Made by a program: the position numbers and the translations under genes | Assembly (NCBI GenBank): GCA_030691385.1 | Contig: JAUYEI010000051.1 | Span: forward strand, 1 to 64,000 | Reading direction: 5' to 3' | From: Azonexus sp. | GTDB taxonomy: Bacteria; Pseudomonadota; Gammaproteobacteria; Burkholderiales; Rhodocyclaceae | Length of the DNA stretch: 64,000 bases | Part shown: piece after piece, positions 1 to 64,000 of the stretch | Numbering within the stretch: position 1 is the stretch's first letter | Layout of the letters: the number at the start of each line of letters is the position of its first letter | The notes under the pieces: generated by a model | The model's database searches: none | Told to the model about the DNA's origin: nothing | Seen by the model: only the letters and a program-made list of their open reading frames with translations

Positions 1-147
1 TGGCTGCAAACGCAGAGTGCCCTGGGTGATTTGCTCGATGTCGATTTCACGGCCCTGTCGCACATGCGCCTGTGCCGCGCCTCGGATGTGCTGATGCGCC
101 ATCCCGCCGCGATTGAAGAGCATCTGTTCAGTACCATTCAACCTTGA
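1..147 (+). pseudogene. Fragment of an IS1634-like (IS4-group) transposase, cut by MITE-A
   Basis: An open frame runs in from the window edge for 48 codons and stops at a TGA that lies inside the left terminal repeat of MITE-A. The peptide contains RLCRASDVLMRH followed by AIEEHLF. This resembles the 'LYRA-D-LL-H-AIE-LF' segment that precedes the catalytic DDE part in IS1634-type transposases, as I remember the family. The sequence stops where that family continues into its catalytic region, so the gene is probably broken by the inserted element. It could also be the end of an unrelated protein. The assignment is a pattern match from memory. Confidence 0.4.
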
Positions 148-383
148 AACCTCAGTTGGACGTGGCTGATGGTGCGCCCGGGCGGGATGGCCGGCGCGAA
201 GCGACGCGACGCCGCAGCAGGCTCATGCCGGCAAGAAGGAGCGACAAAACCGGGCGCCCGACCAGGCGTGCCAGCGGCCACGTAGCGCTGTCAGCCAAGG
301 GGTGAATCGCCTCGAAGACACAAAGGCCCGTATTCAGGCGGCTGGCCAAGGCTGGATAAGCGGTCAACTGAGGTTTCAAGGTT
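140..383. mobile_element. MITE-A, full-length copy (244 bp, 19-bp terminal inverted repeats)
   Basis: The ends AACCTTGAAACCTCAGTTG (140-158) and CAACTGAGGTTTCAAGGTT (365-383) are perfect inverted complements. The interior is GC-rich and encodes no transposase; its short open frames recur only because the repeat recurs. Parts of the same sequence are found at 29752-29846 (left end), 32306-32341 (the two tips only), 55603-55720 and 62035-62175 (right ends). This is the only complete copy in the window. It sits between a transposase fragment and a headless Fic gene, consistent with insertion into an already decaying region. No clear target duplication is visible. Confidence 0.8.
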
Positions 384-836
384 CAAGCCAATTTTGCCGG
401 ACAAACGAAATTCGTGGATCCGGGATTCGTGCGCGGCACGCTCCTGGAAGGTGTAAAGCTTGCCTCAAGCGTGCCCGAAGGGATCGCCCGGGCGATCTTC
501 TATGCCTTTCTGGTTTCCGACATTCACCCGTTTAACGATGGGAACGGACGACTTTCCTGGCTGATGATGAATGCCGAACTCTCGCGCACAGGGCGCTGTC
601 GGATCATCACTCCAACGATCTACCACGAGCAGTATGTCGACGCCCAACGTGCGCTGACACGAGGTAACGATCCCGAGCCGCTGATCCGCGTGCTTGGTCA
701 TATTGCCGAATGGGCGACGCTGTTCAGCTACGCCGACGTACGCCAGACCGTGACCATGATGAAGCCGTCAAACGCATTCGAGGAAGACCCCCGCGAGTTC
801 AGGCTCTTGCGGCCAGATGGCGGCATTTTCGCCTAA
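384..836 (+). pseudogene. Fic-family AMPylase-type protein, 5'-truncated by MITE-A
   Basis: The frame opens directly out of the right end of MITE-A and runs about 150 codons to a TAA at 834. It contains the intact Fic core HPFNDGNGR, with catalytic His and the anion-binding Gly-Asn-Gly-Arg loop, followed by an RIITPTIYHEQY segment typical of Fic proteins. Fic enzymes transfer AMP or related groups from nucleotides to protein hydroxyls. The N-terminal half, including any inhibitory helix, is missing, and the frame enters from repeat sequence with a stop at 369-371. A GTG at 414 could start a short product, but a functional protein is unlikely. Probably a chromosomal Fic gene decapitated by element insertion. 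Confidence 0.75.
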
Positions 837-1013
837 TACATAAATATCGTTCTTCTGGCCATGGAATTTGTGCTCCTCTGATGGCAGGCTCCGGGAAATC
901 CCGAAAAACGGGCGGCAGTATCACCAGCGCGGCACCAACCGGCCATTGTGGATATCCGAATTGTGGAAAGCCACATTGACCCTGACGGAAAAACGTGGTG
1001 TACCATTTTCCCC

Positions 1014-2999
1014 ATGAATTACACCCTCCCCATTTCCCCCGGCAGTTCGCGCCGGCTGCGCTGGCTGCTCGCCCTGCCCAAGCTCGGCATCGTCCTGCTG
1101 CTGGCCGCCCTGCTCTCGCTGCTCTGGCTGCTGCACCGCACCGAAGCCGAAGAGGAGCGTTCGGCACTGATCAAGGATGTCCTCTGGCTGGAACAAAATC
1201 TGCGCTTCCACCTGAACGGCAATGAAGAGCAATTTCAGCAACTGGCGCTGGAAATGGCCGACCGGCCCGACCGCCAGAAAATATTCCGGCTGCGCGCCGA
1301 GCACATGCTCAAGAACTCTCCGGACATCGCGCAGATTCTCTGGCTCGACGCCGGACAGCAGGTCGTCGATGCCCTGCCCACCGCCAGCCTTCAGGAAGGC
1401 CAGGCCGGCGCGCTCGCCCCACCACTGACTGCGAAGGCTTTCGAACTGGTCAGCCGGCTCGGCAAACGCCAATACAGCGAGCCATTTTTTCTCGACGATC
1501 ACCGTGCCTTTGTCGCGCTGCTCATCCCGATTTATCGCGAACGCCAGGTCGCCGGGATGCTGGCGGTGACCTACCCGCTCGACACCCTGCTGGCCAACCA
1601 GGTGCCCTGGTGGTTCACCGAAAAATACAAGGTCGAGATCGTCGACGACAACGACGTCCGGTACGCCACCAAGACCAACATCGAAGGGAATAGCGACCTG
1701 CGCCACGTCATCCCCTTCGATCCGCCCGGCGGCGGATTGCTGTTGCGCGTCACCAGCTATCGTTCGCCGGACAACACCCTGCAACGGCTGCTGGTGGTTG
1801 CCATTTTCCTGCTCGCCGCCGGCGTCTTCTGGAGCCTCTGGCTGGTTCGCGACCTGATGAAAAAACGCTCGCACGCCGAGGATGCCCTGCGCGCCGAGCA
1901 CGCCTTCCGCACCGCCATGGAAGATTCGCTGACCGTCGGCATGCGCGCCCGCGATCTCAAGGGCAAGGTCATTTACGTCAATCCCGCCTTCTGCCGGATG
2001 ACCGGCTTCAGCGCCGAAGAATTGATGAACCAGGCCCCGCCCATGCCCTACTGGGCGCCGGAACAACTGCAGGAAACCTTTGCCATGCACCAGACGGTAC
2101 TGGCCGGCCAGGCGCCGCTCGACGGCTTCGAGATCACCTTCATGCGCAAGAACGGCGAGCGTTTCCACGCCCTCGTCTACGAAGCCAAGCTGATCGACGG
2201 CAACGGCAACCACACCGGCTGGATGGCCTCGGTCGTTGACATCACCGAGCGCAAGCGCGCCGAGGAACTGGCCCGTCAGCAGCAGGAGCAACTGCAATTC
2301 ACCTCGCGTCTGGTGACCATGGGCGAAATGGCCTCGACCCTGGCCCACGAACTGAACCAGCCCCTGGCCGCGATCGCCAGCTACAACACCGGCTGCCTGA
2401 ATCTGCTGAACGGCGGCCAGACCAGCCCACAGGAAATCCTGCCCGCCCTGGAAAAGATCGGCCTGCAGGCCCAGCGCGCCGGCAAGATCATCCGCCGCGT
2501 CCATGATTTCGTCCGCAAGAGCGAGCCCAAACGGGCGCCCTGCGCGGTCGGCGAAGTGATCGAGGACTGCCTCGGCTTCGTCGAGGCCGAGGCGCGCAAG
2601 CGCCACATCCGGATCGATTGCGACCTGCCCCCGCTACCGCCCGTGCCGGCCGACCGGCTGATGCTCGAACAGGTGCTGCTCAACCTGATCCGCAACGGCA
2701 TGGAAGCGATGACCGCGACCCCGGAAGCCGAACGCGCCTTGCACATTGCCGTCGAAATCAACGACAGCGAACTGCTGGTCAGCGTCGGCGACCAGGGCAG
2801 CGGTATCGCCCCCGAAGTCCGCGCCAAGCTGTTCACCGCCTTTTTCACCACCAAGCCGGAAGGCATGGGCATCGGCTTGTCGATCTGTCGCTCGATCATC
2901 GAATTCCATCGCGGCCGCCTGTGGGCCGAGGACAATCCCCAATCGCCGAGCGGAAGCGGTACGATATTCCGCTTCACCCTGCCCCTGGAAGCCGCATGA
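1014..2999 (+). CDS. PAS-domain sensor histidine kinase, DctS/FixL type
   Basis: Membrane-bound sensor of a two-component system, about 661 residues. One membrane helix lies near residues 20-42 and a second near 260-282. They bracket an extracytoplasmic domain of the kind seen in DctS-like dicarboxylate sensors. A PAS domain, an H-box (TLAHELNQPLAAI, phosphorylated His about residue 445) and an ATPase domain with GSGI and GMGIGLSICRSII follow. The ATG at 1014 is preferred to a GTG at 948 because it places the hydrophobic helix at the usual distance. The stop overlaps the ATG of the response regulator, so the two are co-translated. The ligand cannot be told from sequence; no dctP/Q/M transporter lies alongside. 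Confidence 0.85.
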   Translation: MNYTLPISPGSSRRLRWLLALPKLGIVLLLAALLSLLWLLHRTEAEEERSALIKDVLWLEQNLRFHLNGNEEQFQQLALEMADRPDRQKIFRLRAEHMLKNSPDIAQILWLDAGQQVVDALPTASLQEGQAGALAPPLTAKAFELVSRLGKRQYSEPFFLDDHRAFVALLIPIYRERQVAGMLAVTYPLDTLLANQVPWWFTEKYKVEIVDDNDVRYATKTNIEGNSDLRHVIPFDPPGGGLLLRVTSYRSPDNTLQRLLVVAIFLLAAGVFWSLWLVRDLMKKRSHAEDALRAEHAFRTAMEDSLTVGMRARDLKGKVIYVNPAFCRMTGFSAEELMNQAPPMPYWAPEQLQETFAMHQTVLAGQAPLDGFEITFMRKNGERFHALVYEAKLIDGNGNHTGWMASVVDITERKRAEELARQQQEQLQFTSRLVTMGEMASTLAHELNQPLAAIASYNTGCLNLLNGGQTSPQEILPALEKIGLQAQRAGKIIRRVHDFVRKSEPKRAPCAVGEVIEDCLGFVEAEARKRHIRIDCDLPPLPPVPADRLMLEQVLLNLIRNGMEAMTATPEAERALHIAVEINDSELLVSVGDQGSGIAPEVRAKLFTAFFTTKPEGMGIGLSICRSIIEFHRGRLWAEDNPQSPSGSGTIFRFTLPLEAA

Positions 3000-3592
3000 G
3001 TACGCCCCAAGCCTACCTGGTCGACGACGACGAAGCGATCCGCGACGCCCTCTCCTGGCTGCTCAAGTCGCGCGGCCTGCCCTACACGGCCTTCGCCTCG
3101 GCGGAAAGCTTTCTCGCCGCCTGGCACAAAGGAATGAGCGGCTGCGTCGTTCTCGACATGCGGATGTCCGGCATGAGCGGACTGGACTGTTTCGACCAGC
3201 TGCGCGAACGCCAGTCGACCCTGCCGGTGATTTTCCTGACCGGCCACGGCGACGTGCCGCTGGCCGTCGCCACGCTGAAAAAGGGCGCCTTCGACTTCTT
3301 CGAAAAACCGCTCAACGACAACGACCTGGCCACCCGTATCGAGGAGGCCATGGCCCTCGACGCCCGCCAGCGGGAAGCGAATGCTACGGTCGATTCGGTA
3401 AAAGCACGAATTTCCAGCCTGACCACCCGCGAGCGGCAAATCATGGAACTGGTCGTCGCCGGCAAGTTCAACAAGGTCATCGCCGACGAACTGAACATCA
3501 GCATGCGCACCGTTGAGGTACATCGAGCCAATCTTTTCGACAAAATGCAGGTAAAAACCGCGGTCGAACTAGCCAATCTGCTTAAACCCTGA
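2996..3592 (+). CDS. FixJ/DctR-family response regulator (REC + LuxR-type HTH)
   Basis: A 198-residue transcription regulator. The receiver domain has the acidic pair in YLVDDDEAIRDAL, the phospho-acceptor Asp at residue 54 (VVLDMRM), the T in FLTGHGD and the K in EKPLND. The C-terminal helix-turn-helix (LTTRERQIMELVVAGKFNK then MRTVEVHRANLFDKM) is of the NarL/FixJ class. It is coupled to the kinase upstream by a 4-base ATGA overlap, so it is almost certainly the cognate partner. The promoters it controls are not evident in this window. Downstream genes (trxA, rho) are housekeeping and separated by about 107 bp. Confidence 0.9.
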   Translation: MSTPQAYLVDDDEAIRDALSWLLKSRGLPYTAFASAESFLAAWHKGMSGCVVLDMRMSGMSGLDCFDQLRERQSTLPVIFLTGHGDVPLAVATLKKGAFDFFEKPLNDNDLATRIEEAMALDARQREANATVDSVKARISSLTTRERQIMELVVAGKFNKVIADELNISMRTVEVHRANLFDKMQVKTAVELANLLKP

Positions 3593-3699
3593 TGTCGATG
3601 CTTCCCCTGTGCTTCTTTTTTCGCTAGCATCACGCCACATTCACGTCGCCAATCCGGCGCAAACTTACCGATTCGTTTCACCCATCCCATGAGGCAACC

Positions 3700-4026
3700 A
3701 TGAGCGAGCACATCCATTACGTAACCGACGACACATTTGAAGCGGAAGTGCTGCAATCGCAGCAACCCGTTCTCGTCGACTACTGGGCCGAATGGTGCGG
3801 CCCCTGCAAGATGATCGCTCCGATCCTCGACGAAGTAGCCACCGAATATGCCGGCAAACTCAAAGTGGCCAAGGTCAACATCGATGACAACCAGGGCACC
3901 CCCGCAAAATATGGTATCCGCGGCATTCCGACCCTGATGATTTTCAAGAACGGCAACATCGAAGCAACCAAGGTCGGCGCACTCTCCAAGTCCCAACTCG
4001 CCGCCTTTATTGACAGCAACCTGTAA
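3700..4026 (+). CDS. trxA: Thioredoxin 1
   Basis: Cytosolic protein disulfide reductase of 108 residues, the normal length for TrxA. The redox motif is WCGPCK in the expected context ([16 protein letters not shown]), with the conserved cis-proline loop [11 protein letters not shown] and the buried Asp in VDYW. The family reduces ribonucleotide reductase, methionine sulfoxide reductase and PAPS reductase. It precedes rho and rpmE, a gene order common in betaproteobacteria. The gap to rho is 162 bp, so rho may have its own promoter. No unusual residues. Confidence 0.97.
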
Positions 4027-4042
4027 TCTCCGTAGTCTCCCG

Positions 4043-4071
4043 GCCTGAAGGTGCGTCCTGCACTTTCAGGC
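4043..4071 (+). terminator. Hairpin after trxA
   Basis: GCCTGAAGGTGC and GCACTTTCAGGC can form a 12-bp stem with one G-U pair and a five-base loop, 17 bases after the trxA stop. There is no T-run behind it, so it is either a weak or Rho-assisted terminator or an mRNA 3'-end stabiliser. Confidence 0.4.
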
Positions 4072-4188
4072 AGATGCCCCCGGCCAAGCGCCCGGACATC
4101 ACTCCCCACCCAAAAGCTCTCAAGCTATCGCGCCCCCGGCCTCGGGCAGCCGCCCGGCCCATAATTGATTGGCGCCACACACTCCTAC

Positions 4189-5448
4189 ATGCAACTTTCC
4201 GAACTCAAAACACTACACGTCAGCAAACTGCTGGACATGGCCACCGAGCTGGTCATCGAAAACGCCAACCGGATGCGCAAGATGGAGCTGATCTACGCCA
4301 TCCTGAAAGCCAAGGCCAAAAACGGCGAAACCATCTACGGCGATGGCACACTGGAAGTGCTCTCGGACGGCTTCGGCTTTCTCCGCTCTGCCGACACCTC
4401 CTATCTCGCCAATCCGGATGACATCTACGTCTCCCCGTCGCAAGTCCGCCGCTTCAACCTGCGCACTGGCGATACCGTCGAAGGCGAAATCCGCACACCG
4501 AAGGATGGCGAGCGCTACGTTGCGCTGACCAAACTTGATCGCATCAACGGTTTCCCGCCGGAAGCCAACAAGAACAAGATCATGTTCGAGAACCTGACGC
4601 CGCTGCACCCGACGCGTCACCTCAAGCTCGAACGCGACATCAAGTCCGAAGAAAACATCACCAGCCGCGTCATCGACATGATCGCCCCGAACGGCTGTGG
4701 TCAGCGCGGCCTGCTCGTCGCCCCCCCGAAGACCGGCAAGACGGTGATGCTGCAGAACATCGCCCACGCCATCACGGCCAACCATCCGGAAGTTACGCTG
4801 ATCGTCCTGTTGATCGACCAGCGCCCGGAAGAAGTCACCGAAATGACCCGCACCGTCAAGGGCGAGGTCGTCGCCTCGACCTTCGACGAACCGGCCACCC
4901 GCCACGTCGCCGTGGCCGAAATGGTCATCGAGAAGGCCAAGCGCCTGGTCGAGCACAAGAAGGATGTCGTCATCCTGCTCGACTCGATCACCCGCCTCGC
5001 CCGCGCCTACAACACCGTCCAGCCGGCCTCCGGCAAGGTGTTGACCGGCGGCGTCGACGCCAACGCCCTGCAGAAGCCGAAGCGCTTCTTCGGTGCCGCG
5101 CGCAACATCGAGGAAGGCGGCTCGCTGACCATCCTCGCTACGGCCCTGATCGACACCGGCTCACGCATGGACGAAGTCATTTACGAAGAGTTCAAGGGCA
5201 CCGGCAACTCGGAAATCCACCTCGACCGGCGCATGGCCGAAAAGCGGATGTACCCGGCAGTCAACGTCAATCGTTCGGGCACCCGTCGCGAAGAACTGCT
5301 GCTCAAGCCGGACGTCCTGCAAAAGATGTGGGTCCTGCGCAAGCTTTGCTACCCGATGGACGACCTCGAAGCCATGGAATTCCTGCTCGACAAGGTCAAA
5401 TCGACCAAGGGCAATCAGGAGTTTTTTGACGCCATGCGTCGGGGCTGA
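4189..5448 (+). CDS. rho: Transcription termination factor Rho
   Basis: Hexameric RNA-dependent ATPase/translocase that ends untranslated transcripts, 419 residues as in E. coli. The N-terminal RNA-binding cold-shock-like fold includes [17 protein letters not shown]. The Walker A loop is APPKTGKT, Walker B is [15 protein letters not shown], and the Q/R loops follow ([21 protein letters not shown]). The ATG at 4189 gives the canonical MQLSELK start; an in-frame TTG at 4165 would add eight atypical residues. The bicyclomycin-site region looks intact. rpmE follows after 91 bp. Confidence 0.98.
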
Positions 5449-5539
5449 TAAAAATATTGCAAGCCGGTGATTATTTAACGATAATGCACGGCTTACCAGA
5501 TCGGCCACATCCGCCGGTCGCTTGACTTAAGGACTAAAG

Positions 5540-5761
5540 ATGAAAGCCAATATCCATCCGGATTACAACGAGATTCAGGTGACCTGCTCCTGCGGCAGCA
5601 CCTTCACGACCAAGTCGACCATGAAGAAAGCCCTTCACGTCGAAGTTTGTTCGCTCTGCCACCCGTTCTACACCGGCAAGCAGAAGATCGTCGACACCGC
5701 CGGCCGTGTTGAACGCTTCAACCAGAAATTCGGCGCCATGCGCGGCAAGGCTGCTGCCTGA
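5540..5761 (+). CDS. rpmE: 50S ribosomal protein L31, zinc-binding (C+) form
   Basis: Ribosomal large-subunit protein of 73 residues. It has the cysteine-containing form of L31: CSCGS near residues 16-20 and [12 protein letters not shown] near 37-48 supply Zn ligands. In many bacteria this form is replaced by the Cys-less paralogue under zinc starvation; no paralogue is in this window. The gene is preceded by GGACTAAAG as ribosome-binding region and ends in a strong intrinsic terminator, marking the end of the trxA-rho-rpmE group. Confidence 0.97.
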
Positions 5762-5780
5762 TCGGCACGAATTACGGTAT

Positions 5781-5808
5781 AAAAGGCAGCCTTATGGCTG
5801 CCTTTTTC
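5781..5808 (+). terminator. Rho-independent terminator of rpmE
   Basis: AAAGGCAGCC, the loop TTAT and GGCTGCCTTTTTC form a compact GC stem followed by a T-run, 20 bases after the rpmE stop. Confidence 0.9.
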
Positions 5809-5833
5809 ATTTCTGGCAAAGATTGCCTGACTC

Positions 5834-7468
5834 ATGCCTGACTCGCTCACGCTGATTCGCGACACCTTGCGTCGGGGCATTCGCCTGCCGCCGGTTGGCT
5901 GGGTGCTCGCCGCCATCCTGGCTTTCTACGTGCTGGCCGGCCTGTTCGGCCGCGACCCGTGGAAGGGCGAGGACGCCATCCACATCGGTGCCGCCTGGCA
6001 CATGCTGAACTACAGCGACTGGCTGTCGCCCGACATCGCCGGCCGCCCCTTCCACGAACCGCCGCTCTACTACTGGAGCGCTGCGCTGACCGGCATGCTG
6101 TTCGGCGGCCTGCTGCCGTTGCATGAAGCGATGCGCCTGGCCAGCGGCATCTGGGTGGCGCTGGCGCTCATCGGTCTCTATTACGCCGGCCGCGAACTGT
6201 ATGGCGAGGACAATGCGGCCGCCAGCCCGCTGCTGCTCGCCGGCTGCGCCGGCCTGCTCTTCCACGCCCACGACGCACAGCCGATGCTCATCGCGCTCGC
6301 CGCCTATGCCGGCGGCCTGGGCGGGCTCGCTGCCATCGGCCGCAAACCGCGCCTGACCGGCATTTTCTACGGCCTCGCCGTGGCCGGCTGCCTGCTCGGC
6401 ACCGGCATCGCCCCGACCCTGCCCTTGCTGGCCATCGCCCCCGTCGCCTGGTGGTTGTCACCGGACCGGCCGAAGGCCCTGCATACGCTGCTTATTGGCC
6501 TGGCCATCGCGACCGTACTGATTCTGCCCTGGCCCTTGCTGCTGCTCAATCTGGAACCGGCGCGCTTCCATGCCTGGCTGGCGGCCGAACTGGCCCCCCT
6601 GAAAACGCCGTTCTCCCTTGACGGCGGCGGGCGTTTCATTGCCATGCTGCCCTGGTTTGCCTTCCCGGCCTTTCCCCTGGCGCTGTGGACGCTGCGCCTC
6701 AGGCGCAATGAAATCAAGGCGCCGGCGCAATTGCTGCCGCTTGTCTTTCTGTTGCTTACCTTGCTCCTGCTGGCCTGGGCCTACCGCCCCCGGCAGATTC
6801 CCGCCCTGCTTCTGTTGCCGCCGCTGGCGCTGCTCGCCACGCCGGGCGCTCTGGCCTTGCGCCGCGGGGCAGCCAATGCCTTCGACTGGTTTGCGATGTC
6901 GACCTTCAGTCTGTTCATCGGCATCGTCTGGCTCGGCTGGTCAGCCATGGCCCTCGGCTGGCCGGGGCAGATGGCAAAACGGGCATTGGTCTTGCGTCCC
7001 GGTTTCACCGGGCATTTCGATTTGTTGGCACTCATGGTCGGACTGGCGGCGACGGCATGGTGGATCTGGCTGATCGTCACTGCGCCGCGCTCGCCGTATC
7101 GCAGCCTGACGCACTGGACGCTGGGTTGCACGACGCTGTGGCTGCTGGCGACGACGCTGATCATGCCGTGGTTCGATTTCAACAAGTCCTACCGCCCGGT
7201 CGCCCAGGCCATCGCCCGGACGCTCCCGGCCGATCACGGCTGCCTGGCCGAGCGCGGACTGAATCAGACCCAACTGGCTTCGCTGGCTTATTTTGTCGGG
7301 ATCGAACCGGCCAACGAAGACTCGAAGGCGGGACAGGCTTGCCACTGGCTGCTCGTCGTCGGCGACACACGCAGCGAACTGGCGGCGCCGAATGGCAAAT
7401 GGACCAAGGTCTGGGAAGGCAACCGGCCAGGCGACCGCAAGGAAACCTTCCGCCTTTTCCGGCGGTGA
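5834..7468 (+). CDS. ArnT/PMT-like integral membrane glycosyltransferase (GT39/GT83 type)
   Basis: A 544-residue polytopic membrane protein with about eleven hydrophobic segments and a C-terminal extracytoplasmic tail. The first loop has GEDAIHIGAAWHML and FHEPPLYYW, matching the acidic-residue loop and 'EPPLYYW' region of 4-amino-4-deoxy-arabinose transferase and related polyprenyl-phosphate-sugar-dependent transferases. It probably moves a sugar from undecaprenyl phosphate to a lipid or protein on the periplasmic side, but acceptor and sugar are unknown. No lipid A modification genes flank it. It stands alone between the rpmE terminator and the convergent orn. Confidence 0.75.
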   Translation: MPDSLTLIRDTLRRGIRLPPVGWVLAAILAFYVLAGLFGRDPWKGEDAIHIGAAWHMLNYSDWLSPDIAGRPFHEPPLYYWSAALTGMLFGGLLPLHEAMRLASGIWVALALIGLYYAGRELYGEDNAAASPLLLAGCAGLLFHAHDAQPMLIALAAYAGGLGGLAAIGRKPRLTGIFYGLAVAGCLLGTGIAPTLPLLAIAPVAWWLSPDRPKALHTLLIGLAIATVLILPWPLLLLNLEPARFHAWLAAELAPLKTPFSLDGGGRFIAMLPWFAFPAFPLALWTLRLRRNEIKAPAQLLPLVFLLLTLLLLAWAYRPRQIPALLLLPPLALLATPGALALRRGAANAFDWFAMSTFSLFIGIVWLGWSAMALGWPGQMAKRALVLRPGFTGHFDLLALMVGLAATAWWIWLIVTAPRSPYRSLTHWTLGCTTLWLLATTLIMPWFDFNKSYRPVAQAIARTLPADHGCLAERGLNQTQLASLAYFVGIEPANEDSKAGQACHWLLVVGDTRSELAAPNGKWTKVWEGNRPGDRKETFRLFRR

Positions 7469-7488
7469 CCGAAGCGGTTGTACGGCAA

Positions 7489-8034
7489 TTAACTTTTCAG
7501 AAAATGCTCGCGGTAATACTTCATTTCGTCGATTGATTCGTAGATATCGGCCAGCGCCGTGTGCTTGCTCTTTTTCTTGAAGCCCTTGTAGATCTCCGGC
7601 TGCCAGCGCTTGCACAGCTCTTTCAGGGTGCTGACATCAAGATTGCGATAATGGAAAAAGGTTTCCAGCGTCGGCATGTAGCGAGCCATGAAGCGCCGAT
7701 CCTGGCCGATGGAATTGCCGCACATCGGCGAATGACCGGCCAGCGAGTATTTCTTCAGAAACTCCAGAGCCTGGGCTTCGACTTCAGCCTCATTCATTGC
7801 CGAGGCCTTGACCTTGTCGATCAGGCCGGAACGACCGTGGGTTTTCTGGTTCCAATCATCCATGCCGGCGAGGATTTCGTCGCTCTGATGGACAACCCAG
7901 GCGGGCGACTCGGCGACCATTTCGAGCTCCGAATTGGTGACGACCATGGCCATTTCGATAATGCGGTCGCCATCCGGGTTCAGACCGGTCATTTCCATGT
8001 CCAACCAGACGAGGTTGTTTGCAGTGCCTGCCAT
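7489..8034 (-). CDS. orn: Oligoribonuclease
   Basis: 3'-to-5' exonuclease that degrades two-base RNA and pGpG, 181 residues. DEDDh motifs are present: [11 protein letters not shown] near the start, [14 protein letters not shown] in the middle, and [21 protein letters not shown] at the end. The ATG at 8034 gives the standard short N-terminus; the frame stays open upstream but that would add 21 unrelated residues overlapping the divergent protease gene. Through pGpG removal Orn completes c-di-GMP breakdown, which fits the HD-GYP and GGDEF proteins in this window. Confidence 0.97.
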
Positions 8035-8090
8035 ATAATTGCCCGAATCCCTGAAAACCGCGATTTTCGCACAGCTTTGGTCCCCCATCC

Positions 8091-9341
8091 GTGACACCTG
8101 ACTTCACTTTCATTTTTCTGCTTTTTTTCGGGTTGACCGTGGCAGTCCGCCTCTGGCTCAAACTGCGCCACATCCGTTTCGTCGCCGCCCACCGCAACGC
8201 CGTGCCGGCCGATTTCGCCGAACGCATTGCCTTGCCGGCGCATCAAAAAGCGGCTGATTACACGGTCGACCGCAGCAAGACGGCCATCGTCGGCACGCTG
8301 ATCGAGGCCGTGCTGCTGCTGGCCTTCACCCTCGGCGGCGGCCTCGCTGCCCTGCACGATTTCTGGTCGCTCCACCTGGACAACCTGGCCTACGGCCTGG
8401 CGATGATCTTCAGCGTCATGATCATTTCCGGCCTGATCGACCTGCCGCTCTCGCTCTACAGCCAGTTCGTCATCGAAGCCCGGCACGGCTTCAACCGGAT
8501 GACCCTCGGCCTGTTCTTCACCGACCTGCTCAAGCAAACCCTGCTCGGCGTCGCCATCGGCGCCCCGGTCATCGCCGCCGTGCTCTGGCTGATGGGCGCC
8601 ATGGGCCAGTACTGGTGGCTTTACGTCTGGCTGTTCTGGAGCAGCTTCAACCTGCTCATCATGTTCGTTTACCCGACCTGGATCGCGCCGCTCTTCAACA
8701 AGTTTTCGCCGCTTGAAGACGGCGAGATGAAATCGCGCATCGAAGCCCTGCTCACCCGCTGCGGTTTCCGCTCCTCCGGCCTCTTCGTCATGGATGGGTC
8801 GAAGCGTTCGAGCCATGGCAACGCCTATTTCACGGGCTTCGGCAACAACAAGCGCATCGTCTTCTTCGACACCCTGCTGGCGCGCCTCGAACCGCCCGAA
8901 GTCGAAGCCGTGCTGGCGCACGAACTCGGCCATTTCCGCAAGAAACACGTCGTCAAGCGCATGGTCCTGATGTTTGCCGGCTCGCTCGCTTTCCTCTGGC
9001 TGCTCGGCCAGTTGATCGACGCCCCGTGGTTCTACGCCGGCCTCGGCGTACCGGCGCAAAGCACGGCGCTGGCGCTCATCCTCTTCTTTCTGGTCATGCC
9101 GGTGTTCACCTTTCTGCTCAGCCCGCTCATGAGTCAGCTTTCCCGCCGCCACGAATTCGAGGCCGATGCCTACGCGGCTCAACACGCCGCTGCCGACGAC
9201 CTCATCCGCGCCCTGGTCAAGCTCTATCAGGACAACGCCTCAACCCTGACCCCCGACCCGCTACACTCGCTGTTCCACGATTCCCACCCGCCAGCAGCGC
9301 AACGCATTGCGCACCTGCAACTTCAGGAGAAACCCGCATGA
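8091..9341 (+). CDS. M48 family (STE24-type) membrane metalloprotease
   Basis: 416-residue integral membrane peptidase resembling CAAX-prenyl protease Ste24. The zinc site HELGHF lies near residue 280 and the third ligand is in the [13 protein letters not shown] segment. About seven hydrophobic helices are visible. It starts with GTG at 8091, 56 bp from the divergent orn start. Its first helix (residues 6-18, [13 protein letters not shown]) is encoded by a copy of the dispersed 39-bp repeat. Bacterial members are thought to act in membrane protein quality control; the substrate here is unknown. The stop overlaps the ATG of the next cytochrome gene. Confidence 0.9.
8107..8144 (-). repeat. 39-bp dispersed repeat, copy inside the M48 protease gene
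   Basis: The reverse complement contains CCACGGTCAACCCGAAA, then an A-rich stretch and a TGAAA end. It differs from the 15-base core at one position. It is translated as the first membrane helix of the protease. Confidence 0.7.
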
Positions 9342-9652
9342 AAACAGTCACCGCACTGCTTGCCGCCTGCCTGATCGCCCTGCCGGCACTGGCCGCCGAG
9401 CCGTGGGGCAATGCCGATCCGAAAGTCGGCAAGGAACACCATGACAAGGCCTGTGTCGCCTGCCATGTCCGCCTCTACGGCGGCGATGGCAGCAAGATGT
9501 ACACCCGCGACGGTCGCCTGCTGTCGACCAAGCTCGACATCCTGCAACGCGTCGCCACCTGCAACTCGCAGGTCAAGGCCGGCTGGTTCCCGGAAGAAGA
9601 GGCCGAAGTCGCCGCTTACCTGAACCAGCAGTACTACCACTTCAAGGATTAA
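9338..9652 (+). CDS. Small periplasmic monohaem cytochrome c
   Basis: 104-residue precursor with a clear Sec signal peptide ([20 protein letters not shown], cleavage after residue 20) and one haem-binding CVACH near residue 42. The remainder is short and lacks a strong distal Met motif, although KMYTRDG could supply one. It overlaps the protease stop by ATGA and is followed four bases later by rsgA, so the three genes form an operon. Its electron-transfer partner is unknown. Confidence 0.85.
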   Translation: MKTVTALLAACLIALPALAAEPWGNADPKVGKEHHDKACVACHVRLYGGDGSKMYTRDGRLLSTKLDILQRVATCNSQVKAGWFPEEEAEVAAYLNQQYYHFKD

Positions 9653-9655
9653 GGG

Positions 9656-10522
9656 ATGGAAGGTCGCGTCATTGCCGCGCACGGCCGCCAGTACGTCGTC
9701 GAACTGGCCGACGGCTCACGCCTGCCCTGTTTTCCGCGCGGCAAGAAAAGCGATGTCGCCTGCGGCGATCGCGTCGATATCAAGCAAACCTCCGACGACC
9801 AGGGCGTCATCGAGGCCATCCAGCCGCGCACCAGCCTGCTCTACCGCTCCAACGAAATCCGCCAGAAACTGATCGCCGCCAATGTCGATCAACTGGTCAT
9901 CGTCGTCGCCACCGAACCGGCCTTTTCCGACGAACTGATCGCCCGCGCCCTCGTGGCGGCGGAAAGCGAGGAAATCGAGCCGCTCATCGTGCTCAACAAG
10001 TGCGACCTCGCCGACAAGCTGCCAAGCGCCCGCCAGCGCCTGGCGGTGCTCGCCGACCTCGGCTACCGTGTCCTCGAACTGTCTGCCCTCGAACACGCCG
10101 AAGACCTGCGCCCCTACCTCGCCAACCAGACCAGCGTACTCGTCGGTCAATCCGGCATGGGCAAGTCGACGCTGGTCAATGCGCTGATCCCCGAGGCCCG
10201 CGCCGCCACCCGCGAAATATCGCAGGCCCTCGACTCCGGCAAACACACGACAACACACGCCACGCTCTACCACCTCGATGCCGACAGCCATCTGATCGAT
10301 TCGCCCGGCCTCCAGGAATTCGGCCTGGGCCACCTCGACCGGCAGGAAATCGAACAGGCCTTTCCGGAATTTCGCCCCTATCTCGGTCAGTGTCGTTTTC
10401 GCGACTGTCATCACAACCGCGAACCGGATTGCGCCCTGATTGCTGCAGTCGACGCGGGGAAAATCGAAAACTCACGCTTTTCCACCTATCACCGCATTGT
10501 TGGCAACCAACGAAATAGCTGA
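9656..10522 (+). CDS. rsgA: Ribosome small-subunit-dependent GTPase A
   Basis: 30S assembly GTPase of 288 residues with the circularly permuted G-motif order. The OB-fold is N-terminal, then G4 NKCD (about residue 118), G1 GQSGMGKST (about 163) and G3 DSPG (about 218). A C-terminal zinc knuckle follows, with Cys/His in CRFRDCHHNREPDC. It releases RbfA and checks late 30S maturation. Length and motifs are typical. It lies last in the protease-cytochrome-rsgA run. Confidence 0.96.
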   Translation: MEGRVIAAHGRQYVVELADGSRLPCFPRGKKSDVACGDRVDIKQTSDDQGVIEAIQPRTSLLYRSNEIRQKLIAANVDQLVIVVATEPAFSDELIARALVAAESEEIEPLIVLNKCDLADKLPSARQRLAVLADLGYRVLELSALEHAEDLRPYLANQTSVLVGQSGMGKSTLVNALIPEARAATREISQALDSGKHTTTHATLYHLDADSHLIDSPGLQEFGLGHLDRQEIEQAFPEFRPYLGQCRFRDCHHNREPDCALIAAVDAGKIENSRFSTYHRIVGNQRNS

Positions 10523-10583
10523 CAACAAGGCTACATCGGCTCGTGCCGGCGTATTTTGGCCGTCCAGTTGAGCCTATGCGCCA

Positions 10584-10622
10584 TTGCTACGGTCAACCGG
10601 AAATTTTGGCGAAAATTGAAAT
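10584..10622 (+). repeat. 39-bp dispersed repeat, intergenic copy after rsgA
   Basis: TTGCTACGGTCAACCGGAAA followed by TTTTGGCG and AAAATTGAAAT. It carries the exact 15-base core. It lies in the 230-bp gap between rsgA and the HD-GYP gene. Confidence 0.9.
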
Positions 10623-10752
10623 CGGTTGAGGGTCGCGTGGGAGCCGAAACTCTCCCCAGTAAGTCGTGGAGGGGTTTTCCACCATAGCAATTTTCTGAGC
10701 AAAATGTGATAATTCTGTGAAATTCGCCACGATCGGCGACTGGAGACGGCAA

Positions 10753-11838
10753 ATGGGCGCTAACCCGCCAAGCATACTCATCGTGGACGACACCCCGGAG
10801 AACCTCAGCGTCCTCGGTGAGTTGCTGCAACCCTCCTACCGGGTGCGTGCCGCCAACTCCGGCCGGCGAGCGTTGCAGATCGCGCTCGGCACGCCGACAC
10901 CGGACCTCATCCTGCTCGATGTGATGATGCCGGAAATGGACGGCTACGATGTCCTCGCCGAGTTGCAGGCCGTCCCGGCCACGCGGAACATCCCGGTCAT
11001 CTTCGTCACGGCCATGGACGGCACCGAGGACGAAGAGCGCGGCCTCGACCATGGCGCCGTCGATTACATCACCAAGCCGATCCGCCCCACCATCGTCCTC
11101 GCCCGCATCCGCACCCAGCTCGAACTCAAGCAGGCGCGCGACATCCTGCACGACCAGAACAACTATCTCGAAGCCGAAGTCGTTCGCCGCATGGGCGAAA
11201 ACCAGCTCATCCAGGAAGTCAGCATCCACGCCCTGGCCCGCCTGGCCGAGACGCGCGACCCGGAAACCGGCAAGCACCTGCGCCGCACCCAGGAATACGT
11301 CCTGACCCTGGCCAGGGCGCTGCGCGACAACCCGCGTTTCTCCGGCTATCTCGACGAGCGGACCATCAACGCCCTGGCCCAGTCCGCCCCCCTGCACGAC
11401 ATCGGCAAGGTCGGCATCCCCGACCATATCCTCCTCAAGCCCGGCAAACTGACGCCGGAAGAGTGGGAAATCATGAAAACCCATGCCGAACTGGGCAGCA
11501 ACGCCATCGCACAAGCCGAGGCCGATGCCGAGAAGCCGGTCGAATTTCTCACCATCGCCAAGCTCATCGCCCGCTCCCACCACGAGAAATGGGATGGCAG
11601 CGGCTACCCGGACGGCCTCACCGGCGACGCCATCCCGATTGCCGCCCGCCTCATGGCCCTGGCCGACGTCTTCGACGCCCTGACCTGCAAGCGCGTCTAC
11701 AAGCCGGCCTTCTCCTTTGACGAGGCCTACCGCATCATCGTCGACGGCCGCGCCAAGCATTTCGATCCCGACGTGGTCGACGCCTTCGTTCGTGAATTCC
11801 CCGCCTTCATGAGCATCGCCAAGACGTACGCCGAATAG
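10753..11838 (+). CDS. Response regulator with HD-GYP c-di-GMP phosphodiesterase domain
   Basis: A receiver domain (SILIVDDTPEN, phospho-Asp in LILLDVMMPEMDG, DYITKPI) is joined to an HD-GYP domain. Catalytic residues are present: GKHLRR, LHDIGKVGIPDHIL, MKTHAELG, and HHEKWDGSGYP as the GYP signature. The expected activity is hydrolysis of c-di-GMP to GMP. The ATG at 10753 is preferred because GGAGA precedes it at the right spacing; a GTG at 10717 would add 12 residues. Three bases separate it from the hybrid kinase downstream, which probably phosphorylates it directly or through a phosphorelay. Confidence 0.93.
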   Translation: MGANPPSILIVDDTPENLSVLGELLQPSYRVRAANSGRRALQIALGTPTPDLILLDVMMPEMDGYDVLAELQAVPATRNIPVIFVTAMDGTEDEERGLDHGAVDYITKPIRPTIVLARIRTQLELKQARDILHDQNNYLEAEVVRRMGENQLIQEVSIHALARLAETRDPETGKHLRRTQEYVLTLARALRDNPRFSGYLDERTINALAQSAPLHDIGKVGIPDHILLKPGKLTPEEWEIMKTHAELGSNAIAQAEADAEKPVEFLTIAKLIARSHHEKWDGSGYPDGLTGDAIPIAARLMALADVFDALTCKRVYKPAFSFDEAYRIIVDGRAKHFDPDVVDAFVREFPAFMSIAKTYAE

Positions 11839-11841
11839 ACG

Positions 11842-14800
11842 ATGTCGAGCCCCCGTCACCACAGCCAGCAACAGGAACTGCGCCGGGCCATCGCCCAGGT
11901 GGTGCTGCCCTATGTTGCGCTGGCGGCCCTGTGGATTCTGGTCTCCGATCAGCTTCTTGCCTACCTCGTCCCCGATGCCGAGGCGCGGCTCACGATCAGC
12001 ATGCTCAAGGGCTGGTTCTTCATCGCCATTACCGCCGCACTCCTTACCGTACTGCTCTATCGCCTGCTCCGTGACAGTCTGGCCCGCCGCACGGCTGCCG
12101 AGGATGCCAGGGCCGCTCTCGAACACGAACGCGGCCACCTGCGCACCCTCTTCGACACCATACCCGACCTCGTCTGGCTGAAAGATCCCGACGGCGTCTA
12201 TCTTAGCTGCAACAAACGCTTCGAACAGTTCTTCGGGGCCGACGAAGCCAGCATCCGGGGGAAAACCGACTTCGATTTCGTCGACCCGGAACTGGCCAGA
12301 TTCTTCCGCGCCAACGATCTCGCCGCCCTGCTCGCCAATGGGCCTTGTCGCAACGACGAGTGGGTGACCTTCGCCAGCGATGGCCATCGCGAACTGCTGG
12401 AGACCACCAAGGCGCCGATCCACGACAGCGCCGGGCATCTGCTCGGCGTCCTCGGCATCGGTCGCGACATGACGCAGAACCACGAATTGCAGGAACGGTT
12501 TACCGTCGCCTTCAATGGCAGCCCGGCAGCCATTTCGCTAACCGCGCTGGACAACGGCACATTTCTCGAAGTCAATCCGCGTTATCAGGAACTCCTCGGC
12601 TGGACGCGGGAAGAGCTCATCGGCAAAAGCTCGCTCGATTTTCATTTGTGGCCGAGCAACGCAGCTCGGGATGCCTGGCGCGACAGGCTCATGGAAACCG
12701 GCCTGCTCCAGGACTATCAGACCGAGTGGCGGCGCCGCGACGGAACAGCGACCCAGATCAGCCTCTCGGCCGAAATCGTTCGCCTCGGTAGCAAGCCTTA
12801 CGTGCTTGCCTTCGTGCTCGACATTTCCGAACGTAAAACGGCAGCCGAGCAAATCGCCCAATTGCAGGATCGCCTGGCCATCGCTTTCCGCGCGGCGCCG
12901 GTCGCCGCCTGCATCACCCGCGTCGCCGATGGGAAAATGATCGATGTCAACGAACAACTGCTCAGCGAATACAGTGCGACGCGTGAAGAACTGATCGGCA
13001 AGACCACCATCGAGGCCGGACTCTGGAAGGCCGAGGATCGAGCCCGGATGGTCGAGATACTCCGCCGCGATGGCTTCGTCGTCGATTTCGAAAGCATCGC
13101 CACCGGCCGCGATGGCCGCCAGCGACGCATCAGCCTTTCTGCCGCCAGGATCGATGTAAACGGCGAACCGCATATCGTCGTCTACATCATCGACGTATCG
13201 GAACGCCGAGCCGCCGAACAGGCATTGCGCGAACGCGAAGAGATTTTCCGCAGCATCGTCACTCATGCCAACGACGGCATCTGCCTGATCGATCCCGAGA
13301 CCCTGGGCTTCATCGAAATCAACGACGCCATCATCCACAACCTCGGCTACCTGCGCGCTGAATTTACCGGAATGAGCCTGCTCGACCTGCAGGTGGAAAC
13401 CACTGAAGCCGAGCTTCGCGCCTTCCTGGCCGAAATCATCCGCCAGGGCAACAGCACGTTCGAGCGCCGGCACCGACGCCACGACGGCAGCGTCCAGGTC
13501 GCCCGTATCGCTGCCTCGGCGGTCAGCGTCGGGGACAGCGTCAAAATATCCGCCATCTGGCAGGACATCACGGAAGCCAAGCAGACCGCAGCCGAACTGC
13601 AACAGCATCGCGAACACCTCGAAGAACTGGTCGAAGCACGAACCACCGAACTTGAGGCCGCCAGGCAGGCGGCCGAACAGGCCAACCGGGCAAAAAGCGA
13701 CTTCCTGGCCAACATGAGCCACGAAATCCGCACGCCGATGAATGCCATCATCGGACTTACCCACCTTGCCGAGCATCACACCCAGGACACCGAGCAACTC
13801 GAGCGCCTGAACAAGGTGGCGGATGCCGCACGCCATCTGCTGGCGATCATCAACCAGATCCTCGACATCTCGAAGATCGAGGCCGGCAAGCTGGAACTCG
13901 CCCCGGTCGATTTTCTCCTTTCACGCGTCCTCGACAATACGGCCGAACTGGTCCTTGACCGCCTGCAATCACGCGGCCTCCAGTACCGCCAGGAAATCGA
14001 CCCGGCGCTGCCGCCGGTGCTCCATGGCGACCCCTTGCGCATTGGCCAGGTCCTGCTCAATTACCTCGGCAACGCGGTCAAGTTTACCGAAACCGGCAAG
14101 ATTACAGTCTCGGTCAATCTGGTCATGGCCGAGGCCGACAATCTGCTCGTGCGTTTTGCTGTCTCCGACACCGGCATCGGCATCCCGCCCGAACAGCAAG
14201 GCCGGCTTTTCAAGGCCTTCGAACAGGCCGACAACTCACCGACCCGACGTTTTGGCGGGACCGGACTCGGGCTGGCCATCGCCCATCGGCTGGCCCACCT
14301 GATGGGTGGCGAGGCCGGTGTGACAAGCACCCTCGGCCAGGGCAGCACCTTCTGGTTTACCGTCCGCCTGCAGGTTGGAACATCCGCTACCGACATCGTC
14401 ACGCCACGCCTCTCGGCTGACGAAGCGGAACGGGTGATCAGCAGCGAATACGCCCATGCACGCATCCTGCTCGTCGAAGACAACGCGATCAATCAGGAGG
14501 TCGCACTCGAGTTGCTGCGCGGGGTTGGCCTGCAGGCCGATCTTGCGGTCAACGGAAAAAAAGCCGTAAAAATGGCAGCCGAAACGGCCTACGATCTGAT
14601 CCTCATGGACATCCAGATGCCGATCATGGATGGCCTGACCGCCACCCGTCTGATTCGGGCGACCCCCGGTGGCCGCCGCGTGCCCATTCTGGCCATGACC
14701 GCCAACGCCTTCGGCGAGGACCGTCAGCGCTGCCTCGACGCCGGCATGAACGACCATGTCGCCAAGCCGGTCAACCCGGGCAATCTCTATGCCACGCTGA

Positions 14801-15267
14801 TCAAATGGCTGACACCGGCCGTCATCGAGACCAGCCCCAGCCCCAGCCTCGCCCCGGCGCCTGCCGCATCCGATGCGGCCCAGGCGACAATCGCCGCCCT
14901 CGAAAAAGTGCCCGGGCTGGATAGCGCCTACGGCCTGCAGGCCATGCGCGGCAAGCTGCCCAGTTATTTGCGCCTGCTCGGCATTTTCCTCGAGACGCAT
15001 GGCAAGGATGCCGAGAAAATCAGCGCCGCCCTGAACAGCGGCGACCTTTCGCAGGCCGGGCACATTACCCATAGCATCAAGGGCGTTTCCGGCACCCTTG
15101 GCCTGGAGGGAGTCTACAAAGCAGCCCTGGCCCTCGATGACGCCTTGCGCCAATCTGCCGAGCCACCGGCAATCGCCCGCCTCGTCACCACCCTGGGCGA
15201 ACGCATGGACGGAACAGCGGGCGCCCTGTCGCCGATCATTGCGGCGAACAAAACCGAAAGCAAATGA
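11842..15267 (+). CDS. Membrane hybrid sensor kinase (PAS x4, HisKA, HATPase, REC, Hpt)
   Basis: A 1141-residue phosphorelay protein. Two membrane helices lie near residues 15-38 and 52-72 with only a short loop between them. Four PAS domains follow (about 90-560), then the H-box [14 protein letters not shown] (His 627), ATPase motifs ([21 protein letters not shown]), a receiver (VEDNAIN, Asp 923 in LMDIQMP) and an Hpt domain (THSIKG, His 1077). It is translationally coupled to the next kinase by ATGA and follows the HD-GYP regulator by 3 bases. A cytosolic or membrane small-molecule cue through PAS is likely; the cue is unknown. Confidence 0.92.
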
Positions 15268-18200
15268 GCGAAAGTCCCGCCATCACGCTACATGACATCA
15301 TGAGCAGCCAGGTGCACAGCCTGCCACCCGACGCGACGCTGCGCGAAGCCGCGCAACTGATGGCCGATGAGCACATTTCCAGCCTGCTCGTCATGGACGC
15401 TGGAAAAGCACTGGGCATCATGACCGAAAGCGGCATCCTGCGCACCCTGCATGAGTACCAGTCGGGTGATTTCCGGCTCGACGCCATCATGTCGAGCCCG
15501 CTGGTCACCGCGCCGGCCAATCTCGATCTGGCCAGCGCCCGCCGCCTCGTCGAGGAGCATGGCATCCGCCACCTCGTCGTCACCGATTCAGACGGCCAGG
15601 TCTGCGGCATCGTCAGCGACACCGATTTTTGCCTGCGCCTGGGCGCCGAAGCCTTTCGCCACCTGCGAACGGTGGAAGGCAGCATGGATCGCAATATCCC
15701 CAATCTGCCGCCGGCAGCGACGCTTGGCGACGCCCTGGCGAGCATGGTCGGGCATGCTGCCGACTACCTGATCGTCACCGAGGATGGCAAGCCGATCGGC
15801 ATCATTACCGAGCGAGACATCCCGCGCCTGATCTGCACCTGTCCGCAACTGCACGCCACCACCTTGCGCGAAGCGATGAGCTCGCCCTTGCGCAGCGTCG
15901 ATGTCGATGCAACGGTCAGCACCGCGCTGGAGACGATGAACCGCTTCCGGCTCCGGCACATGGTCGTTCTCGCCAGTGACAACCGGATTCTCGGCGTCAT
16001 CAGCCAGCGCCGGCTGTTCGAGCAGCTAGCGCTGGAACATCTGGAAAGTGCGATATTCCAGGCCCGGCAGGAAGGCGAGCGGCTGCGCCTCGAAACCCAT
16101 CTGCGCCTGGCACTCGACGGCGCCGCAGCCGGCAGTTGGGAATATAGCCACCAGCGCGGCAGCCTGATCGCCAGCAATGGCCTGCTGGCCATGCTCGGCC
16201 ATACGCGAGCCGGCGCGCCCGAGACCAAGGCTGACTGGATGGCGCAAATCCATCCCGACGACCGGCATTTGCTGGTTGCCACGGTCAACGAGAAAAATCG
16301 CCCGAAAAATCATTCCCGGGTTCTCGAATACCGGATTCGCCACCACAACGGCCATTGGCTCTGGGTGGAGGATCGCAGCTGCATCGTCGAACGCGGCGCC
16401 GACGATAGCCCCACCGTAACCACGGGCGTGGTCAACGACATCACCGAACGCCAGGTCATCCGCCAGCAGATCACCCGTCAGAACCGCGCCCTGCGCATGA
16501 TGAGCAGCGTCGCCCAGGCCCTGGTCCGCTACAACGATACCCAGCAGATGCTGGCCGAGGTGTGCACCGTCCTGGTTGAAATCGGCGGCTATCTCATGGC
16601 CTGGGTCGGCGAAGTGATGCAGGACGAGAAAAAGAGCATCGTGCCGCTGGCCAGTTCGGGGCTGAGCGAACCGTATCCGAGCAATCTGCAAGTTAGCTGG
16701 GACGATACGCCGAGCGGCCGTGGACCGGGCGGCCGCGCCGCCCGCAGCGGCATCCCGGCCATCGTCCGCAACATCGACGACGATCCGTCCTTCGAGCCAT
16801 GGCGCTCGGCGGCACGCGAGCAGGGATTTCGCGCGACGATAGCCCTCCCGCTGCGCGTTGACGGGCGGGTCACCGGCGTCCTCAATCTGTATTCGGCCAC
16901 CGTCGACCCGTTTGACGACGAGGAAATCGCCCTGCTCGGCAACCTCGCCGGCGAACTGGGCCTCGGCATGAGCATGCAGCGCTCGCGGCAAACGCTGGCC
17001 CAAAGCGAAGCCATGCTGCTCCAGGCCCAGCGCCTGGCACGGCTTGGCCACTTCACTTTCGATGCAACGAGCGACTGCCTGAGCGGTTCGCCGACGCACA
17101 ACGAAATATTCGGCATGGCGCCGGATGAACGGCTCGACACCGAGGGCTGGCGGCAACTGATCCATCCCGAAGACCGGCAGCGCATGAGCGATTACTCGCG
17201 TGACCACGTCTTTCGCGACGGGCAGGCGTTCGACAACGAATACCGCCTGATCCGCCGCAATGATGGCCAGGAACGCTGGATCCACACCGTCGGCCAGATC
17301 GCCTATGGCAGCGACGGCCGGGTCAGCCGGCTGTTCGGCACGAGCCAGGACATTACCGAGCGCAAGCAGTTCGAGCAGCACCTGAACCAGAGCGAGGCGG
17401 ACCTCAAGGAAGCGCAGGCTGTCGCCCACCTCGGCAGCTGGCGGCTCGACATCGTCAATGACAAGCTCAACTGGAGCCCCGAGGTTTACGACATATTCGG
17501 CCTCCCCGGCGATCACCCCCTGCACCTCACCGATTTCGTCGAACGTATCCATCCGGATGACCGGGAACGCGTTCTGAGCGACTGGCAGGCTGCCCTGACC
17601 GGGGCCAGCTACGACAACGAGCATCGCATCGTCGTCAATGGCGAGCTGCGCTGGGTCCGTGAGCGGGCCAATGTCCGCTTTGACCCGTCCGGCCAGGCGG
17701 TATTCGCGGTGGGCACGGTGCAGGATGTCACCGAGCGTCACCTCGCCGAGGAACAGTTGAGCAAGCTGTCGCTGGCCATCGAGCAAAGTCCGCACAGCAT
17801 CGTCATCACCAATATCCGTGCCGAAATCGAGTACGTCAACGATGCCTTCGTCAGCAACACCGGCTATCGCCGCGAAGAGGTCATCGGCAAAAAACCGAGC
17901 CTGCTGCAATCCCGGGAGACACCGGAGGAAACCTATACCAGGCTGTGGGCAACACTCGGCGCAGGAAACACCTGGCGCGGTGAATTCATCAACCGGCGCC
18001 AGGATGGTTCCATCTTCATCGAATTCGCCATCATCTCGCCAGTGCGCCAGCAGGATGGGGGGATCACCCACTACCTCGCCATCAAGGAAGACATTACCGA
18101 GAAAAAGCACATCCAGTCCGAACTCGAGAACTATCGTCACCATCTCGAGACACTGGTCGCCGACCGTACCGAGCAACTGATTTCGGCCAAGGATGAAGCC

Positions 18201-19967
18201 GAATCGGCCAGCCGTGCCAAGAGCGCCTTCCTGGCCAATATCAGCCATGAAATCCGGACGCCGATGAATGCCATCATCGGCCTCACCCACATCGCCCAGC
18301 GCAGCGCCGGCAGCAGCGAACAGCAGGACAGGCTGGGCAAGGTCGCCGAGGCGGCCCGGCACCTGATGGGCATCATCAACGATGTGCTCGACATCTCGAA
18401 AATCGAAGCCGGCAAGCTGCACCTGGAACACACTGACTTCTCGCTCGCCCATATCTGCGCCACGACCTGCGAGATGGTGGCCGAACGCGCCCAGGCCCGG
18501 CATTTGCCGGTCGCCTGCGAGATCGACCCGGCCCTGCCCGCCACCCTGCTCGGTGACCCGCTGCGCGTCCAGCAGATATTGCTCAACTTCCTGTCCAATG
18601 CCATCAAGTTCACCCACCGCGGAACGATCGCCGTCCGCATGCGCCTGCTCGGTCTTGCCGATGGCAATGCCATGATCCGCTGCGAGGTCAGCGATACCGG
18701 CATCGGCATTTCCCCCGAGAGCCTGGCCAAGCTGTTTTTGCCCTTCGAACAGGGCGATACCTCGACCACCCGCCGCTATGGCGGCACCGGCCTGGGTCTG
18801 GCGATCAGCCGCCGGCTGGCCGAAGCGATGCACGGCGAGACCGGCGTAGACAGCCAGCCGGGCAAGGGCAGCACCTTCTGGTTTACAGCCCGGCTCGGCG
18901 TGGCAGATGAAAAGCAGCAAGTGCCCACGGCTATTGTCGCGCCCTCTCCCAGCCACCAGCGCGGGGCGCATGTCCTGATGGCCGAAGACAATGCGATCAA
19001 CGCCGAAGTCGCCAGCGAACTGCTGCACTCGGCCGGACTCAAGGTCGACCTCGCCGTCGATGGCAGCCAGGCCGTCAATCTGGCCCGCCGGCGGCATTAC
19101 GACCTGGTCCTCATGGACATGCAGATGCCCATCATGGACGGTCTCGAAGCCACCCGCCAGATTCGCGCCCTGCCCGGCTGGGGAAAAATCCCCATCCTGG
19201 CGATGACGGCCAATGCCTTCGAGGAGGATCGCAACACCTGCCTGGCCGCCGGCATGAACGACCATGTCGCCAAACCGGTCGCCCCGCATGTCCTTTTCGC
19301 CGCCCTGGCCCGCTGGCTGCCGATCAAGGCCCCCATCCCGACGCTGGCCGACAACAAGTCCGCCGCCAGCAACGAACTGTCCGGCATTGTCGGGCTGGAC
19401 AGCCGCTTCGGCCTGCAGTCGGTGCGCGGCCGGATGGACAGCTATCTCCGGCTGCTCACCATGTTCGCGGAAAACCACAGTGCCGATTTTGCCCGTATCC
19501 GCGACAATCTTGCCGCCGGCAACCGCGACGAAGCCCGGCGCCTCGCCCACTCGCTCAAAGGCGTCTCGGCCACCCTCGGCGCCGTGCTCATCAACAAGAC
19601 TTCAATGGCGCTTGAAACGGCGATCAAGGAAGGACAGGACAAAGCCGTCGTCGAGCCGCTCATCGCAGCCGCCGAGCAGGCCTATTCATCCTTGCGCGAG
19701 CAACTGGCCGCCGTCGCCCAGCCCGTACCAACGGGCGACGACGCAGGCGATGCGGCGGCAACGAGCGCCCTGCTCGAACGTCTGCGGCACGAACTGCAAC
19801 AGGGTGAAATGAGCGTCCAGGATCTCGTCCGCCGGCAGGCCAAAACCCTCAAGAAGGTGCTCGGCAGGAATTACCTGGCCTTCGATGAACTCGTCGCCTG
19901 CTTCGATTTCGAAGGCGCGCTGGCCTTCCTCAACGACACCGTCCAGCCCGATAGCCAAGAAGCCTAG
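15264..19967 (+). CDS. Cytosolic CBS-PAS-GAF-PAS hybrid histidine kinase with REC and Hpt
   Basis: A 1567-residue soluble sensor without membrane helices. Four CBS motifs occupy residues 1-255 (two Bateman modules, usually binding adenylate nucleotides or SAM). A PAS (~275-395), a GAF (~420-565), three further PAS domains (~585-955), the H-box [14 protein letters not shown] (His 995), an ATPase domain, a receiver (Asp 1285) and an Hpt (His 1429) follow. The C-terminal half resembles the adjacent kinase closely in motif order and wording, suggesting duplication. CBS modules at the front of a hybrid kinase suggest energy-charge input. A repeat copy encodes residues 338-350 in the first PAS. Confidence 0.9.
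16275..16313 (+). repeat. 39-bp dispersed repeat-like copy inside the CBS kinase
   Basis: TTGCCACGGTCAACGAGAAA followed by AATCGCCCGAAAAATCATT. The spacing and flanks match the repeat, with two changes in the core. It is translated as [15 protein letters not shown] in a variable PAS loop between IHPDD and EYRIR. It is more diverged than the others and could be a chance match. Confidence 0.5.
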
Positions 19968-21196
19968 GCCCGACTCTCCAGCCAGCGACCGGCGCCCAGC
20001 CCGGCCGCCCGGCCGCTGGCGAAACAGGCGGTGAGCAGATAGCCGCCGGTCGGCGCCTCCCAGTCCAGCATCTCGCCGGCACAGAAGACGCCGGGCTGGC
20101 GGCACAGCATGAGGTTTTCGTCCAGCCCTTCGAAGGTGACGCCGCCGGCCGTGCTGATTGCTTCGTCGAGCGGCCTTGCCGCCGTCACTGTCAGCGGCAA
20201 GGCCTTGATCACGGCGGCGAGATTGCTCGCCACGTTGAAGGTCTCCGGCCGACAGAATTCGCGGAGCAGCCCGGCCTTGACACCTTCGATGCCAGCATGC
20301 CGGCGCAGATGGTTGGCCAGCGAATCGCGGCCACGCGGCCGGGAAAGGTCGGCGCTCAGTTTTTCCAGGCTGCGCCCGGGCGCCAGATCGAGGTGGAGCA
20401 CGGCACTGCCGTCGCGGGCCAGCGCCTCACGCAAGGGGGCCGACACGGCATAGATCAGGCCGCCTTCGACACCCGTCGCCGTAATGTTGAATTCGCCCTT
20501 TTTTTCCGGTTGACCGTGGCAATGGGCGCTGACGGCCTTGACCGGCGCCCCGGCAAAACGTGCGCTGAAATACGGGCTCCACGCCACGTCGAAACCGCAG
20601 TTGGCCGGCTTGAGCGGCGCCACCTCGATGCCGCACTCAAGCAACATGGGCACCCAGGCGCCATCCGAACCGAGTTTGGCCCAGCTACCACCACCGAGGG
20701 CCAGAATGACCGCGTCGGCGTGGACCGCAATCTCGCCGGCCGGCGTCGCAAAACGCAGGCAGCCATCAGCCGCCCAGCCAAGCCAGCGGTGGCGCACATG
20801 AAACTGCGCGCCCTGGCTGCGCAGGCGATGCAGCCAGGCACGGAGCAGCGGTGCCGCTTTCATGTCGGTGGGAAAAACCCGGCCCGAACTGCCGACGAAG
20901 GTATCGATGCCGAGGCCGTGTATCCATTCGCGCAGTTGGCTCGGACCGAAGGCGTCGAGCAATGGCGCGATCTGTGCGGCACGATCACCGTAGCGCCCGA
21001 TGAAATCGGCCAGCGGCTCGGAATGCGTGATGTTCATGCCGCCCTTGCCGGCCATCAGGAACTTGCGGCCGACCGAGGGCATGGATTCGAAAATATCGAC
21101 TTTTTTCCGGTTCACCGTGGGAATCGCTGCCGCCAGCATGTCGGCCGCCATGAGCCCGGCCGGGCCGCCGCCGATGATGGCGACGCGCTGGGTCAC
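19964..21196 (-). CDS. HI0933/TIGR03862-type flavoprotein (NAD(P)/FAD-dependent oxidoreductase)
   Basis: A 410-residue FAD protein with an N-terminal Rossmann motif ([17 protein letters not shown]) and the family's [22 protein letters not shown] signature. It ends in the second FAD-contact region ([31 protein letters not shown]). The family includes BaiN-like reductases, but the true substrate is unknown. Two copies of the dispersed repeat are translated here: residues 25-37 (IPTVNRKK, lengthening the turn before the beta strand VDIFES) and 225-236 ([10 protein letters not shown]). The gene is convergent with the CBS kinase (stops overlap by 4 bp) and its ATG overlaps the transglutaminase stop. 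Confidence 0.88.
20488..20523 (-). repeat. 39-bp dispersed repeat, copy within the flavoprotein gene (codons 225-236)
   Basis: The reverse complement reads TTGCCACGGTCAACCGGAAA and then AAAAGGGCGAATTCAA, with the exact 15-base core. It is in frame with the gene and gives [12 protein letters not shown]. Confidence 0.85.
21087..21123 (-). repeat. 39-bp dispersed repeat, copy within the flavoprotein gene (codons 25-37)
   Basis: The reverse complement reads TTCCCACGGTGAACCGGAAA then AAAGTCGATATTTTCGAA, with one change in the core. It lies between the Rossmann helix and the following strand and encodes [12 protein letters not shown]. Confidence 0.8.
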
Positions 21197-22182
21197 TTGT
21201 CGTCCGCGTCGGCTTCCGGCGCCTCGGGCGTCTCGGCTGATTCGTCCTTTTCCGCCTCGAGCAGTTCTTCGGGAATCTCTTCCTCGTCGAGCGGAATCAC
21301 CGTCACGGCGACGTCCGGCTCGGTGCCGCCGCCGCCGAGAATGATGCCGCGCAGCGGCGAAATGTCGGAGAAGTCACGACCGAAGGCCAGCGTGATGTGC
21401 TCGGTGTCCGGTAACAGGTCGTTGGTCGGATCGAAATCGACCCAGTCATTGTCGCTACCGGGCGCATAGACCGAAACCCAGGCGTGCGAGGCATCGGCAC
21501 CGATCAGACGCGGCTTGCCGGGGGGCGGCCGGGTCAGCAGGTAGCCGCTGACGTAGCGGGCGGCCAGGCCGAGGGCGCGCAGGCAGGCGATCATCAGGTG
21601 GGCGAAGTCCTGGCAGACGCCGCGCTTGTTTTCGAGCACTTCGAGCACCGGCGTCGACACCGTGGTCGCCTCGGGGTCGAAAGTGAATTCGCGGAAAATC
21701 TTGGCCATCAGCGCCTGGGCGCCGACCAGCACCGGCGTGTCGGGCGGAAAACAGTCGGCGGCATAGACGGCCAGCTCGTGTTTGACGCGGACATGCGGAC
21801 TTTCGAACAGGAAACGCGTGGCGTCGAGATCAGCCGGGATCGGGTCGGTCGAATCGTAGGCCAGCCGGTCGCGCACCTCCTCCCAGGGCAGCGAGGCCTC
21901 GAGATCCTTGGGCAGGTGCGGCATGACGGCGACAGTCATGGCCGAACTGATGAACAGCTCGTCATGCGGCGTATGAAAGGCCATCCAGGTCACCGGGTTG
22001 CCGAAGGCGTCGCGGCCGTCACGACGCCAGGTCGGCACCGGCGTGATGTCGATGCACTGCTCCTCGACCTGCTGCCAGTCGAGAACACGGGGCGACAGGT
22101 GCAACTGCTGCTGCGACAGCGAAACGTTGCTGCCATAGTCGTAGCGGGTTTCGTGCAGGACGCGGTAGCGGACGGGTTCCAT
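21193..22182 (-). CDS. Transglutaminase-like cysteine protease-fold protein
   Basis: A 329-residue transglutaminase-superfamily protein. It has an N-terminal beta domain (RYRVLHETRYDYGSNVSLSQ) and a core with the catalytic Cys in NKRGVCQDFAHLMIACLR (~residue 190), His in ASHAWVSVYAPG and Asp in WVDFDPTND. A long acidic tail rich in E, D and A ends the protein. Members beside circularly permuted ATP-grasp/alpha-E genes are proposed to process peptides made or tagged by those ligases. It starts 2 bp after the ATP-grasp/alpha-E stop, so the two are translationally coupled. The ATG overlaps no other start candidate of comparable quality. Confidence 0.9.
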   Translation of the reverse strand: MEPVRYRVLHETRYDYGSNVSLSQQQLHLSPRVLDWQQVEEQCIDITPVPTWRRDGRDAFGNPVTWMAFHTPHDELFISSAMTVAVMPHLPKDLEASLPWEEVRDRLAYDSTDPIPADLDATRFLFESPHVRVKHELAVYAADCFPPDTPVLVGAQALMAKIFREFTFDPEATTVSTPVLEVLENKRGVCQDFAHLMIACLRALGLAARYVSGYLLTRPPPGKPRLIGADASHAWVSVYAPGSDNDWVDFDPTNDLLPDTEHITLAFGRDFSDISPLRGIILGGGGTEPDVAVTVIPLDEEEIPEELLEAEKDESAETPEAPEADADDK

Positions 22183-22184
22183 GA

Positions 22185-24704
22185 TCAGACCGCCATCGTC
22201 TGCCGGCTGACATCGCCGACATGGGTGAAGTAGCGCATGCCGAGTGCCTCGGAGAGTTTGTTGGCGGCGGCATCGAGGGCCTGCAACAGATCGGCGAGTT
22301 CTTCGCAGGCCGAATAATCGCGCGCGCTGTCGAACTGGATGTTTTCCAGACGATGCAGGCCAAAGGCCTGCAGACGCGCCAGCGCAGCGGCCAGACCGGC
22401 GCCAAAATCGTCGCCGAGCTCGCGCTGCATGCGCTCGAGGTAATTGCCCAGTACGTTGGCCTGGAACACCACGCCGTGCGGGTTGCTCTCGTCGAAAACG
22501 AGCAGGTCGACGACCGGCAGCAGCTCCGGCTGGCGCGAATAGCGCGAGCGGTAGGTAATGATCGAGTCGGCCAGTTCGAGCAGCCATTCGAGCGAGCCCT
22601 GACTGCGCGCCGCCGGCATGCGCAGGAAATGGGCGAGCATCATGGCCAGGAAGGACAGCCGTTCGAGCCGGCGGCCGATGAACAGGAAGCGCCAGCCGTC
22701 GTCGCGCGTCATGTTGTCCATGGCGAAGCCGGTCAGCGACGACGAGACGCCGAGCACGCGGTCGAGAAAGGCGATGGCCTCGGTCAGAGTCGGGTGCGTC
22801 TTGAGCGCCGCCTGCTGGTCGCGCTGCAGGCGGTTGAGCGAATGCCAGTGGTCGAGCGACAGGCGTTCGCGGACATGCGTCGCCGACCACATCAGGGCGC
22901 GGATGTTGCGGGCCAGGCTGCCCGGCTGCTCGGGGTCGTAGATCGCCTCGAGCAACTCGTGCTCGCTGCCTGCCTTGACTTCGGTGTCCTCGCCCGGCTC
23001 GGGCAGCACGCCGAGGCGCCGGGCCAGTTCCATCGCGGCAACGACCAGGTTCGTTTTCTGCCCGCCGCCGACGACGACGCGCGACAGGGCGACGCGCAGC
23101 ATGCGGGCGCTGTCGTCGAAACGTTCGGAATAGCGGCCAAGCCAGAACAGGTTTTCGACGACGCGCGAGGTCAGATTGGCGCCGGCGCGCACCAGATCGC
23201 GCACGCCAACCGACGGCTTGAGGAGCGAAAACTGGCTGACCGGGCCGTTGGTCAACACCCAGCAATCCTTCGATGCGCCGCCGCGCTGCATCGAAATGAT
23301 GCGCGCGCCGGCGGCGGTCGTCACCCGGGCCAGACCGCCCGGCATGACCGAATAGCCGTCCGGCGTCGTCACCGCGTAGGCGCGCAGGCCGACCGGCCGG
23401 GCGAGCAGGCGACGTTCGTGCGCCCGGCTCCAGGTCGGCGCCTGCGACAGGTTGATCATTTCCTGGGCGACATAGGCGTGCGGCCGTGCTTCGATCCGGC
23501 GCAGCATCTCGGCGCGCGCCTCGCCCTTCAGTTCGTTGCCGAAAATCGGCTCCATCTGCTGGGTCGGGTAGGCCGGCTTGATGACCAGATCGTCGAAGTT
23601 TTCCTTGACGTAATCAAGCGCCGGCTTCTCGCCGCACCACCACGTCGCGACCGACGGCATGGCCAGCTTTTCGCCGAGCAGGTGGCGGCAGATGGCGGGC
23701 AGGAAGCCCATCAGGGCGCCGGAAGCGAGCAGGCCGCTACCCAGCGCATTGGCGATGACGACACGCCCGGCGCGCGCCACGTTGAGCAGGCCGGGAATGC
23801 CGAGCGCCGATTCGCCGCGCAGTTCGAGCGGATCGCAATAGGCATCGTCCTGGCGACGCAGGATGACGTGCACGCGCTTCAAACCGCGCAGGGTTTTGAG
23901 ATAGACGGTTTCGCCGCGCACCGTGAGGTCCTGCCCCTCGACCAGCGGGAAGCCCAGGTAGCGCGCCAGGTAGGCGTGTTCGAAATAGGTTTCGTTGTAC
24001 GGCCCCGGCGTGAGCAGGACCATGTGCGGCTGCTCGTCGCCCTCGACCGGGGCCAGCGCGGTCAGGCCGTCGAGCTGGTCGCGGAAGAAGTCGGCGACGT
24101 GCTGGACGTGCAGGTCGCGGAACATTTCCGGAAAAACACGCGAGACGATGAGCCGGTTTTCCAGTGCATAGCCCGCCCCCGACGGCGCCTGCGTGCGGTC
24201 GGCGATGACCCACCAGCGGCCATTCGGCGAACGCGCCAGATCGACCGCGTAATGGTGCAGCCAGACCCCGCCCGGCGGCTTGACGCCGCGGCACGGCCAC
24301 AGGTAGCCGTGCTGGCCATAGACCAGGGCCGGCGGCAGCAGGCCTTTGGCGAGCAGCGTCTGCTCGCCGTAGAGATCGTCGAGAATGGCATTGAGCAGGG
24401 TGGCGCGCTGGGCGACCGCGGCCGACAGTTCGGCCCATTCGTCGGGCGGAATGATCAGCGGCAGCGGATCGAGCGCCCACGGCCGGTCGGCCCCGTTCGG
24501 ATCGGCGTAGACGTTGTAGGTGACGCCGTTTTCCTGGATGCGCTGCTCGGAAAAATCGAGCCGACGGCGCATTTCCTCGGGCGTCACCGCATCGAGATGC
24601 GTCAGGAACTGGTTCCAGTGCGGCCGGACAGACCCGTCCTTGGCCAGCATTTCATCGTAGCGGCGGGGACTGTGGGGGTAGATTGCGAGGAGGGTGCGCG
24701 CCAT
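22185..24704 (-). CDS. Circularly permuted ATP-grasp / alpha-E domain fusion protein
   Basis: An 839-residue fusion of two proteins often encoded separately. Residues ~1-480 are a circularly permuted ATP-grasp ligase (DUF404/407 type; PWALDPLPLIIP, TPGPYNETYFEHAYLARYLG, LVEGQDLTV, DLVIKPAYPT). Residues ~510-835 are a helical alpha-E domain (LTSRVVENLFWLGRYSERFDDSARMLR, ending GMRYFTHVGD). Published comparative work on ATP-grasp amidoligases links this pair to transglutaminase and DUF2126 genes as a peptide synthesis or tagging system. No substrate is known. Only 20 bp separate its ATG from an intrinsic terminator upstream, which leaves little room for a private promoter. Confidence 0.9.
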   Translation of the reverse strand: MARTLLAIYPHSPRRYDEMLAKDGSVRPHWNQFLTHLDAVTPEEMRRRLDFSEQRIQENGVTYNVYADPNGADRPWALDPLPLIIPPDEWAELSAAVAQRATLLNAILDDLYGEQTLLAKGLLPPALVYGQHGYLWPCRGVKPPGGVWLHHYAVDLARSPNGRWWVIADRTQAPSGAGYALENRLIVSRVFPEMFRDLHVQHVADFFRDQLDGLTALAPVEGDEQPHMVLLTPGPYNETYFEHAYLARYLGFPLVEGQDLTVRGETVYLKTLRGLKRVHVILRRQDDAYCDPLELRGESALGIPGLLNVARAGRVVIANALGSGLLASGALMGFLPAICRHLLGEKLAMPSVATWWCGEKPALDYVKENFDDLVIKPAYPTQQMEPIFGNELKGEARAEMLRRIEARPHAYVAQEMINLSQAPTWSRAHERRLLARPVGLRAYAVTTPDGYSVMPGGLARVTTAAGARIISMQRGGASKDCWVLTNGPVSQFSLLKPSVGVRDLVRAGANLTSRVVENLFWLGRYSERFDDSARMLRVALSRVVVGGGQKTNLVVAAMELARRLGVLPEPGEDTEVKAGSEHELLEAIYDPEQPGSLARNIRALMWSATHVRERLSLDHWHSLNRLQRDQQAALKTHPTLTEAIAFLDRVLGVSSSLTGFAMDNMTRDDGWRFLFIGRRLERLSFLAMMLAHFLRMPAARSQGSLEWLLELADSIITYRSRYSRQPELLPVVDLLVFDESNPHGVVFQANVLGNYLERMQRELGDDFGAGLAAALARLQAFGLHRLENIQFDSARDYSACEELADLLQALDAAANKLSEALGMRYFTHVGDVSRQTMAV

Positions 24705-24722
24705 TTATCTTTGTTCTAGTAG

Positions 24723-24749
24723 AAAAAACAGGCCGTTTCCGGCCTGTTT
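24723..24749 (-). terminator. Intrinsic terminator between the DUF2126 gene and the ATP-grasp/alpha-E gene
   Basis: AAACAGGCCG, TTTC and CGGCCTGTTT form a perfect 10-bp stem. On the minus strand it is followed by six T residues. It ends about 20 bp before the ATG of the downstream gene and abuts a 39-bp repeat copy. Confidence 0.85.
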
Positions 24750-24782
24750 CCACGGTCAACCCGATTTTTTGGTCAAAACCTG
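24748..24782 (+). repeat. 39-bp dispersed repeat, partial copy beside a terminator
   Basis: TCCACGGTCAACCCGATTTTTTGGTCAAAACCTG. It matches the core at 12 of 15 positions and retains the GGNCAAAA half. It overlaps the stop codon (24773-24775) of the DUF2126 gene. Confidence 0.7.
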
Positions 24783-27700
24783 CGCAAGTCTAGCGTAAAC
24801 GGGTGCTCGGCGCTGACCTCCGGCGCCTTGGCCTGCAGCTTGCCCGGCGTGTGGCCGAAGCGGAAGAAGCGGGCCAGACGACGGCTTTCGGCCTCGAAGG
24901 CATTGACCGGGAAGGTGTCGAAACTGCGCCCGCCCGGATGCGCGACGTGGTACTGGCAACCGCCCAGCGAACGCTGCATCCAGGTATCGACGATGTCGAA
25001 AACCAGCGGCGCATGGACGCCGATGGTCGGGTGCAGGCAGGACGCCGGCTGCCAGGCGCGGTAGCGCACGCCGGCAACGAATTCGCCGTTGGTGCCGGTG
25101 TTCTGCAGCGGCACCGGAACGCCGTTGCAGGTCAGCACGTAGCGGTCGGGCGCCATGCCCTTGATCTTGACCTGGACGCGCTCGACCGACGAATCGACGT
25201 AGCGCACCGTGGTCCCGGCACTGCCCTCCTCGCCCATGACGTGCCAGGGTTCGAGGGCGTGGCGCAGTTCGAACTCCATGCCCTTGACGGCGAAATCGCC
25301 GTATTTCGGGAACCTGAATTCGAAGTGCGGGGCGAACCATTCAGCCTTGAAGGCAAAGCCGGCCTCGGCCATTTCCTGCATGACGTCCTTGAAATCCTGA
25401 TCGGCGTAAAAGGGCAGCATGAAGCGGTCGTGCAGTTCGGTGCCCCAGCGCGCCAGGCGGGCCGGCTCGTAGGGCGTCTCCCAGAAGCGGGCGATCATGG
25501 CGCGGAGCAGCAGTTGCTGGGCGAGCGACATGCGGGCGTGCGGCGGCATTTCGAAGGCGCGCAGCTCAAGCAGGCCGAGGCGGCCGGTCGGGCCGTCCGG
25601 CGAGTAGAGCTTGTCGATGCAGAACTCGGAACGGTGCGTGTTGCCGGTGACGTCGGTGAGCAGGTTGCGCAGGATGCGGTCGATCAGCCACGGCGGCACG
25701 ACGCCACCCGGCTGCGGAATCTGCTTGAAGGCGATTTCCAGCTCGTAGAGGCTGTCGTTGCGGGCTTCATCGACGCGCGGCGCCTGGCTGGTCGGGCCGA
25801 TGAACAGGCCGGAGAACAGGTAGGACAGGCTCGGATGGTTGTGCCAGTAGGCAACCAGGCTCTTGAGCAGGTCCGGCCGACGCAGGAAGGGCGAATCGTT
25901 CGGCGTGGCGCCGCCGAGGACGAAGTGGTTACCGCCGCCGGTGCCGGTGTGGCGGCCATCGACCATGAACTTTTCGGTGGTCAGGCGCGCGTAGTAAGCC
26001 GATTCGTAAAGGTGCGTCGTCTGGTCGACCAGTTGATCCCAGGACTTGGCCGGGTGGATGTTGACTTCGATGACGCCGGGGTCGGGCGTCACCCGGAAGT
26101 GGGTCAGGCGCGGATCGGACGGCGGCTCGTAGCCTTCCATGATGACCGGCATCTGCATCTCTTCGGCCGTCGCCTCGACAGCGGCAACGATGTCGAGATA
26201 GTCGTCGAGCTTTTCGGTCGGCGGCATGAAGACGTAGAGCCGGCCATCGCGCGGCTCGGCGCACATGGCCAGGCGGGTGATCCAGCCAGCCGATTCCTTG
26301 AAACGCGGCATCGTCTCGGTCGGCTTTTCCCATGGGCGCAGCTTGCCGTCGCCGGACTCGCCGCTGGCGGCACCGGCACTGGCCGGACGGCGGCTCTGCA
26401 TCTGCGGCTCACGGGCACCGGTTTCACCGCTCACGCGGTTGCGCAGGGCAGCGTAACTGGCCAGCGGATCGGTCGCCGTCTCGGCATCGGGCACATTGAC
26501 GTAGGGGTAGTCGCTGGTTGCCGTCCACGGCTGCGAGTCGTACGGCAGGCGGTAGCCCATGGCCGAATCGCCGGGGAACAGGTAGCAACGCTCGGCACGC
26601 AGGAACCACGGGCCGGTCTGCCACTGATTCCAGACATTCTTCATGATCGGCAGGACGTGGCCGACGGTGTAGGTCATGCCCTGGGTGAACACCTTCATGA
26701 GGCGTTCGCGCTCCAGCGCGTCATCGACGCGGGAGTCGAAGGGATCGACGTTGCCGGGCAGACGACGCTCGCGCCACAGGTAGTAATAAACGTCCTCGAA
26801 GGCCGGGAAGACGTAGTCGGAAGTCATGCCGAGGCGTTCGGCGACGCGCTTGAGGAAGCGCTGGGCGTGTTCGGCCGTGGCGCCGTAGTTCACGCTTTCG
26901 TTGGCGTACAGCTCGGGGGCATTCCAGATCGGCTCGCCGTCCTTGCGCCAGAAGCAGTTCAGCGACCAGCGCGGGAGCTGTTCGCCGGGATACCACTTGC
27001 CCTGGCCGAAGTGCATGAGGCCGTTCGGGGCGTATTTCTGGCGCAGGCGGTGGAAAATGTCGGCGGCAAACAGGCGCTTGGTCGGGCCGAGGGCGGCGGT
27101 GTTCCATTCGGCGCCGTCCGGGTCGTCGACGGCGACGAAGGTCGGCTCGCCGCCTTGCGTCAGGCGCACGTCCAGCTTGCCCAGCGTGTCGTCGATCTGG
27201 TGGCCGAGGCTCTCGATCTCGACCCACTGCTCGTCGGTGTAGGGCTTGGTGACGCGCGGCGCTTCCCAGATGCGGGTGACCTGCATGTGGTGCGAAAACT
27301 CGGTTTCGCATTCGTCGAGGCCGCCGGTAACCGGCGCGGCGGAACCCGGTTCCGGCGTGCAGGCGAGCGGGATGTGGCCTTCGCCAGCGAACAGGCCGGA
27401 GGTCGGGTCGAGGCCGATCCAGCCGGCGCCCGGCAGATAGACTTCGGCCCAGGCATGCAGGTCGGTGAAGTCGGCTTCCGGGCCGGAGGGGCCGTCGAGC
27501 GACTTGATGTCGGCGGTCAACTGGATCAAATAGCCGGAAACGAAACGCGCGGCCATGCCAAGATGGCGCAGGACTTGAACCAGCAGCCAGGCCGAGTCAC
27601 GGCACGAGCCGGAACGCATGGTCAGCGTTTCTTCCGGGGTCTGGACACCCGGTTCCATGCGGATGGTGTAGCTGATGGCCTTTTGCAGATCGGCGTTGAG

Positions 27701-28141
27701 GGCGACGAGAAAATCGACGCTGCGCAGCGGTTCGCGCGAAATGCCGGCCATGTACTTCTTGAGCTCCGGCGTTTCCGGCAGCTTGTGCAGGTAGGGCGTC
27801 AGTTCGTGGCGTTCCCAGTCCTCGTAGGCAAAGGGAATTTTCTCGGCGTGCGGCTCGAGGAAGAAGTCGAAGGGGTTGATGACCGACATCTCGGCCACCA
27901 TGTCGACCTCGATGCTGAATTCGCGGGTTTTTTCCGGGAAGACCAGGCGGGCCAGGTAGTTGCCCTGCGGGTCCTGCTGCCAGTTCACGAAATGCTTGTC
28001 CGGGCCGACCTTGAGTGAGTAGGACAGGATGCGGGTCCGCGAATGCGGGCAGGGGCGCAGGCGGACGACCTGGGGACCGAGATTGATCAGGCGATCGTAG
28101 TTATAGCGGGTAAGGTGATTCAGCGCGACATGGATCGACAC
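24773..28141 (-). CDS. Transglutaminase-DUF2126 protein (predicted peptide amidoligase)
   Basis: A very large 1122-residue protein. The N-terminal ~300 residues are a transglutaminase-like domain (VALNHLTRYNYDRLINLGPQ; catalytic Cys in MRSGSCRDSAWLLVQ, His in DLHAWAEVYLPGAGWIGLDP). Residues ~320-1120 are the DUF2126 module, which includes QGGEPTFVAVDDPDG, HTGTGGGNHFVLGGATP and AFEMPPHARMS. In Iyer and colleagues' classification this module belongs to glutamine-synthetase-like COOH-NH2 ligases. It is the first gene of the minus-strand cluster, with a ~170-bp leader upstream. Expected role: forming amide bonds in an unknown peptide or protein modification. Confidence 0.9.
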   Translation of the reverse strand: MSIHVALNHLTRYNYDRLINLGPQVVRLRPCPHSRTRILSYSLKVGPDKHFVNWQQDPQGNYLARLVFPEKTREFSIEVDMVAEMSVINPFDFFLEPHAEKIPFAYEDWERHELTPYLHKLPETPELKKYMAGISREPLRSVDFLVALNADLQKAISYTIRMEPGVQTPEETLTMRSGSCRDSAWLLVQVLRHLGMAARFVSGYLIQLTADIKSLDGPSGPEADFTDLHAWAEVYLPGAGWIGLDPTSGLFAGEGHIPLACTPEPGSAAPVTGGLDECETEFSHHMQVTRIWEAPRVTKPYTDEQWVEIESLGHQIDDTLGKLDVRLTQGGEPTFVAVDDPDGAEWNTAALGPTKRLFAADIFHRLRQKYAPNGLMHFGQGKWYPGEQLPRWSLNCFWRKDGEPIWNAPELYANESVNYGATAEHAQRFLKRVAERLGMTSDYVFPAFEDVYYYLWRERRLPGNVDPFDSRVDDALERERLMKVFTQGMTYTVGHVLPIMKNVWNQWQTGPWFLRAERCYLFPGDSAMGYRLPYDSQPWTATSDYPYVNVPDAETATDPLASYAALRNRVSGETGAREPQMQSRRPASAGAASGESGDGKLRPWEKPTETMPRFKESAGWITRLAMCAEPRDGRLYVFMPPTEKLDDYLDIVAAVEATAEEMQMPVIMEGYEPPSDPRLTHFRVTPDPGVIEVNIHPAKSWDQLVDQTTHLYESAYYARLTTEKFMVDGRHTGTGGGNHFVLGGATPNDSPFLRRPDLLKSLVAYWHNHPSLSYLFSGLFIGPTSQAPRVDEARNDSLYELEIAFKQIPQPGGVVPPWLIDRILRNLLTDVTGNTHRSEFCIDKLYSPDGPTGRLGLLELRAFEMPPHARMSLAQQLLLRAMIARFWETPYEPARLARWGTELHDRFMLPFYADQDFKDVMQEMAEAGFAFKAEWFAPHFEFRFPKYGDFAVKGMEFELRHALEPWHVMGEEGSAGTTVRYVDSSVERVQVKIKGMAPDRYVLTCNGVPVPLQNTGTNGEFVAGVRYRAWQPASCLHPTIGVHAPLVFDIVDTWMQRSLGGCQYHVAHPGGRSFDTFPVNAFEAESRRLARFFRFGHTPGKLQAKAPEVSAEHPFTLDLRRF

Positions 28142-28310
28142 GAGCTTGCTCCAGACAGAATGATTGAAAGCTTAAAAGCAAGACACGAACCAGCTTGCAA
28201 GCCATTGTTTTTTCAACAAACCGAATCTTCACACGCACCCGATGAAAGCCTGATGACAGGACGTGCGCACCAAAAACGTGCGGCACCGCCCCGTGGTACC
28301 GCAAGAGAAT

Positions 28311-28733
28311 TTATGGCAGTTTAACGAAACCTTCGGCATCAAGCGGCACGAAGGGGTTGAAGCAGACTTCCCACAGAAAGCCGTCCGGGTCGGCGAAATA
28401 ACCGCGAAAGCCGCCCCAGAAGACCTTGTCGGCCGGCCTGACCAGCGTCGCGCCGACAGCTACCGCCTCCTCCAGCGTGGCGATCACCGCCGCCTCGGAG
28501 GGTGCGTTGTGGGCCAGCGTAAAGCCGGAAAAACCGCTGCCCTCGGCCGGCACCGCCGCATCCTCGGCCAGGGCCTCGCGCTGGAACAAGGCAAAGGCCA
28601 CCGACCCGGCCTGAAAGAAGGCAATCGCCTCCTGGCTGGCTGACGACTCCTGCCAGCCCAGCGCCTTGTAGAAGGCCCGGCTGCGAGCCAGATCGGCGAC
28701 GCCGAGGGTGATGAAGCTGATGGTCTGGTTCAT
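28311..28733 (-). CDS. VOC-family (glyoxalase/bleomycin-resistance fold) protein
   Basis: A 140-residue single-module VOC protein (ISFITLGVADLARSRAFYKALGW at the start and YFADPDGFLWEVCFNPF near the end). The paired beta-alpha-beta-beta-beta units and the Glu in WEV that usually binds metal are present, while the first metal His of glyoxalase I is absent. Many members are uncharacterised, so glyoxalase activity should not be assumed. It lies alone, 169 bp after the start of the DUF2126 gene on the same strand. Confidence 0.85.
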   Translation of the reverse strand: MNQTISFITLGVADLARSRAFYKALGWQESSASQEAIAFFQAGSVAFALFQREALAEDAAVPAEGSGFSGFTLAHNAPSEAAVIATLEEAVAVGATLVRPADKVFWGGFRGYFADPDGFLWEVCFNPFVPLDAEGFVKLP

Positions 28734-28770
28734 GGCTTTATCCGGGCAGGTTGGAGAATGAAGTTCCCAC

Positions 28771-28933
28771 TAAGGGTTCGTAAGGAAATAACTTGGATAT
28801 TTGGCCGCTGGATTGGGATGCGATGCAAGGCGCGGAGCGCGCCGTGTGGCGAGCCACACAAGCGATTCGCAACGACGCAGCGCGCCCAAGACCAGGGTGC
28901 CAAATGTTCAAGTTATTGACGAACGAGCCCTTA
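28771..28933. mobile_element. MITE-B, 163 bp with ~37-bp imperfect terminal inverted repeats
   Basis: The left end starts TAAGGGTTCGTAAGGAAATA and continues ACTTGGATATTTGGC. The right end is its imperfect complement (GCCAAATGTTCAAGTTATT, then GACGAACGAGCCCTTA). The middle is GC-rich and contains the hairpin TGTGGCGAGCCACA. No coding capacity is visible. Its right tip provides the TAA stop of the Crp/Fnr gene on the minus strand. Only one copy was seen in this window. Confidence 0.7.
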
Positions 28934-29629
28934 TGCCAGTTGATGCTTTCGCAATTTTGGCACGCTGGGAATGCAAATCCGCTTTCCCTCGACGACGATC
29001 AGCCGAAGAGCGCTCAGGTCGTGCAGGATGCGCGAGAAATGCTCCTGGGTCAGATTGAGACGGGAGGCAATCACCCCTTTGTTGGCAGAAAGCTCAAGCA
29101 CGACATTCTCTTCGCCATGCTGGCTTTCAGGCAGTTCGTGCAGGAGGTAACCGATGACGCGCTGCGTTCCCGAATGCAATGAGTAGGCTTCGACATCGGT
29201 CATCAACTGATGCAGGCGCATCGCCATGCCGGCCAGCATTTTTCGGACGAAGGCATGGTCGCTCTGCAACTCCTCATCGAGGGCAGCCTTCGAGACATGG
29301 AGGACCAGCGAGTCGCTCAGCGCCTGGGCAAAAACGAAATACGGCTTGTCCATGAACATGATGGCTTCACCGAAGCTCTGTCCCGGCTGAATGATTTCAA
29401 CGACCTTCTCGGTCCCCTGCGCGGAGGAGAGCGCCAGTTTTATCTGGCCATAGACCAGGACATGAAATCCGGTGCAGGTATCGCCGTGGCGAAACAGCGT
29501 ATCTCCCTTGCTGAGACGCACTTCATGCGTGCCTTTTGCCATTCTGGCGAGTTCATCCGGCGCCAGCCCCTCGAACAGGGGGATGCGACTCAACAGACTC
29601 TCGATTTGTACCGGCTGAAAATCCCGCAT
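28931..29629 (-). CDS. Crp/Fnr-family transcription regulator (Dnr-like, no Fe-S cysteines)
   Basis: A 232-residue regulator. The N-terminal cyclic-nucleotide-fold domain (PLFEGLAPDELARMA, GDTLFRHGD, GQSFGEAIMF) has no N-terminal cysteine cluster, so an oxygen-labile 4Fe-4S centre as in FNR is unlikely. The C-terminal winged helix contains ELSANKGVIASRLNLTQEHFSRILHDL, with E-SR in the recognition helix as in FNR/Dnr proteins. Nitric oxide or redox sensing is possible. A TTGAC-N4-ATCAA box lies ~68 bp upstream of its start, suggesting autoregulation. The last codon is followed directly by the TAA of MITE-B. Confidence 0.88.
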   Translation of the reverse strand: MRDFQPVQIESLLSRIPLFEGLAPDELARMAKGTHEVRLSKGDTLFRHGDTCTGFHVLVYGQIKLALSSAQGTEKVVEIIQPGQSFGEAIMFMDKPYFVFAQALSDSLVLHVSKAALDEELQSDHAFVRKMLAGMAMRLHQLMTDVEAYSLHSGTQRVIGYLLHELPESQHGEENVVLELSANKGVIASRLNLTQEHFSRILHDLSALRLIVVEGKRICIPSVPKLRKHQLA

Positions 29630-29696
29630 GCTGCCTCCTCGCTAGTTACCGTACTCGCCGCCATTTATTTGGCATTTACTGGCGGCATTGTGACTT

Positions 29697-29710
29697 TTGA
29701 CATGAATCAA
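29697..29710. promoter_or_regulatory. FNR/Dnr-type box upstream of the Crp/Fnr gene
   Basis: TTGACATGAATCAA differs from the FNR/Dnr consensus TTGAT-N4-ATCAA at one position. It lies 68-81 bp before the start of the divergent-facing Crp/Fnr gene, a reasonable place for autoregulation. The other side (plus strand) holds only MITE-A remains. Confidence 0.55.
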
Positions 29711-29751
29711 ATCAAGCCATGATAACCGCAACCAATGCCTGTGCACTTCTG

Positions 29752-29846
29752 AACCTTGAAACCTCAGTTGGACGCGGCTGATGGTGCGTCCGGACGGGAT
29801 GGCCGGCGCGAAGCGACGCTGCAGCAGGCGCATGCCAGCAAGAAGG
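29752..29846. mobile_element. MITE-A, left-end fragment
   Basis: It begins AACCTTGAAACCTCAGTTG and follows the full copy at 140-383 for about 95 bp, with a small internal deletion. It breaks off after GCAAGAAGG. No right end is present. Confidence 0.8.
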
Positions 29847-29880
29847 CTTGTTTATTGCGACACAGGCACGGTCGCAGCAA

Positions 29881-30141
29881 TCAGCGCAGGCCGCCGTAGT
29901 CGTCGGCCAACTGGCTGCGCGCCGCCACCCGGATTTCGATGATGCGGTCGATATCGCGCAGGACTTCCGGCGTCGCCGGCTTGCCCTTGAGTTTGAGCTT
30001 GAGGAACGTAAAAATCGGCCAAATTTGAAATCCGTCTTCGCTGCCTTGCCGAGTGCGCCATGCAGCGTCCCTCGCGCGCAGCCCGTATAATTCGCGCTCC
30101 CGGGCCCTGCCCTGCTTCCGATCGCCAGCATGTTCCAGCAT
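29881..30141 (-). CDS. Possible small protein of unknown function
   Basis: An 86-codon frame antisense to the start of the cytochrome gene. Only its last ~45 residues (FTFLKLKLKGKPATPEVLRD then IDRIIEIRVAARSQLADDYG) look protein-like, with acidic/basic alternation and a predicted helix. The first half overlaps cytochrome coding sequence and has unlikely composition. A degenerate 39-bp repeat sits in the middle (30001-30033). It may be a gene tail left after rearrangement. I do not recognise a family. Confidence 0.25.
   Translation of the reverse strand: MLEHAGDRKQGRARERELYGLRARDAAWRTRQGSEDGFQIWPIFTFLKLKLKGKPATPEVLRDIDRIIEIRVAARSQLADDYGGLR
30001..30033 (+). repeat. Degenerate 39-bp repeat half
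   Basis: GGAACGTAAAAATCGGCCAA followed by ATTTGAAATC resembles the right half of the repeat (GGAAA-N-TGGCC-AAAA-TGAAAT). The ACGGTCAACC half is missing. Confidence 0.35.
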
Positions 30142-30585
30142 TTGAAATTTCCCCTTTTTTTCCTGTTGACCGTAGCAATGCTCGCCGGCTGTGGCGAAGT
30201 CGAAGATACGCGGCCGGGACAACCAGTGAAGCACCGGCAGGTCGCCTTCAAGGAAATCGTCAAGACTTTCGAGCCGATGGGTGTGATGCTGCGCAAGGGC
30301 ACCTACGATGCCGACAAGTTCCTGCCGCTGGCCGAAGCCCTGCTCGCCAAACGGGATGGTCCGTGGGCGTATTTTGGCGCGGATACCAATTACCCGCCGA
30401 CCAAATCAACGCCTGATGTCTGGAAGCAGCCGGACGAATTCGAGAAGAACAAGAAAGCCTTCATCGCTGCCACCGACGCCCTGCTCGCTGCCGCGCAGAG
30501 CAAGGACAAGGCGCAGGTCGACAAGACCTATGACGCCGTGCATGAGGCCTGCAAGACCTGCCACAAGCAGTTCAAGGAACGCTGA
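30130..30585 (+). CDS. Class II (c'-type) cytochrome c lipoprotein
   Basis: A 151-residue precursor. The signal peptide ends in the lipobox LAGC (Cys 22), so it should be a lipoprotein. The mature part is mainly helical and carries the haem site CKTCH near the C-terminus (residues 141-145), the position typical of class II cytochromes c' and c556. Residues 4-16 of the signal peptide (KFPLFFLLTVA) are encoded by a copy of the dispersed repeat. The FAD dehydrogenase gene follows after 18 bp and may be co-transcribed. Confidence 0.88.
   Translation: MFQHLKFPLFFLLTVAMLAGCGEVEDTRPGQPVKHRQVAFKEIVKTFEPMGVMLRKGTYDADKFLPLAEALLAKRDGPWAYFGADTNYPPTKSTPDVWKQPDEFEKNKKAFIAATDALLAAAQSKDKAQVDKTYDAVHEACKTCHKQFKER
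30139..30178 (-). repeat. 39-bp dispersed repeat forming the signal peptide of the cytochrome lipoprotein
   Basis: The reverse complement reads TTGCTACGGTCAACAGGAAA then AAAAGGGGAAATTTCAAATG, with one change in the core. It covers codons 4-16 of the cytochrome gene. Confidence 0.8.
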
Positions 30586-30603
30586 GATTTCCGGAACACC
30601 CGC

Positions 30604-32220
30604 ATGTTGAGACTGACCGAACTGAAACTGCCGCTCGACCACGCCAGGGAGGCGCTGCGGCCGGCCCTGTGCCAGCGACTGGGCATTGCCGATGGCGAGC
30701 TGATCGATTTCACGATTTTTCGCCGCAGCTACGATGCGCGGAAAAAATCGGCCATCACGCTGATCTACACGCTGGACTTCAATGTCCGCGACGAGCCGGC
30801 GCTGCTCAGGAAACTGGCTGATGACCGCAACGTCGGGCCGCGACCGGATACGAATTACAAGTTCGTCGCCCAGGCCCCCGCCGACCTAAAAACCCGCCCG
30901 GTCGTCATCGGCACCGGCCCTTGCGGCCTGCTCGCCGGGCTGATCCTCGCCCAGATGGGCTTCAAGCCGATCATCCTCGAACGCGGCAAGGCCGTGCGCG
31001 AGCGGACCAAGGACACCTGGGGCCTGTGGCGCAACAACAAGCTCAACCCGGAATCGAACGTCCAGTTCGGCGAAGGCGGCGCCGGCACCTTCTCCGACGG
31101 CAAGCTCTACAGCCAGATCAAGGACCCGCAGCACCACGGCCGCAAGGTGCTCGAAGAGTTCGTCAAAGCCGGCGCGCCGGACGAGATCATGTTCGTCAGC
31201 AAGCCGCACATCGGCACCTTCCGGCTGGTCAAGATGGTCGAGAACATCCGCGCCACGATCACCGATCTGGGCGGTGAAGTGCGCTTCGGCAGCAAGGTTG
31301 AGCGCCTCGTCATCGACGACCATCAAGTGCGCGGTGTGGTCATGGCTGACGGCGAAACCATCGCCACCGACCACGTCGTCCTCGCCGTCGGCCACAGCGC
31401 CCGCGACACCTTCCAGACGCTATACGAACAAGGCGTTTACATCGAGGCCAAGCCCTTCTCCATCGGCTTCCGCATCGAACACCCGCAGGCCATGATCGAC
31501 CACGCCCGTTTCGGCCCCAATGCCGGCAACGAAATTCTCGGCGCCGCCGACTACAAGCTGGTCCATCACTGCGGCAACGGCCGCGCCGCCTACAGTTTCT
31601 GCATGTGCCCGGGCGGCCAGGTCGTCGCCGCCACCTCGGAAGAAGGCCGCGTCGTGACCAACGGCATGAGCCAGTATTCGCGCGCCGAACGCAACGCCAA
31701 CGCGGCGCTCGTCGTCGAAGTCAAACCCGAGGATTTCCCCGGCGACTACCGAACCAACCCGCTGGCCGGCATCGACTTCCAGCGCCAGTGGGAATCGGCC
31801 GCCTTCGTCGCCGGTGGCAGCAACTACGCCGCGCCGGCCCAGCGCGTCGGTGATTTCCTCGCCGGCCGGCCATCAACCGCCCTCGGCGAAGTCGATCCGT
31901 CCTACCAGCCCGGCGTGCACATGACCGACCTCGCCAGTTGCGCTCCGACCTACGTCATCGACGCGCTGCGCGAAGCGATCCCGGCCTTCGACAAGCAGAT
32001 TCGCGGTTTCGCCATGGCCGACGCGGTGCTGACCGGCGTCGAGACGCGCACCTCGTCACCGATCCGCATCAAGCGTGGCGCCGACTACCAGAGCATCAAC
32101 ACGCGCGGCCTCTATCCGGCCGGCGAAGGCGCCGGTTACGCCGGCGGCATCCTGTCGGCCGGGGTCGATGGCATCAAGGTCGCCGAGGCGGTCGCGCTGG
32201 CGATGAGAGCGCGCGCCTGA
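30604..32220 (+). CDS. FAD-dependent dehydrogenase of the COG2509 type
   Basis: A 538-residue flavoprotein. About 95 N-terminal residues form a small alpha/beta domain (LTELKLPLDHAREALRPAL). A Rossmann FAD motif (VVIGTGPCGLLAGLILAQMG, ~residue 100) and the family signature NVQFGEGGAGTFSDGKLYSQ follow. The end (RGLYPAGEGAGYAGGILSAGV) is the second FAD-contact region. The family is widespread but biochemically undefined. It lies 18 bp after the cytochrome lipoprotein, so an electron-transfer relation is possible but unproven. Confidence 0.88.
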   Translation: MLRLTELKLPLDHAREALRPALCQRLGIADGELIDFTIFRRSYDARKKSAITLIYTLDFNVRDEPALLRKLADDRNVGPRPDTNYKFVAQAPADLKTRPVVIGTGPCGLLAGLILAQMGFKPIILERGKAVRERTKDTWGLWRNNKLNPESNVQFGEGGAGTFSDGKLYSQIKDPQHHGRKVLEEFVKAGAPDEIMFVSKPHIGTFRLVKMVENIRATITDLGGEVRFGSKVERLVIDDHQVRGVVMADGETIATDHVVLAVGHSARDTFQTLYEQGVYIEAKPFSIGFRIEHPQAMIDHARFGPNAGNEILGAADYKLVHHCGNGRAAYSFCMCPGGQVVAATSEEGRVVTNGMSQYSRAERNANAALVVEVKPEDFPGDYRTNPLAGIDFQRQWESAAFVAGGSNYAAPAQRVGDFLAGRPSTALGEVDPSYQPGVHMTDLASCAPTYVIDALREAIPAFDKQIRGFAMADAVLTGVETRTSSPIRIKRGADYQSINTRGLYPAGEGAGYAGGILSAGVDGIKVAEAVALAMRARA

Positions 32221-32305
32221 CCGGCTGCGTTTCGGCCTTATGGATCGCTCCACACGGGGCGACTAGAGGCCCCGGAACGTTCTCGATCAATTCAGGCCGG
32301 TTAAG

Positions 32306-32341
32306 CTTGAAACCTCAGCCGCGTCCACCTGAGGTTTCAAG
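32306..32341. mobile_element. MITE-A tips only (36-bp remnant)
   Basis: CTTGAAACCTCAG, a 10-base spacer and CTGAGGTTTCAAG: the two terminal repeats without any interior. It could be an internal deletion product. It lies in the 308-bp gap between the FAD dehydrogenase and the TIR gene. Nothing else was recognised in that gap. Confidence 0.7.
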
Positions 32342-32528
32342 GATTAAGCAAACGCGAATCTGGTGACGCCTTTCACCCCACTCTAATTGAACGGAATATT
32401 ATTTCCGCGGTCGACTAGCTGAGCTTGGCCGGCTTGCTGGCGTCGATTCCTTGGCTACCCGCCGACTGAGCGGCTTTGGCAAATCAACGGGTTTTCCGGT
32501 TTTTCTGGCCTCGCATCGGGGAGAAGGA

Positions 32529-33476
32529 ATGACCGATATATTCCTGAGTTATACCGAGCGGGACCGGGACACGGCGCGGCGGATTGCCGAGGTGCTTGGT
32601 TCGGCCGGCTGGAGCGTCTGGTGGGACCGGCGGATTCCGGCCGGGGAAACCTGGCGCAGCGTGCTTGAGCAGGCGCTGGAAGACATGCGCTGCATGGTCG
32701 TCTTGTGGTCGGCCAAGTCGATCGAAAGCGAGTGGGTTTACGAGGAAGCCAGCGAGGGGCGCCGGCTGGGCAAGCTGGTGCCGGTGATGATCGAAGCCGT
32801 TCGCCCGCCGGCCGGTTTCCGCGAGATTCAGGCGGCCGATCTGACGGCTTGGGATGGCTCGCCGGATTTCGATGGCCTGCGCATGCTGCTCTCGGATCTG
32901 GAGCATCTGCTGGGCAAGCCGGTGGTGAGTGCCGCTGATAGTCCATCGTCGGCCCGCCGGCGCCCGATCGAGCCTGCCGATGCTGGACATGACCCTGACC
33001 CGCCCTACGACACGGCCGATTTACCCGGCCGGGCCAAGCCGGCAACCCATGGCGCCAGAGCGCGCTGGTCACTTTGGGCGCTGGCTGGTGGCGTGCTGCT
33101 GGCGGGCGCTGTTGCCTTCATCGGCCTGTCGTCGCGCCAGCAACCCGTTCCCGCGACCCCTGCACCGGAATCTGCCAGTCGGCAACCGGAGCAAAGGGTG
33201 CCACCGATTGCCCCCGCTGCCGTTCCGGCCGCCCCTTCCCCGCCAACGGCAAGCGCCCGGCCGGAAATTTCGCGTGACTCGGGCGCTGCGCTGGAAGCTT
33301 CGACGGCGCCTCTGTCGCGCAGCAGAACCGTGCCCGAGTCTTCCACCGCCATCAAGCGGAGCGATTCGACCCGCCTGTCCAGCGCTCGTTGTGCCGATCT
33401 GCTGGCCCGCATCCAACTCGGCGAAACGCTTTCCGAAGCAAGCCAATCCAGATTCGACAAGGAGTGCCGACAATGA
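32529..33476 (+). CDS. Membrane-anchored TIR-domain protein
   Basis: A 315-residue protein. Residues 1-~125 are a bacterial TIR domain (TDIFLSYTERDRDTARRIAE, GWSVWWDRRIPAG, VVLWSAKSIESEWVYEEASEG). Glu 73 sits four residues after Trp 69, where NAD-cleaving TIR enzymes carry their catalytic Glu. A linker, one membrane helix (~180-202), a Pro/Ala-rich stretch and a C-terminal module with two Cys (RCADLLARIQLGE, KECRQ) follow. The C-terminus is probably periplasmic. The ATG at 32529 has AGAAGGA upstream; earlier frames add an unrelated leader. Its stop overlaps the start of the OmpA-like lipoprotein, so they work together. Confidence 0.88.
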   Translation: MTDIFLSYTERDRDTARRIAEVLGSAGWSVWWDRRIPAGETWRSVLEQALEDMRCMVVLWSAKSIESEWVYEEASEGRRLGKLVPVMIEAVRPPAGFREIQAADLTAWDGSPDFDGLRMLLSDLEHLLGKPVVSAADSPSSARRRPIEPADAGHDPDPPYDTADLPGRAKPATHGARARWSLWALAGGVLLAGAVAFIGLSSRQQPVPATPAPESASRQPEQRVPPIAPAAVPAAPSPPTASARPEISRDSGAALEASTAPLSRSRTVPESSTAIKRSDSTRLSSARCADLLARIQLGETLSEASQSRFDKECRQ

Positions 33477-34774
33477 ACAATCGATCTCCCCGCCTTTCGC
33501 CTTCAGCCTTGTGCACTGCGGCTTTCGCTGCCTTGCTGCTGATCGCCGGCTGCGACAGTCTCAAGGAATTCAGCGCTTCGCCGACGCCGTCTGCTACCGC
33601 CTCATCTCCCTCATCGCCGCCGGCCGCGGTCAGCCCGCCGCCACCGCCCGCCGCGCCAGCCCCGCCACCGCCGGCCCAGCCTTACGACCAGGCGGTATTG
33701 AGCGCCGCCACGGCCTTGTTCACCAATGCCAAACTGCCGCCGGCCGGCACCCCGGCCCAGCCGAAATACGCGCTGGTGATCGACCCGCTGATCGACGGCA
33801 TGACCGGCGCCCAGTCGGTAACGACGCGCTCGATGGGCCGGCGGCTGGCCGATCTGATGCATGAGCGCTACCCGCAGTTCGACGTGCAGGCCTTTTCGCC
33901 GGCCAATGTGGCGCGCAGCCCGCTGGTCCTGATCGGCACCTTCACCGGGGTCAATGCCCAGCGCAAGACGGCGGGCACCCGCGAGGCCTACCGCATCTGC
34001 TTCGCGCTGGCCGATCTGCGCAGCGGCAAACTGGTCAGCAAGGGCCTGGCCTTTGCGTTGCCGGCCGGCGTGGACCCGACACCGCTAGCCTTTTTCCGCG
34101 ACGCCCCGGCCTGGTCGGAAGACCCGGCGACCGAGGGCTACATCAAGACCTGCCAGGGTACCAAGGCCGGCGACCCGATCAACCCGCTCTACCTCGACCG
34201 CATTCTGGCCGCCTCGGTGGTGGCCGAAGGCATCGAAGCCTACGAGGCCGGCCGCTATCGCGAAGCCCTCGACTTTTACAGCAGCGCCCTGGCCATGCCG
34301 ACCGGCGACCAGTTTCGCGTGCATAACGGCATCTATCTCGCCAACTGGAAACTCGGCCGCCGGCAGCCAGCTGAAGCGGCCTTTGCCAAGGTCGTCGACT
34401 ATGGCCTCGAACACCAGCGGCTGGCCGTCAAGTTCCTGTTCCGCCCCGGTTCGACGGCTTTCATGGCCAACCCGGCGCTCAGCGGCCCCTATCCTGGCTG
34501 GCTGAAAACCATCGCCAGGCGCACCGGCGAGAGCGGCAAATGCCTCGAAATCACCGGCCACACCAGCCCGACCGGGCCGGAGCCCCTGAACGAACGACTG
34601 TCGCTGCTCCGGGCCGAATTTATCAAATCGCGCTTGGCCCAGACCTCGCCCGGGCTCGACAAGCGGATGATCGCCAACGGCGTCGGCTCGCGGCAAACGA
34701 TGGTCGGCAACGGCCGCGACGATGCGAGCGACGCGCTGGATCGGCGGGTGGAGTTCAGGGTGATCGGGTGTTGA
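33473..34774 (+). CDS. OmpA-family lipoprotein with proline-rich linker
   Basis: A 433-residue protein with lipoprotein signal (LLLIAGC, Cys 27) and a Pro/Ser/Ala-rich flexible segment to ~70. The middle domain is FlgO-like (YALVIDPLIDGMTGAQSVTT, SPLVLIGTFTGVN), then a TPR-like helical pair (ALDFYSSALAMPTGDQ). The C-terminal OmpA peptidoglycan-binding domain has CLEITGHTSPTG, NERLSLLRAEFI and DRRVEFRVIG. Expected location: outer membrane, bound to peptidoglycan. The ATGA overlap with the TIR gene suggests one complex spanning the envelope. No enzyme motif was recognised. Confidence 0.85.
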   Translation: MNNRSPRLSPSALCTAAFAALLLIAGCDSLKEFSASPTPSATASSPSSPPAAVSPPPPPAAPAPPPPAQPYDQAVLSAATALFTNAKLPPAGTPAQPKYALVIDPLIDGMTGAQSVTTRSMGRRLADLMHERYPQFDVQAFSPANVARSPLVLIGTFTGVNAQRKTAGTREAYRICFALADLRSGKLVSKGLAFALPAGVDPTPLAFFRDAPAWSEDPATEGYIKTCQGTKAGDPINPLYLDRILAASVVAEGIEAYEAGRYREALDFYSSALAMPTGDQFRVHNGIYLANWKLGRRQPAEAAFAKVVDYGLEHQRLAVKFLFRPGSTAFMANPALSGPYPGWLKTIARRTGESGKCLEITGHTSPTGPEPLNERLSLLRAEFIKSRLAQTSPGLDKRMIANGVGSRQTMVGNGRDDASDALDRRVEFRVIGC

Positions 34775-34791
34775 TGATCTGATTGCGGCGG

Positions 34792-34831
34792 TTGCTACGG
34801 TCAACCGGAAAAAACAGCTAAAAATGAAATG
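34792..34831 (+). repeat. 39-bp dispersed repeat upstream of cysD
   Basis: TTGCTACGGTCAACCGGAAA then AAACAGCTAAAAATGAAATG, with the exact 15-base core. It lies 18 bp after the OmpA-like gene and 137 bp before cysD. The rest of the gap is AT-rich and probably holds the cysD promoter, but no confident -35/-10 pair was assigned. Confidence 0.9.
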
Positions 34832-34967
34832 GCCGGCTGCGTTGGAACTCAGCGGCCCGCTATCTTTATAACAATTTGAAATAACAAGATGCGCACTTGT
34901 TCTTAAAACAATATTAAGCCCTTGCTACAATGGCGCTCATTCGACAATCCACGCGGATTACCCAGCA

Positions 34968-35897
34968 ATGACCCAAGGTTCCACCCTCTCTCACCTCGAC
35001 TGGCTCGAAGCCGAAGCCATCCACATCATGCGCGAAGTGGCCGGCCAGTGTTCCAATCCGGTGCTGCTCTTCTCCGGCGGCAAGGACTCGATCTGCATGC
35101 TGCGCCTGGCCGAAAAGGCCTTCCGCCCGGGCAAGTTCCCCTTCCCGCTCATGCACATCGACACCGGCCACAACTACAAGGAAGTCGTCGCCTTCCGCGA
35201 CAAGCGCGCGGCCGAACTGGGCGAGCGCCTGATCGTCCGCTCGGTGGAAGACTCCATGGCCCGCGGCACCGTGGTGCTGAAGCATGAAGGCGAATCGCGC
35301 AACAAGCACCAGTCGGTGACGCTGCTCGAAGCCATCGAGGAATTCGGCTTCGACGCCTGCATCGGCGGCGCCCGTCGCGACGAGGAAAAGGCCCGCGCCA
35401 AGGAACGCATCTTCAGCTTCCGCGACGAATTCGGCCAGTGGGACCCGAAGAACCAGCGCCCGGAACTGTGGAGCCTGTACAACGCGCGCAGCCACAAGGG
35501 CGAAAACATCCGCGCCTTCCCGATCTCGAACTGGACGGAAATGGACGTCTGGCAATACATCGAGCGCGAAGGCCTGGAACTGCCGTCGATCTACTTCGCG
35601 CACAAGCGTCCGGTCGTCATGCGCCAAGGCTCCATCGTGCCAGTCAACGTGCCGCTGGTCGGCGGCGGCATTGCCAACCCGTCCAAGGACGGTGAAGAAA
35701 TCATCGACCTGCAGGTGCGTTTCCGCACCGTCGGCGACATCTCCTGCACGGCGCCGGTTGAATCAGACGCCGACAACGTCAGCAAGATCGTTTTCGAAAC
35801 CGCCACCACCACCATCACCGAGCGCGGCGCTACCCGTCTGGACGACCAGACCAGCGACGCCTCCATGGAACAACGGAAAAAGGAAGGCTATTTTTAA
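34968..35897 (+). CDS. cysD: Sulfate adenylyltransferase subunit 2
   Basis: Catalytic subunit of ATP sulfurylase, making APS from sulfate and ATP; 309 residues, the usual length. The PP-loop LLFSGGKDSICMLRL lies near residue 37. The MHIDTGHNYKEV, IGGARRDEEKARAKERIFSF and NWTEMDVWQYIE motifs are present. It works with the GTPase subunit CysN (36634), but the two genes are separated here by a toxin-antitoxin pair. The stop TAA overlaps a downstream ATG at 35897 by one base, which begins an in-frame leader ahead of the antitoxin. Confidence 0.97.
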   Translation: MTQGSTLSHLDWLEAEAIHIMREVAGQCSNPVLLFSGGKDSICMLRLAEKAFRPGKFPFPLMHIDTGHNYKEVVAFRDKRAAELGERLIVRSVEDSMARGTVVLKHEGESRNKHQSVTLLEAIEEFGFDACIGGARRDEEKARAKERIFSFRDEFGQWDPKNQRPELWSLYNARSHKGENIRAFPISNWTEMDVWQYIEREGLELPSIYFAHKRPVVMRQGSIVPVNVPLVGGGIANPSKDGEEIIDLQVRFRTVGDISCTAPVESDADNVSKIVFETATTTITERGATRLDDQTSDASMEQRKKEGYF

Positions 35898-35954
35898 TGG
35901 CCTACAAAAAGGCGCCTGTCACTAAACCACTTCTTGCGGAAGAAGCGAAAGCGA

Positions 35955-35982
35955 TGTACATTGAAAAAACAAACAATGTACA
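35955..35982. promoter_or_regulatory. Palindromic operator of the toxin-antitoxin pair
   Basis: TGTACATTG (35955-35963) and CAATGTACA (35974-35982) are perfect inverted repeats around a 10-base A-rich spacer. The second arm ends 13 bp before the antitoxin ATG. The position and symmetry fit autoregulation by the antitoxin. Confidence 0.7.
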
Positions 35983-35995
35983 ACAGGAGCCAGCC

Positions 35996-36244
35996 ATGCT
36001 TTCCGCAACCACCAGTTACGGCCTTTCCGCCCTCCGTGCCAATCTTTTTCAGATCGCTGATGCCGCCCTTGAAAGCGGGGAACCAGTGCCGCTTGAGCGC
36101 AACGGCCAGCGTCTATGGCTGGTGCCTGAGCGCCGCGAAAGCCGCATCGATCGCCTGCCGGTGCTCGACATCATCGTTGGCAACCCTGACGATCTGGCCA
36201 CTTTGAATGTCAGCGAATGGAACGAAACCAAGAACCTCGACTGA
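35996..36244 (+). CDS. Phd/YefM-like antitoxin
   Basis: An 82-residue protein (SYGLSALRANLFQIADAALE then SGEPVPLERNGQRLWLVPER) with the N-terminal layout of Phd/YefM/VapB antitoxins: a DNA-binding fold followed by a toxin-neutralising acidic tail. AGGAG 8 bp upstream supports the ATG at 35996; an earlier in-frame ATG at 35897 would add 33 residues across the operator. It overlaps the toxin gene by 28 bp. Its placement inside the cysDN unit is unusual. Confidence 0.8.
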   Translation: MLSATTSYGLSALRANLFQIADAALESGEPVPLERNGQRLWLVPERRESRIDRLPVLDIIVGNPDDLATLNVSEWNETKNLD

Positions 36245-36615
36245 CCTTCATCGACACTCACATCGCCATCTGGCTGTGCAGCGAAAAGCGGCGTAGCTTC
36301 CCGACAAAAGCGAGGGCGGCGATTGAGGATGGCTGGCTGGCCATTTCGCCGATGGTTGAACTCGAATTGCAGTTTTTGCAGGAAATTGGCCGCATCAAGC
36401 TGGGTAGCGACGGGATTTTGAATACCTTGAGCGGACTGCCTTTGCATATCGATCAGACCCCGTTTCATGCAGTGAGCAAGGCAGCCGGCACGCAAACCTG
36501 GACACGCGATCCGTTCGACCGCGTGATCGTCGGCCAGGCGCTCGCTGCGGGTGGCTGGCTAGTGACCGCCGATGAAAAAATTCGTGAACATTTCCCCAGA
36601 GCAATCTGGGACTGA
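36217..36615 (+). CDS. PIN-domain toxin (VapC-like)
   Basis: A 132-residue PIN nuclease. Asp 13 in TFIDTHIAIWL, the Glu pair in SPMVELELQFL, and Asp residues in TRDPFDRVIVGQA and TADEKI form the acidic metal site expected of VapC-type RNases. Many VapC toxins cut tRNA or rRNA; the target here is unknown. It starts inside the antitoxin gene (28-bp overlap), the arrangement typical of such pairs, and ends 18 bp before cysN. Losing it would free cysD to be directly joined to cysN. Confidence 0.85.
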   Translation: MERNQEPRLTFIDTHIAIWLCSEKRRSFPTKARAAIEDGWLAISPMVELELQFLQEIGRIKLGSDGILNTLSGLPLHIDQTPFHAVSKAAGTQTWTRDPFDRVIVGQALAAGGWLVTADEKIREHFPRAIWD

Positions 36616-36633
36616 CCTTGAAGAGACTGACCT

Positions 36634-37908
36634 ATGTCCGCACCCGAAAAATTCGAAGACCACGGCCTGCTGCGCTTTTTGACCTGCGGCAGCGTCGATG
36701 ACGGCAAGAGCACCCTGATCGGCCGCCTGCTGTTCGACACCAAGACCATTCTCGCCGACACGCTGAGCGCCATCGCCAAGACCTCCGAAAAGCGCGGCAT
36801 GGGCGCGGTCGACCTGTCCCTGCTCACCGACGGCCTGCAAGCCGAGCGCGAACAAGGCATCACCATCGACGTCGCCTACCGCTATTTCTCGACCGGCACG
36901 CGCAAGTACATCATCGCCGACGCGCCGGGCCACGAGCAGTACACGCGCAACATGGTCACCGCCGCGTCGACCGCCAACCTCGCCATCATCCTCATCGATG
37001 CGCGCAAGGGCGTCCTGACCCAGACCCGCCGCCATTCCAAACTGGCCTCGCTGGTCGGCATCCCGCACCTGATCGTCGCCATCAACAAGATGGACCTCGC
37101 CGATTACTCGCAGGAAACCTACGAGCGCATCAAGGGCGAATACCTTGAATTTGCTGCCAAGGTCGGCATCGAAGACATCCGTTTCATTCCGCTCTCGGCA
37201 CTCAACGGCGACATGATCGTGGACCGTGGCGACAAGCTGAACTGGTACGACGGCCCGACCCTGCTCGACATGCTCGAAGTCGCGCCGGCCGCTCACACCG
37301 AGCACACCGAGAAATTCCGGTTTCCGGTCCAGTACGTCTGCCGCCCGCAGGATTCGGCCAATCCGGAGCTGCACGACTACCGCGGCTTCATGGGCCGCGT
37401 CGAAGCCGGCTCGATCAAGGTCGGCGATGCCGTTACCGTGTTGCCCTCCGGCCGCGAGTCGACCGTCAAAGCCGTACAAATCGGCGGCGTCGATATCGGC
37501 GAAGCCTTCTGCGAACAATCCATCACCCTGCTGCTGGCCGATGAAATCGACACCTCGCGCGGCGACATGATCGTCAAATCGAGCGAAGTGCCGGCGGCAG
37601 TCAAGCAGATCGAAGCCACCGTCTGCTGGATGGCCGAAGCGCCGATGGACCGCGCCCGCACCTACCTGATCCGCCATACGACGCGCGATTCGAAAGCCAA
37701 GCTGGCCGCCATCGATCATCGTCTGGATGTGAACACGCTGGAAAAAGTCCCGGCTGAAAAGCTGGCGATGAACGACATCGCGCAGGTCACCTTCAAGCTG
37801 GCCCAGCCGCTATTCGCCGATCCCTACCTGGAAAACCGCGGCACCGGGGCTTTCATCATCATCGACGAAAGCAATAACAACACGGTCGGCGCCGGGATGA
37901 TTCTGTAG
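36634..37908 (+). CDS. cysN: Sulfate adenylyltransferase subunit 1 (GTPase)
   Basis: Regulatory GTPase of ATP sulfurylase, 424 residues. It has an EF-Tu-like G domain: G1 GSVDDGKSTLIGRL (~20), G3 DAPGHEQY (~100), G4 NKMD (~150) and beta-barrel domains with CRPQDSANPELHDYRGFMGR. No C-terminal APS kinase (CysC) is fused, so PAPS formation must be encoded elsewhere or APS is reduced directly. It is followed by a repeat copy and an intrinsic terminator. Confidence 0.97.
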   Translation: MSAPEKFEDHGLLRFLTCGSVDDGKSTLIGRLLFDTKTILADTLSAIAKTSEKRGMGAVDLSLLTDGLQAEREQGITIDVAYRYFSTGTRKYIIADAPGHEQYTRNMVTAASTANLAIILIDARKGVLTQTRRHSKLASLVGIPHLIVAINKMDLADYSQETYERIKGEYLEFAAKVGIEDIRFIPLSALNGDMIVDRGDKLNWYDGPTLLDMLEVAPAAHTEHTEKFRFPVQYVCRPQDSANPELHDYRGFMGRVEAGSIKVGDAVTVLPSGRESTVKAVQIGGVDIGEAFCEQSITLLLADEIDTSRGDMIVKSSEVPAAVKQIEATVCWMAEAPMDRARTYLIRHTTRDSKAKLAAIDHRLDVNTLEKVPAEKLAMNDIAQVTFKLAQPLFADPYLENRGTGAFIIIDESNNNTVGAGMIL

Positions 37909-37911
37909 GGA

Positions 37912-37949
37912 TTCCCACGGTCAACCGGAAATATCGGCTGAAATTGAAA
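37912..37949 (+). repeat. 39-bp dispersed repeat between cysN and its terminator
   Basis: TTCCCACGGTCAACCGGAAA then TATCGGCTGAAATTGAAA, with the exact 15-base core. It starts 4 bp after the cysN stop, so it lies in the transcribed 3' region. Confidence 0.9.
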
Positions 37950-37975
37950 ACGCCTCCGCTCTGGAGGCGTTTTGA
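37947..37975 (+). terminator. Intrinsic terminator of cysN
   Basis: AAAACGCCTCC, loop GCTCT-like, and GGAGGCGTTTT form a strong GC stem flanked by A and T runs, 38 bp after the cysN stop. Confidence 0.88.
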
Positions 37976-38081
37976 TTTGTCTCTGTCCATTTTTTCCATT
38001 TCACGGCTAACATAAGCGTCGCAAGCGATTTGACCGAATCGCACGAAATCCGGACATAACGAAACTGCTGGGAAGTTCTGA

Positions 38082-38906
38082 ATGCGCGTTCTGATTGTTG
38101 ATGACAATGCCTCGATGCGAGACCTGCTGACCGCCCTGCTCTCCAGCCAGGGTTACACGGTGGTGGGTGCGCTGGAAGACGGCAACGGCATCATGGATGC
38201 CATCCGCAAGCTGGCGCCGGAAGTTGTCTGCCTCGACTACCAGTTGCCTGGGCGGGATGGCCTCGACATCCTGCGCGAAATCAATTCGCTGTTTCCCGAA
38301 ATCGACGTCCTCTTCATCACCGCCTCGGAAGCCCCGGGTCTCGAAGCCAAGGCCGCCGATGCCGGCGCCGCCGGTTTCCTGCGCAAACCGTTCGGTCAGA
38401 AACAGGTGATCGACGAGTTGCGCGCGGTATGCGACACGCGCAATCGCGCTTCCGAAGCGAACAACCCGGCCGGCACCGCGAAATCGCCACTGCCGCCACC
38501 CACGGCCACTGGCACCAGCGCGCCCAAAGCCTCCGGCCGGCAACAGCCAACCGCCGTCATTGTTGACGACAACAGCTCGGTCCGCCTGCTGCTCAAAGGC
38601 CTGCTCAGCGAACTGGGCCTGCAGGTCGTCGGCCAGGCAGCCAATGGCGAGGAAGCCATCCGCGCCGCCAAGAACCACCAGCCGACCGTGCTCTTTCTCG
38701 ACGTCAACATGCCCATCCTGGGCGGCCTCGAAGCGCTGCCCAGAATTATAGAGGCCAGCCCGAAAACGGCCGTGGTCATGGTCACCGGCGATACCTCGCG
38801 GACCATCGTCCAGCAGGCGGCCGGCCTCGGCGCCCGCGGCTATGTCGTCAAGCCGGTGCGCCCGGCCTATGTCGAAAATTTCCTTAAACAGCTATTCAAC
38901 ACCTGA
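38082..38906 (+). CDS. Tandem two-receiver-domain protein
   Basis: A 274-residue protein with two CheY-like receivers and no output domain. REC1 (residues 1-~120) has VLIVDDNASMRDLL and the phospho-Asp in CLDYQLPG. REC2 (~155-274) has VIVDDNSSVRLLL, LFLDVNMPILGG and a C-terminal VVKPVRP. A Pro/Ala/Thr linker joins them. It may be a phosphate relay or sink, or act by protein contact. The HDOD gene follows after 20 bp and is its likely partner. Confidence 0.88.
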   Translation: MRVLIVDDNASMRDLLTALLSSQGYTVVGALEDGNGIMDAIRKLAPEVVCLDYQLPGRDGLDILREINSLFPEIDVLFITASEAPGLEAKAADAGAAGFLRKPFGQKQVIDELRAVCDTRNRASEANNPAGTAKSPLPPPTATGTSAPKASGRQQPTAVIVDDNSSVRLLLKGLLSELGLQVVGQAANGEEAIRAAKNHQPTVLFLDVNMPILGGLEALPRIIEASPKTAVVMVTGDTSRTIVQQAAGLGARGYVVKPVRPAYVENFLKQLFNT

Positions 38907-38926
38907 ACCAAGAAAGGTTTCCGGCC

Positions 38927-39808
38927 ATGACCTTGATGATCGACTTCCCCTTCCCGGGCGCCGCCCCCTGGGTCGATCATTTCAAGACCATCGAAGTCCC
39001 GGTCCTGCGCCATACGGTGCACCAGCTCGACGAGCTGCGCGAAACGGCGGATACGATCAACACCCGCAAGCTGGCAACGGTCATTGCGCACGATCCGCTG
39101 ATGACCCTGCGCCTCTTCCAGCACATGGAGGCCAACCGCTCACGCCGGCAGTCGGCCGACATCACGACCATCGAACGCTCGCTGGTGATGATCGGCACGC
39201 AGAATTTCTACAACAGCATCCAGGATCCGCCCATCCTCGAGCAGCAGCTCAAGGGCTACCCGAAAGCCATGCTCGGCCTGCTCAAGGTCATCGCCCGCTC
39301 CCGCGTCGCCTCGCAATGGGCCCGCGACTGGGCCTTGCTGCGCCAGAACGTGAGTTTCGACGAAATCGCCATGGCCGCGCTGCTCCACGATCTGGTCGAA
39401 ATTCTCATGTGGTGCTTCGCCCCCAACCTCGCCATCCGGGCCAAGGAGCGCCTGGCCAGCGAACCGGGGCGGCGCAGCAGCCAGATCCAGCAGGAGGTTT
39501 TCGGTGCCCCACTCGATGAAATCGCCGTCGAGCTGATCAGCCACTGGGGCCTGCCGCCCCTGCTCTGTTCGCTGCTCAAGCCGGCCGATGCCGAAGTGGC
39601 CAATGTCAGGAACGTCGTGCTCGCCGTCGATCTGGCCCGGCACTCGGCCAATGGCTGGAACGACCCCGCCCTGCCCGACGATTACCGCGCCATTGAAGCC
39701 CTGCTGCACATCGGCCACAGCAATCTGCTCGAACGCATCGGTGCCCCCGAAGAGCAGGTCGAGGCAGCCCGCCAGGCCGAGGCCGAAGGCGACCCGCTGG
39801 CCTCATAG
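38927..39808 (+). CDS. HDOD-domain signalling protein
   Basis: A 293-residue protein whose central ~200 residues match an HDOD domain. These are catalytically dead relatives of HD phosphohydrolases (VLRHTVHQLDELRETADTI, KLATVIAHDPLMTLRLFQHM, MAALLHDLVEILMWCF, ISHWGLPPLLCSLL). Such proteins take part in bacterial signalling, often beside receiver proteins or c-di-GMP enzymes. It lies 20 bp after the dual-receiver gene. An HD pair survives in LLHDL, but the full metal set is not evident. Confidence 0.88.
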   Translation: MTLMIDFPFPGAAPWVDHFKTIEVPVLRHTVHQLDELRETADTINTRKLATVIAHDPLMTLRLFQHMEANRSRRQSADITTIERSLVMIGTQNFYNSIQDPPILEQQLKGYPKAMLGLLKVIARSRVASQWARDWALLRQNVSFDEIAMAALLHDLVEILMWCFAPNLAIRAKERLASEPGRRSSQIQQEVFGAPLDEIAVELISHWGLPPLLCSLLKPADAEVANVRNVVLAVDLARHSANGWNDPALPDDYRAIEALLHIGHSNLLERIGAPEEQVEAARQAEAEGDPLAS

Positions 39809-39917
39809 AAAAGGCTGCAGTCACACCCTCCCTTTCAAGGGGAGAGCCGGGGTGGGGATGGGTCACGACTCTTCGCTGCCGACAACCATCCACCTGATGA
39901 AGCTACCAAGCAACCGA

Positions 39918-39964
39918 CTAAGCCGCCAAACAACGGCGGCCAAGTCTCTGCTTATCCCAACCTC
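39918..39964. repeat. 47-bp REP-like repeat, copy 1
   Basis: CTAAGCCGCCAAACAACGGC followed by GGCCAAGTCTCTGC and TTATCCCAACCTC. The GCCGCC/GGCGGC arms form a hairpin. A second copy differing at one base lies at 57987-58033. About 60 bp upstream a CCCTTTCAAGGGGAG hairpin run is present, and a similar CCCCCTCGAAGGGGG follows the second copy. The repeat's end overlaps the stop of the minus-strand TonB receptor gene. Confidence 0.8.
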
Positions 39965-41945
39965 AAAGATCGACGTTGAGCTGGAACCAGTAGGTGCGCC
40001 CGTCCATGCGCAGCGAGTCCTGCGCCAGACCACTGGCGGGACGCCAGTCGAAGGGTGAGACCACCTCGTACTCGCGGTCGAACAGGTTGCGAATGCTGAA
40101 GGAAGCCGACAGACCATGCCACTTGCGCTCGCTCGAGAAGGTCAGGTTGGCCAGCGCCACACCATCGAGCCGGCGCCGTTCCAGCGTCAGACGGGAACCG
40201 AGGTATTGCGCTTCGAGCCCGGTGCGCAGCCTATTGTCGAACATGGGAAAGCTCAGATTGAACTTGCCCAGCACGTGCGGCGAATTGACCGCTTCGACCC
40301 CATAAACGTCCCGCGCGTTCTGCCAGGCCATGCTGCCACGCGACCGAATGCCTTTTCCCCACAGGCGCTCAAGCTCGACTTCCAGCCCCTGGGCGCGGCT
40401 GTTACCTGCGGGCACATAGTCGCCGAGCGCATCGCTATAGATCAGCAGGCCACTTCGGTCGTAGTTGTATACCGAAGCAATCAGGCGCGTGTCGCGAGTG
40501 AATTCGTGCTGCAGCGCGAATTCGGTAGCCGCCACGTATTCGGGCGCTGCCGCCGCTTCGTAATAGAAGCGTTCGTAGGCATGCGGCATGCGAAAGGCTT
40601 CGCTGTAGGAGGCTTTCAGGGTCGTCTGCATGCCTGGTTTGTAGATCACGGCCAGACGCGGGCTCCAGTTGCCCGAGAGATCGCTGGCGCCGTCGTAGCG
40701 CGCCCCGACGTTGAGCGACCAGCGCTCGTTGATACGGTACTCGTCGGTCAGGTAAAAACTGGTCGTGCGCCGCGACAGCGAATCGCTGAGCACGTCGACA
40801 ATGGCTTTTTCGGGAGACAAATACGTCCGCCGGAACTGCTGCCGGTAATCGTTGCGGAATTCAAAGCCGAAGACCATTGTGTGGTCGACAAACCAGTTGC
40901 CGACAAATTTCTGGTCGACGCCCCACCATTGGCCATGATATTCGCGCCGCTGGTATTTTTCGCCATCGCTGAAATCGGCAAATTCGCGCCATGAATCGTA
41001 GGCATAGTGGCCGGAATAGAAGCGGGACAGCGAACCCAGCGTAGAACCCAGCGTCGTCTGGTAGGCGAGATTCAGGAAAGCGTTTTCGTCGCGGACCGAA
41101 AATGGCGTATTGAAAGTCGTCGACGCGCCGGGATTGGTCGGCAGCATCTTCTTGCGGTCGACATAGCCGCCTTCGACGGTCAGGCCCTGGTAGGCGAACT
41201 TGCCGAAAACCCGCTTGTTGGTCTCGCCATCGAGGTTTTCGGCGACACCACGGTTGGTCGTCGGCGTGTCGTAGGCGGGGAAATACAGGTTGCGCCCCTT
41301 GACGTCGAGCGCCGACACCGACAGCAGCACGTCGGCCCCGTTGTCAAAACGCTTGCCGTAGGTCGCCCGCTGCTTCTGCCCGCCATGACTGGAAACCTCG
41401 CCGGACAACTGGGCGGCATTGAAATCGCGCCCTTTTTTGGTCACCACGTTGATGATGCCGAGCATGGCGTTGTTGCCGTAGGTGACCGAGCCGGTGCCCG
41501 GCACGTATTCGACGCGCTCGACCAGTTCGAGGTCGAGCAGGCCGGATTCGTCGATGTAGGCCTGGTTGAACAGGCTGTCCTGGGTCGCATAACCGTCGAT
41601 GAGCAGCATGATGCGCCCGGCGTAGTCGCCGGGTTCGCCGAAGCCGCGGCCGCCCAGGTACTGATAGCGCCGGTCGTAGGTGGTGCTCAGGCCGCGCATG
41701 CTGTTGATCACGTCGGCCAGCGTCCGGTAGCCGTAGGCGCGGATATCGGCCGCCGTGACAATGCTCACGGCCGACGGGGAAGCGCTGACCTGCTCGGCAA
41801 TTTTCGCAACCGGCACGGCCTCGCGGAGCATCAGTTGCTCCAACGGCAGTTCGGTCAGATCAAGCGCCGCTTCGGCCGGCGCCGCGCCGGCGAGAAATGA
41901 CAGGCAAAGCGCAGCATTCAACCGTTTCAGCCTGCCAAAACTCAT
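39963..41945 (-). CDS. TonB-dependent outer-membrane receptor
   Basis: A ~660-residue receptor. A signal peptide (LCLSFLAGAAPAEAA) precedes an N-terminal plug domain (SPSAVSIVTAADIRAYGYRT, MRGLSTTYDRRYQYLGGRGF, ERVEYVPGTGSVTYG, IINVVTKKG) and a 22-strand-type barrel ending WFQLNVDL. It resembles the vitamin B12/colicin-receptor branch more than siderophore receptors; the ligand is unknown. The ATG at 41945 is preferred to 41996, which would delay the signal peptide by 17 residues. The gene has no partner transporter nearby. Its stop overlaps a REP-like repeat. Confidence 0.9.
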   Translation of the reverse strand: MSFGRLKRLNAALCLSFLAGAAPAEAALDLTELPLEQLMLREAVPVAKIAEQVSASPSAVSIVTAADIRAYGYRTLADVINSMRGLSTTYDRRYQYLGGRGFGEPGDYAGRIMLLIDGYATQDSLFNQAYIDESGLLDLELVERVEYVPGTGSVTYGNNAMLGIINVVTKKGRDFNAAQLSGEVSSHGGQKQRATYGKRFDNGADVLLSVSALDVKGRNLYFPAYDTPTTNRGVAENLDGETNKRVFGKFAYQGLTVEGGYVDRKKMLPTNPGASTTFNTPFSVRDENAFLNLAYQTTLGSTLGSLSRFYSGHYAYDSWREFADFSDGEKYQRREYHGQWWGVDQKFVGNWFVDHTMVFGFEFRNDYRQQFRRTYLSPEKAIVDVLSDSLSRRTTSFYLTDEYRINERWSLNVGARYDGASDLSGNWSPRLAVIYKPGMQTTLKASYSEAFRMPHAYERFYYEAAAAPEYVAATEFALQHEFTRDTRLIASVYNYDRSGLLIYSDALGDYVPAGNSRAQGLEVELERLWGKGIRSRGSMAWQNARDVYGVEAVNSPHVLGKFNLSFPMFDNRLRTGLEAQYLGSRLTLERRRLDGVALANLTFSSERKWHGLSASFSIRNLFDREYEVVSPFDWRPASGLAQDSLRMDGRTYWFQLNVDL

Positions 41946-42175
41946 CCCGCCAATTTTCCCCGTATCGTTGCCAGCGCCTGCACATGCAAGACGCATGTCA
42001 AGGCCGGTATTTTAGCTGACTTTATCAAAAGCAAAAACCAGCAACCAGGCAAAACATTTTTGTTATTTTATTCAAATAATACAAATAAATAGGCGCATTG
42101 CATCGGCAACCCAGAACGCCTGCGGAGAACCCTCGCTGCTGCCCACCGAATGCATTTTTGGTGAATAATCAGGCC

Positions 42176-42730
42176 ATGTTGAGAATTTTCATCGCCACCG
42201 CTGCCCTGATCTCGCTGACAGCCCCGGCCAGTGCGGAAATCTACAAGTGCCGCCTGCCCAATGGCAAGACCGAGATAACCAATGCTCCCTGCCCGACGGG
42301 CAGCGGCACGGTAAGCGTGCGACCGGACGAACCTGTTTCCGAAACCTCTCGCCGGGCAGCCGAGCAGGATGTCGAGCGCATGCGCAATTACGTCGAGAAA
42401 CGCGAGGCGCTACAACGTGCCGAAGAGGCGGCGGAACGGGAGGCGCGGGTTGCCAGCCAGCGCCAGCAAAACACGGCCAGTCGCGCCCCCCGCCAATACG
42501 GCAACACCGGGGAATGCCTGCGCAACATCGAGCCCATGGTTCTGGAAGCGAGCCAGCGTGCCCAGATGGAGGCGGAATGCCGCAATTTGGTCAGCCCGCA
42601 GCCGGTTTACGCGCCCGTCGGCGTGCCCGTCTATCCGCAACGTCTCCACGTTCATCCGCAACCGGCGCCGCCACCCAAGGCCGAACCACCCAGCGCGCCG
42701 ACAATTTCGGTACAACCCCTGAAAAAATAG
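42176..42730 (+). CDS. DUF4124-domain secreted protein
   Basis: A 184-residue exported protein: signal peptide (MLRIFIATAALISLTAPASA), then a short DUF4124-type domain (EIYKCRLPNGKTEITNAPCP) common in proteobacterial periplasmic proteins. A charged helical stretch rich in E, R and A (~55-105) and a Pro-rich tail follow. No enzymatic motif. Four Cys after the signal may pair. It stands alone: ~230 bp of AT-rich upstream DNA (41946-42175) divides it from the divergent TonB receptor and probably holds both promoters. Confidence 0.8.
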   Translation: MLRIFIATAALISLTAPASAEIYKCRLPNGKTEITNAPCPTGSGTVSVRPDEPVSETSRRAAEQDVERMRNYVEKREALQRAEEAAEREARVASQRQQNTASRAPRQYGNTGECLRNIEPMVLEASQRAQMEAECRNLVSPQPVYAPVGVPVYPQRLHVHPQPAPPPKAEPPSAPTISVQPLKK

Positions 42731-42762
42731 CCGGACATATTCACGGCCAGATTTTCCCGGAG

Positions 42763-42800
42763 CCCCACGGTCAACCGGAAATTTTGCCCAATTTTGAAAT
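42763..42800 (+). repeat. 39-bp dispersed repeat upstream of the DUF1415 gene
   Basis: CCCCACGGTCAACCGGAAAT then TTTGCCCAATTTTGAAAT, with the exact 15-base core. It lies 33 bp after the DUF4124 gene and 46 bp before the DUF1415 ATG. Confidence 0.9.
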
Positions 42801-42845
42801 ACCCCGAGCGGCGTCAGCGTCGCCTTAACGCACCCAAGGTACGCC

Positions 42846-43418
42846 ATGACCGAGCTTCTCCAGTCCTACCCCGACACCGCTGCCGGCGAGGCAATCATTG
42901 CCAGCACGAAAGTCTGGCTGGAACGCGCCGTCATCGGCCTCAACCTGTGCCCCTTCGCCAAAAGCGTCTTCGTCAAGAAACAGGTCCGCTACGCCCTGAC
43001 CGCGGCCAGCACGCCCGACGAACTACTGGCCGAACTGGAACATGAACTGGCGCTGATGGTCGAAACCGATCCGGCAAAACTCGACACGACGCTGCTCATC
43101 CACCCGCTGGCGATGACCGATTTTCTCGACTTCCATTTTTTCCTCGGCGAAGTCGATGCGCTGATCCGCAACCTCGGTTACGAGGGCGTTTTCCAGATCG
43201 CCAGCCTGCACCCGCAATACGAATTTGCCGGCAGCGAGCCGGACGACATTGCCAATTTCACCAACCGCTCGCCCTACCCGACCCTGCACCTGCTCCGCGA
43301 AAGCAGCATCGACCGCGCCGTGGCGGCCTTTCCCGAGGCCGAAGCGATTTTCGAGCGCAATATCGAAACGATGGAGCGCCTCGGCCACGAGGGCTGGAAG
43401 AAGCTCTGGCTGAGCTGA
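42846..43418 (+). CDS. DUF1415-family protein
   Basis: A 190-residue protein matching DUF1415 (VIGLNLCPFAKSVFVKKQVR near residue 30; DFLDFHFFLGEVDALI; FQIASLHPQYEFAG; PYPTLHLLRESSIDRAV). The LCPFA motif is invariant in the family as I recall it, and the single Cys could be reactive. The family's function is unknown. It is common in beta- and gammaproteobacteria. It is the last core gene before the restriction island. Confidence 0.9.
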   Translation: MTELLQSYPDTAAGEAIIASTKVWLERAVIGLNLCPFAKSVFVKKQVRYALTAASTPDELLAELEHELALMVETDPAKLDTTLLIHPLAMTDFLDFHFFLGEVDALIRNLGYEGVFQIASLHPQYEFAGSEPDDIANFTNRSPYPTLHLLRESSIDRAVAAFPEAEAIFERNIETMERLGHEGWKKLWLS

Positions 43419-43810
43419 TCAAACGGCAATTTCGTGCCCTTTGTTGCTGTTCGAGAGTGCCAAGGTTCAACGGCCGGTTTCTGACTCGAGCAGTCGTACA
43501 TCGTCAAAGCTGACTGAGAACAAATCGGCCTGAGCGGTCATTGCTCCGAAGTGCTAAATAGGTCCGAAATCAGTCCATTACCTGCCGCTCAGGTCGACGG
43601 ATATTGATCCACTGAGACCGGGACGATTCAATCGTTAGCTGGACGAACGTCTAGTCCATCGAATGTCACCACCGCCTCAAATGGCGTGTTGCACTTAGAA
43701 TTACGAATTCCGCGGGGCATAGCCGCGCTGCCGCACGCAATATTCAGATTCAAGTCACTTCCACCAGCGATGGAATGGCCATTAAAGCCCGATAAAACAG
43801 GAACAACACC
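43419..43810. other. Gene-poor left edge of the restriction island
   Basis: 392 bp without a secure gene. CCTGAGCGG (43531-43539) and CCGCTCAGG (43585-43593) form an inverted repeat with a 45-base loop. On the minus strand, 43628-43799 stays open and reads like a protein tail (SGFNGHSIAGGSDLNLNIAC, MPRGIRNSK, FDGLDVRPAND), perhaps a gene cut off when the island arrived. I do not recognise it. The hsdM promoter must lie here. Confidence 0.4.
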
Positions 43811-45388
43811 ATGACCAGTAGCCAACAACGCGCCGCACTCCAACGTCAGATATGGCAAATCGCCAACGATGTACGGGGTGCTGTGGATGGCTGGGATTTC
43901 AAGCAATATGTGCTGGGCACCCTGTTCTATCGCTTTATCAGTGAGAACTTCGCTACCTATATCGAAGGCGGCGACGACAGCATCGACTATGCAAAACTGG
44001 ACGACGCGGTGATCACCCCGGAAATCAAAGACGACGCCATTAAAACCAAGGGCTACTTCATCTACCCCAGCCAGCTGTTTGCCACTATCGTCGCCAGCGC
44101 CAACACCAACGAAAGCCTGAATACTGATCTGGCCGGCATCTTTTCCGCTATTGAAAGCTCCGCCAACGGCTACCCGTCGGAGCAGGATATCAAAGGCCTG
44201 TTTGCCGATTTCGACACCACCAGCAACCGCCTTGGCAATACGGTAAAGGATAAAAATGCGCGTTTGGCCGACGTGCTCAAAGGAGTAGCCAAGCTAGAAT
44301 TCGGTGATTTTGAAGACAGCAAAATCGATCTGTTTGGCGATGCCTACGAGTTCCTCATCTCCAACTATGCCGCCACCGCCGGGAAGTCCGGTGGCGAGTT
44401 TTTCACCCCGCAGCATGTGTCCAAGCTGATTGCCCAGCTCGCCATGCACAAGCAAACTAGCGTCAACAAGATTTACGACCCGGCCTGCGGTTCCGGCTCC
44501 CTGTTGCTGCAAGCCAAAAGACAGTTTGATGATCACATCATTGAAGACGGTTTTTTCGGCCAGGAAATCAACCACACCACCTACAACCTGGCGCGGATGA
44601 ACATGTTCCTGCACAACGTCAACTACGACAAATTCGACATCCAACTGGGCAACACCCTCACCGAGCCGCATTTTGGCGATGAAAAACCCTTCGACGCCAT
44701 CGTCTCCAACCCGCCCTATTCGGTGAAATGGATAGGTAGCGACGACCCCACCCTGATCAACGACGACCGCTTTGCTCCAGCCGGCGTGCTTGCGCCCAAG
44801 TCCAAGGCCGACTTTGCCTTCGTGCTGCACGCGCTCAGCTACCTCTCCGCCAAAGGCCGCGCCGCCATCGTCTGCTTCCCCGGCATCTTCTACCGGGGCG
44901 GTGCCGAGCAGAAAATCCGCCAATACCTGGTGGATAACAACTATGTCGAAACCGTGATTTCGCTGGCGCCCAACCTGTTCTTTGGCACCACCATCGCCGT
45001 CAATATTCTGGTGCTGTCCAAGCACAAAACCGACACCCGAACCCAGTTCATCGACGCCAGCGGACTGTTCAGGAAAGAAACCAATAACAACGTCCTCACT
45101 GATAACGACGACGAGAAAAATCCCGGCCACATACAGCAAATCATGCGGGTGTTTGATAGCAAGGCGGATATTGATCACTTTGCCAAAGCAGTGAGCTTTG
45201 ATGCCATCGTTGCCAATGATTACAACCTGTCGGTCAGCAGCTACGTCGAAGCTCGCGACAACCGAGAAGTGGTAGACATTGCCCAGATCAATACCGAACT
45301 GAAAACCACGGTCGCAAAGATCGATCAGCTCCGCAAAGACATCGATGCCATCGTCGCCGAGATTGAAGGCGAGGAGCTTGAGGCATGA
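43811..45388 (+). CDS. hsdM: Type I restriction-modification DNA methyltransferase subunit
   Basis: A 525-residue N6-adenine methyltransferase subunit of a type IC (EcoR124I-like) enzyme. An N-terminal helical HsdM domain ([20 protein letters not shown]) precedes the SAM-binding motif ([14 protein letters not shown], ~residue 222) and the catalytic NPPY ([10 protein letters not shown], ~299). [19 protein letters not shown] is typical. Its stop overlaps the hsdS ATG. It is the first gene of a five-gene operon. With HsdS it protects host DNA; HsdR adds cleavage. Confidence 0.96.
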
Positions 45389-46671
45389 GCAGCATGAACT
45401 TTCTAAGAAAACTGGACGGCGTCGCTGTGGAGTGGAAGACACTCGGGGAAATTGGCGAATTCGTCAGAGGAAAAAGATTTGTAAAAACGGATATTGTTTT
45501 AGAAGGAATTCCTTGCATTCATTACGGGGAGATGTATACGCATTTTGGTATTTTCGCAAAAGAATCAAGATCATTTCTTGATGCTGAATTGGCTTCAAAG
45601 TTGCGCTTTGCAAATCATGGCGACGTTATTATCGTTGCTGCAGGTGAAACTATCGAAGACATTGGCAATGGGACGGCTTGGATTGGCGAAGAGGATGTTG
45701 TAATCCACGATGCTTGTTTTGCGTACAAAAGCAAATTAAATCCAACGTATCTATCTTATTTCTTAAGAACAACAGCCTTCAAAGAGCAAATAAAAAAGTA
45801 CGTTTCTTCGGGCAAGATTTCGTCGATAAATTCGAGCGCCCTTGGTAAAGCAAGCATTCCAATCCCCTGCCCAGAAAACCCCAAAAAATCGCTTGAAATC
45901 CAAGCCGAAATTGTCCGCATTCTGAACGCATTTACCTCCCTTACAGCCGAGCTTACAGCCGAGCTTACAGCCGAGCTTAACACCCGTAAAAAACAATACA
46001 ACTATTATCGTGACCAGTTGCTGAGTTTTGAAAACAGCGATGTAGCCTGGAAGGCTTTGGGAGAAATCGGCGAATTTATTCGTGGAAAACGATTTACCAA
46101 AGCTGATTACGTCGAAGAAGGTATCAGTGTTATTCACTATGGTGAGATATACACTCGATATGGCGTTTTTACGACCCACGCGCACTCACAGGTAAGAAGC
46201 GACATGGCTGGATCACTACGCTATGCGGAACCGGGCGATGTAGTAATGGCGGGCGTTGGTGAAACTGTTGAAGAAGTTGGTAAGGCTGTGGCGTGGCTTG
46301 GCAACAAAAAAATAGCCATCCACGATGACAGCTACGCTTTTCGTCATTCAATAAACTCAAAATTTATCTCCTATGCAATGCAAACAGCAGCATTCATCGA
46401 TGAGAAGGCAAAACATGTATCTCGGGGGAAACTTAATAGATTATTAATTGACGGGATTGCCAAAGTCAGAATACCAATTCCATTCCCGAACGACGCTGAG
46501 AAATCGCTTGTAGAGCAAGCCCGCATCGTTACCATCCTCGACAAATTCGACGCGCTGACCAACTCCATCACCGAGGGCCTGCCCCGCGAAATCGAGTTGC
46601 GCCAGAAGCAATACGAGCATTACCGCGATATGCTGTTCAACTTTCCCAAACCTGAAAAGGTAGCGGCATAA
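45385..46671 (+). CDS. hsdS: Type I restriction specificity subunit
   Basis: A 428-residue DNA-recognition subunit with two target-recognition domains (residues ~10-170 and ~215-375). Each begins with a WK-LGEIGEF-RGKRF segment and is followed by a conserved helix. The central spacer carries three TAEL tetrapeptides (residues ~187-198), the element whose copy number sets the gap in EcoR124-type targets. The TRDs are visibly AT-richer than flanking genes, a sign of transfer or shuffling. The two TRDs start with near-identical sequence, pointing to internal duplication. The stop is one base before prrC. Confidence 0.95.
45943..45978 (+). repeat. Three perfect 12-bp tandem repeats (TAEL) in hsdS
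   Basis: ACAGCCGAGCTT is repeated three times without change, each encoding TAEL. In EcoR124I versus its EcoR124/3 variant, two versus three such units change the target spacer by one base. Confidence 0.95.
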
Positions 46672-46672
46672 C

Positions 46673-47794
46673 ATGAGCAAGACACTGAACCAGATTGCCC
46701 TGCAACTGCGAGAATCTCCGAAGAAGGTTCAGTTGATTTACGCCTTCAACGGCACGGGAAAGACGCGTCTCTCGCGCGAATTCAAGGATTTGATCGCGCC
46801 GAAGGAGGATGGTGAAGAGGTACAGCAATCCACCTTGGCACAAAAGAAGATTCTTTATTACAGTGCATTCACCGAAGACTTGTTCTATTGGGACAATGAT
46901 CTGACGCTTGACGCCGAGCCGAAGTTAATAATCCAGCCCAATTCGTTCACCAAGTGGGTTCTAGAAGAGCAGGGGCAGGACCAAAATATTACTGCCACTT
47001 TTCAGCATTACACCAACGAAAAATTAACGCCCCACTTTAGTCCGGATTTTTACAAAGTCAGCTTTTCGTTTGAGCGTGGCAATAATCAACAAGAGCCAAA
47101 CATCAAGATTTCAAAAGGCGAGGAAAATAACTTCATATGGAGTGTATTTTATTCGCTGATAGAACAAATGATTTCCGAGTTGAATATTGCGGAAGTCGAG
47201 AGTCGATCAACTGATGTGTTCAATAATCTTGAGTACGTTTTTGTTGACGATCCCGTCAGTTCTCTGGATGAAAATCATTTGATCGAGTTGGCGGTAAGTT
47301 TGTCCGCCTTGATTAAATCCTGTACATCAAATATCAAGTTCATTGTATCGACGCATAATCCGCTTTTTTATAATGTTTTGTACAGCGAGCTCGGCGCAAA
47401 ATCCGGCAGCATTCTTAAACGTAAGGAAGACGGTTCATTTGATCTTGAGGAAAAGAAGGGGGACTCCAATCAGAGTTTTTCCTACCATTTGCACTTAAGG
47501 CAAACCCTTGAGCAGGCAATTGCTGAAAATCGAGTACAAAAATACCATTTCACGCTGCTGCGTAACCTGTATGAGAAAACAGCTACTTTCCTGGGTTATC
47601 CGAGATGGTCCGAGCTATTGCCCGATGACAAACAGGCCTATCTGAACCGCGTCATCCAATTTACTAGCCATAGCACCTTATCCAATGAAGCTGTTGCAGA
47701 GCCAACGGCACAAGAAAAACAAACGGTTAAGTTTTTGTTGGACCATCTGCTTGCCAATTACGCTTACTGGCAACCGGTGTCGAACCCTGCTTGA
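46673..47794 (+). CDS. prrC: PrrC-family anticodon nuclease (ABC-ATPase RNase toxin)
   Basis: A 373-residue protein. The N-terminal ABC-type ATPase has Walker A FNGTGKTRLS (~residue 26), an ISKGEE signature-like loop, Walker B YVFVDDPVSSLDE and the switch His in FIVSTHNPLF. The C-terminal nuclease has Arg 297, Glu 301 and His 333. Their spacing (+4, +36) equals that of Arg320-Glu324-His356 in E. coli PrrC. PrrC cuts tRNA-Lys at the anticodon when phage proteins disable the host restriction enzyme. It lies between hsdS and hsdR, as in the EcoprrI locus. E. coli PrrC is ~396 residues, so this is slightly shorter. AT-rich. Confidence 0.92.
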   Translation: MSKTLNQIALQLRESPKKVQLIYAFNGTGKTRLSREFKDLIAPKEDGEEVQQSTLAQKKILYYSAFTEDLFYWDNDLTLDAEPKLIIQPNSFTKWVLEEQGQDQNITATFQHYTNEKLTPHFSPDFYKVSFSFERGNNQQEPNIKISKGEENNFIWSVFYSLIEQMISELNIAEVESRSTDVFNNLEYVFVDDPVSSLDENHLIELAVSLSALIKSCTSNIKFIVSTHNPLFYNVLYSELGAKSGSILKRKEDGSFDLEEKKGDSNQSFSYHLHLRQTLEQAIAENRVQKYHFTLLRNLYEKTATFLGYPRWSELLPDDKQAYLNRVIQFTSHSTLSNEAVAEPTAQEKQTVKFLLDHLLANYAYWQPVSNPA

Positions 47795-47849
47795 TTGTCC
47801 CAAGAAAAATGCCACGTACCCTACTGGCATGATGGATACGGAGAAAGCC

Positions 47850-48893
47850 ATGTCTAAGCACCAGCTCACATTGCGCGATCAAACTACTGAATTCCTGCTC
47901 TATTCCGCGCCCAATGGCGCAGTCAAAGTGGAGGTATTGCTCAGCAATGAGAACATCTGGCTAACTCAGAAACGCATGGCTGAACTGTTTGGTGTGGGCG
48001 TTCCGGCCATTTCCAAGCATCTGAAAAATATTTTTGACAGTGGTGAGCTGGATGAAAAAGTGGTTATTTCCATTTTGGAAACAACCACTGAGCACGGCGC
48101 CGTGGCGGGCCTCACCCAGACCCAGCAGGTCAAGTATTACAACCTGGATGCAGTGATCTCGGTTGGGTACCGGGTGAATTCGACGCAGGCGACGCAATTC
48201 CGCATCTGGGCAACGGCCTTGATCAAGGAGTACATCATCAAGGGCTTTGCCATGGATGATGAGCGCCTGAAAAATGGACGCTTCTTTGGCAAGGATTATT
48301 TCCGCGAATTACTGGAGCGGGTGCGCTCGATCCGCGCCAGCGAGCGGCGGATTTATCAGCAGATTACGGATATTTTTGCCGAGTGCAGTATCGATTACGA
48401 CCCGAAGTCTGAAACCACCCGCCTGTTTTACGCTCATGTGCAGGACAAGTTTCATTTTGCGATTACCGGCCACACGGCAGCCGAAATCATTTCGCTGAAG
48501 GCCGATGCCAGCAAGCCCCTGATGGGCATGAGCACTTACAAAAATGCACCGGATGGCCGGGTCCTGAAATCTGATTCGCTTGTGGCGAAAAATTATTTGA
48601 GCGAAGAAGAAATCCGGAAGCTAGAGCGGACCGTTGCCGCTTTTTTCGATTACATCGAGGGCATTATCGAGCGGCGCAATACCTTCACGATGGAGAGCTT
48701 TGCCGAAAGCGTGAACAAGTTTCTCTCCTTCAATGAGTACCAGATTCTGGAAGGGTTCGGGTCAGTCAGCCGAAAGCAGGCCGAGCTGAAAGCCGTTGCC
48801 GAATATGAAAAGTTCAACAAGCAGCAGCGTATCGAATCCGATTTTGACCGCGAAGTGAAAAAGCTGCTGCAAAAGAAGGACGCTGAGGAATGA
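47850..48893 (+). CDS. rhuM: RhuM-family protein
   Basis: A 347-residue protein related to RhuM of Salmonella pathogenicity island 3. The N-terminal half looks like a winged-helix DNA-binding module ([34 protein letters not shown]). A helical C-terminus follows ([38 protein letters not shown]). The molecular function is unknown; such genes often sit inside type I restriction operons, suggesting an accessory or regulatory role. ATG 47850 is preceded by GGAGAAAG; an ATG at 47829 is possible. Its stop overlaps the hsdR ATG. Confidence 0.88.
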
Positions 48894-51800
48894 GCGACTA
48901 CAAGACCATTGCCGAATCGAAAAACTTCATCGTCCTGGATAAATACACCAAGGAATGGCAGGCCAATGAAAGCTACCAGAGCGAATACGATTTGGAGCGG
49001 GAGTTCATTCAGGATTTGCAGAATCAGGGCTACGACTATGTGCCTGACCTGAATACGCCGGAGAAGCTGCTGGCCAATGTGCGCGAAGCCTTGCAGGCGC
49101 TGAACAATTTGCAGTTTTCCGACGGCGAGTGGCGGCGTTTTGTGGAAACCTGGCTGGACAAGCCCAGCGACGGCATCGTCGAGAAAACCCGCAAGATTCA
49201 CGATGACTATGTTCACGACTTCGTCTTTGACGATGGACATATCCAGAACATCTACCTGCTGGATAAAAAGAATATTGCCCGCAACAAGGTGCAGGTCATC
49301 AGGCAGTTTGAGCAAAAGGGCAGCCACGCCAACCGCTACGATGTGACCGTGTTGGTCAATGGCCTGCCGCTGGTGCAGGTGGAGCTGAAAAAGCGCGGCG
49401 TGGCGATTCGTGAAGCCTTTAACCAGGTACACCGCTACAGCAAGGAGAGCTTCAACAGCGAGTATTCCTTGTTCAAATATTTGCAGCTGTTTGTGATCTC
49501 CAACGGCACCGACAGCCGTTATTTCGCCAACACCACGCAGCGCAACAAGAACAGCTTCGACTTCACCATGAACTGGGCGAAGGCGGATAACAGTTTGATC
49601 AAGGACCTGAAGGACTTTACCGCCACCTTTTTCCAGAAAAAGACCCTGCTCAATGTGCTGCTGCATTATTCGGTGCTTGATGTCAGCAACACGCTGCTGG
49701 TCATGCGGCCCTACCAGATTGCCGCCACCGAACGCATTCTGTGGAAGATCAACTGCGCCTGGCAGGCGAAAAACTGGAGCAAGACGGAAAGCGGCGGCTA
49801 CATCTGGCACACCACCGGCTCAGGCAAGACCCTGACCAGCTTCAAGGCGGCGCGTTTGGCCACTGAGCTGGATTTCATAAATAAGGTGTTTTTCGTGGTC
49901 GACCGCAAGGATCTGGATTACCAGACCATGAAGGAATACCAGCGTTTTTCACCGGACAGCGTCAATGGTTCGGACAGCACGGCTGGCCTCAAGCGCAACC
50001 TGGACAAGGACGACAACAAGATCATCGTCACCACCATCCAGAAGCTCAACAACCTGATGAAGAGCGAAGGCGACCTGCCCATCTACGGCAAGCAGGTGGT
50101 GTTCATTTTTGACGAGTGTCACCGCAGCCAGTTTGGCGAAGCGCAGAAAAATCTGAAGAAGCGGTTCAAGAAGTTCTACCAGTTCGGCTTTACCGGCACG
50201 CCGATCTTTGCCGGAAAGAATGCGCTGGGCGCGGAAGACACGGCAAGCGTATTTGGCCGGGAGTTACATGCCTATGTAATCACCGACGCTATCCGCGATG
50301 AAAAGGTATTGAAGTTCAAGGTGGACTACAACGATGTGCGTCCACAGTTCAAGGCCGTTGAAAGCGAGCAGGACGAGAAAAAACTCAGTGCGGCGGAAAA
50401 CCGGCAGGCCTTGTTGCACCCCGACCGTATCCGCGAAATCACCCAATACATCCTGAATAATTTCCGGCAAAAGACTCATCGCCTGCAAGCGAGTGCCAAA
50501 GGCTTCAATGCCATGTTTGCGGTTAGCAGCGTGGATGCCGCCAAGCTGTATTACGAGTCCTTCAAGGATTTGCAAAAGAAGAGCGACAAGCCGCTGAAAG
50601 TGGCCACCATCTTTTCGTTTGCCGCCAACGAGGAGCAGGAAGCGGTAGGCGACATTCAGGATGAGAGTTTTGAAGTTTCAGCCTTGAGCAGCAGCGCCAA
50701 GGAGTTCCTGGGCGCGGCCATCGCTGATTACAACACGCTGTTCAAAACCAATTTCAGCGTGGATAGCAACGGATTCCAAAACTATTACCGCGATCTGGCC
50801 AAGCAGGTTAAAGCCAAGGAAATCGACCTGCTGATTGTGGTGGGAATGTTCCTGACCGGCTTCGATGCGCCGACGCTGAACACCTTGTTCGTCGATAAGA
50901 ACCTGCGCTACCACGGCTTGATGCAGGCCTACTCGCGCACCAACCGAATTTTTGACGCCACCAAGACCTTCGGCAATATCGTCACTTTTCGCGATCTGGA
51001 GCAGGCGACCATCGATGCCATCACCTTGTTCGGTGACAAGAACACCAGGAACGTGGTGCTGGAGAAGAGTTACAAGGAATACATGGAAGGCTTCACCGAT
51101 GTGCTGACCGGTGAAGCGCGGCGTGGCTTTGTGGACGTGGTGCGAGAGTTGGAGCAGCGTTTTCCCGACCCCGCCGCGATTGAAAAGGAGTCCGACAAAA
51201 AGGCGTTTGTGAAGCTGTTTGGCGAGTATTTGCGCGTTGAGAACGTGCTGCAAAACTTCGATGAATTCGCCAGCTTGAAGGCTTTGCAAGGCGTTGACAT
51301 GAACGATCCTGCAGCGGTCGAGGCATTCAAGGCCAAGCGTTATTTAAGCGATGACGACCTGGCTGCGCTTCAGGCAATCAAGATACCGGCGGAACGAAAG
51401 ATCCAGGATTACCGTTCAACCTACAACGACGTTCGCGATTGGCTGCGCCGGGAAAAGTCTTCCGCCGAGAAGGAAAAATCCACCATCGACTGGGATGACG
51501 TGGTTTTTGAGGTCGACCTGCTGAAGTCGCAGGAAATCAACCTGGACTACATTCTGGAATTGATTTTCGAGCACAATAAAAAGGTCAAGGACAAAGCTTC
51601 TCTGGTTGAAGACGTGCGCCGGGTGATTCGTGCCAGCCTGGGCAACCGAGCCAAAGAAGGCCTGCTGGTCGATTTCATCAACCAGACCGATCTGGACCAG
51701 ATAGGCGACAAGGCCAGCGTGATTGACGCCTTCTTTACCTTTGCTCAAGCGGAACAGCAGCGCGAGGCGCAAGAGCTGATTAGCGACGAGAACCTGAATG

Positions 51801-51991
51801 CTGAGGAGGCCAGGCGTTACATCACCGCCTCTCTAAAACGGGAATTCGCCAGTGATAATGGGACTGAACTCAATGCAATTTTGCCAAAGATGAGCCCGTT
51901 GAATCCGCAGTACCTGACGAAAAAACAAAGCGTCTTCCAGAAAATCGCTGCTTTTGTCGAAAAGTTCAAAGGCGTGGGCGGGCAGGTTTAA
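48890..51991 (+). CDS. hsdR: Type I restriction enzyme motor/nuclease subunit
   Basis: A 1033-residue subunit like R.EcoR124I. The N-terminal PD-(D/E)xK nuclease contains VQVELKKRG (~residue 165). The helicase Walker A is HTTGSGKT (~310), motif II is [10 protein letters not shown] (~408), motif III is FGFTGTP, and later motifs ([20 protein letters not shown]) are intact. C-terminal helices bind the methylase core. All key residues are present, so restriction is probably active. It ends the operon; beyond 51991 come ~285 bp of mixed repeats before core genes resume. Confidence 0.97.
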
Positions 51992-52276
51992 TGGGATTGT
52001 GGCCAGCGCCAGGGTTCAATCGAGAGGATCGGGCCAACTTGAATACGGCAGCTGCTGTCGTTTGTATCATGTGCCCCCAACGACCGCTTCGGCCGAGTAG
52101 TTTGCGTAGGGCGTCCGGCAGCTCTCCGAGTACAGCGGTCGTTCAGACGGCGGCTATCAGGAGAAATTGTATGACCGCAGTTGGCCGATTTTTGCCTTAT
52201 GACGCAAGCGTGGAAGGTGCGCTATCCCCCACCTTCCACGGTCAACCCGAAAAAACGGCCAAAAATGAAATGCTGA
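51992..52276. other. Right edge of the restriction island
   Basis: About 285 bp without a recognisable gene. It holds a 39-bp repeat copy (52234-52272) and scraps such as CAACGACCGCTTCGGCC and CAGCGGTCGTTCAGACGGC that may pair. No direct repeat with the left edge was found by eye. Confidence 0.4.
52234..52272 (+). repeat. 39-bp dispersed repeat at the island's right edge
   Basis: TTCCACGGTCAACCCGAAAA then AACGGCCAAAAATGAAATG, with one change in the core. It ends 5 bp before the stop of the minus-strand gene at 52277. Confidence 0.88.
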
Positions 52277-52591
52277 TCAGGCCGTTTCGTGCCCGGCGCC
52301 ATCCTTCTCCTGGCGGCCCAGCGTCAGTTCGGTGTTTTCGCTGAGGGCGAAGAAGAAGGCTTCGACGGCTTTTGGCTCGCCGGAGGCGGCGAAGGTGGTC
52401 TGGCCGCAGTCGCACTGGCCGACCCAGATCGCGTCGATGCCGCGCAGACCGCGCGTGCTGACCGGGTTGATGCTCGTCACGTCGCCGCCGCAGCCGTTGC
52501 AGACCAGCTTTTCCGGGCGCGTCGACTCGAGTTTGGCTTGCGCCTGAGCGATGCGTTCTGCCTGCGAGCCCCGATTTTTGGCCTGTCCCAT
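52277..52591 (-). CDS. Small zinc-ribbon-like protein of unknown function
   Basis: A 104-residue protein with a basic N-terminus (MGQAKNRGSQAERIAQAQAK) and two Cys pairs (LVCNGCGG and GQCDCGQ) that could bind zinc. The rest is GC-typical coding sequence with a helical end. The start resembles a family of short 'GQAKNRG' proteins in proteobacteria whose function I do not know. It stands alone and is followed by a 39-bp repeat. Confidence 0.75.
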   Translation of the reverse strand: MGQAKNRGSQAERIAQAQAKLESTRPEKLVCNGCGGDVTSINPVSTRGLRGIDAIWVGQCDCGQTTFAASGEPKAVEAFFFALSENTELTLGRQEKDGAGHETA

Positions 52592-52649
52592 GTCTGCTCC
52601 CCGCGATTTTCAAAGGCTGGCAGGATACAGGAATTCAAACCCGGACGGC

Positions 52650-53783
52650 TTACTGGGACAGGTGAAAACGCCGCTTGCCGGCGGCCTTGGCTCGGTACAT
52701 CGACTGGTCGGCGCAGCGGATGATCGCTTCGGGCGTGCTTTCCAGCCCCATCTGCGGAAACAGGCAGATGCCGATACTGGCGCTGATCGGGGGCATATCG
52801 GGGAGATTGGCGACCGGTTCCTCGATGATCCGGATCAGCTTTTCAGCGAGATGGGCGGCGGCATCGCAGGAGCCGATGTCCTGCACGAGCAGGAAGAATT
52901 CATCGCCTCCGAGGCGCGAAATGGTGTCCGTTTCACGCGTCGCGGCAACCAGACGGCGGGCGATTTCACGCAGTACCGTGTCGCCGACTTGGTGCCCGAG
53001 CTGGTCGTTCACGTTCTTGAAGCCGTCGAGATCGACGAAAAATCCGGCATGCCGCTCGGAATCCCGCCGTGCCAGCGCCAGCGCCTGATTCATCCGGTCG
53101 TCGAGCAGGTCGCGATTGGGCAGGCCGGTCAGCCGGTCATGCAGCGAGCGCTGGAGATGCAGGCGACGCTCCCGATCCAGTTGCATTTCGCGCAGAAAAA
53201 GCTGGCGCCGCTGGTATTCGACCAGGTAGCCGGCGGCACCGCCGATCAGGTTGGCCGAGATCATGAAAAAATTCTGGCTGAGCAGCATTGGGGCCGGATA
53301 GGCATTTACGAAGCCGAACAGCAGGTTGTAGAGCAGCAGCACGAAAACGTTGATGCCGAGCGCCTGGATAAACCGGGCGCCAACCAGGTTGTAGGTATAG
53401 AAGGTGGCCAGCATGAGCCCCGGGTAGTAGTAGGCGCTGCTCTCGACGGGCAGGTGCCAGAGCATGGCGATCAGGCCGAGCGAAGCCGACAACCCGACCT
53501 GGGCGAGCAGGAACTGGTTGGCTTTCTCGAACCACGGCGTGAAGGTCAGCACAAGAACCGACAGCGGCACGGCCAGCGCCAGCATGCGGATGACCCAGAC
53601 CAGCCCGAGCTGATTGGGCGGCACGAAAAGGTGATCCAGCGCGCCATAGACAAAGTACACAAAAACGCCAACGACGATCGCCGCCCGGCCTTGCAGACGC
53701 AGGCGCGGCAATAGCTGCCGGAGGAAGGCACGCTCGGTTTCCGGATCATGGAAACGCAAAGTGAGCGGATGCATTCTGTTCAT
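52650..53783 (-). CDS. Membrane GGDEF diguanylate cyclase
   Basis: A 377-residue protein with about six membrane helices in the first ~200 residues and a C-terminal GGDEF domain. The active motif RLGGDEFFLL is intact, with DRLTGLPNRDLLDDRM at the domain start and FVDLDGFKNVND as the metal site. It should make c-di-GMP. The I-site RxxD cannot be confirmed by eye. Start at 53783 (MNRMHP) or 53774; the open frame continues upstream without a better start. It complements the HD-GYP protein at 10753. Confidence 0.9.
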   Translation of the reverse strand: MNRMHPLTLRFHDPETERAFLRQLLPRLRLQGRAAIVVGVFVYFVYGALDHLFVPPNQLGLVWVIRMLALAVPLSVLVLTFTPWFEKANQFLLAQVGLSASLGLIAMLWHLPVESSAYYYPGLMLATFYTYNLVGARFIQALGINVFVLLLYNLLFGFVNAYPAPMLLSQNFFMISANLIGGAAGYLVEYQRRQLFLREMQLDRERRLHLQRSLHDRLTGLPNRDLLDDRMNQALALARRDSERHAGFFVDLDGFKNVNDQLGHQVGDTVLREIARRLVAATRETDTISRLGGDEFFLLVQDIGSCDAAAHLAEKLIRIIEEPVANLPDMPPISASIGICLFPQMGLESTPEAIIRCADQSMYRAKAAGKRRFHLSQ

Positions 53784-53942
53784 TGATGGAACGCCTTGAA
53801 AATACTTCGCGTCGGCAAAATGAAACGGATATCGGGCAATACGACCCGGGTATGACTTTGAGTCCCAAATCAAGGTTCCTGTCGGCGACAACAAGGGATT
53901 ACGCGATGTCGCAAGCGCCATGGGCTATGGCAATATGCCCGG

Positions 53943-54629
53943 ATGCATGCCCTGCCCCACCTTTCAGTGATCGACTGGATCTCGCTGGCCATCTTCTTTG
54001 CCAGCTGGGCCGGCTACGCCTGGTATTCCGAACACAGCCGGCGCGGCGCCAACGGCCTGATCCACACCGCCCAGCGCTACCGCCTGCAATGGGCCTACCG
54101 CATGCTCGAACGCGATGTTCGGGTCACCGATTCGACGCTGATCGGCAACCTGGTGACCAGCGTTTCCTTTTACGCCAACACGACGATCTACATCATCGCC
54201 GGCCTTGTCGCGGCGCTCGGCGCCTCGGACAAGCTGCTCAGCTTCACGGCCGACCTGCCTTTCGGCGGCGCCGGCAACCGCGAGCTGCTCGAAATCAAGC
54301 TCATGCTGCTGCTCGCTTCGTTTGTCTTCGCCTATTTCAAATTCACCTGGTCGCTGCGCCAGTTCAACCTGCTGTCCATCCTCGTCGGCGCCGCGCCCCT
54401 GGGCAAGACCGGCGAACCGGGCATCGACACCTACGCCAAACGCGTCGCCGGGGCCAACAACCTGGCCGGCGACGACTTCAACCGCGGCATCCGGGCCTAC
54501 TACTTCGGCCTCGCCGCCTCCGGCTGGCTGCTCAACCCGGCCATCCTCGGCGCCTTCGCCGTCGTCGTGCTGGTCGTGCTCTTCCGCCGCGACTACCGCT
54601 CGCCGGCGCTGCAACTGCTGCGCGACTGA
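53943..54629 (+). CDS. DUF599 integral membrane protein
   Basis: A 228-residue membrane protein with four hydrophobic segments and DUF599 hallmarks (FFASWAGYAWYSEHSRR; RYRLQWAYRMLERDVRV; LIGNLVTSVSFYANTTIYII; FAYFKFTWSLRQFN). Function unknown. The ATG at 53943 is close to another ATG in a different frame at 53947. It ends 4 bp before the rarD GTG, so the two are probably co-expressed. Confidence 0.88.
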   Translation: MHALPHLSVIDWISLAIFFASWAGYAWYSEHSRRGANGLIHTAQRYRLQWAYRMLERDVRVTDSTLIGNLVTSVSFYANTTIYIIAGLVAALGASDKLLSFTADLPFGGAGNRELLEIKLMLLLASFVFAYFKFTWSLRQFNLLSILVGAAPLGKTGEPGIDTYAKRVAGANNLAGDDFNRGIRAYYFGLAASGWLLNPAILGAFAVVVLVVLFRRDYRSPALQLLRD

Positions 54630-54633
54630 GCAA

Positions 54634-55518
54634 GTGCAGCCAAAAACCCAACTGGCCGGCATCGGCTTCGGCCTGCTCGCCTACGGCATCTGGGGTTTCT
54701 TTCCGCTCTATTTCCGCCAGTTGTCGGCCATTTCGCCGATGGACGTGCTGTCCAACCGCGCCGTCTGGGCCTTCGTTTTCGTCGGCCTCCTGCTCACCCT
54801 GCGCGGCAACTGGGACAAAGTCCTTGCCGTCTTCCGCACGCCACGCCAGTTCGCCATGCTGGCGCTGGCCGCCTTGCTCGTCGGCAGCAACTGGCTGATG
54901 TTCCTGTGGGCCGTCGCCCACCAACAGGTCGTCGCCTCCAGCCTCGGCTATTTCCTGACGCCACTGGTCAACGTGCTGCTCGGCCTGATCGTGCTCAAGG
55001 AAAAGCTCAACCGGCTGGAATGGATAGCGGTCGGCCTCGCCGTCGCCGGCCTGGCCAACGAAGTCATTTCGCTCGGCAGCCTGCCCTGGGTCTCGCTCTT
55101 CCTCGCCGCCACCTTCGGCACCTACGGCCTGGTCCGCAAGCAGGTGCCGGTCGATGCGCTGTCCGGCCTGTGGCTGGAAACCCTGGCCATGCTGCCGGTG
55201 TGCGGCCTTTACGCGCTGTGGATGGCGCAGAGCGGCCACCTGGTTTTTGCCGCCCAGGACACGTCCTCCGCAGCACTGCTGGTCGGTGCCGGCATCATGA
55301 CCGCCCTGCCGCTCATGGCCTTCGCCGCCGCCACCCAGCGCCTCGACCTGGCCACCGTCGGCATGCTCATGTACATCAACCCGACCATGCAGTTCGCCAC
55401 GGCCATCTGGATTTTCGGCGAACCGCTGCAGACCGAGCGCCTGCTCAGTTTCGGACTGATCTGGCTCGGGCTGGGTTTCTTCAGCGTCAGCATGTGGCAC
55501 AAGTTGCACCGCAACTGA
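54634..55518 (+). CDS. rarD: RarD-type EamA-family transporter
   Basis: A 294-residue, ten-helix DMT-superfamily permease. GIGFGLLAYGIWGFFPLYFR at the start, MDVLSNRAVWAFVF, NWLMFLWAVAHQQVVASSLG and YINPTMQFATAIWIF are typical of RarD (once linked to chloramphenicol sensitivity, substrate unsettled). The start is GTG at 54634, 4 bp after the previous stop. No other in-frame start gives a complete first helix. Confidence 0.9.
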   Translation: MQPKTQLAGIGFGLLAYGIWGFFPLYFRQLSAISPMDVLSNRAVWAFVFVGLLLTLRGNWDKVLAVFRTPRQFAMLALAALLVGSNWLMFLWAVAHQQVVASSLGYFLTPLVNVLLGLIVLKEKLNRLEWIAVGLAVAGLANEVISLGSLPWVSLFLAATFGTYGLVRKQVPVDALSGLWLETLAMLPVCGLYALWMAQSGHLVFAAQDTSSAALLVGAGIMTALPLMAFAAATQRLDLATVGMLMYINPTMQFATAIWIFGEPLQTERLLSFGLIWLGLGFFSVSMWHKLHRN

Positions 55519-55602
55519 ACGGCAAAGGGGCCTACGCGGCATACTTCACCACCCTGCTCGCCCCGCATTTCGCCAGCCCGGACACTGCCGGGACGCTGGC
55601 TA

Positions 55603-55720
55603 GCGTGCCAGCGGCCACGTAGCGCTGTCACCCAACGGGTGAATGGCCTCGAAGGGGCAAAGGCCGGTATTCATGCGACTGGCTGAGGATGGATGAGCGG
55701 TCAACTGAGGTTTCAAGGTT
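55603..55720. mobile_element. MITE-A, right-end fragment
   Basis: From GCGTGCCAGCGGCCACGTAG to the terminal CAACTGAGGTTTCAAGGTT, about 118 bp with several substitutions relative to the full copy. The left end is absent. Confidence 0.8.
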
Positions 55721-55721
55721 G

Positions 55722-55838
55722 ATGTACATGCTGCGCAAACTGCCCAAACGCACCGGCAGCGTGGTGCATGGCGGCCTCAAGTTCGAGGTCAAGCGGCGAC
55801 CAGTTCCGCCTGAAAACTGTCGAGGCTCGACGGCCTAG
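55722..55838 (+). pseudogene. Short coding-like remnant after MITE-A
   Basis: A 38-codon frame begins two bases after the MITE-A tip (MYMLRKLPKRTGSVVHGGLK). LPK-TG-VVHGGLKFEV loosely recalls the C-terminal transporter-associated domain of CorC/HlyC proteins, but the match is too short to name. It overlaps the DUF2789 stop by 4 bp. It is most likely a leftover from the rearrangement that brought the element. Confidence 0.2.
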
Positions 55839-56065
55839 CGCAAACGCCCGTTCAACTCGTCGATGACCGCTGACCAGTCGGCATCCTCGATGATTTCTTC
55901 CTTGAGGAAGGTACGTTGCGCTTCGCTCCAGAAGGGTGCGCGGTAGAGGGGGGTGTCGTTACTCAGCGGGCGGTGGGTGGCGATGAAGTTCTCGAGCGCA
56001 GCCTCTTCGCTGGGCAGTCCGAGCTGGGCAAACAGGTTGCTCATGGTGTGCAGTTGAGCTTGCAT
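55835..56065 (-). CDS. DUF2789-family protein
   Basis: A 76-residue protein (TMSNLFAQLGLPSEEAALEN, APFWSEAQRTFLKEEI, EDADWSAVIDELNGRLR) matching DUF2789, a small helical family of unknown role in beta- and gammaproteobacteria. Full length. It stands alone, 72 bp after the start-proximal end of the peroxidase gene on the same strand. Confidence 0.85.
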   Translation of the reverse strand: MQAQLHTMSNLFAQLGLPSEEAALENFIATHRPLSNDTPLYRAPFWSEAQRTFLKEEIIEDADWSAVIDELNGRLR

Positions 56066-56137
56066 GGAAAACTCCTTTTGGCGCGACGGTGTGTTGGTTC
56101 GACGAATGCCGGCGGCAACAGTTCCGTCGGCGATTCT

Positions 56138-56620
56138 TTAGAGCAGCGCCTCGACTGCGTCCATCAGTTCGTCCGGTCGGGTGGCCGGGGCGTAGCGATG
56201 AATGACCTTGCCCTCACGGTCGACGAGGAATTTGGTGAAATTCCATTTGATCGCCTCGGTCCCCAGAATGCCCGCCGCTTCGTGCTTGAGCCAGGCGTAG
56301 AGCGGATGGGCGCTATCGCCGTTGACGTCGATCTTGGCAAAGAGCGGGAAAGTGACATCGAAACGGCCCTGGCAAAAATGGCCGATGGCTTCGGCCTCGC
56401 CTGGTTCCTGCTCGCCGAACTGGTTGCAGGGAAAGCCGAGGACGACAAAGCCCCGCTCCCTGAACAATCGGTAGAGCTCCTCGAGGCCGGTGTATTGCGG
56501 GGTGAAGCCGCACTGGCTGGCGGTGTTCACGATGAGCAGAACCTTGCCGCGATAGGCGGCGAAGTCCTGCTCATCACCGTTCAGGCGCAGGGCGCTGAAA
56601 TCGTAGAGGGTCTGGCTCAT
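56138..56620 (-). CDS. Glutathione peroxidase (Cys type)
   Basis: A 160-residue thiol peroxidase of the GPx family. Catalytic Cys ~37 is in VNTASQCGFTPQY, Gln in CNQFGEQEPG and Trp in KWNFTKFLVD. A resolving Cys is present in the IGHFCQGRF segment. Bacterial members usually use thioredoxin as reductant, despite the name. A CHRD gene lies 20 bp upstream on the same strand, so they may form one unit. Confidence 0.93.
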   Translation of the reverse strand: MSQTLYDFSALRLNGDEQDFAAYRGKVLLIVNTASQCGFTPQYTGLEELYRLFRERGFVVLGFPCNQFGEQEPGEAEAIGHFCQGRFDVTFPLFAKIDVNGDSAHPLYAWLKHEAAGILGTEAIKWNFTKFLVDREGKVIHRYAPATRPDELMDAVEALL

Positions 56621-56640
56621 TCGCTCGGCTCGCTCCGCTT

Positions 56641-57093
56641 TCAGTAAGTGGACTTCGGCGGCATCAACTGGCCGCGGATCTCGCCCGGCTTGAATTCGGC
56701 GCTATGCACATTGACGTACAGCTCGCCGGCCTTGTAGGCCTGATATTGCTCGGCACTGAGCTTGCTGCCCTCGGGCACCATCCAGCCATTGTCGCCGCTC
56801 TTGTTCAGGGTGATGACGACCGGCCCGTTGGCGCCAGCCTTGCCGATGTGGATATGCGCCATCGTGGCGACCAGCCCGCTGGTCATGACCTTGCCGCTGA
56901 CGCTCATGTCGGGCTTGATGCTGATCATGCCTTCACCGCTGGCCTTGGTGGCGACGGGCGGCACTTCCATGGCGCCGGAGAGTTTGAATTTGATGTCGTC
57001 GGCCAAGGCCGGCATGGAAAACGTGGCCAGGGCAATGGCGGCGACGGCGAGGATGCCCGGCAGGGCCAGGCGGCGGTTCGGGGATGTGTTCAT
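56641..57093 (-). CDS. CHRD-domain secreted protein
   Basis: A 150-residue protein with a signal peptide ending PALADD and a CHRD domain (FKLSGAMEVPPVATKASGEG, MAHIHIGKAGANGPVVITLN, YVNVHSAEFKPGEIRGQLMP), named after chordin but of unknown role in bacteria. His residues in AHIHIG and NVHS could bind metal. Located in the periplasm or outside the cell. It starts the transcription unit continuing into the peroxidase. Confidence 0.9.
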   Translation of the reverse strand: MNTSPNRRLALPGILAVAAIALATFSMPALADDIKFKLSGAMEVPPVATKASGEGMISIKPDMSVSGKVMTSGLVATMAHIHIGKAGANGPVVITLNKSGDNGWMVPEGSKLSAEQYQAYKAGELYVNVHSAEFKPGEIRGQLMPPKSTY

Positions 57094-57295
57094 GGCAAGC
57101 CTCTCATCGTTGAATGGATGTAGCCAGGAGATGGGCGTCGCATGTTGTGGGGTTGTGGAACTGCGGCGGCTACATGGCGTTTGAGTGACGATCCCGACAT
57201 TGGTTCGACCTTGGCTGTCGCAAAACCGGCAATGGCGCCGGACGGAAAAATTTAACCCGCCGAATCAATGACCTGGCCTTGGGCATCGCTCTTGC

Positions 57296-57475
57296 ATGAA
57301 CCTGAACATGCACGCCCATGCCCATCTCGCCAAACCTGACATCGCCACCATGGTGCACGACGGGCTGCTCGATGGCTTCACGCTGCGCGAGTTGCCCAAA
57401 GGCCATCTGCTGTTGATACCGGAGTCACCACACAATCAGGTGCTGATGATCCGTTCCGGGCGCCTGCGCGTTTAA
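57296..57475 (+). pseudogene. Truncated Crp/Fnr-type effector domain
   Basis: 59 codons (MNLNMHAHAHLAKPDIATMV ... LRELPKGHLLLIPESPHNQV, LMIRSGRLRV) match the start of a cyclic-nucleotide-like domain of Crp/Fnr regulators ('KG-LL-PES---LIRSGRLRV'). A TAA then interrupts it, and the frame beyond (NWNDGEAPSLLLQIEEECC) fades at a second stop next to a 39-bp repeat. No DNA-binding domain remains. The 200 bp before it (57094-57295) hold no other gene. Confidence 0.6.
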
Positions 57476-57534
57476 AACTGGAACGATGGCGAGGCACCGA
57501 GTCTCCTGCTGCAGATCGAGGAAGAATGTTGCTG

Positions 57535-57574
57535 ATCCGACGGTCAACCGGAAAAATTGGCCAAAAATGAAATG
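57535..57574 (+). repeat. 39-bp dispersed repeat after the Crp/Fnr remnant
   Basis: ATCCGACGGTCAACCGGAAA then AATTGGCCAAAAATGAAATG, the cleanest example of the right half, with the exact 15-base core. Confidence 0.92.
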
Positions 57575-57680
57575 TTGGCGCCGTAGCTGGCCGAATTTGC
57601 ACGCCACCTGTCTACCGCTACAGTGGCCGCCGCGCGAGGGCTGGCCTACGATGCCGTTTTGCCAATAACAAGGAGAGCGC

Positions 57681-58055
57681 ATGCCGGCATTTCAGGGCTA
57701 CTACCCGGAGAACCTGGCCCATTGCTACGGCTGCGGCCACAACAATGCGCACGGCCATCAGATCAAGACTTTCTGGGAGGACGACGAAACCGTCACCCAC
57801 TTCCAGCCGCGCCCGGAACACACGGCGATCCCCGGTTTTGTCTACGGCGGCCTGCTCGCCTCGCTGATCGACTGCCACGGCACGGGAACGGCCGCCGCCG
57901 CCATGTACAAGGCCGAGAACCGCAGCATGGACAGCCTGCCGGCCTTTCGTTTCGTCACCGGCTCGCTGCAGGTCAGCTACCTCAAGCTAAGCCGCCAAAT
58001 AACGGCGGCCAAGTCTCTGCTTATCCCAACCTCCCCCTCGAAGGGGGAGGAGTAG
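57681..58055 (+). CDS. PaaI-type hotdog thioesterase, C-terminus replaced by repeat sequence
   Basis: A 124-residue protein. Residues 1-102 are a normal hotdog thioesterase (NLAHCYGCGHNNAHGHQIKT; GFVYGGLLASLIDCHGTGTA with the catalytic-region Asp; FRFVTGSLQVSYLK). From residue 103 the protein is translated from the 47-bp REP-like repeat (LSRQITAAKSLLIPTS then PSKGEE). Family members normally continue for another ~45 residues of beta sheet. The gene is thus truncated by repeat insertion and may be inactive or unstable. Confidence 0.8.
   Translation: MPAFQGYYPENLAHCYGCGHNNAHGHQIKTFWEDDETVTHFQPRPEHTAIPGFVYGGLLASLIDCHGTGTAAAAMYKAENRSMDSLPAFRFVTGSLQVSYLKLSRQITAAKSLLIPTSPSKGEE
57987..58033. repeat. 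47-bp REP-like repeat, copy 2, inside the thioesterase gene
   Basis: CTAAGCCGCCAAATAACGGC followed by the same right half as at 39918-39964, with one base different. A CCCCCTCGAAGGGGG hairpin follows immediately. Confidence 0.85.
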
Positions 58056-58164
58056 AGGCTACCCGATACGCTTTCATTGAATTATTCGGGGCGATGCAGT
58101 CGAAGTTATCGCCTGCCACCCCGGGCAGCGTATCCTTGCCGCCCACGCCGCCTTTCCCGCCCCC

Positions 58165-59376
58165 ATGTCCACCGCCCTTTCGCCCCGCACCGAACGCTTT
58201 TTCCTGCTGACCCTGGCCGGCATCCAGTTCAGCCACGTGCTCGATTTCATGATCATGATGCCGCTCGGGCCGATCCTCATGGCGGCCTTTGGCATCGGCA
58301 CGCACGAGTTCGGGCTGCTCGTCGCCTCCTACAGCTTCAGCGCGGCGCTGTCCGGGATTCTGGCGGCGACCTTTGTCGATCTCTTCGAGCGCAAGCGCCT
58401 GTTGCTCATCGTGTTCACGCTGTTCGGCCTGGCGACGCTGGCCTGCGGCCTGGCGCCGGGCTATTCGACGCTGATCCTGGCGCGCGGCATGGCCGGCGTG
58501 TTCGGCGGCATCATGGGGGCACTGGTCCAGACCATGATCGCCGACGCCATCCCCTTTTCGCGGCGGGCGCGGGCCAGCGGCGTGGTGTCGAGCGCCTTCT
58601 CGATCTCGACCATTGCCGGCGTGCCGCTCTCGCTGTGGCTGGCCAACCACTTCGGCTGGCGCGCGCCCTTCGTGCTGATCGCCGGACTGACCGTGGTTTT
58701 CCTCGCCATCGGCCTGCGCTTCCTGCCCGAACTGCGCCACCACCTCAGCGAAGAGAAACGCGCCCACCTCCTCTCGGCGACCTTCAGCGTGCTCGCCGAC
58801 GCCAACCACCGGCGCGCCCTGCTCTTCTCGGCGCTCATCATTTTTTCCGGCTTCACGATCATTCCGTACATCACGGTCTATGCCGTCAATAACGTCGGCA
58901 TCGCCCAGACCGACATCCCCATCGTCTACCTCGTCGGCGGCTCGGCCACCTTCATCAGCGCCCGGCTGATCGGGCACTGGGCCGACAAGCACGGCAAGGT
59001 CGAGGTCTACCGGCTGGTCGCCCTGCTCGCCATGATCCCGACCCTGGTCCTCACCCACGCCGGCGTCCTGCCGCTGTGGATCTGGCTGATCGTCTCGGCC
59101 AGCTTCTTCGTGCTCATTTCGGGGCGCATGATCCCGTCCATGGCCATCATCGCCTCCTCGGCCCAGCCCAAACTGCGCGGCACCTTCATGTCGCTCAACG
59201 CCACCGTCCAGTCGCTGGCCATGGGCCTCGCCACGACGCTGGCCGGCTTCCTCACCTCGCTCGATGCCAGCGGCCGCATCGTCGGCTATGCGCAGGTCGG
59301 CTACGTCGCTGTCGCGGCCAATCTGGTCGCCATCTGGTTCGTCTCGCGCATCGTCATGCACGGCAGGAACGCCTAG
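58165..59376 (+). CDS. Major facilitator superfamily transporter
   Basis: A 403-residue, twelve-helix permease. The conserved loop 2-3 is degenerate (FVDLFERKRLL), and helix 4-5 (ARGMAGVFGGIMGALVQTMI) is typical of DHA-type drug and sugar exporters. The AraJ/YbcL-like start FSHVLDFMIMMPLGPILM suggests that subfamily. The substrate is unknown. The ATG at 58165 lies 109 bp after the truncated thioesterase and is followed 50 bp later by a small membrane gene. Confidence 0.88.
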   Translation: MSTALSPRTERFFLLTLAGIQFSHVLDFMIMMPLGPILMAAFGIGTHEFGLLVASYSFSAALSGILAATFVDLFERKRLLLIVFTLFGLATLACGLAPGYSTLILARGMAGVFGGIMGALVQTMIADAIPFSRRARASGVVSSAFSISTIAGVPLSLWLANHFGWRAPFVLIAGLTVVFLAIGLRFLPELRHHLSEEKRAHLLSATFSVLADANHRRALLFSALIIFSGFTIIPYITVYAVNNVGIAQTDIPIVYLVGGSATFISARLIGHWADKHGKVEVYRLVALLAMIPTLVLTHAGVLPLWIWLIVSASFFVLISGRMIPSMAIIASSAQPKLRGTFMSLNATVQSLAMGLATTLAGFLTSLDASGRIVGYAQVGYVAVAANLVAIWFVSRIVMHGRNA

Positions 59377-59426
59377 AATTCAGTCCTTCGCCGATCAGGC
59401 GGCAGCATTTCAGCAAAGGCAAAGAC

Positions 59427-59837
59427 ATGTTCGACAATCTGGCGGGATTTTTCATCCAATGGGCCATCACCGCCCTGTCCCTGTGGGGCGCCAGCCTCGT
59501 CTTCAAGGGCATCCGCTTTTCGAGCACCTCGGCGCTGATCGTCGCGGCGTTGCTGCTTGGTTTCGCCAACGCCGTGCTGCGCCCGCTGCTCGTTTTCCTG
59601 ACCCTGCCGTTGACCCTGCTCACCCTCGGCCTTTTCGTGCTGGTCATCAACGCCCTGCTGCTCATGCTCGTCGCCAAGGTGGTCAGCGGCTTCACCATTT
59701 CCGGTTTCTGGACGGCCTTCTTCGCCAGCCTGTTCATTTCCATCCTGAGCATTGCCCTCGGCACCCTGGCGCCGAATGCCGAAACGACGATCTACCGCCT
59801 GCCACCCAATCCGTCGGCGCAGACCATTTCCGCCTGA
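59427..59837 (+). CDS. Four-helix membrane protein of the PF04020 'phage holin' family
   Basis: A 136-residue protein with four hydrophobic helices and the family pattern (NLAGFFIQWAITALSLWGAS, FANAVLRPLLVFLTLPLTLL, TLGLFVLVINALLLMLVAKV). Despite the 'holin' label, chromosomal members are not phage lysis proteins; the function is unknown. No phage genes flank it. nudC follows after 9 bp and is probably co-transcribed. Confidence 0.88.
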   Translation: MFDNLAGFFIQWAITALSLWGASLVFKGIRFSSTSALIVAALLLGFANAVLRPLLVFLTLPLTLLTLGLFVLVINALLLMLVAKVVSGFTISGFWTAFFASLFISILSIALGTLAPNAETTIYRLPPNPSAQTISA

Positions 59838-59846
59838 GCCATCGCC

Positions 59847-60611
59847 ATGAGCCAAGCCGCCTACTGGATTCTGCGCTGCGAGCATCGCCTGCTGACGATC
59901 AGCGGAGCCGGATCGGTCTTCCCCGCCGGTCTGGCCGGCGATTTCGGCCTGCCCGAAAATGCCCTGCGCGTTGGCGACTTGAACGGCCTGCCCTGCCATG
60001 CCGCCGATGTCGCCGACTTCCCCGAACTTCCCGGCGGCGAAGCGACGCCGCTGCGCGCCATATTCTCGATCGCCGGCCCCGACACCTTCGCGCTGGCCGG
60101 CCGCGCCACGCAGTTGCTCGACTGGCGGGCCAACCACCGTTTCTGCGGCAAGTGCGGCACGCCGACGGCCATGAAAACCGGCGAACTGGCCATGCACTGC
60201 CCAAGTTGCGGCCTGCTCGCCTACCCGCGCATTTCGCCGGCCGTCATGGTCCTGGTGCGCGATGGTGACAAACTGCTGCTCGGCCGCAGCCCGCATTTCA
60301 AGCCGGGCGTCTTCAGCGCCCTGGCCGGGTTTGTCGAACCCGGCGAAACGCTCGAGGAATGCGCCGCCCGCGAAGTGCGCGAGGAGGTCGGCATAGCAAT
60401 CGCCAACCTGCGCTATTTTCACAGCCAGCCGTGGCCCTTCCCCAATTCGCTGATGGTCGCCTTTTTGGCCGACTACGCCGGCGGCACGATTACGCCCGAT
60501 CGGAACGAAATCGAGGCGGCAGCATGGTTTTCGCCCGACGCCCTGCCGATTCTGCCCGAGCCCATCAGCATCTCCCGCCGGCTCATCGAAGCGGCGCTGC
60601 ACGAGCACTGA
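59847..60611 (+). CDS. nudC: NADH pyrophosphatase / NAD-RNA decapping hydrolase
   Basis: A 254-residue Nudix enzyme with the NudC layout: an N-terminal domain, a four-Cys zinc ribbon (FCGKCGTPT and HCPSCG, ~residues 98-121) and a Nudix box starting GFVEPGETLEECAAREVREE (~150-172). The SQPWPFPNS signature (~190-198) separates NudC from other Nudix families. It removes NAD caps from RNA and cleaves NADH. Typical length. Confidence 0.96.
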   Translation: MSQAAYWILRCEHRLLTISGAGSVFPAGLAGDFGLPENALRVGDLNGLPCHAADVADFPELPGGEATPLRAIFSIAGPDTFALAGRATQLLDWRANHRFCGKCGTPTAMKTGELAMHCPSCGLLAYPRISPAVMVLVRDGDKLLLGRSPHFKPGVFSALAGFVEPGETLEECAAREVREEVGIAIANLRYFHSQPWPFPNSLMVAFLADYAGGTITPDRNEIEAAAWFSPDALPILPEPISISRRLIEAALHEH

Positions 60612-60928
60612 AGCCGGCACACAGACTTTTCATTTTTGGTCATTTTTTCCGGTTGACCGTGACGAGCCTTCACACCTGCGTAACCAACGCGACATTATGT
60701 CGTTCCGTGCCTGGCGAGAAAAATCCATGCCATTTGCACGAAGTGGCACGCCACATTCCGGTGCATGACAAGGCGAATGAGAACCGTTCCTAATTAATTG
60801 TAATTAAAGAACTTTTTTCACAATCTTCCTTCTAATATCAGGCAAGCCAACTTAAAATCGCGGCATGGGCAAGCTAGCTGTGGCCCGCCAGCCAGCCCGC
60901 TACCCACCGAACCTTACGGAGAAAAGCC
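60612..60928. promoter_or_regulatory. Leader region of the bacterioferritin operon
   Basis: 317 bp without a gene. It begins with a 39-bp repeat copy (60626-60664) and turns AT-rich from about 60786, with TAATTAATTGTAATTAAAG and TTCACA further on. That stretch probably holds the bfr promoter. TACGGAGAAAAGCC is the ribosome-binding region of the first bfr gene. No clear Fur box was found by eye here. Confidence 0.5.
60626..60664 (-). repeat. 39-bp dispersed repeat after nudC
   Basis: The reverse complement reads CGTCACGGTCAACCGGAAAA then AATGACCAAAAATGAAAAG, with the exact 15-base core. Confidence 0.9.
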
Positions 60929-61414
60929 ATGAAGGGCGACAAGAAAATAATCGACATCCTCAACGACCTGCTGACCGGCGAACTGACTGCCGTCGATCAG
61001 TACCTGATCCACGGCGAGATGTATGCCGACATGGGTCTGAACCAGCTGGCCGAGAAATCCATCCACGAGTCCGATCACGAGCGCCAGCATGCCCGCGCCC
61101 TGATCCAGCGCATTCTCTTCCTCGAAGGCAAGCCCGACCTCAGCAAGCGCGAAGCGCTGAAAATCGGCAAGACCGTACCGGAAATGCTCAAATCCGACCT
61201 CGCCGTCGAGTACAAGGTGGATGGCGACCTCAAGAAAGCCATGGCCGCCTGCGAAAAGGCCCAGGATTACGTCAGCCGCGACCTGCTCGGCGTCCAGCTC
61301 GAAGACACCGAAATGGACCATGCCTACTTCCTCGAAAAGCAGATGAAACTGATCGAACTGGTCGGCCTGCCCAACTACCTGCAGAGCCAGATGGGCTCTG
61401 GCAGCCCGGCTTAA
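60929..61414 (+). CDS. bfr: Bacterioferritin, ferroxidase-type subunit lacking the haem Met
   Basis: A 161-residue ferritin-like subunit of the iron-storage shell. Di-iron ligands are present: Glu 18, Glu 51, His 54, Glu 94, and Glu 128/His 131 (family numbering 127/130, one residue inserted). The residue that should be the haem axial ligand, Met 52, is Arg here. It should therefore oxidise iron but not bind haem by itself. The second bfr gene, 12 bp downstream, has the opposite set, so the shell is probably mixed. Confidence 0.93.
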   Translation: MKGDKKIIDILNDLLTGELTAVDQYLIHGEMYADMGLNQLAEKSIHESDHERQHARALIQRILFLEGKPDLSKREALKIGKTVPEMLKSDLAVEYKVDGDLKKAMAACEKAQDYVSRDLLGVQLEDTEMDHAYFLEKQMKLIELVGLPNYLQSQMGSGSPA

Positions 61415-61426
61415 GGAGCGACGACG

Positions 61427-61909
61427 ATGAAAGGCGACAAGAAAGTCATCGAAGCCCTCAACAAGGTGCTCAAGAACGAACTGACCTCGATCAACCAGTA
61501 TTTCCTGCATGCCCGCATGTTCCGCAACTGGGGCCTGGAAAAGCTCAACGACTACCAGTACAAGCAGTCGATCCGCGTCATGAAGGAAGCTGACGAGCTC
61601 ATTGAGCGCGTGCTTTTCCTCGAAGGCCTGCCCAACCTGCAAAACCTCGGCAAGCTCATGATCGGCGAGCATGTCGTCGAGTGCCTGCAGGGCGACCTCA
61701 AGTACGAGCGTGAAATCCAGCGCCCGCTACTGGTCGAGACCATCGCCCTGTGCGAAGAGTTGCAGGATTACGTCAGCCGCGACCTGCTCGAGGAACTGCT
61801 CGAACATTGCGAGGAAGCCATCGACTGGCTGGAAACGCAGCAGTCGCTGATCAAGGATGTGACCCTGCCGAACTATCTGCAGGCGCACATGGAGCCGGGC
61901 GAAGGCTAA
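61427..61909 (+). CDS. bfr: Bacterioferritin, haem-binding subunit lacking ferroxidase ligands
   Basis: A 160-residue subunit. Met 52 ([15 protein letters not shown]) is present, so haem can be held at dimer interfaces. Residue 51 is Val, 54 is Glu, and the C-terminal Glu/His pair (127/130) is Cys/Ala, so the di-iron centre is lost; Glu 18 and Glu 94 remain. This is the partner type known from BfrA/BfrB pairs of Neisseria and Magnetospirillum. It is followed by an intrinsic terminator. The haem accepts electrons for iron release, which links it to bfd downstream. Confidence 0.93.
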
Positions 61910-61927
61910 GCCTCTCCGCCCAGCCCC

Positions 61928-61958
61928 CCAAAAGCCGCAGCCAGCCTGCGGCTTTTTC
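61928..61958 (+). terminator. Intrinsic terminator of the bfr pair
   Basis: AAAAGCCGCAG, CCAGC and CTGCGGCTTTTTCG form a strong stem with a T-run, about 20 bp after the second bfr stop. Confidence 0.9.
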
Positions 61959-62034
61959 GTTTCTGCGCCTGCCCGGCCAAGGCTGGCTTGCGAATTGCTC
62001 AGCAACACGCAGGCCGGACTCGACTGTCGACTAT

Positions 62035-62175
62035 GCGACAAAGCCGGGCGCCCGACCAGGCGTGCCAGCGGCCACGTCGCGCTGTCAGCCAAGGGGTGAA
62101 TCGCCTCGAAGGCGCAAAGGTCTGTATTCAGGCGGCTGGCCAAGGCTGGATAAGCGGTCAACCGAGGTTTCAAGG
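62035..62175. mobile_element. MITE-A, right-end fragment upstream of bfd
   Basis: About 141 bp from GCGACAAAGCCGGGCGCCCG to CAACCGAGGTTTCAAGG, nearly identical to the right part of the full copy (140-383). The tip ends 9 bp before the palindrome that overlaps the bfd -35 element. Confidence 0.85.
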
Positions 62176-62184
62176 ATCATAGTT

Positions 62185-62229
62185 GTTGACAACCGTTCTC
62201 AACGCCGTAGAATACGAATTGTTCGCATT
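62185..62229 (+). promoter_or_regulatory. bfd promoter with two overlapping palindromes
   Basis: TTGACA (62186-62191) and TAGAAT (62208-62213) are separated by 16 bp, a good sigma-70 promoter. GTTGACAACCGTTCTCAAC (62185-62203) is a near-perfect palindrome over the -35. AATACGAATTGTTCGCATT (62211-62229) is a second 19-bp palindrome at and after the -10. Iron repression by Fur is a reasonable guess for bfd, but neither matches the classical Fur consensus closely. Confidence 0.6.
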
Positions 62230-62253
62230 AACAACCGCATCAGGAGGCAGTCC

Positions 62254-62457
62254 ATGTACGTCTGCGTCTGCAAAGCAGTCACCGACACCCAGATTCGCGA
62301 AGCCGCGCAGGATGGCGCCCGCACGTTGAGAGACTTGCGACGCGATCTCGGCGTCACCCGCGATTGCGGCCGGTGCGCCTCCTGTGCCCACGAATGCCTG
62401 CGCGAAGCGCACGGCGAGCAGCCCAAGCCAGGCAAGATATTGCGCAAAGCTGCTTGA
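62254..62457 (+). CDS. bfd: Bacterioferritin-associated ferredoxin
   Basis: A 67-residue [2Fe-2S] ferredoxin. Cys ligands are in MYVCVCKAVTD and, ~32 residues on, in DCGRCASCAHEC, the Bfd/NifU pattern. Bfd passes electrons to the bacterioferritin haem to release stored iron. GGAGG lies 7 bp upstream of the ATG at 62254. It lies 344 bp after the bfr genes with its own promoter, so storage and release can be controlled separately. The next gene is a siderophore receptor. Confidence 0.93.
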   Translation: MYVCVCKAVTDTQIREAAQDGARTLRDLRRDLGVTRDCGRCASCAHECLREAHGEQPKPGKILRKAA

Positions 62458-62542
62458 GTTTCACCCTTTTCATAAACAGCAAGCCACCGCCAGCCACCCA
62501 GGAACTCCTCAGGCAGCCCGCCGGCACCATCCGGGAGTTTCC

Positions 62543-64000
62543 ATGTCGTTCCAGCACACCCTGCCGGCGGTTTTCCGCCATCGCCCCCTTTTTGCCCTGA
62601 TCGCCGCCCTCCATGTCGGCCCGGCCCTTGCCGCCGAACCACCGGCCACCAGTGAAACCGCCCTTTCCGCCATCACCGTGACCGGCAATGCCGACAGCGC
62701 GGCGAGCACCGAGAAAACCGGCCTGTACACCACGGCCCGCAGCAGTTCGGCGACCAAAATGAATCTGTCGCTGCGCGAAACGCCGCAGACGGTTTCGGTG
62801 CTATCGCGCAGCCAGCTCGACGATTTCAAGCTCGACAATGTCAATGATGCGCTGGCCGCCACGTCCGGCATCGTCGTCGAGCGTCCGGAAACCGACCGTA
62901 CCTATTACACCGCCCGCGGCTTCGACGTAACCAATTTCCAGTTCGACGGCATCGGTGTTCCTTTCGTCTACGACATCGTCAACGGCGACATCGATACCGC
63001 CATCTACGACCGCATCGATGCCGTCTATGGCGCCAATGGGCTGATGTCGGCCACCGGTTTCCCGTCGGCCACGGTCAATTTCATCCGCAAGCGGCCGACC
63101 GTCGATTTCGCCGCCTCGGCCGGCCTGACCGCCGGTTCGTGGAACAAGTACCGCCTCGATGCCGGTGTCTCCGGCGCCCTGATCGACTCCGGGCGGATCC
63201 GCGGCCGACTGGTCTTCGCCCACGAAGACAAGGACTCCTACCTCGACCGCTACAGCCGTGAGAAGACGGTGTTCTACGGCATCGTCGAGGCCGACCTGGC
63301 CGAATCGACGCAACTGGCCATCGGCCACCACACCCAGATCAACAAGCCGAAGAGCCCGCTGTGGGGCGCCTTGCCGCTCTACTACACGGACGGCAGCCCG
63401 ACCAATTTCGCCCGCTCGACGAGCACGGCCGCCGACTGGGCGGTATGGGACTCGAAGACGCAAAGCACCTTCGTCGAACTGAGCCATCAATTCAACGCCG
63501 ACTGGATGGCCAAGGCCGTCGTCACCCGCCAGGAATTCACCAACCAGTCGTCGCTGTTCTACGTCTACGGCACGCCGGACCGGACGACCGGCCTCGGCCT
63601 GTTCAGTTACCCGTCGCAATACGACATGACCAACAAGCAGACCATGGTCGACCTCTACGCCACCGGGCGTTTCGCGCTGGGCGGCCGCAAGCACGACGTG
63701 AGCTTCGGCGCGAGCTGGGCCAGATCGGCCCTCAGCGACCTGTCGCGCTACGGTCAGGGCATCGGCACCGCGCTACCGCGGCTCGAGGGCTGGACAGGCA
63801 ATTACCCGATGCCGACCTTCGACGCGTCCACCAACGGCAGCGACTTCACCGACCAGCGCAAAACCGCCTTCCTCGCCACTCGCCTCAACCTGCGCGACGA
63901 CCTCAAGCTGATCGCCGGCCTCCGGGCCACGTCGGTCGATGTCCGCGGCACGTCCTACGGCCAGAGCCGCCAATCCGACACCAGCAAGCTCACGCCGTAT
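62543..64000 (+). CDS. TonB-dependent siderophore receptor (3' end beyond the window)
   Basis: An open frame of 486 codons from the ATG at 62543 to the window end. The signal peptide (ALIAALHVGPALAA) is followed by a plug domain with siderophore-receptor wording: LRETPQTVSVLSRSQLDDF, YYTARGFDVTNFQFDGI, YDRIDAVYGANGLMSATGFP and NFIRKRPT. Barrel strands follow (GSWNKYRLDAGVSGAL). FpvA/FhuE-type receptors share this pattern, so a ferric hydroxamate or pyoverdine-like ligand is likely. GGGAG precedes the ATG. It lies 85 bp after bfd. Confidence 0.93.
   Translation, partial: MSFQHTLPAVFRHRPLFALIAALHVGPALAAEPPATSETALSAITVTGNADSAASTEKTGLYTTARSSSATKMNLSLRETPQTVSVLSRSQLDDFKLDNVNDALAATSGIVVERPETDRTYYTARGFDVTNFQFDGIGVPFVYDIVNGDIDTAIYDRIDAVYGANGLMSATGFPSATVNFIRKRPTVDFAASAGLTAGSWNKYRLDAGVSGALIDSGRIRGRLVFAHEDKDSYLDRYSREKTVFYGIVEADLAESTQLAIGHHTQINKPKSPLWGALPLYYTDGSPTNFARSTSTAADWAVWDSKTQSTFVELSHQFNADWMAKAVVTRQEFTNQSSLFYVYGTPDRTTGLGLFSYPSQYDMTNKQTMVDLYATGRFALGGRKHDVSFGASWARSALSDLSRYGQGIGTALPRLEGWTGNYPMPTFDASTNGSDFTDQRKTAFLATRLNLRDDLKLIAGLRATSVDVRGTSYGQSRQSDTSKLTPY

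Follow-up and report, generated by a model that had tools for sequence, protein, structure and literature searches.

A genus-restricted 40-bp repeat of Azonexus resembles the DNA uptake sequences of competent bacteria

The repeat dispersed through the 64-kb window (the whole stretch of DNA that was analysed) of Azonexus sp., an environmental member of the Dechloromonas/Azonexus group, probably serves a naturally competent bacterium as its DNA uptake sequence, with a build like that of the Pasteurellaceae USS, as judged from sequence comparison. A first-pass annotation had offered four readings, namely a DNA uptake sequence, a chromosome-organising sequence, a protein-binding site and a small mobile element, and the first of these is the best supported, by the abundance of the repeat, its strong consensus, the absence of strand bias and the existence of dialects within the genus. 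Since it lies on both strands, in genes as well as in gaps, and perfect cores outnumber singly mismatched ones, an uptake sequence fits best.

All 13 places of the repeat in the first-pass annotation hold an ungapped 40-bp motif (weight matrix scores of 23.3-61.5 bits), with the consensus ATTsCC-ACGGTCAACCGGAAA-WWW-n-GGCC-AAAATT-G-AAAT and a logo information content of 45.8 bits. The spacer of variable length (4-7 bases) initially proposed has to be abandoned: among 86 sites chosen on the 15-base core alone, the informative flanking positions share a single register that runs from -6 to +33. Counted from the first core base, A/T tracts occupy +12..+17 and +23..+28, a distance of 11 bp. The exact 15-mer attributed to seven copies is indeed found seven times in the window, each time in one of those copies, versus none in 100 shuffles, and a 20-mer with up to three mismatches gives 13 matches versus 0.02 expected. 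Twelve of these coincide with the annotated places, the remaining one (47063) being a weak extra, and the place at 24748, with more than three mismatches to the 20-mer, is detected by the 40-bp weight matrix only. No Rfam match and no tRNA gene was found in the window.

Seven of the 13 sites are intergenic. Six of them contain the exact 15-mer: 10583..10622 (+, 61.5 bits), 34791..34830 (+, 58.4 bits), 37911..37950 (+, 58.9 bits, directly 3' of a stop codon), 42761..42800 (+, 53.8 bits), 57534..57573 (+, 59.1 bits) and 60627..60666 (-, 50.6 bits); the seventh, 52232..52271 (+, 56.5 bits), has convergent genes on either side. The annotation held that coding does not explain the repeat, but, according to our own gene caller, three sites lie within genes and three overlap gene ends. 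The former are 16275..16314 (+, 39.0 bits) in the gene at 15264-19967, and 20484..20523 (-, 51.5 bits, exact 15-mer) and 21085..21124 (-, 40.7 bits), both in the gene at 19964-21196, which encodes an FAD-type oxidoreductase. The latter are 8107..8146 over a gene start (-, 49.7 bits), a degenerate site at a gene end, 24746..24785 (+, 23.3 bits), and 30140..30179 over gene ends (-, 53.6 bits). Both orientations occur, as had been noticed (eight sites on the + strand, five on the -). The weight matrix adds three weak in-gene sites, all above 10 bits and absent from the earlier list: 14539..14578 (+, 23.6 bits) in the gene at 11842-15267, 27507..27546 (+, 18.2 bits) in the gene at 24773-28141, and 49873..49912 (-, 13.0 bits) in the gene at 48890-51991, the last very weak and perhaps a chance match or a relic.

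Genome-wide, we counted 296 exact copies of the 15-mer in 3.45 Mb (163 on the + strand and 133 on the -), most of them beyond the window, versus none for the reversed control; the core is thus commoner than its control and not confined to the window. The looser pattern CGGTCRAC-N14-W6 occurs 397 times, versus three for its control. Besides such pattern counts, our figures rest on a 464-kb sample made of 20 stretches from contigs with known matches, which is biased (48 exact 15-mers, or 103 per Mb, versus 86 per Mb genome-wide), which makes the site density and the result of the evenness test look somewhat too favourable. This sample, in which coding calls cover 87.4% of the DNA, holds 97 sites, 48 coding, 14 at gene edges and 35 intergenic; sites are thus relatively commoner in gaps than in genes. 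In-gene sites are oriented 26/22 relative to their genes, and 19 of the 26 same-strand ones share one reading frame (p 7e-5). A version of the motif 22-23 bases long had no match in viral contigs, which is weak evidence.

Could the repeat instead be the binding site of an abundant intracellular protein, such as a global regulator or a nucleoid protein, which might read the near-palindromic core CGGTCAACCG as a dimer? The near-palindromy would suit a dimeric regulator as well, the 40-bp register is fixed, non-coding DNA is enriched in sites (49 of the 97 are not wholly in genes), and the opposite strand reads TTGACC, resembling a -35 box. Yet half of the sites lie in genes, on either strand, and orientation in tandem gaps is 15:14. 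Among the 43 strong intergenic sites classified, 29 lie in tandem gaps (30.5 kb), eight in convergent (6.4 kb) and six in divergent ones (11.5 kb), convergent gaps thus being the densest per kb, and 29 sites have a stop as their nearest gene end, versus 14 that have a start. Unlike at regulatory sites, perfect cores exceed single mismatches: copies of a 12-mer core with zero, one or two mismatches number 51, 38 and 86 (reversed control: 0, 4 and 71), and those of the 15-mer core 48, 24 and 14 across the 86 sites. The motif is moreover restricted to a genus and exists in several dialects. We therefore consider this explanation improbable; the earlier idea of a protein-binding site holds insofar as a putative surface receptor would bind the motif, whereas a regulatory site is a poor fit, given the in-gene copies, the random orientation and the excess of stops over starts. 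For the same reasons a promoter fits worse than an uptake sequence.

The motif is confined to one genus and spread through it. CGGTCRAC-N14-W6 reaches 54-437 copies in nine of 11 further members of the genus that were drawn, and no genome of another genus exceeds six copies (285 genomes, 67 genera). A 21-kb stretch of Dechloromonas denitrificans ATCC BAA-841 contains 15 CGGTCRAC words, a density like that of motif-bearing genomes. The core is ACGGTCAACCGG in this genome and GCGGTCGACG or ACGGTCGAC in sister species, the copy counts of GCGGTCGACG being part of the evidence for dialects; an inner core GCGG belongs to sister dialects only, this genome having ACGG. Despite the differing core spelling, CGGTCRAC is accompanied by an A/T tract at +22..+27 in the same register in 12 of the 15 sampled genomes, whereas the control word CARCTGGC has no A/T tract there; in the dialects of G199 and G168, the first A/T tract is weak or missing. 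In a tree built from a single gene, one supported clade unites eight species that use the ACGGTCAACC dialect; G160 and G166, in which the 10-mer occurs 169 and 238 times, fall outside that clade. Logos obtained by EM were left out for G189, G180, G190 and G112, where they drifted into codon periodicity, and that of G196 showed no motif.

This restriction also bears on a sequence that would organise the chromosome or direct recombination, of the KOPS, Chi, matS or Noc/SlmA type. Sites are evenly distributed, as such a role might predict: among 23 segments, each of 20 kb, the variance/mean ratio is 0.50 (p 0.026), though the segments come from contigs preselected for matches. Strand bias is absent, however, both here and on the single-contig chromosome of G192 (97/95 sites by strand), where the + sites, 81 of 97 among the matches listed, show no departure from uniformity (p 0.36). 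As far as is known, chromosome organisers are conserved between genera, whereas this motif is found in one genus only and is re-spelled between its species. Lacking strand bias and restricted in this manner, the motif is most unlikely to be of that kind.

A small mobile element (MITE, REP or Rickettsia-type palindromic element) is the least credible of the proposals, since, for all the many near-identical copies and the occurrence of some in-gene copies in variable loops with length differences, the match to the 40 bp is graded, the logo carries no information past -6..+33 and no target duplication, conserved genes hold sites, and in-gene positions persist across species whose word differs. 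In motif-bearing genomes, nine of 11 such positions are kept, versus 0.29 expected. Sites 20484 and 21085 occupy the same place in all seven dialect-A sister species fetched, and their gene (19964-21196), the only one that we aligned closely, shows no inserted 40-bp block. At site 20484, a length difference of one codon separates the dialect-A sequences, except that of G192, from G112. Extra codons relative to G112 are carried by dialect-A species at one of the two sites, which implies that point mutation alone cannot account for every site.

The uptake sequence that we favour shares many features with known ones. According to PMC1626085, PMC3630211 and PMC12616744 (section 3), perfect cores exceed singly mismatched ones in the latter, neither strand is preferred, coding DNA holds copies as well, dialects occur, and A/T segments follow a GCGGT core on its 3' side. 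The Pasteurellaceae USS, of a Hin type (AAGTGCGGT) and an Apl type (ACAAGCGGT), likewise number hundreds of copies without strand bias, with perfect cores exceeding single mismatches, lie in coding and non-coding DNA, are clade-specific by type, and have A/T-rich segments on the 3' side of the core at a spacing of about one helical turn, 12 bp in Hin versus 11 bp here (excerpts of PMC1626085). The commonest 10-mer of the Apl USS is ACAAGCGGTC, versus (G/A)CGGTCRAC here, and its third segment AAAATTTTGCAAAT, versus AAAATTGAAAT here (same excerpts). In contrast to the Neisseriaceae DUS, which are equally betaproteobacterial, with several dialects following phylogeny and hundreds to thousands of copies (extracts of PMC3630211 and PMC12616744), our logo has no CTG inner core, and A/T segments flank the core here and not in the DUS, as far as the extracts of PMC1626085 and PMC12616744 describe them. 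DUS often form inverted pairs at terminators, a common though not universal arrangement. None occurs in the 464-kb sample, where no neighbouring strong sites lie less than 300 bp apart (the closest pair is at 453 bp); beyond it we found one opposite-strand pair, 259 bp apart (C14:26605/26864). The host differs from those of the USS in being betaproteobacterial, the core is longer (CGGTCRAC, from CGG onwards), and ACGGTCAACCGG, with ACGG, stands against the USS core ANNNGCGGT with its GCGG inner core. The first A/T tract seems to start about six bases further from GCGGT than in the Hin consensus, and sites are sparser, at about one per 5 kb, than the known USS and DUS, which reach roughly one per kb. 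The lower density and the lack of close inverted pairs in the sample weigh against the uptake reading.

Such a word would be read by the type IV pilus DNA-uptake machine of a competent cell as a means of self-recognition. The core (ACGGTCAACCGG, or GCGGTCGACG or ACGGTCGAC in sisters) would be recognised by a receptor at the cell surface, probably one of the minor pilins, while the A/T tracts, which follow at one and two turns of the helix downstream, would ease the bending of the stiff duplex, such that a DNA loop could be drawn through the outer-membrane secretin. ComEC would then pass one strand inward, and recombination would replace the home copy. As fragments with a better word would be taken up more often, biased uptake and recombination would let the word build up genome-wide, settling in genes wherever the protein tolerates it; a change in receptor specificity would lead to re-spelling in place, and hence to dialects.

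ComEC is found in 20 of 20 genus genomes, and also in E. coli and others; this genome has 16 type IV pilin-type matches, 15 of which exceed the cut-off. As ComEC and pilins also occur in motif-free species and in non-competent organisms, their presence is only permissive. For ComP, the DUS receptor, the only relative here is at the level of the family, and it does not track dialect: a PilE with the ComP_DUS domain is present in 26 of 26 genus genomes, motif-poor ones included, with family scores that tend to be higher in motif-poor species. G000, G151/G200, G201 and G192 share one dialect yet have four PilE types and dissimilar FimTs. The two pilin types that would be expected as receptors, the ComP_DUS/PilE type and FimT, therefore do not follow dialect, which weighs against the uptake reading, and neither do PilA and the L097-type pilin. 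Alone among the five pilin types compared, an L105-type orphan pilin encoded near G000:C85:22288 splits with dialect (57-63% within G000/G200/G192 and 34-40% across, in six genomes and one clade, which are too few), and it may be the receptor.

According to PMC12616744 (section 3), sequence-specific uptake has been described for Pasteurellaceae and Neisseriaceae only, and both families are mainly animal-associated (PMC7811141, section 6, and PMC12616744, section 3). Among the literature matches listed, we found no report of uptake sequences in Rhodocyclales, and none containing ACGGTCAACC that was relevant by title. We lean towards a third DNA-uptake language that arose separately in free-living Rhodocyclales, split into several dialects within a single genus and was apparently lost there several times, for instance in G112, G171, G189 and G196. 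It would have converged on the GCGGTC-type core and phased A/T bend tracts of Pasteurellaceae, or share them by ancient transfer. If true, sequence-specific uptake in bacteria of water and sludge would mean that self-selective transformation is not peculiar to mucosal commensals, and a third case would part the essential design, a core with phased A/T tracts, from historical features. Because so many dialects and apparent losses occur in it, the genus would be suited to finding receptors through co-variation, and the word could serve as a built-in tag to trace gene flow out of the genus group. This suggests that unnoticed uptake words may be present in other genomes.

All 13 places at which the first-pass annotation had reported a dispersed repeat are real, and the 15-mer, 20-mer and 40-bp forms of the motif occur in the window far above chance. 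The genome holding the window (G000; 3,448,501 bases in 129 contigs, window included, completeness 99.93%, contamination 2.96%) carries 296 copies of the exact 15-mer ACGGTCAACCGGAAA (163 on the plus and 133 on the minus strand; reversed control 0), and 491 copies of the 14-mer with at most one mismatch (control 0). Fine anatomy rests on a 464-kb sample, ∼13% of this draft genome, from which a logo was built using 86 sites picked by their core (48, 24 and 14 with zero, one and two mismatches). It reads ATTsCC ACGGTCAACCGGAAA WWW n GGCC AAAATT G AAAT, ungapped from -6 to +33, with 45.8 bits of information (29.0 up to +14, 16.8 past it) and A/T tracts at +12..+17 and +23..+28, 11 bp apart. Scanning the sample with the 40-bp weight matrix at 10 bits gave 97 sites, 86 of them above 20 bits, and none in reversed sequence; perfect copies of the 12-mer core (51) outnumber those with a single mismatch (38; control 0 and 4).

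Relative to the 389 genes predicted by our own gene caller (87.4% coding), 48 of the 97 sites are genic, 14 sit on a gene edge and 35 are intergenic. Same-strand sites within genes favor one frame (19/26), which reads T-V-N-R-K. Strong intergenic sites are densest in convergent gaps, lie more often nearer a stop (29) than a start (14), and show no orientation to genes in tandem gaps (15:14). Sites per 20 kb are more even than random (variance/mean 0.50, p 0.026), an even spacing along G000 that is tentative because the sampled stretches came from contigs already found to carry matches. Pairs of strong sites less than 300 bp apart are absent from the 464-kb sample; outside it, G000 holds one opposite-strand pair, 259 bp apart. 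At locus L104 (1456-1530, G000 contig C84), a pilin-like ORF has a full uptake-type site across what looks like its N-terminus (VNSHGQPEILAKNEM); the site probably falls upstream of the ORF, whose true start would be the later ATG. The window also holds a second repeat at 136-385, of ∼240 bp with terminal inverted repeats AACCTTGAAACCTCAGTTG / CAACTGAGGTTTCAAGGTT, which looks like a MITE-type element; related pieces lie at 29752-29819, 32315-32347, 55578-55722 and 62035-62179.

A 14-mer search of 150 family genomes found nothing comparable beyond the genus. The pattern CGGTCRAC-N14-W6 occurs 397 times in G000 (control 3) and 437, 356, 309, 265, 233, 228, 226, 159, 54, 25 and 6 times in 11 other genus members drawn; outside the genus it reaches at most 6 per genome in 285 genomes of 67 genera, where the reversed control reaches 11. 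Among 60 genus genomes of uneven completeness (G000 included), ACGGTCAACC exceeds 150 copies in 10 and is close to control in many, and GCGGTCGACG reaches at least 300 in 16, with the control raised in some (G190 107, G202 117); G000 has a modest excess of the latter (124 versus 14). Single or paired sites resembling the window's ACGGTCAACC dialect (dialect A) occur in three genomes of other genera otherwise lacking the word, G125 (C130:44441, L382; 58.5 bits), G079 (C150, L383; 36.1 and 44.7 bits) and G090 (C51, L384; 26.9 bits), possibly as traces of this genus's DNA or as misplaced contigs.

Unbiased 9-mer counts in 15 sampled genomes rank words containing CGGTC[AG]AC top in most motif-bearing genomes, spelled ACGGTCAAC in G000 and G200, CGGTCAACC in G192, GCGGTCGAC in G179, TGCGGTCGA in G199 and G190, ACGGTCGAC in G180 and G160, and GCGGTCAAC in G168. 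In these counts of sampled DNA such words are weak in G163, absent from G189, G196 and G112, and rank below other repeats in G147 and G188. The G188 sample (L071-L080) contains a CRISPR-like array in which a CCCGCGAACGCGGGGA-type repeat recurs ∼90 times, and that of G147 (L262-L267) a different high-copy repeat containing GTCGTCTCAGGCTT. Around CGGTCRAC, positions +22..+27 are 62-71% A/T in 12 of the 15 genomes (z 5.8-21.1), with a faint trace in G196 (z 2.8) and G112 (z 3.1) and nothing in G189; this tract is absent around the reversed control word and in 80 named loci taken together. The first A/T tract stands out clearly in the ACGGTCAACC dialect, is less marked in most of the others and does not reach significance in G199 or G168. 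A one-gene tree groups eight species of the ACGGTCAACC dialect in one supported clade (97/88), with G160 (169 copies) and G166 (238 copies) falling outside it.

Site positions are conserved across species. The top named match of the window's gene 19964-21196 is Dechloromonas denitrificans ATCC BAA-841 (76% identity; Rhodocyclales, Azonexaceae per NCBI), which suggests that G000 belongs to the Dechloromonas/Azonexus group. Both sites in this gene recur at the same places in each of the seven dialect-A sister species fetched (G203, G151, G201, G200, G161, G152, G192) and in the dialect-B-like G183; neither is present in G112, a nearer relative. Several other species carry [GA]CGGTCGACGG in the same loop as the first site. 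From 38 in-gene sites above 20 bits, 16 site-genome pairs had an orthologue in the fetched samples, one more being unmappable. Motif-bearing genomes contributed 11 of these pairs, and 9 of them had a like-oriented CGGTCRAC word within 15 bases, against 0.29 expected; of the 5 pairs from motif-poor genomes, 1 did (0.05 expected). The p value of 3e-13 assumes independent pairs, which these are not fully.

The uptake machinery is at least permissive: ComEC is present in 20/20 genus genomes, as well as in 10/14 control genomes, and G000 has 16 pilin-type matches. Its PilE-type minor pilin matches Pfam ComP_DUS (E 4.1e-17), a family found in 26/26 genus genomes, including motif-poor ones. PilE and FimT vary widely among species of one dialect without tracking it. 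Both show extreme divergence between closely related members of the genus (minor-pilin loci L308-L334 and L335-L364), as if whole pilin cassettes had been exchanged. When five pilin types were compared (PilE, FimT, PilA, L097-type and L105-type), only the L105-type divided with dialect, with 57-63% identity among G000, G200 and G192 versus 34-40% to G112, G196 and G188 (six genomes); it is a lead to a candidate receptor.

Searches of one open-access library listed no earlier description of uptake sequences in Rhodocyclales, and PMC12616744 gives such sequences only for Pasteurellaceae and Neisseriaceae. The features of the motif match those catalogued for known uptake sequences (PMC1626085, PMC3630211, PMC7811141, PMC12616744), the closest design being the Pasteurellaceae USS. 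According to PMC1626085, the latter has an inner core GCGG and an A/T segment of As then Ts, the Apl type having the 10-mer ACAAGCGGTC and third segment AAAATTTTGCAAAT, compared with the core [GA]CGGTCRAC, the A/T segment AAAWWW and the third segment AAAATTGAAAT here. This likeness may come from convergence, driven by a need for DNA bending, or from a receptor of common descent.
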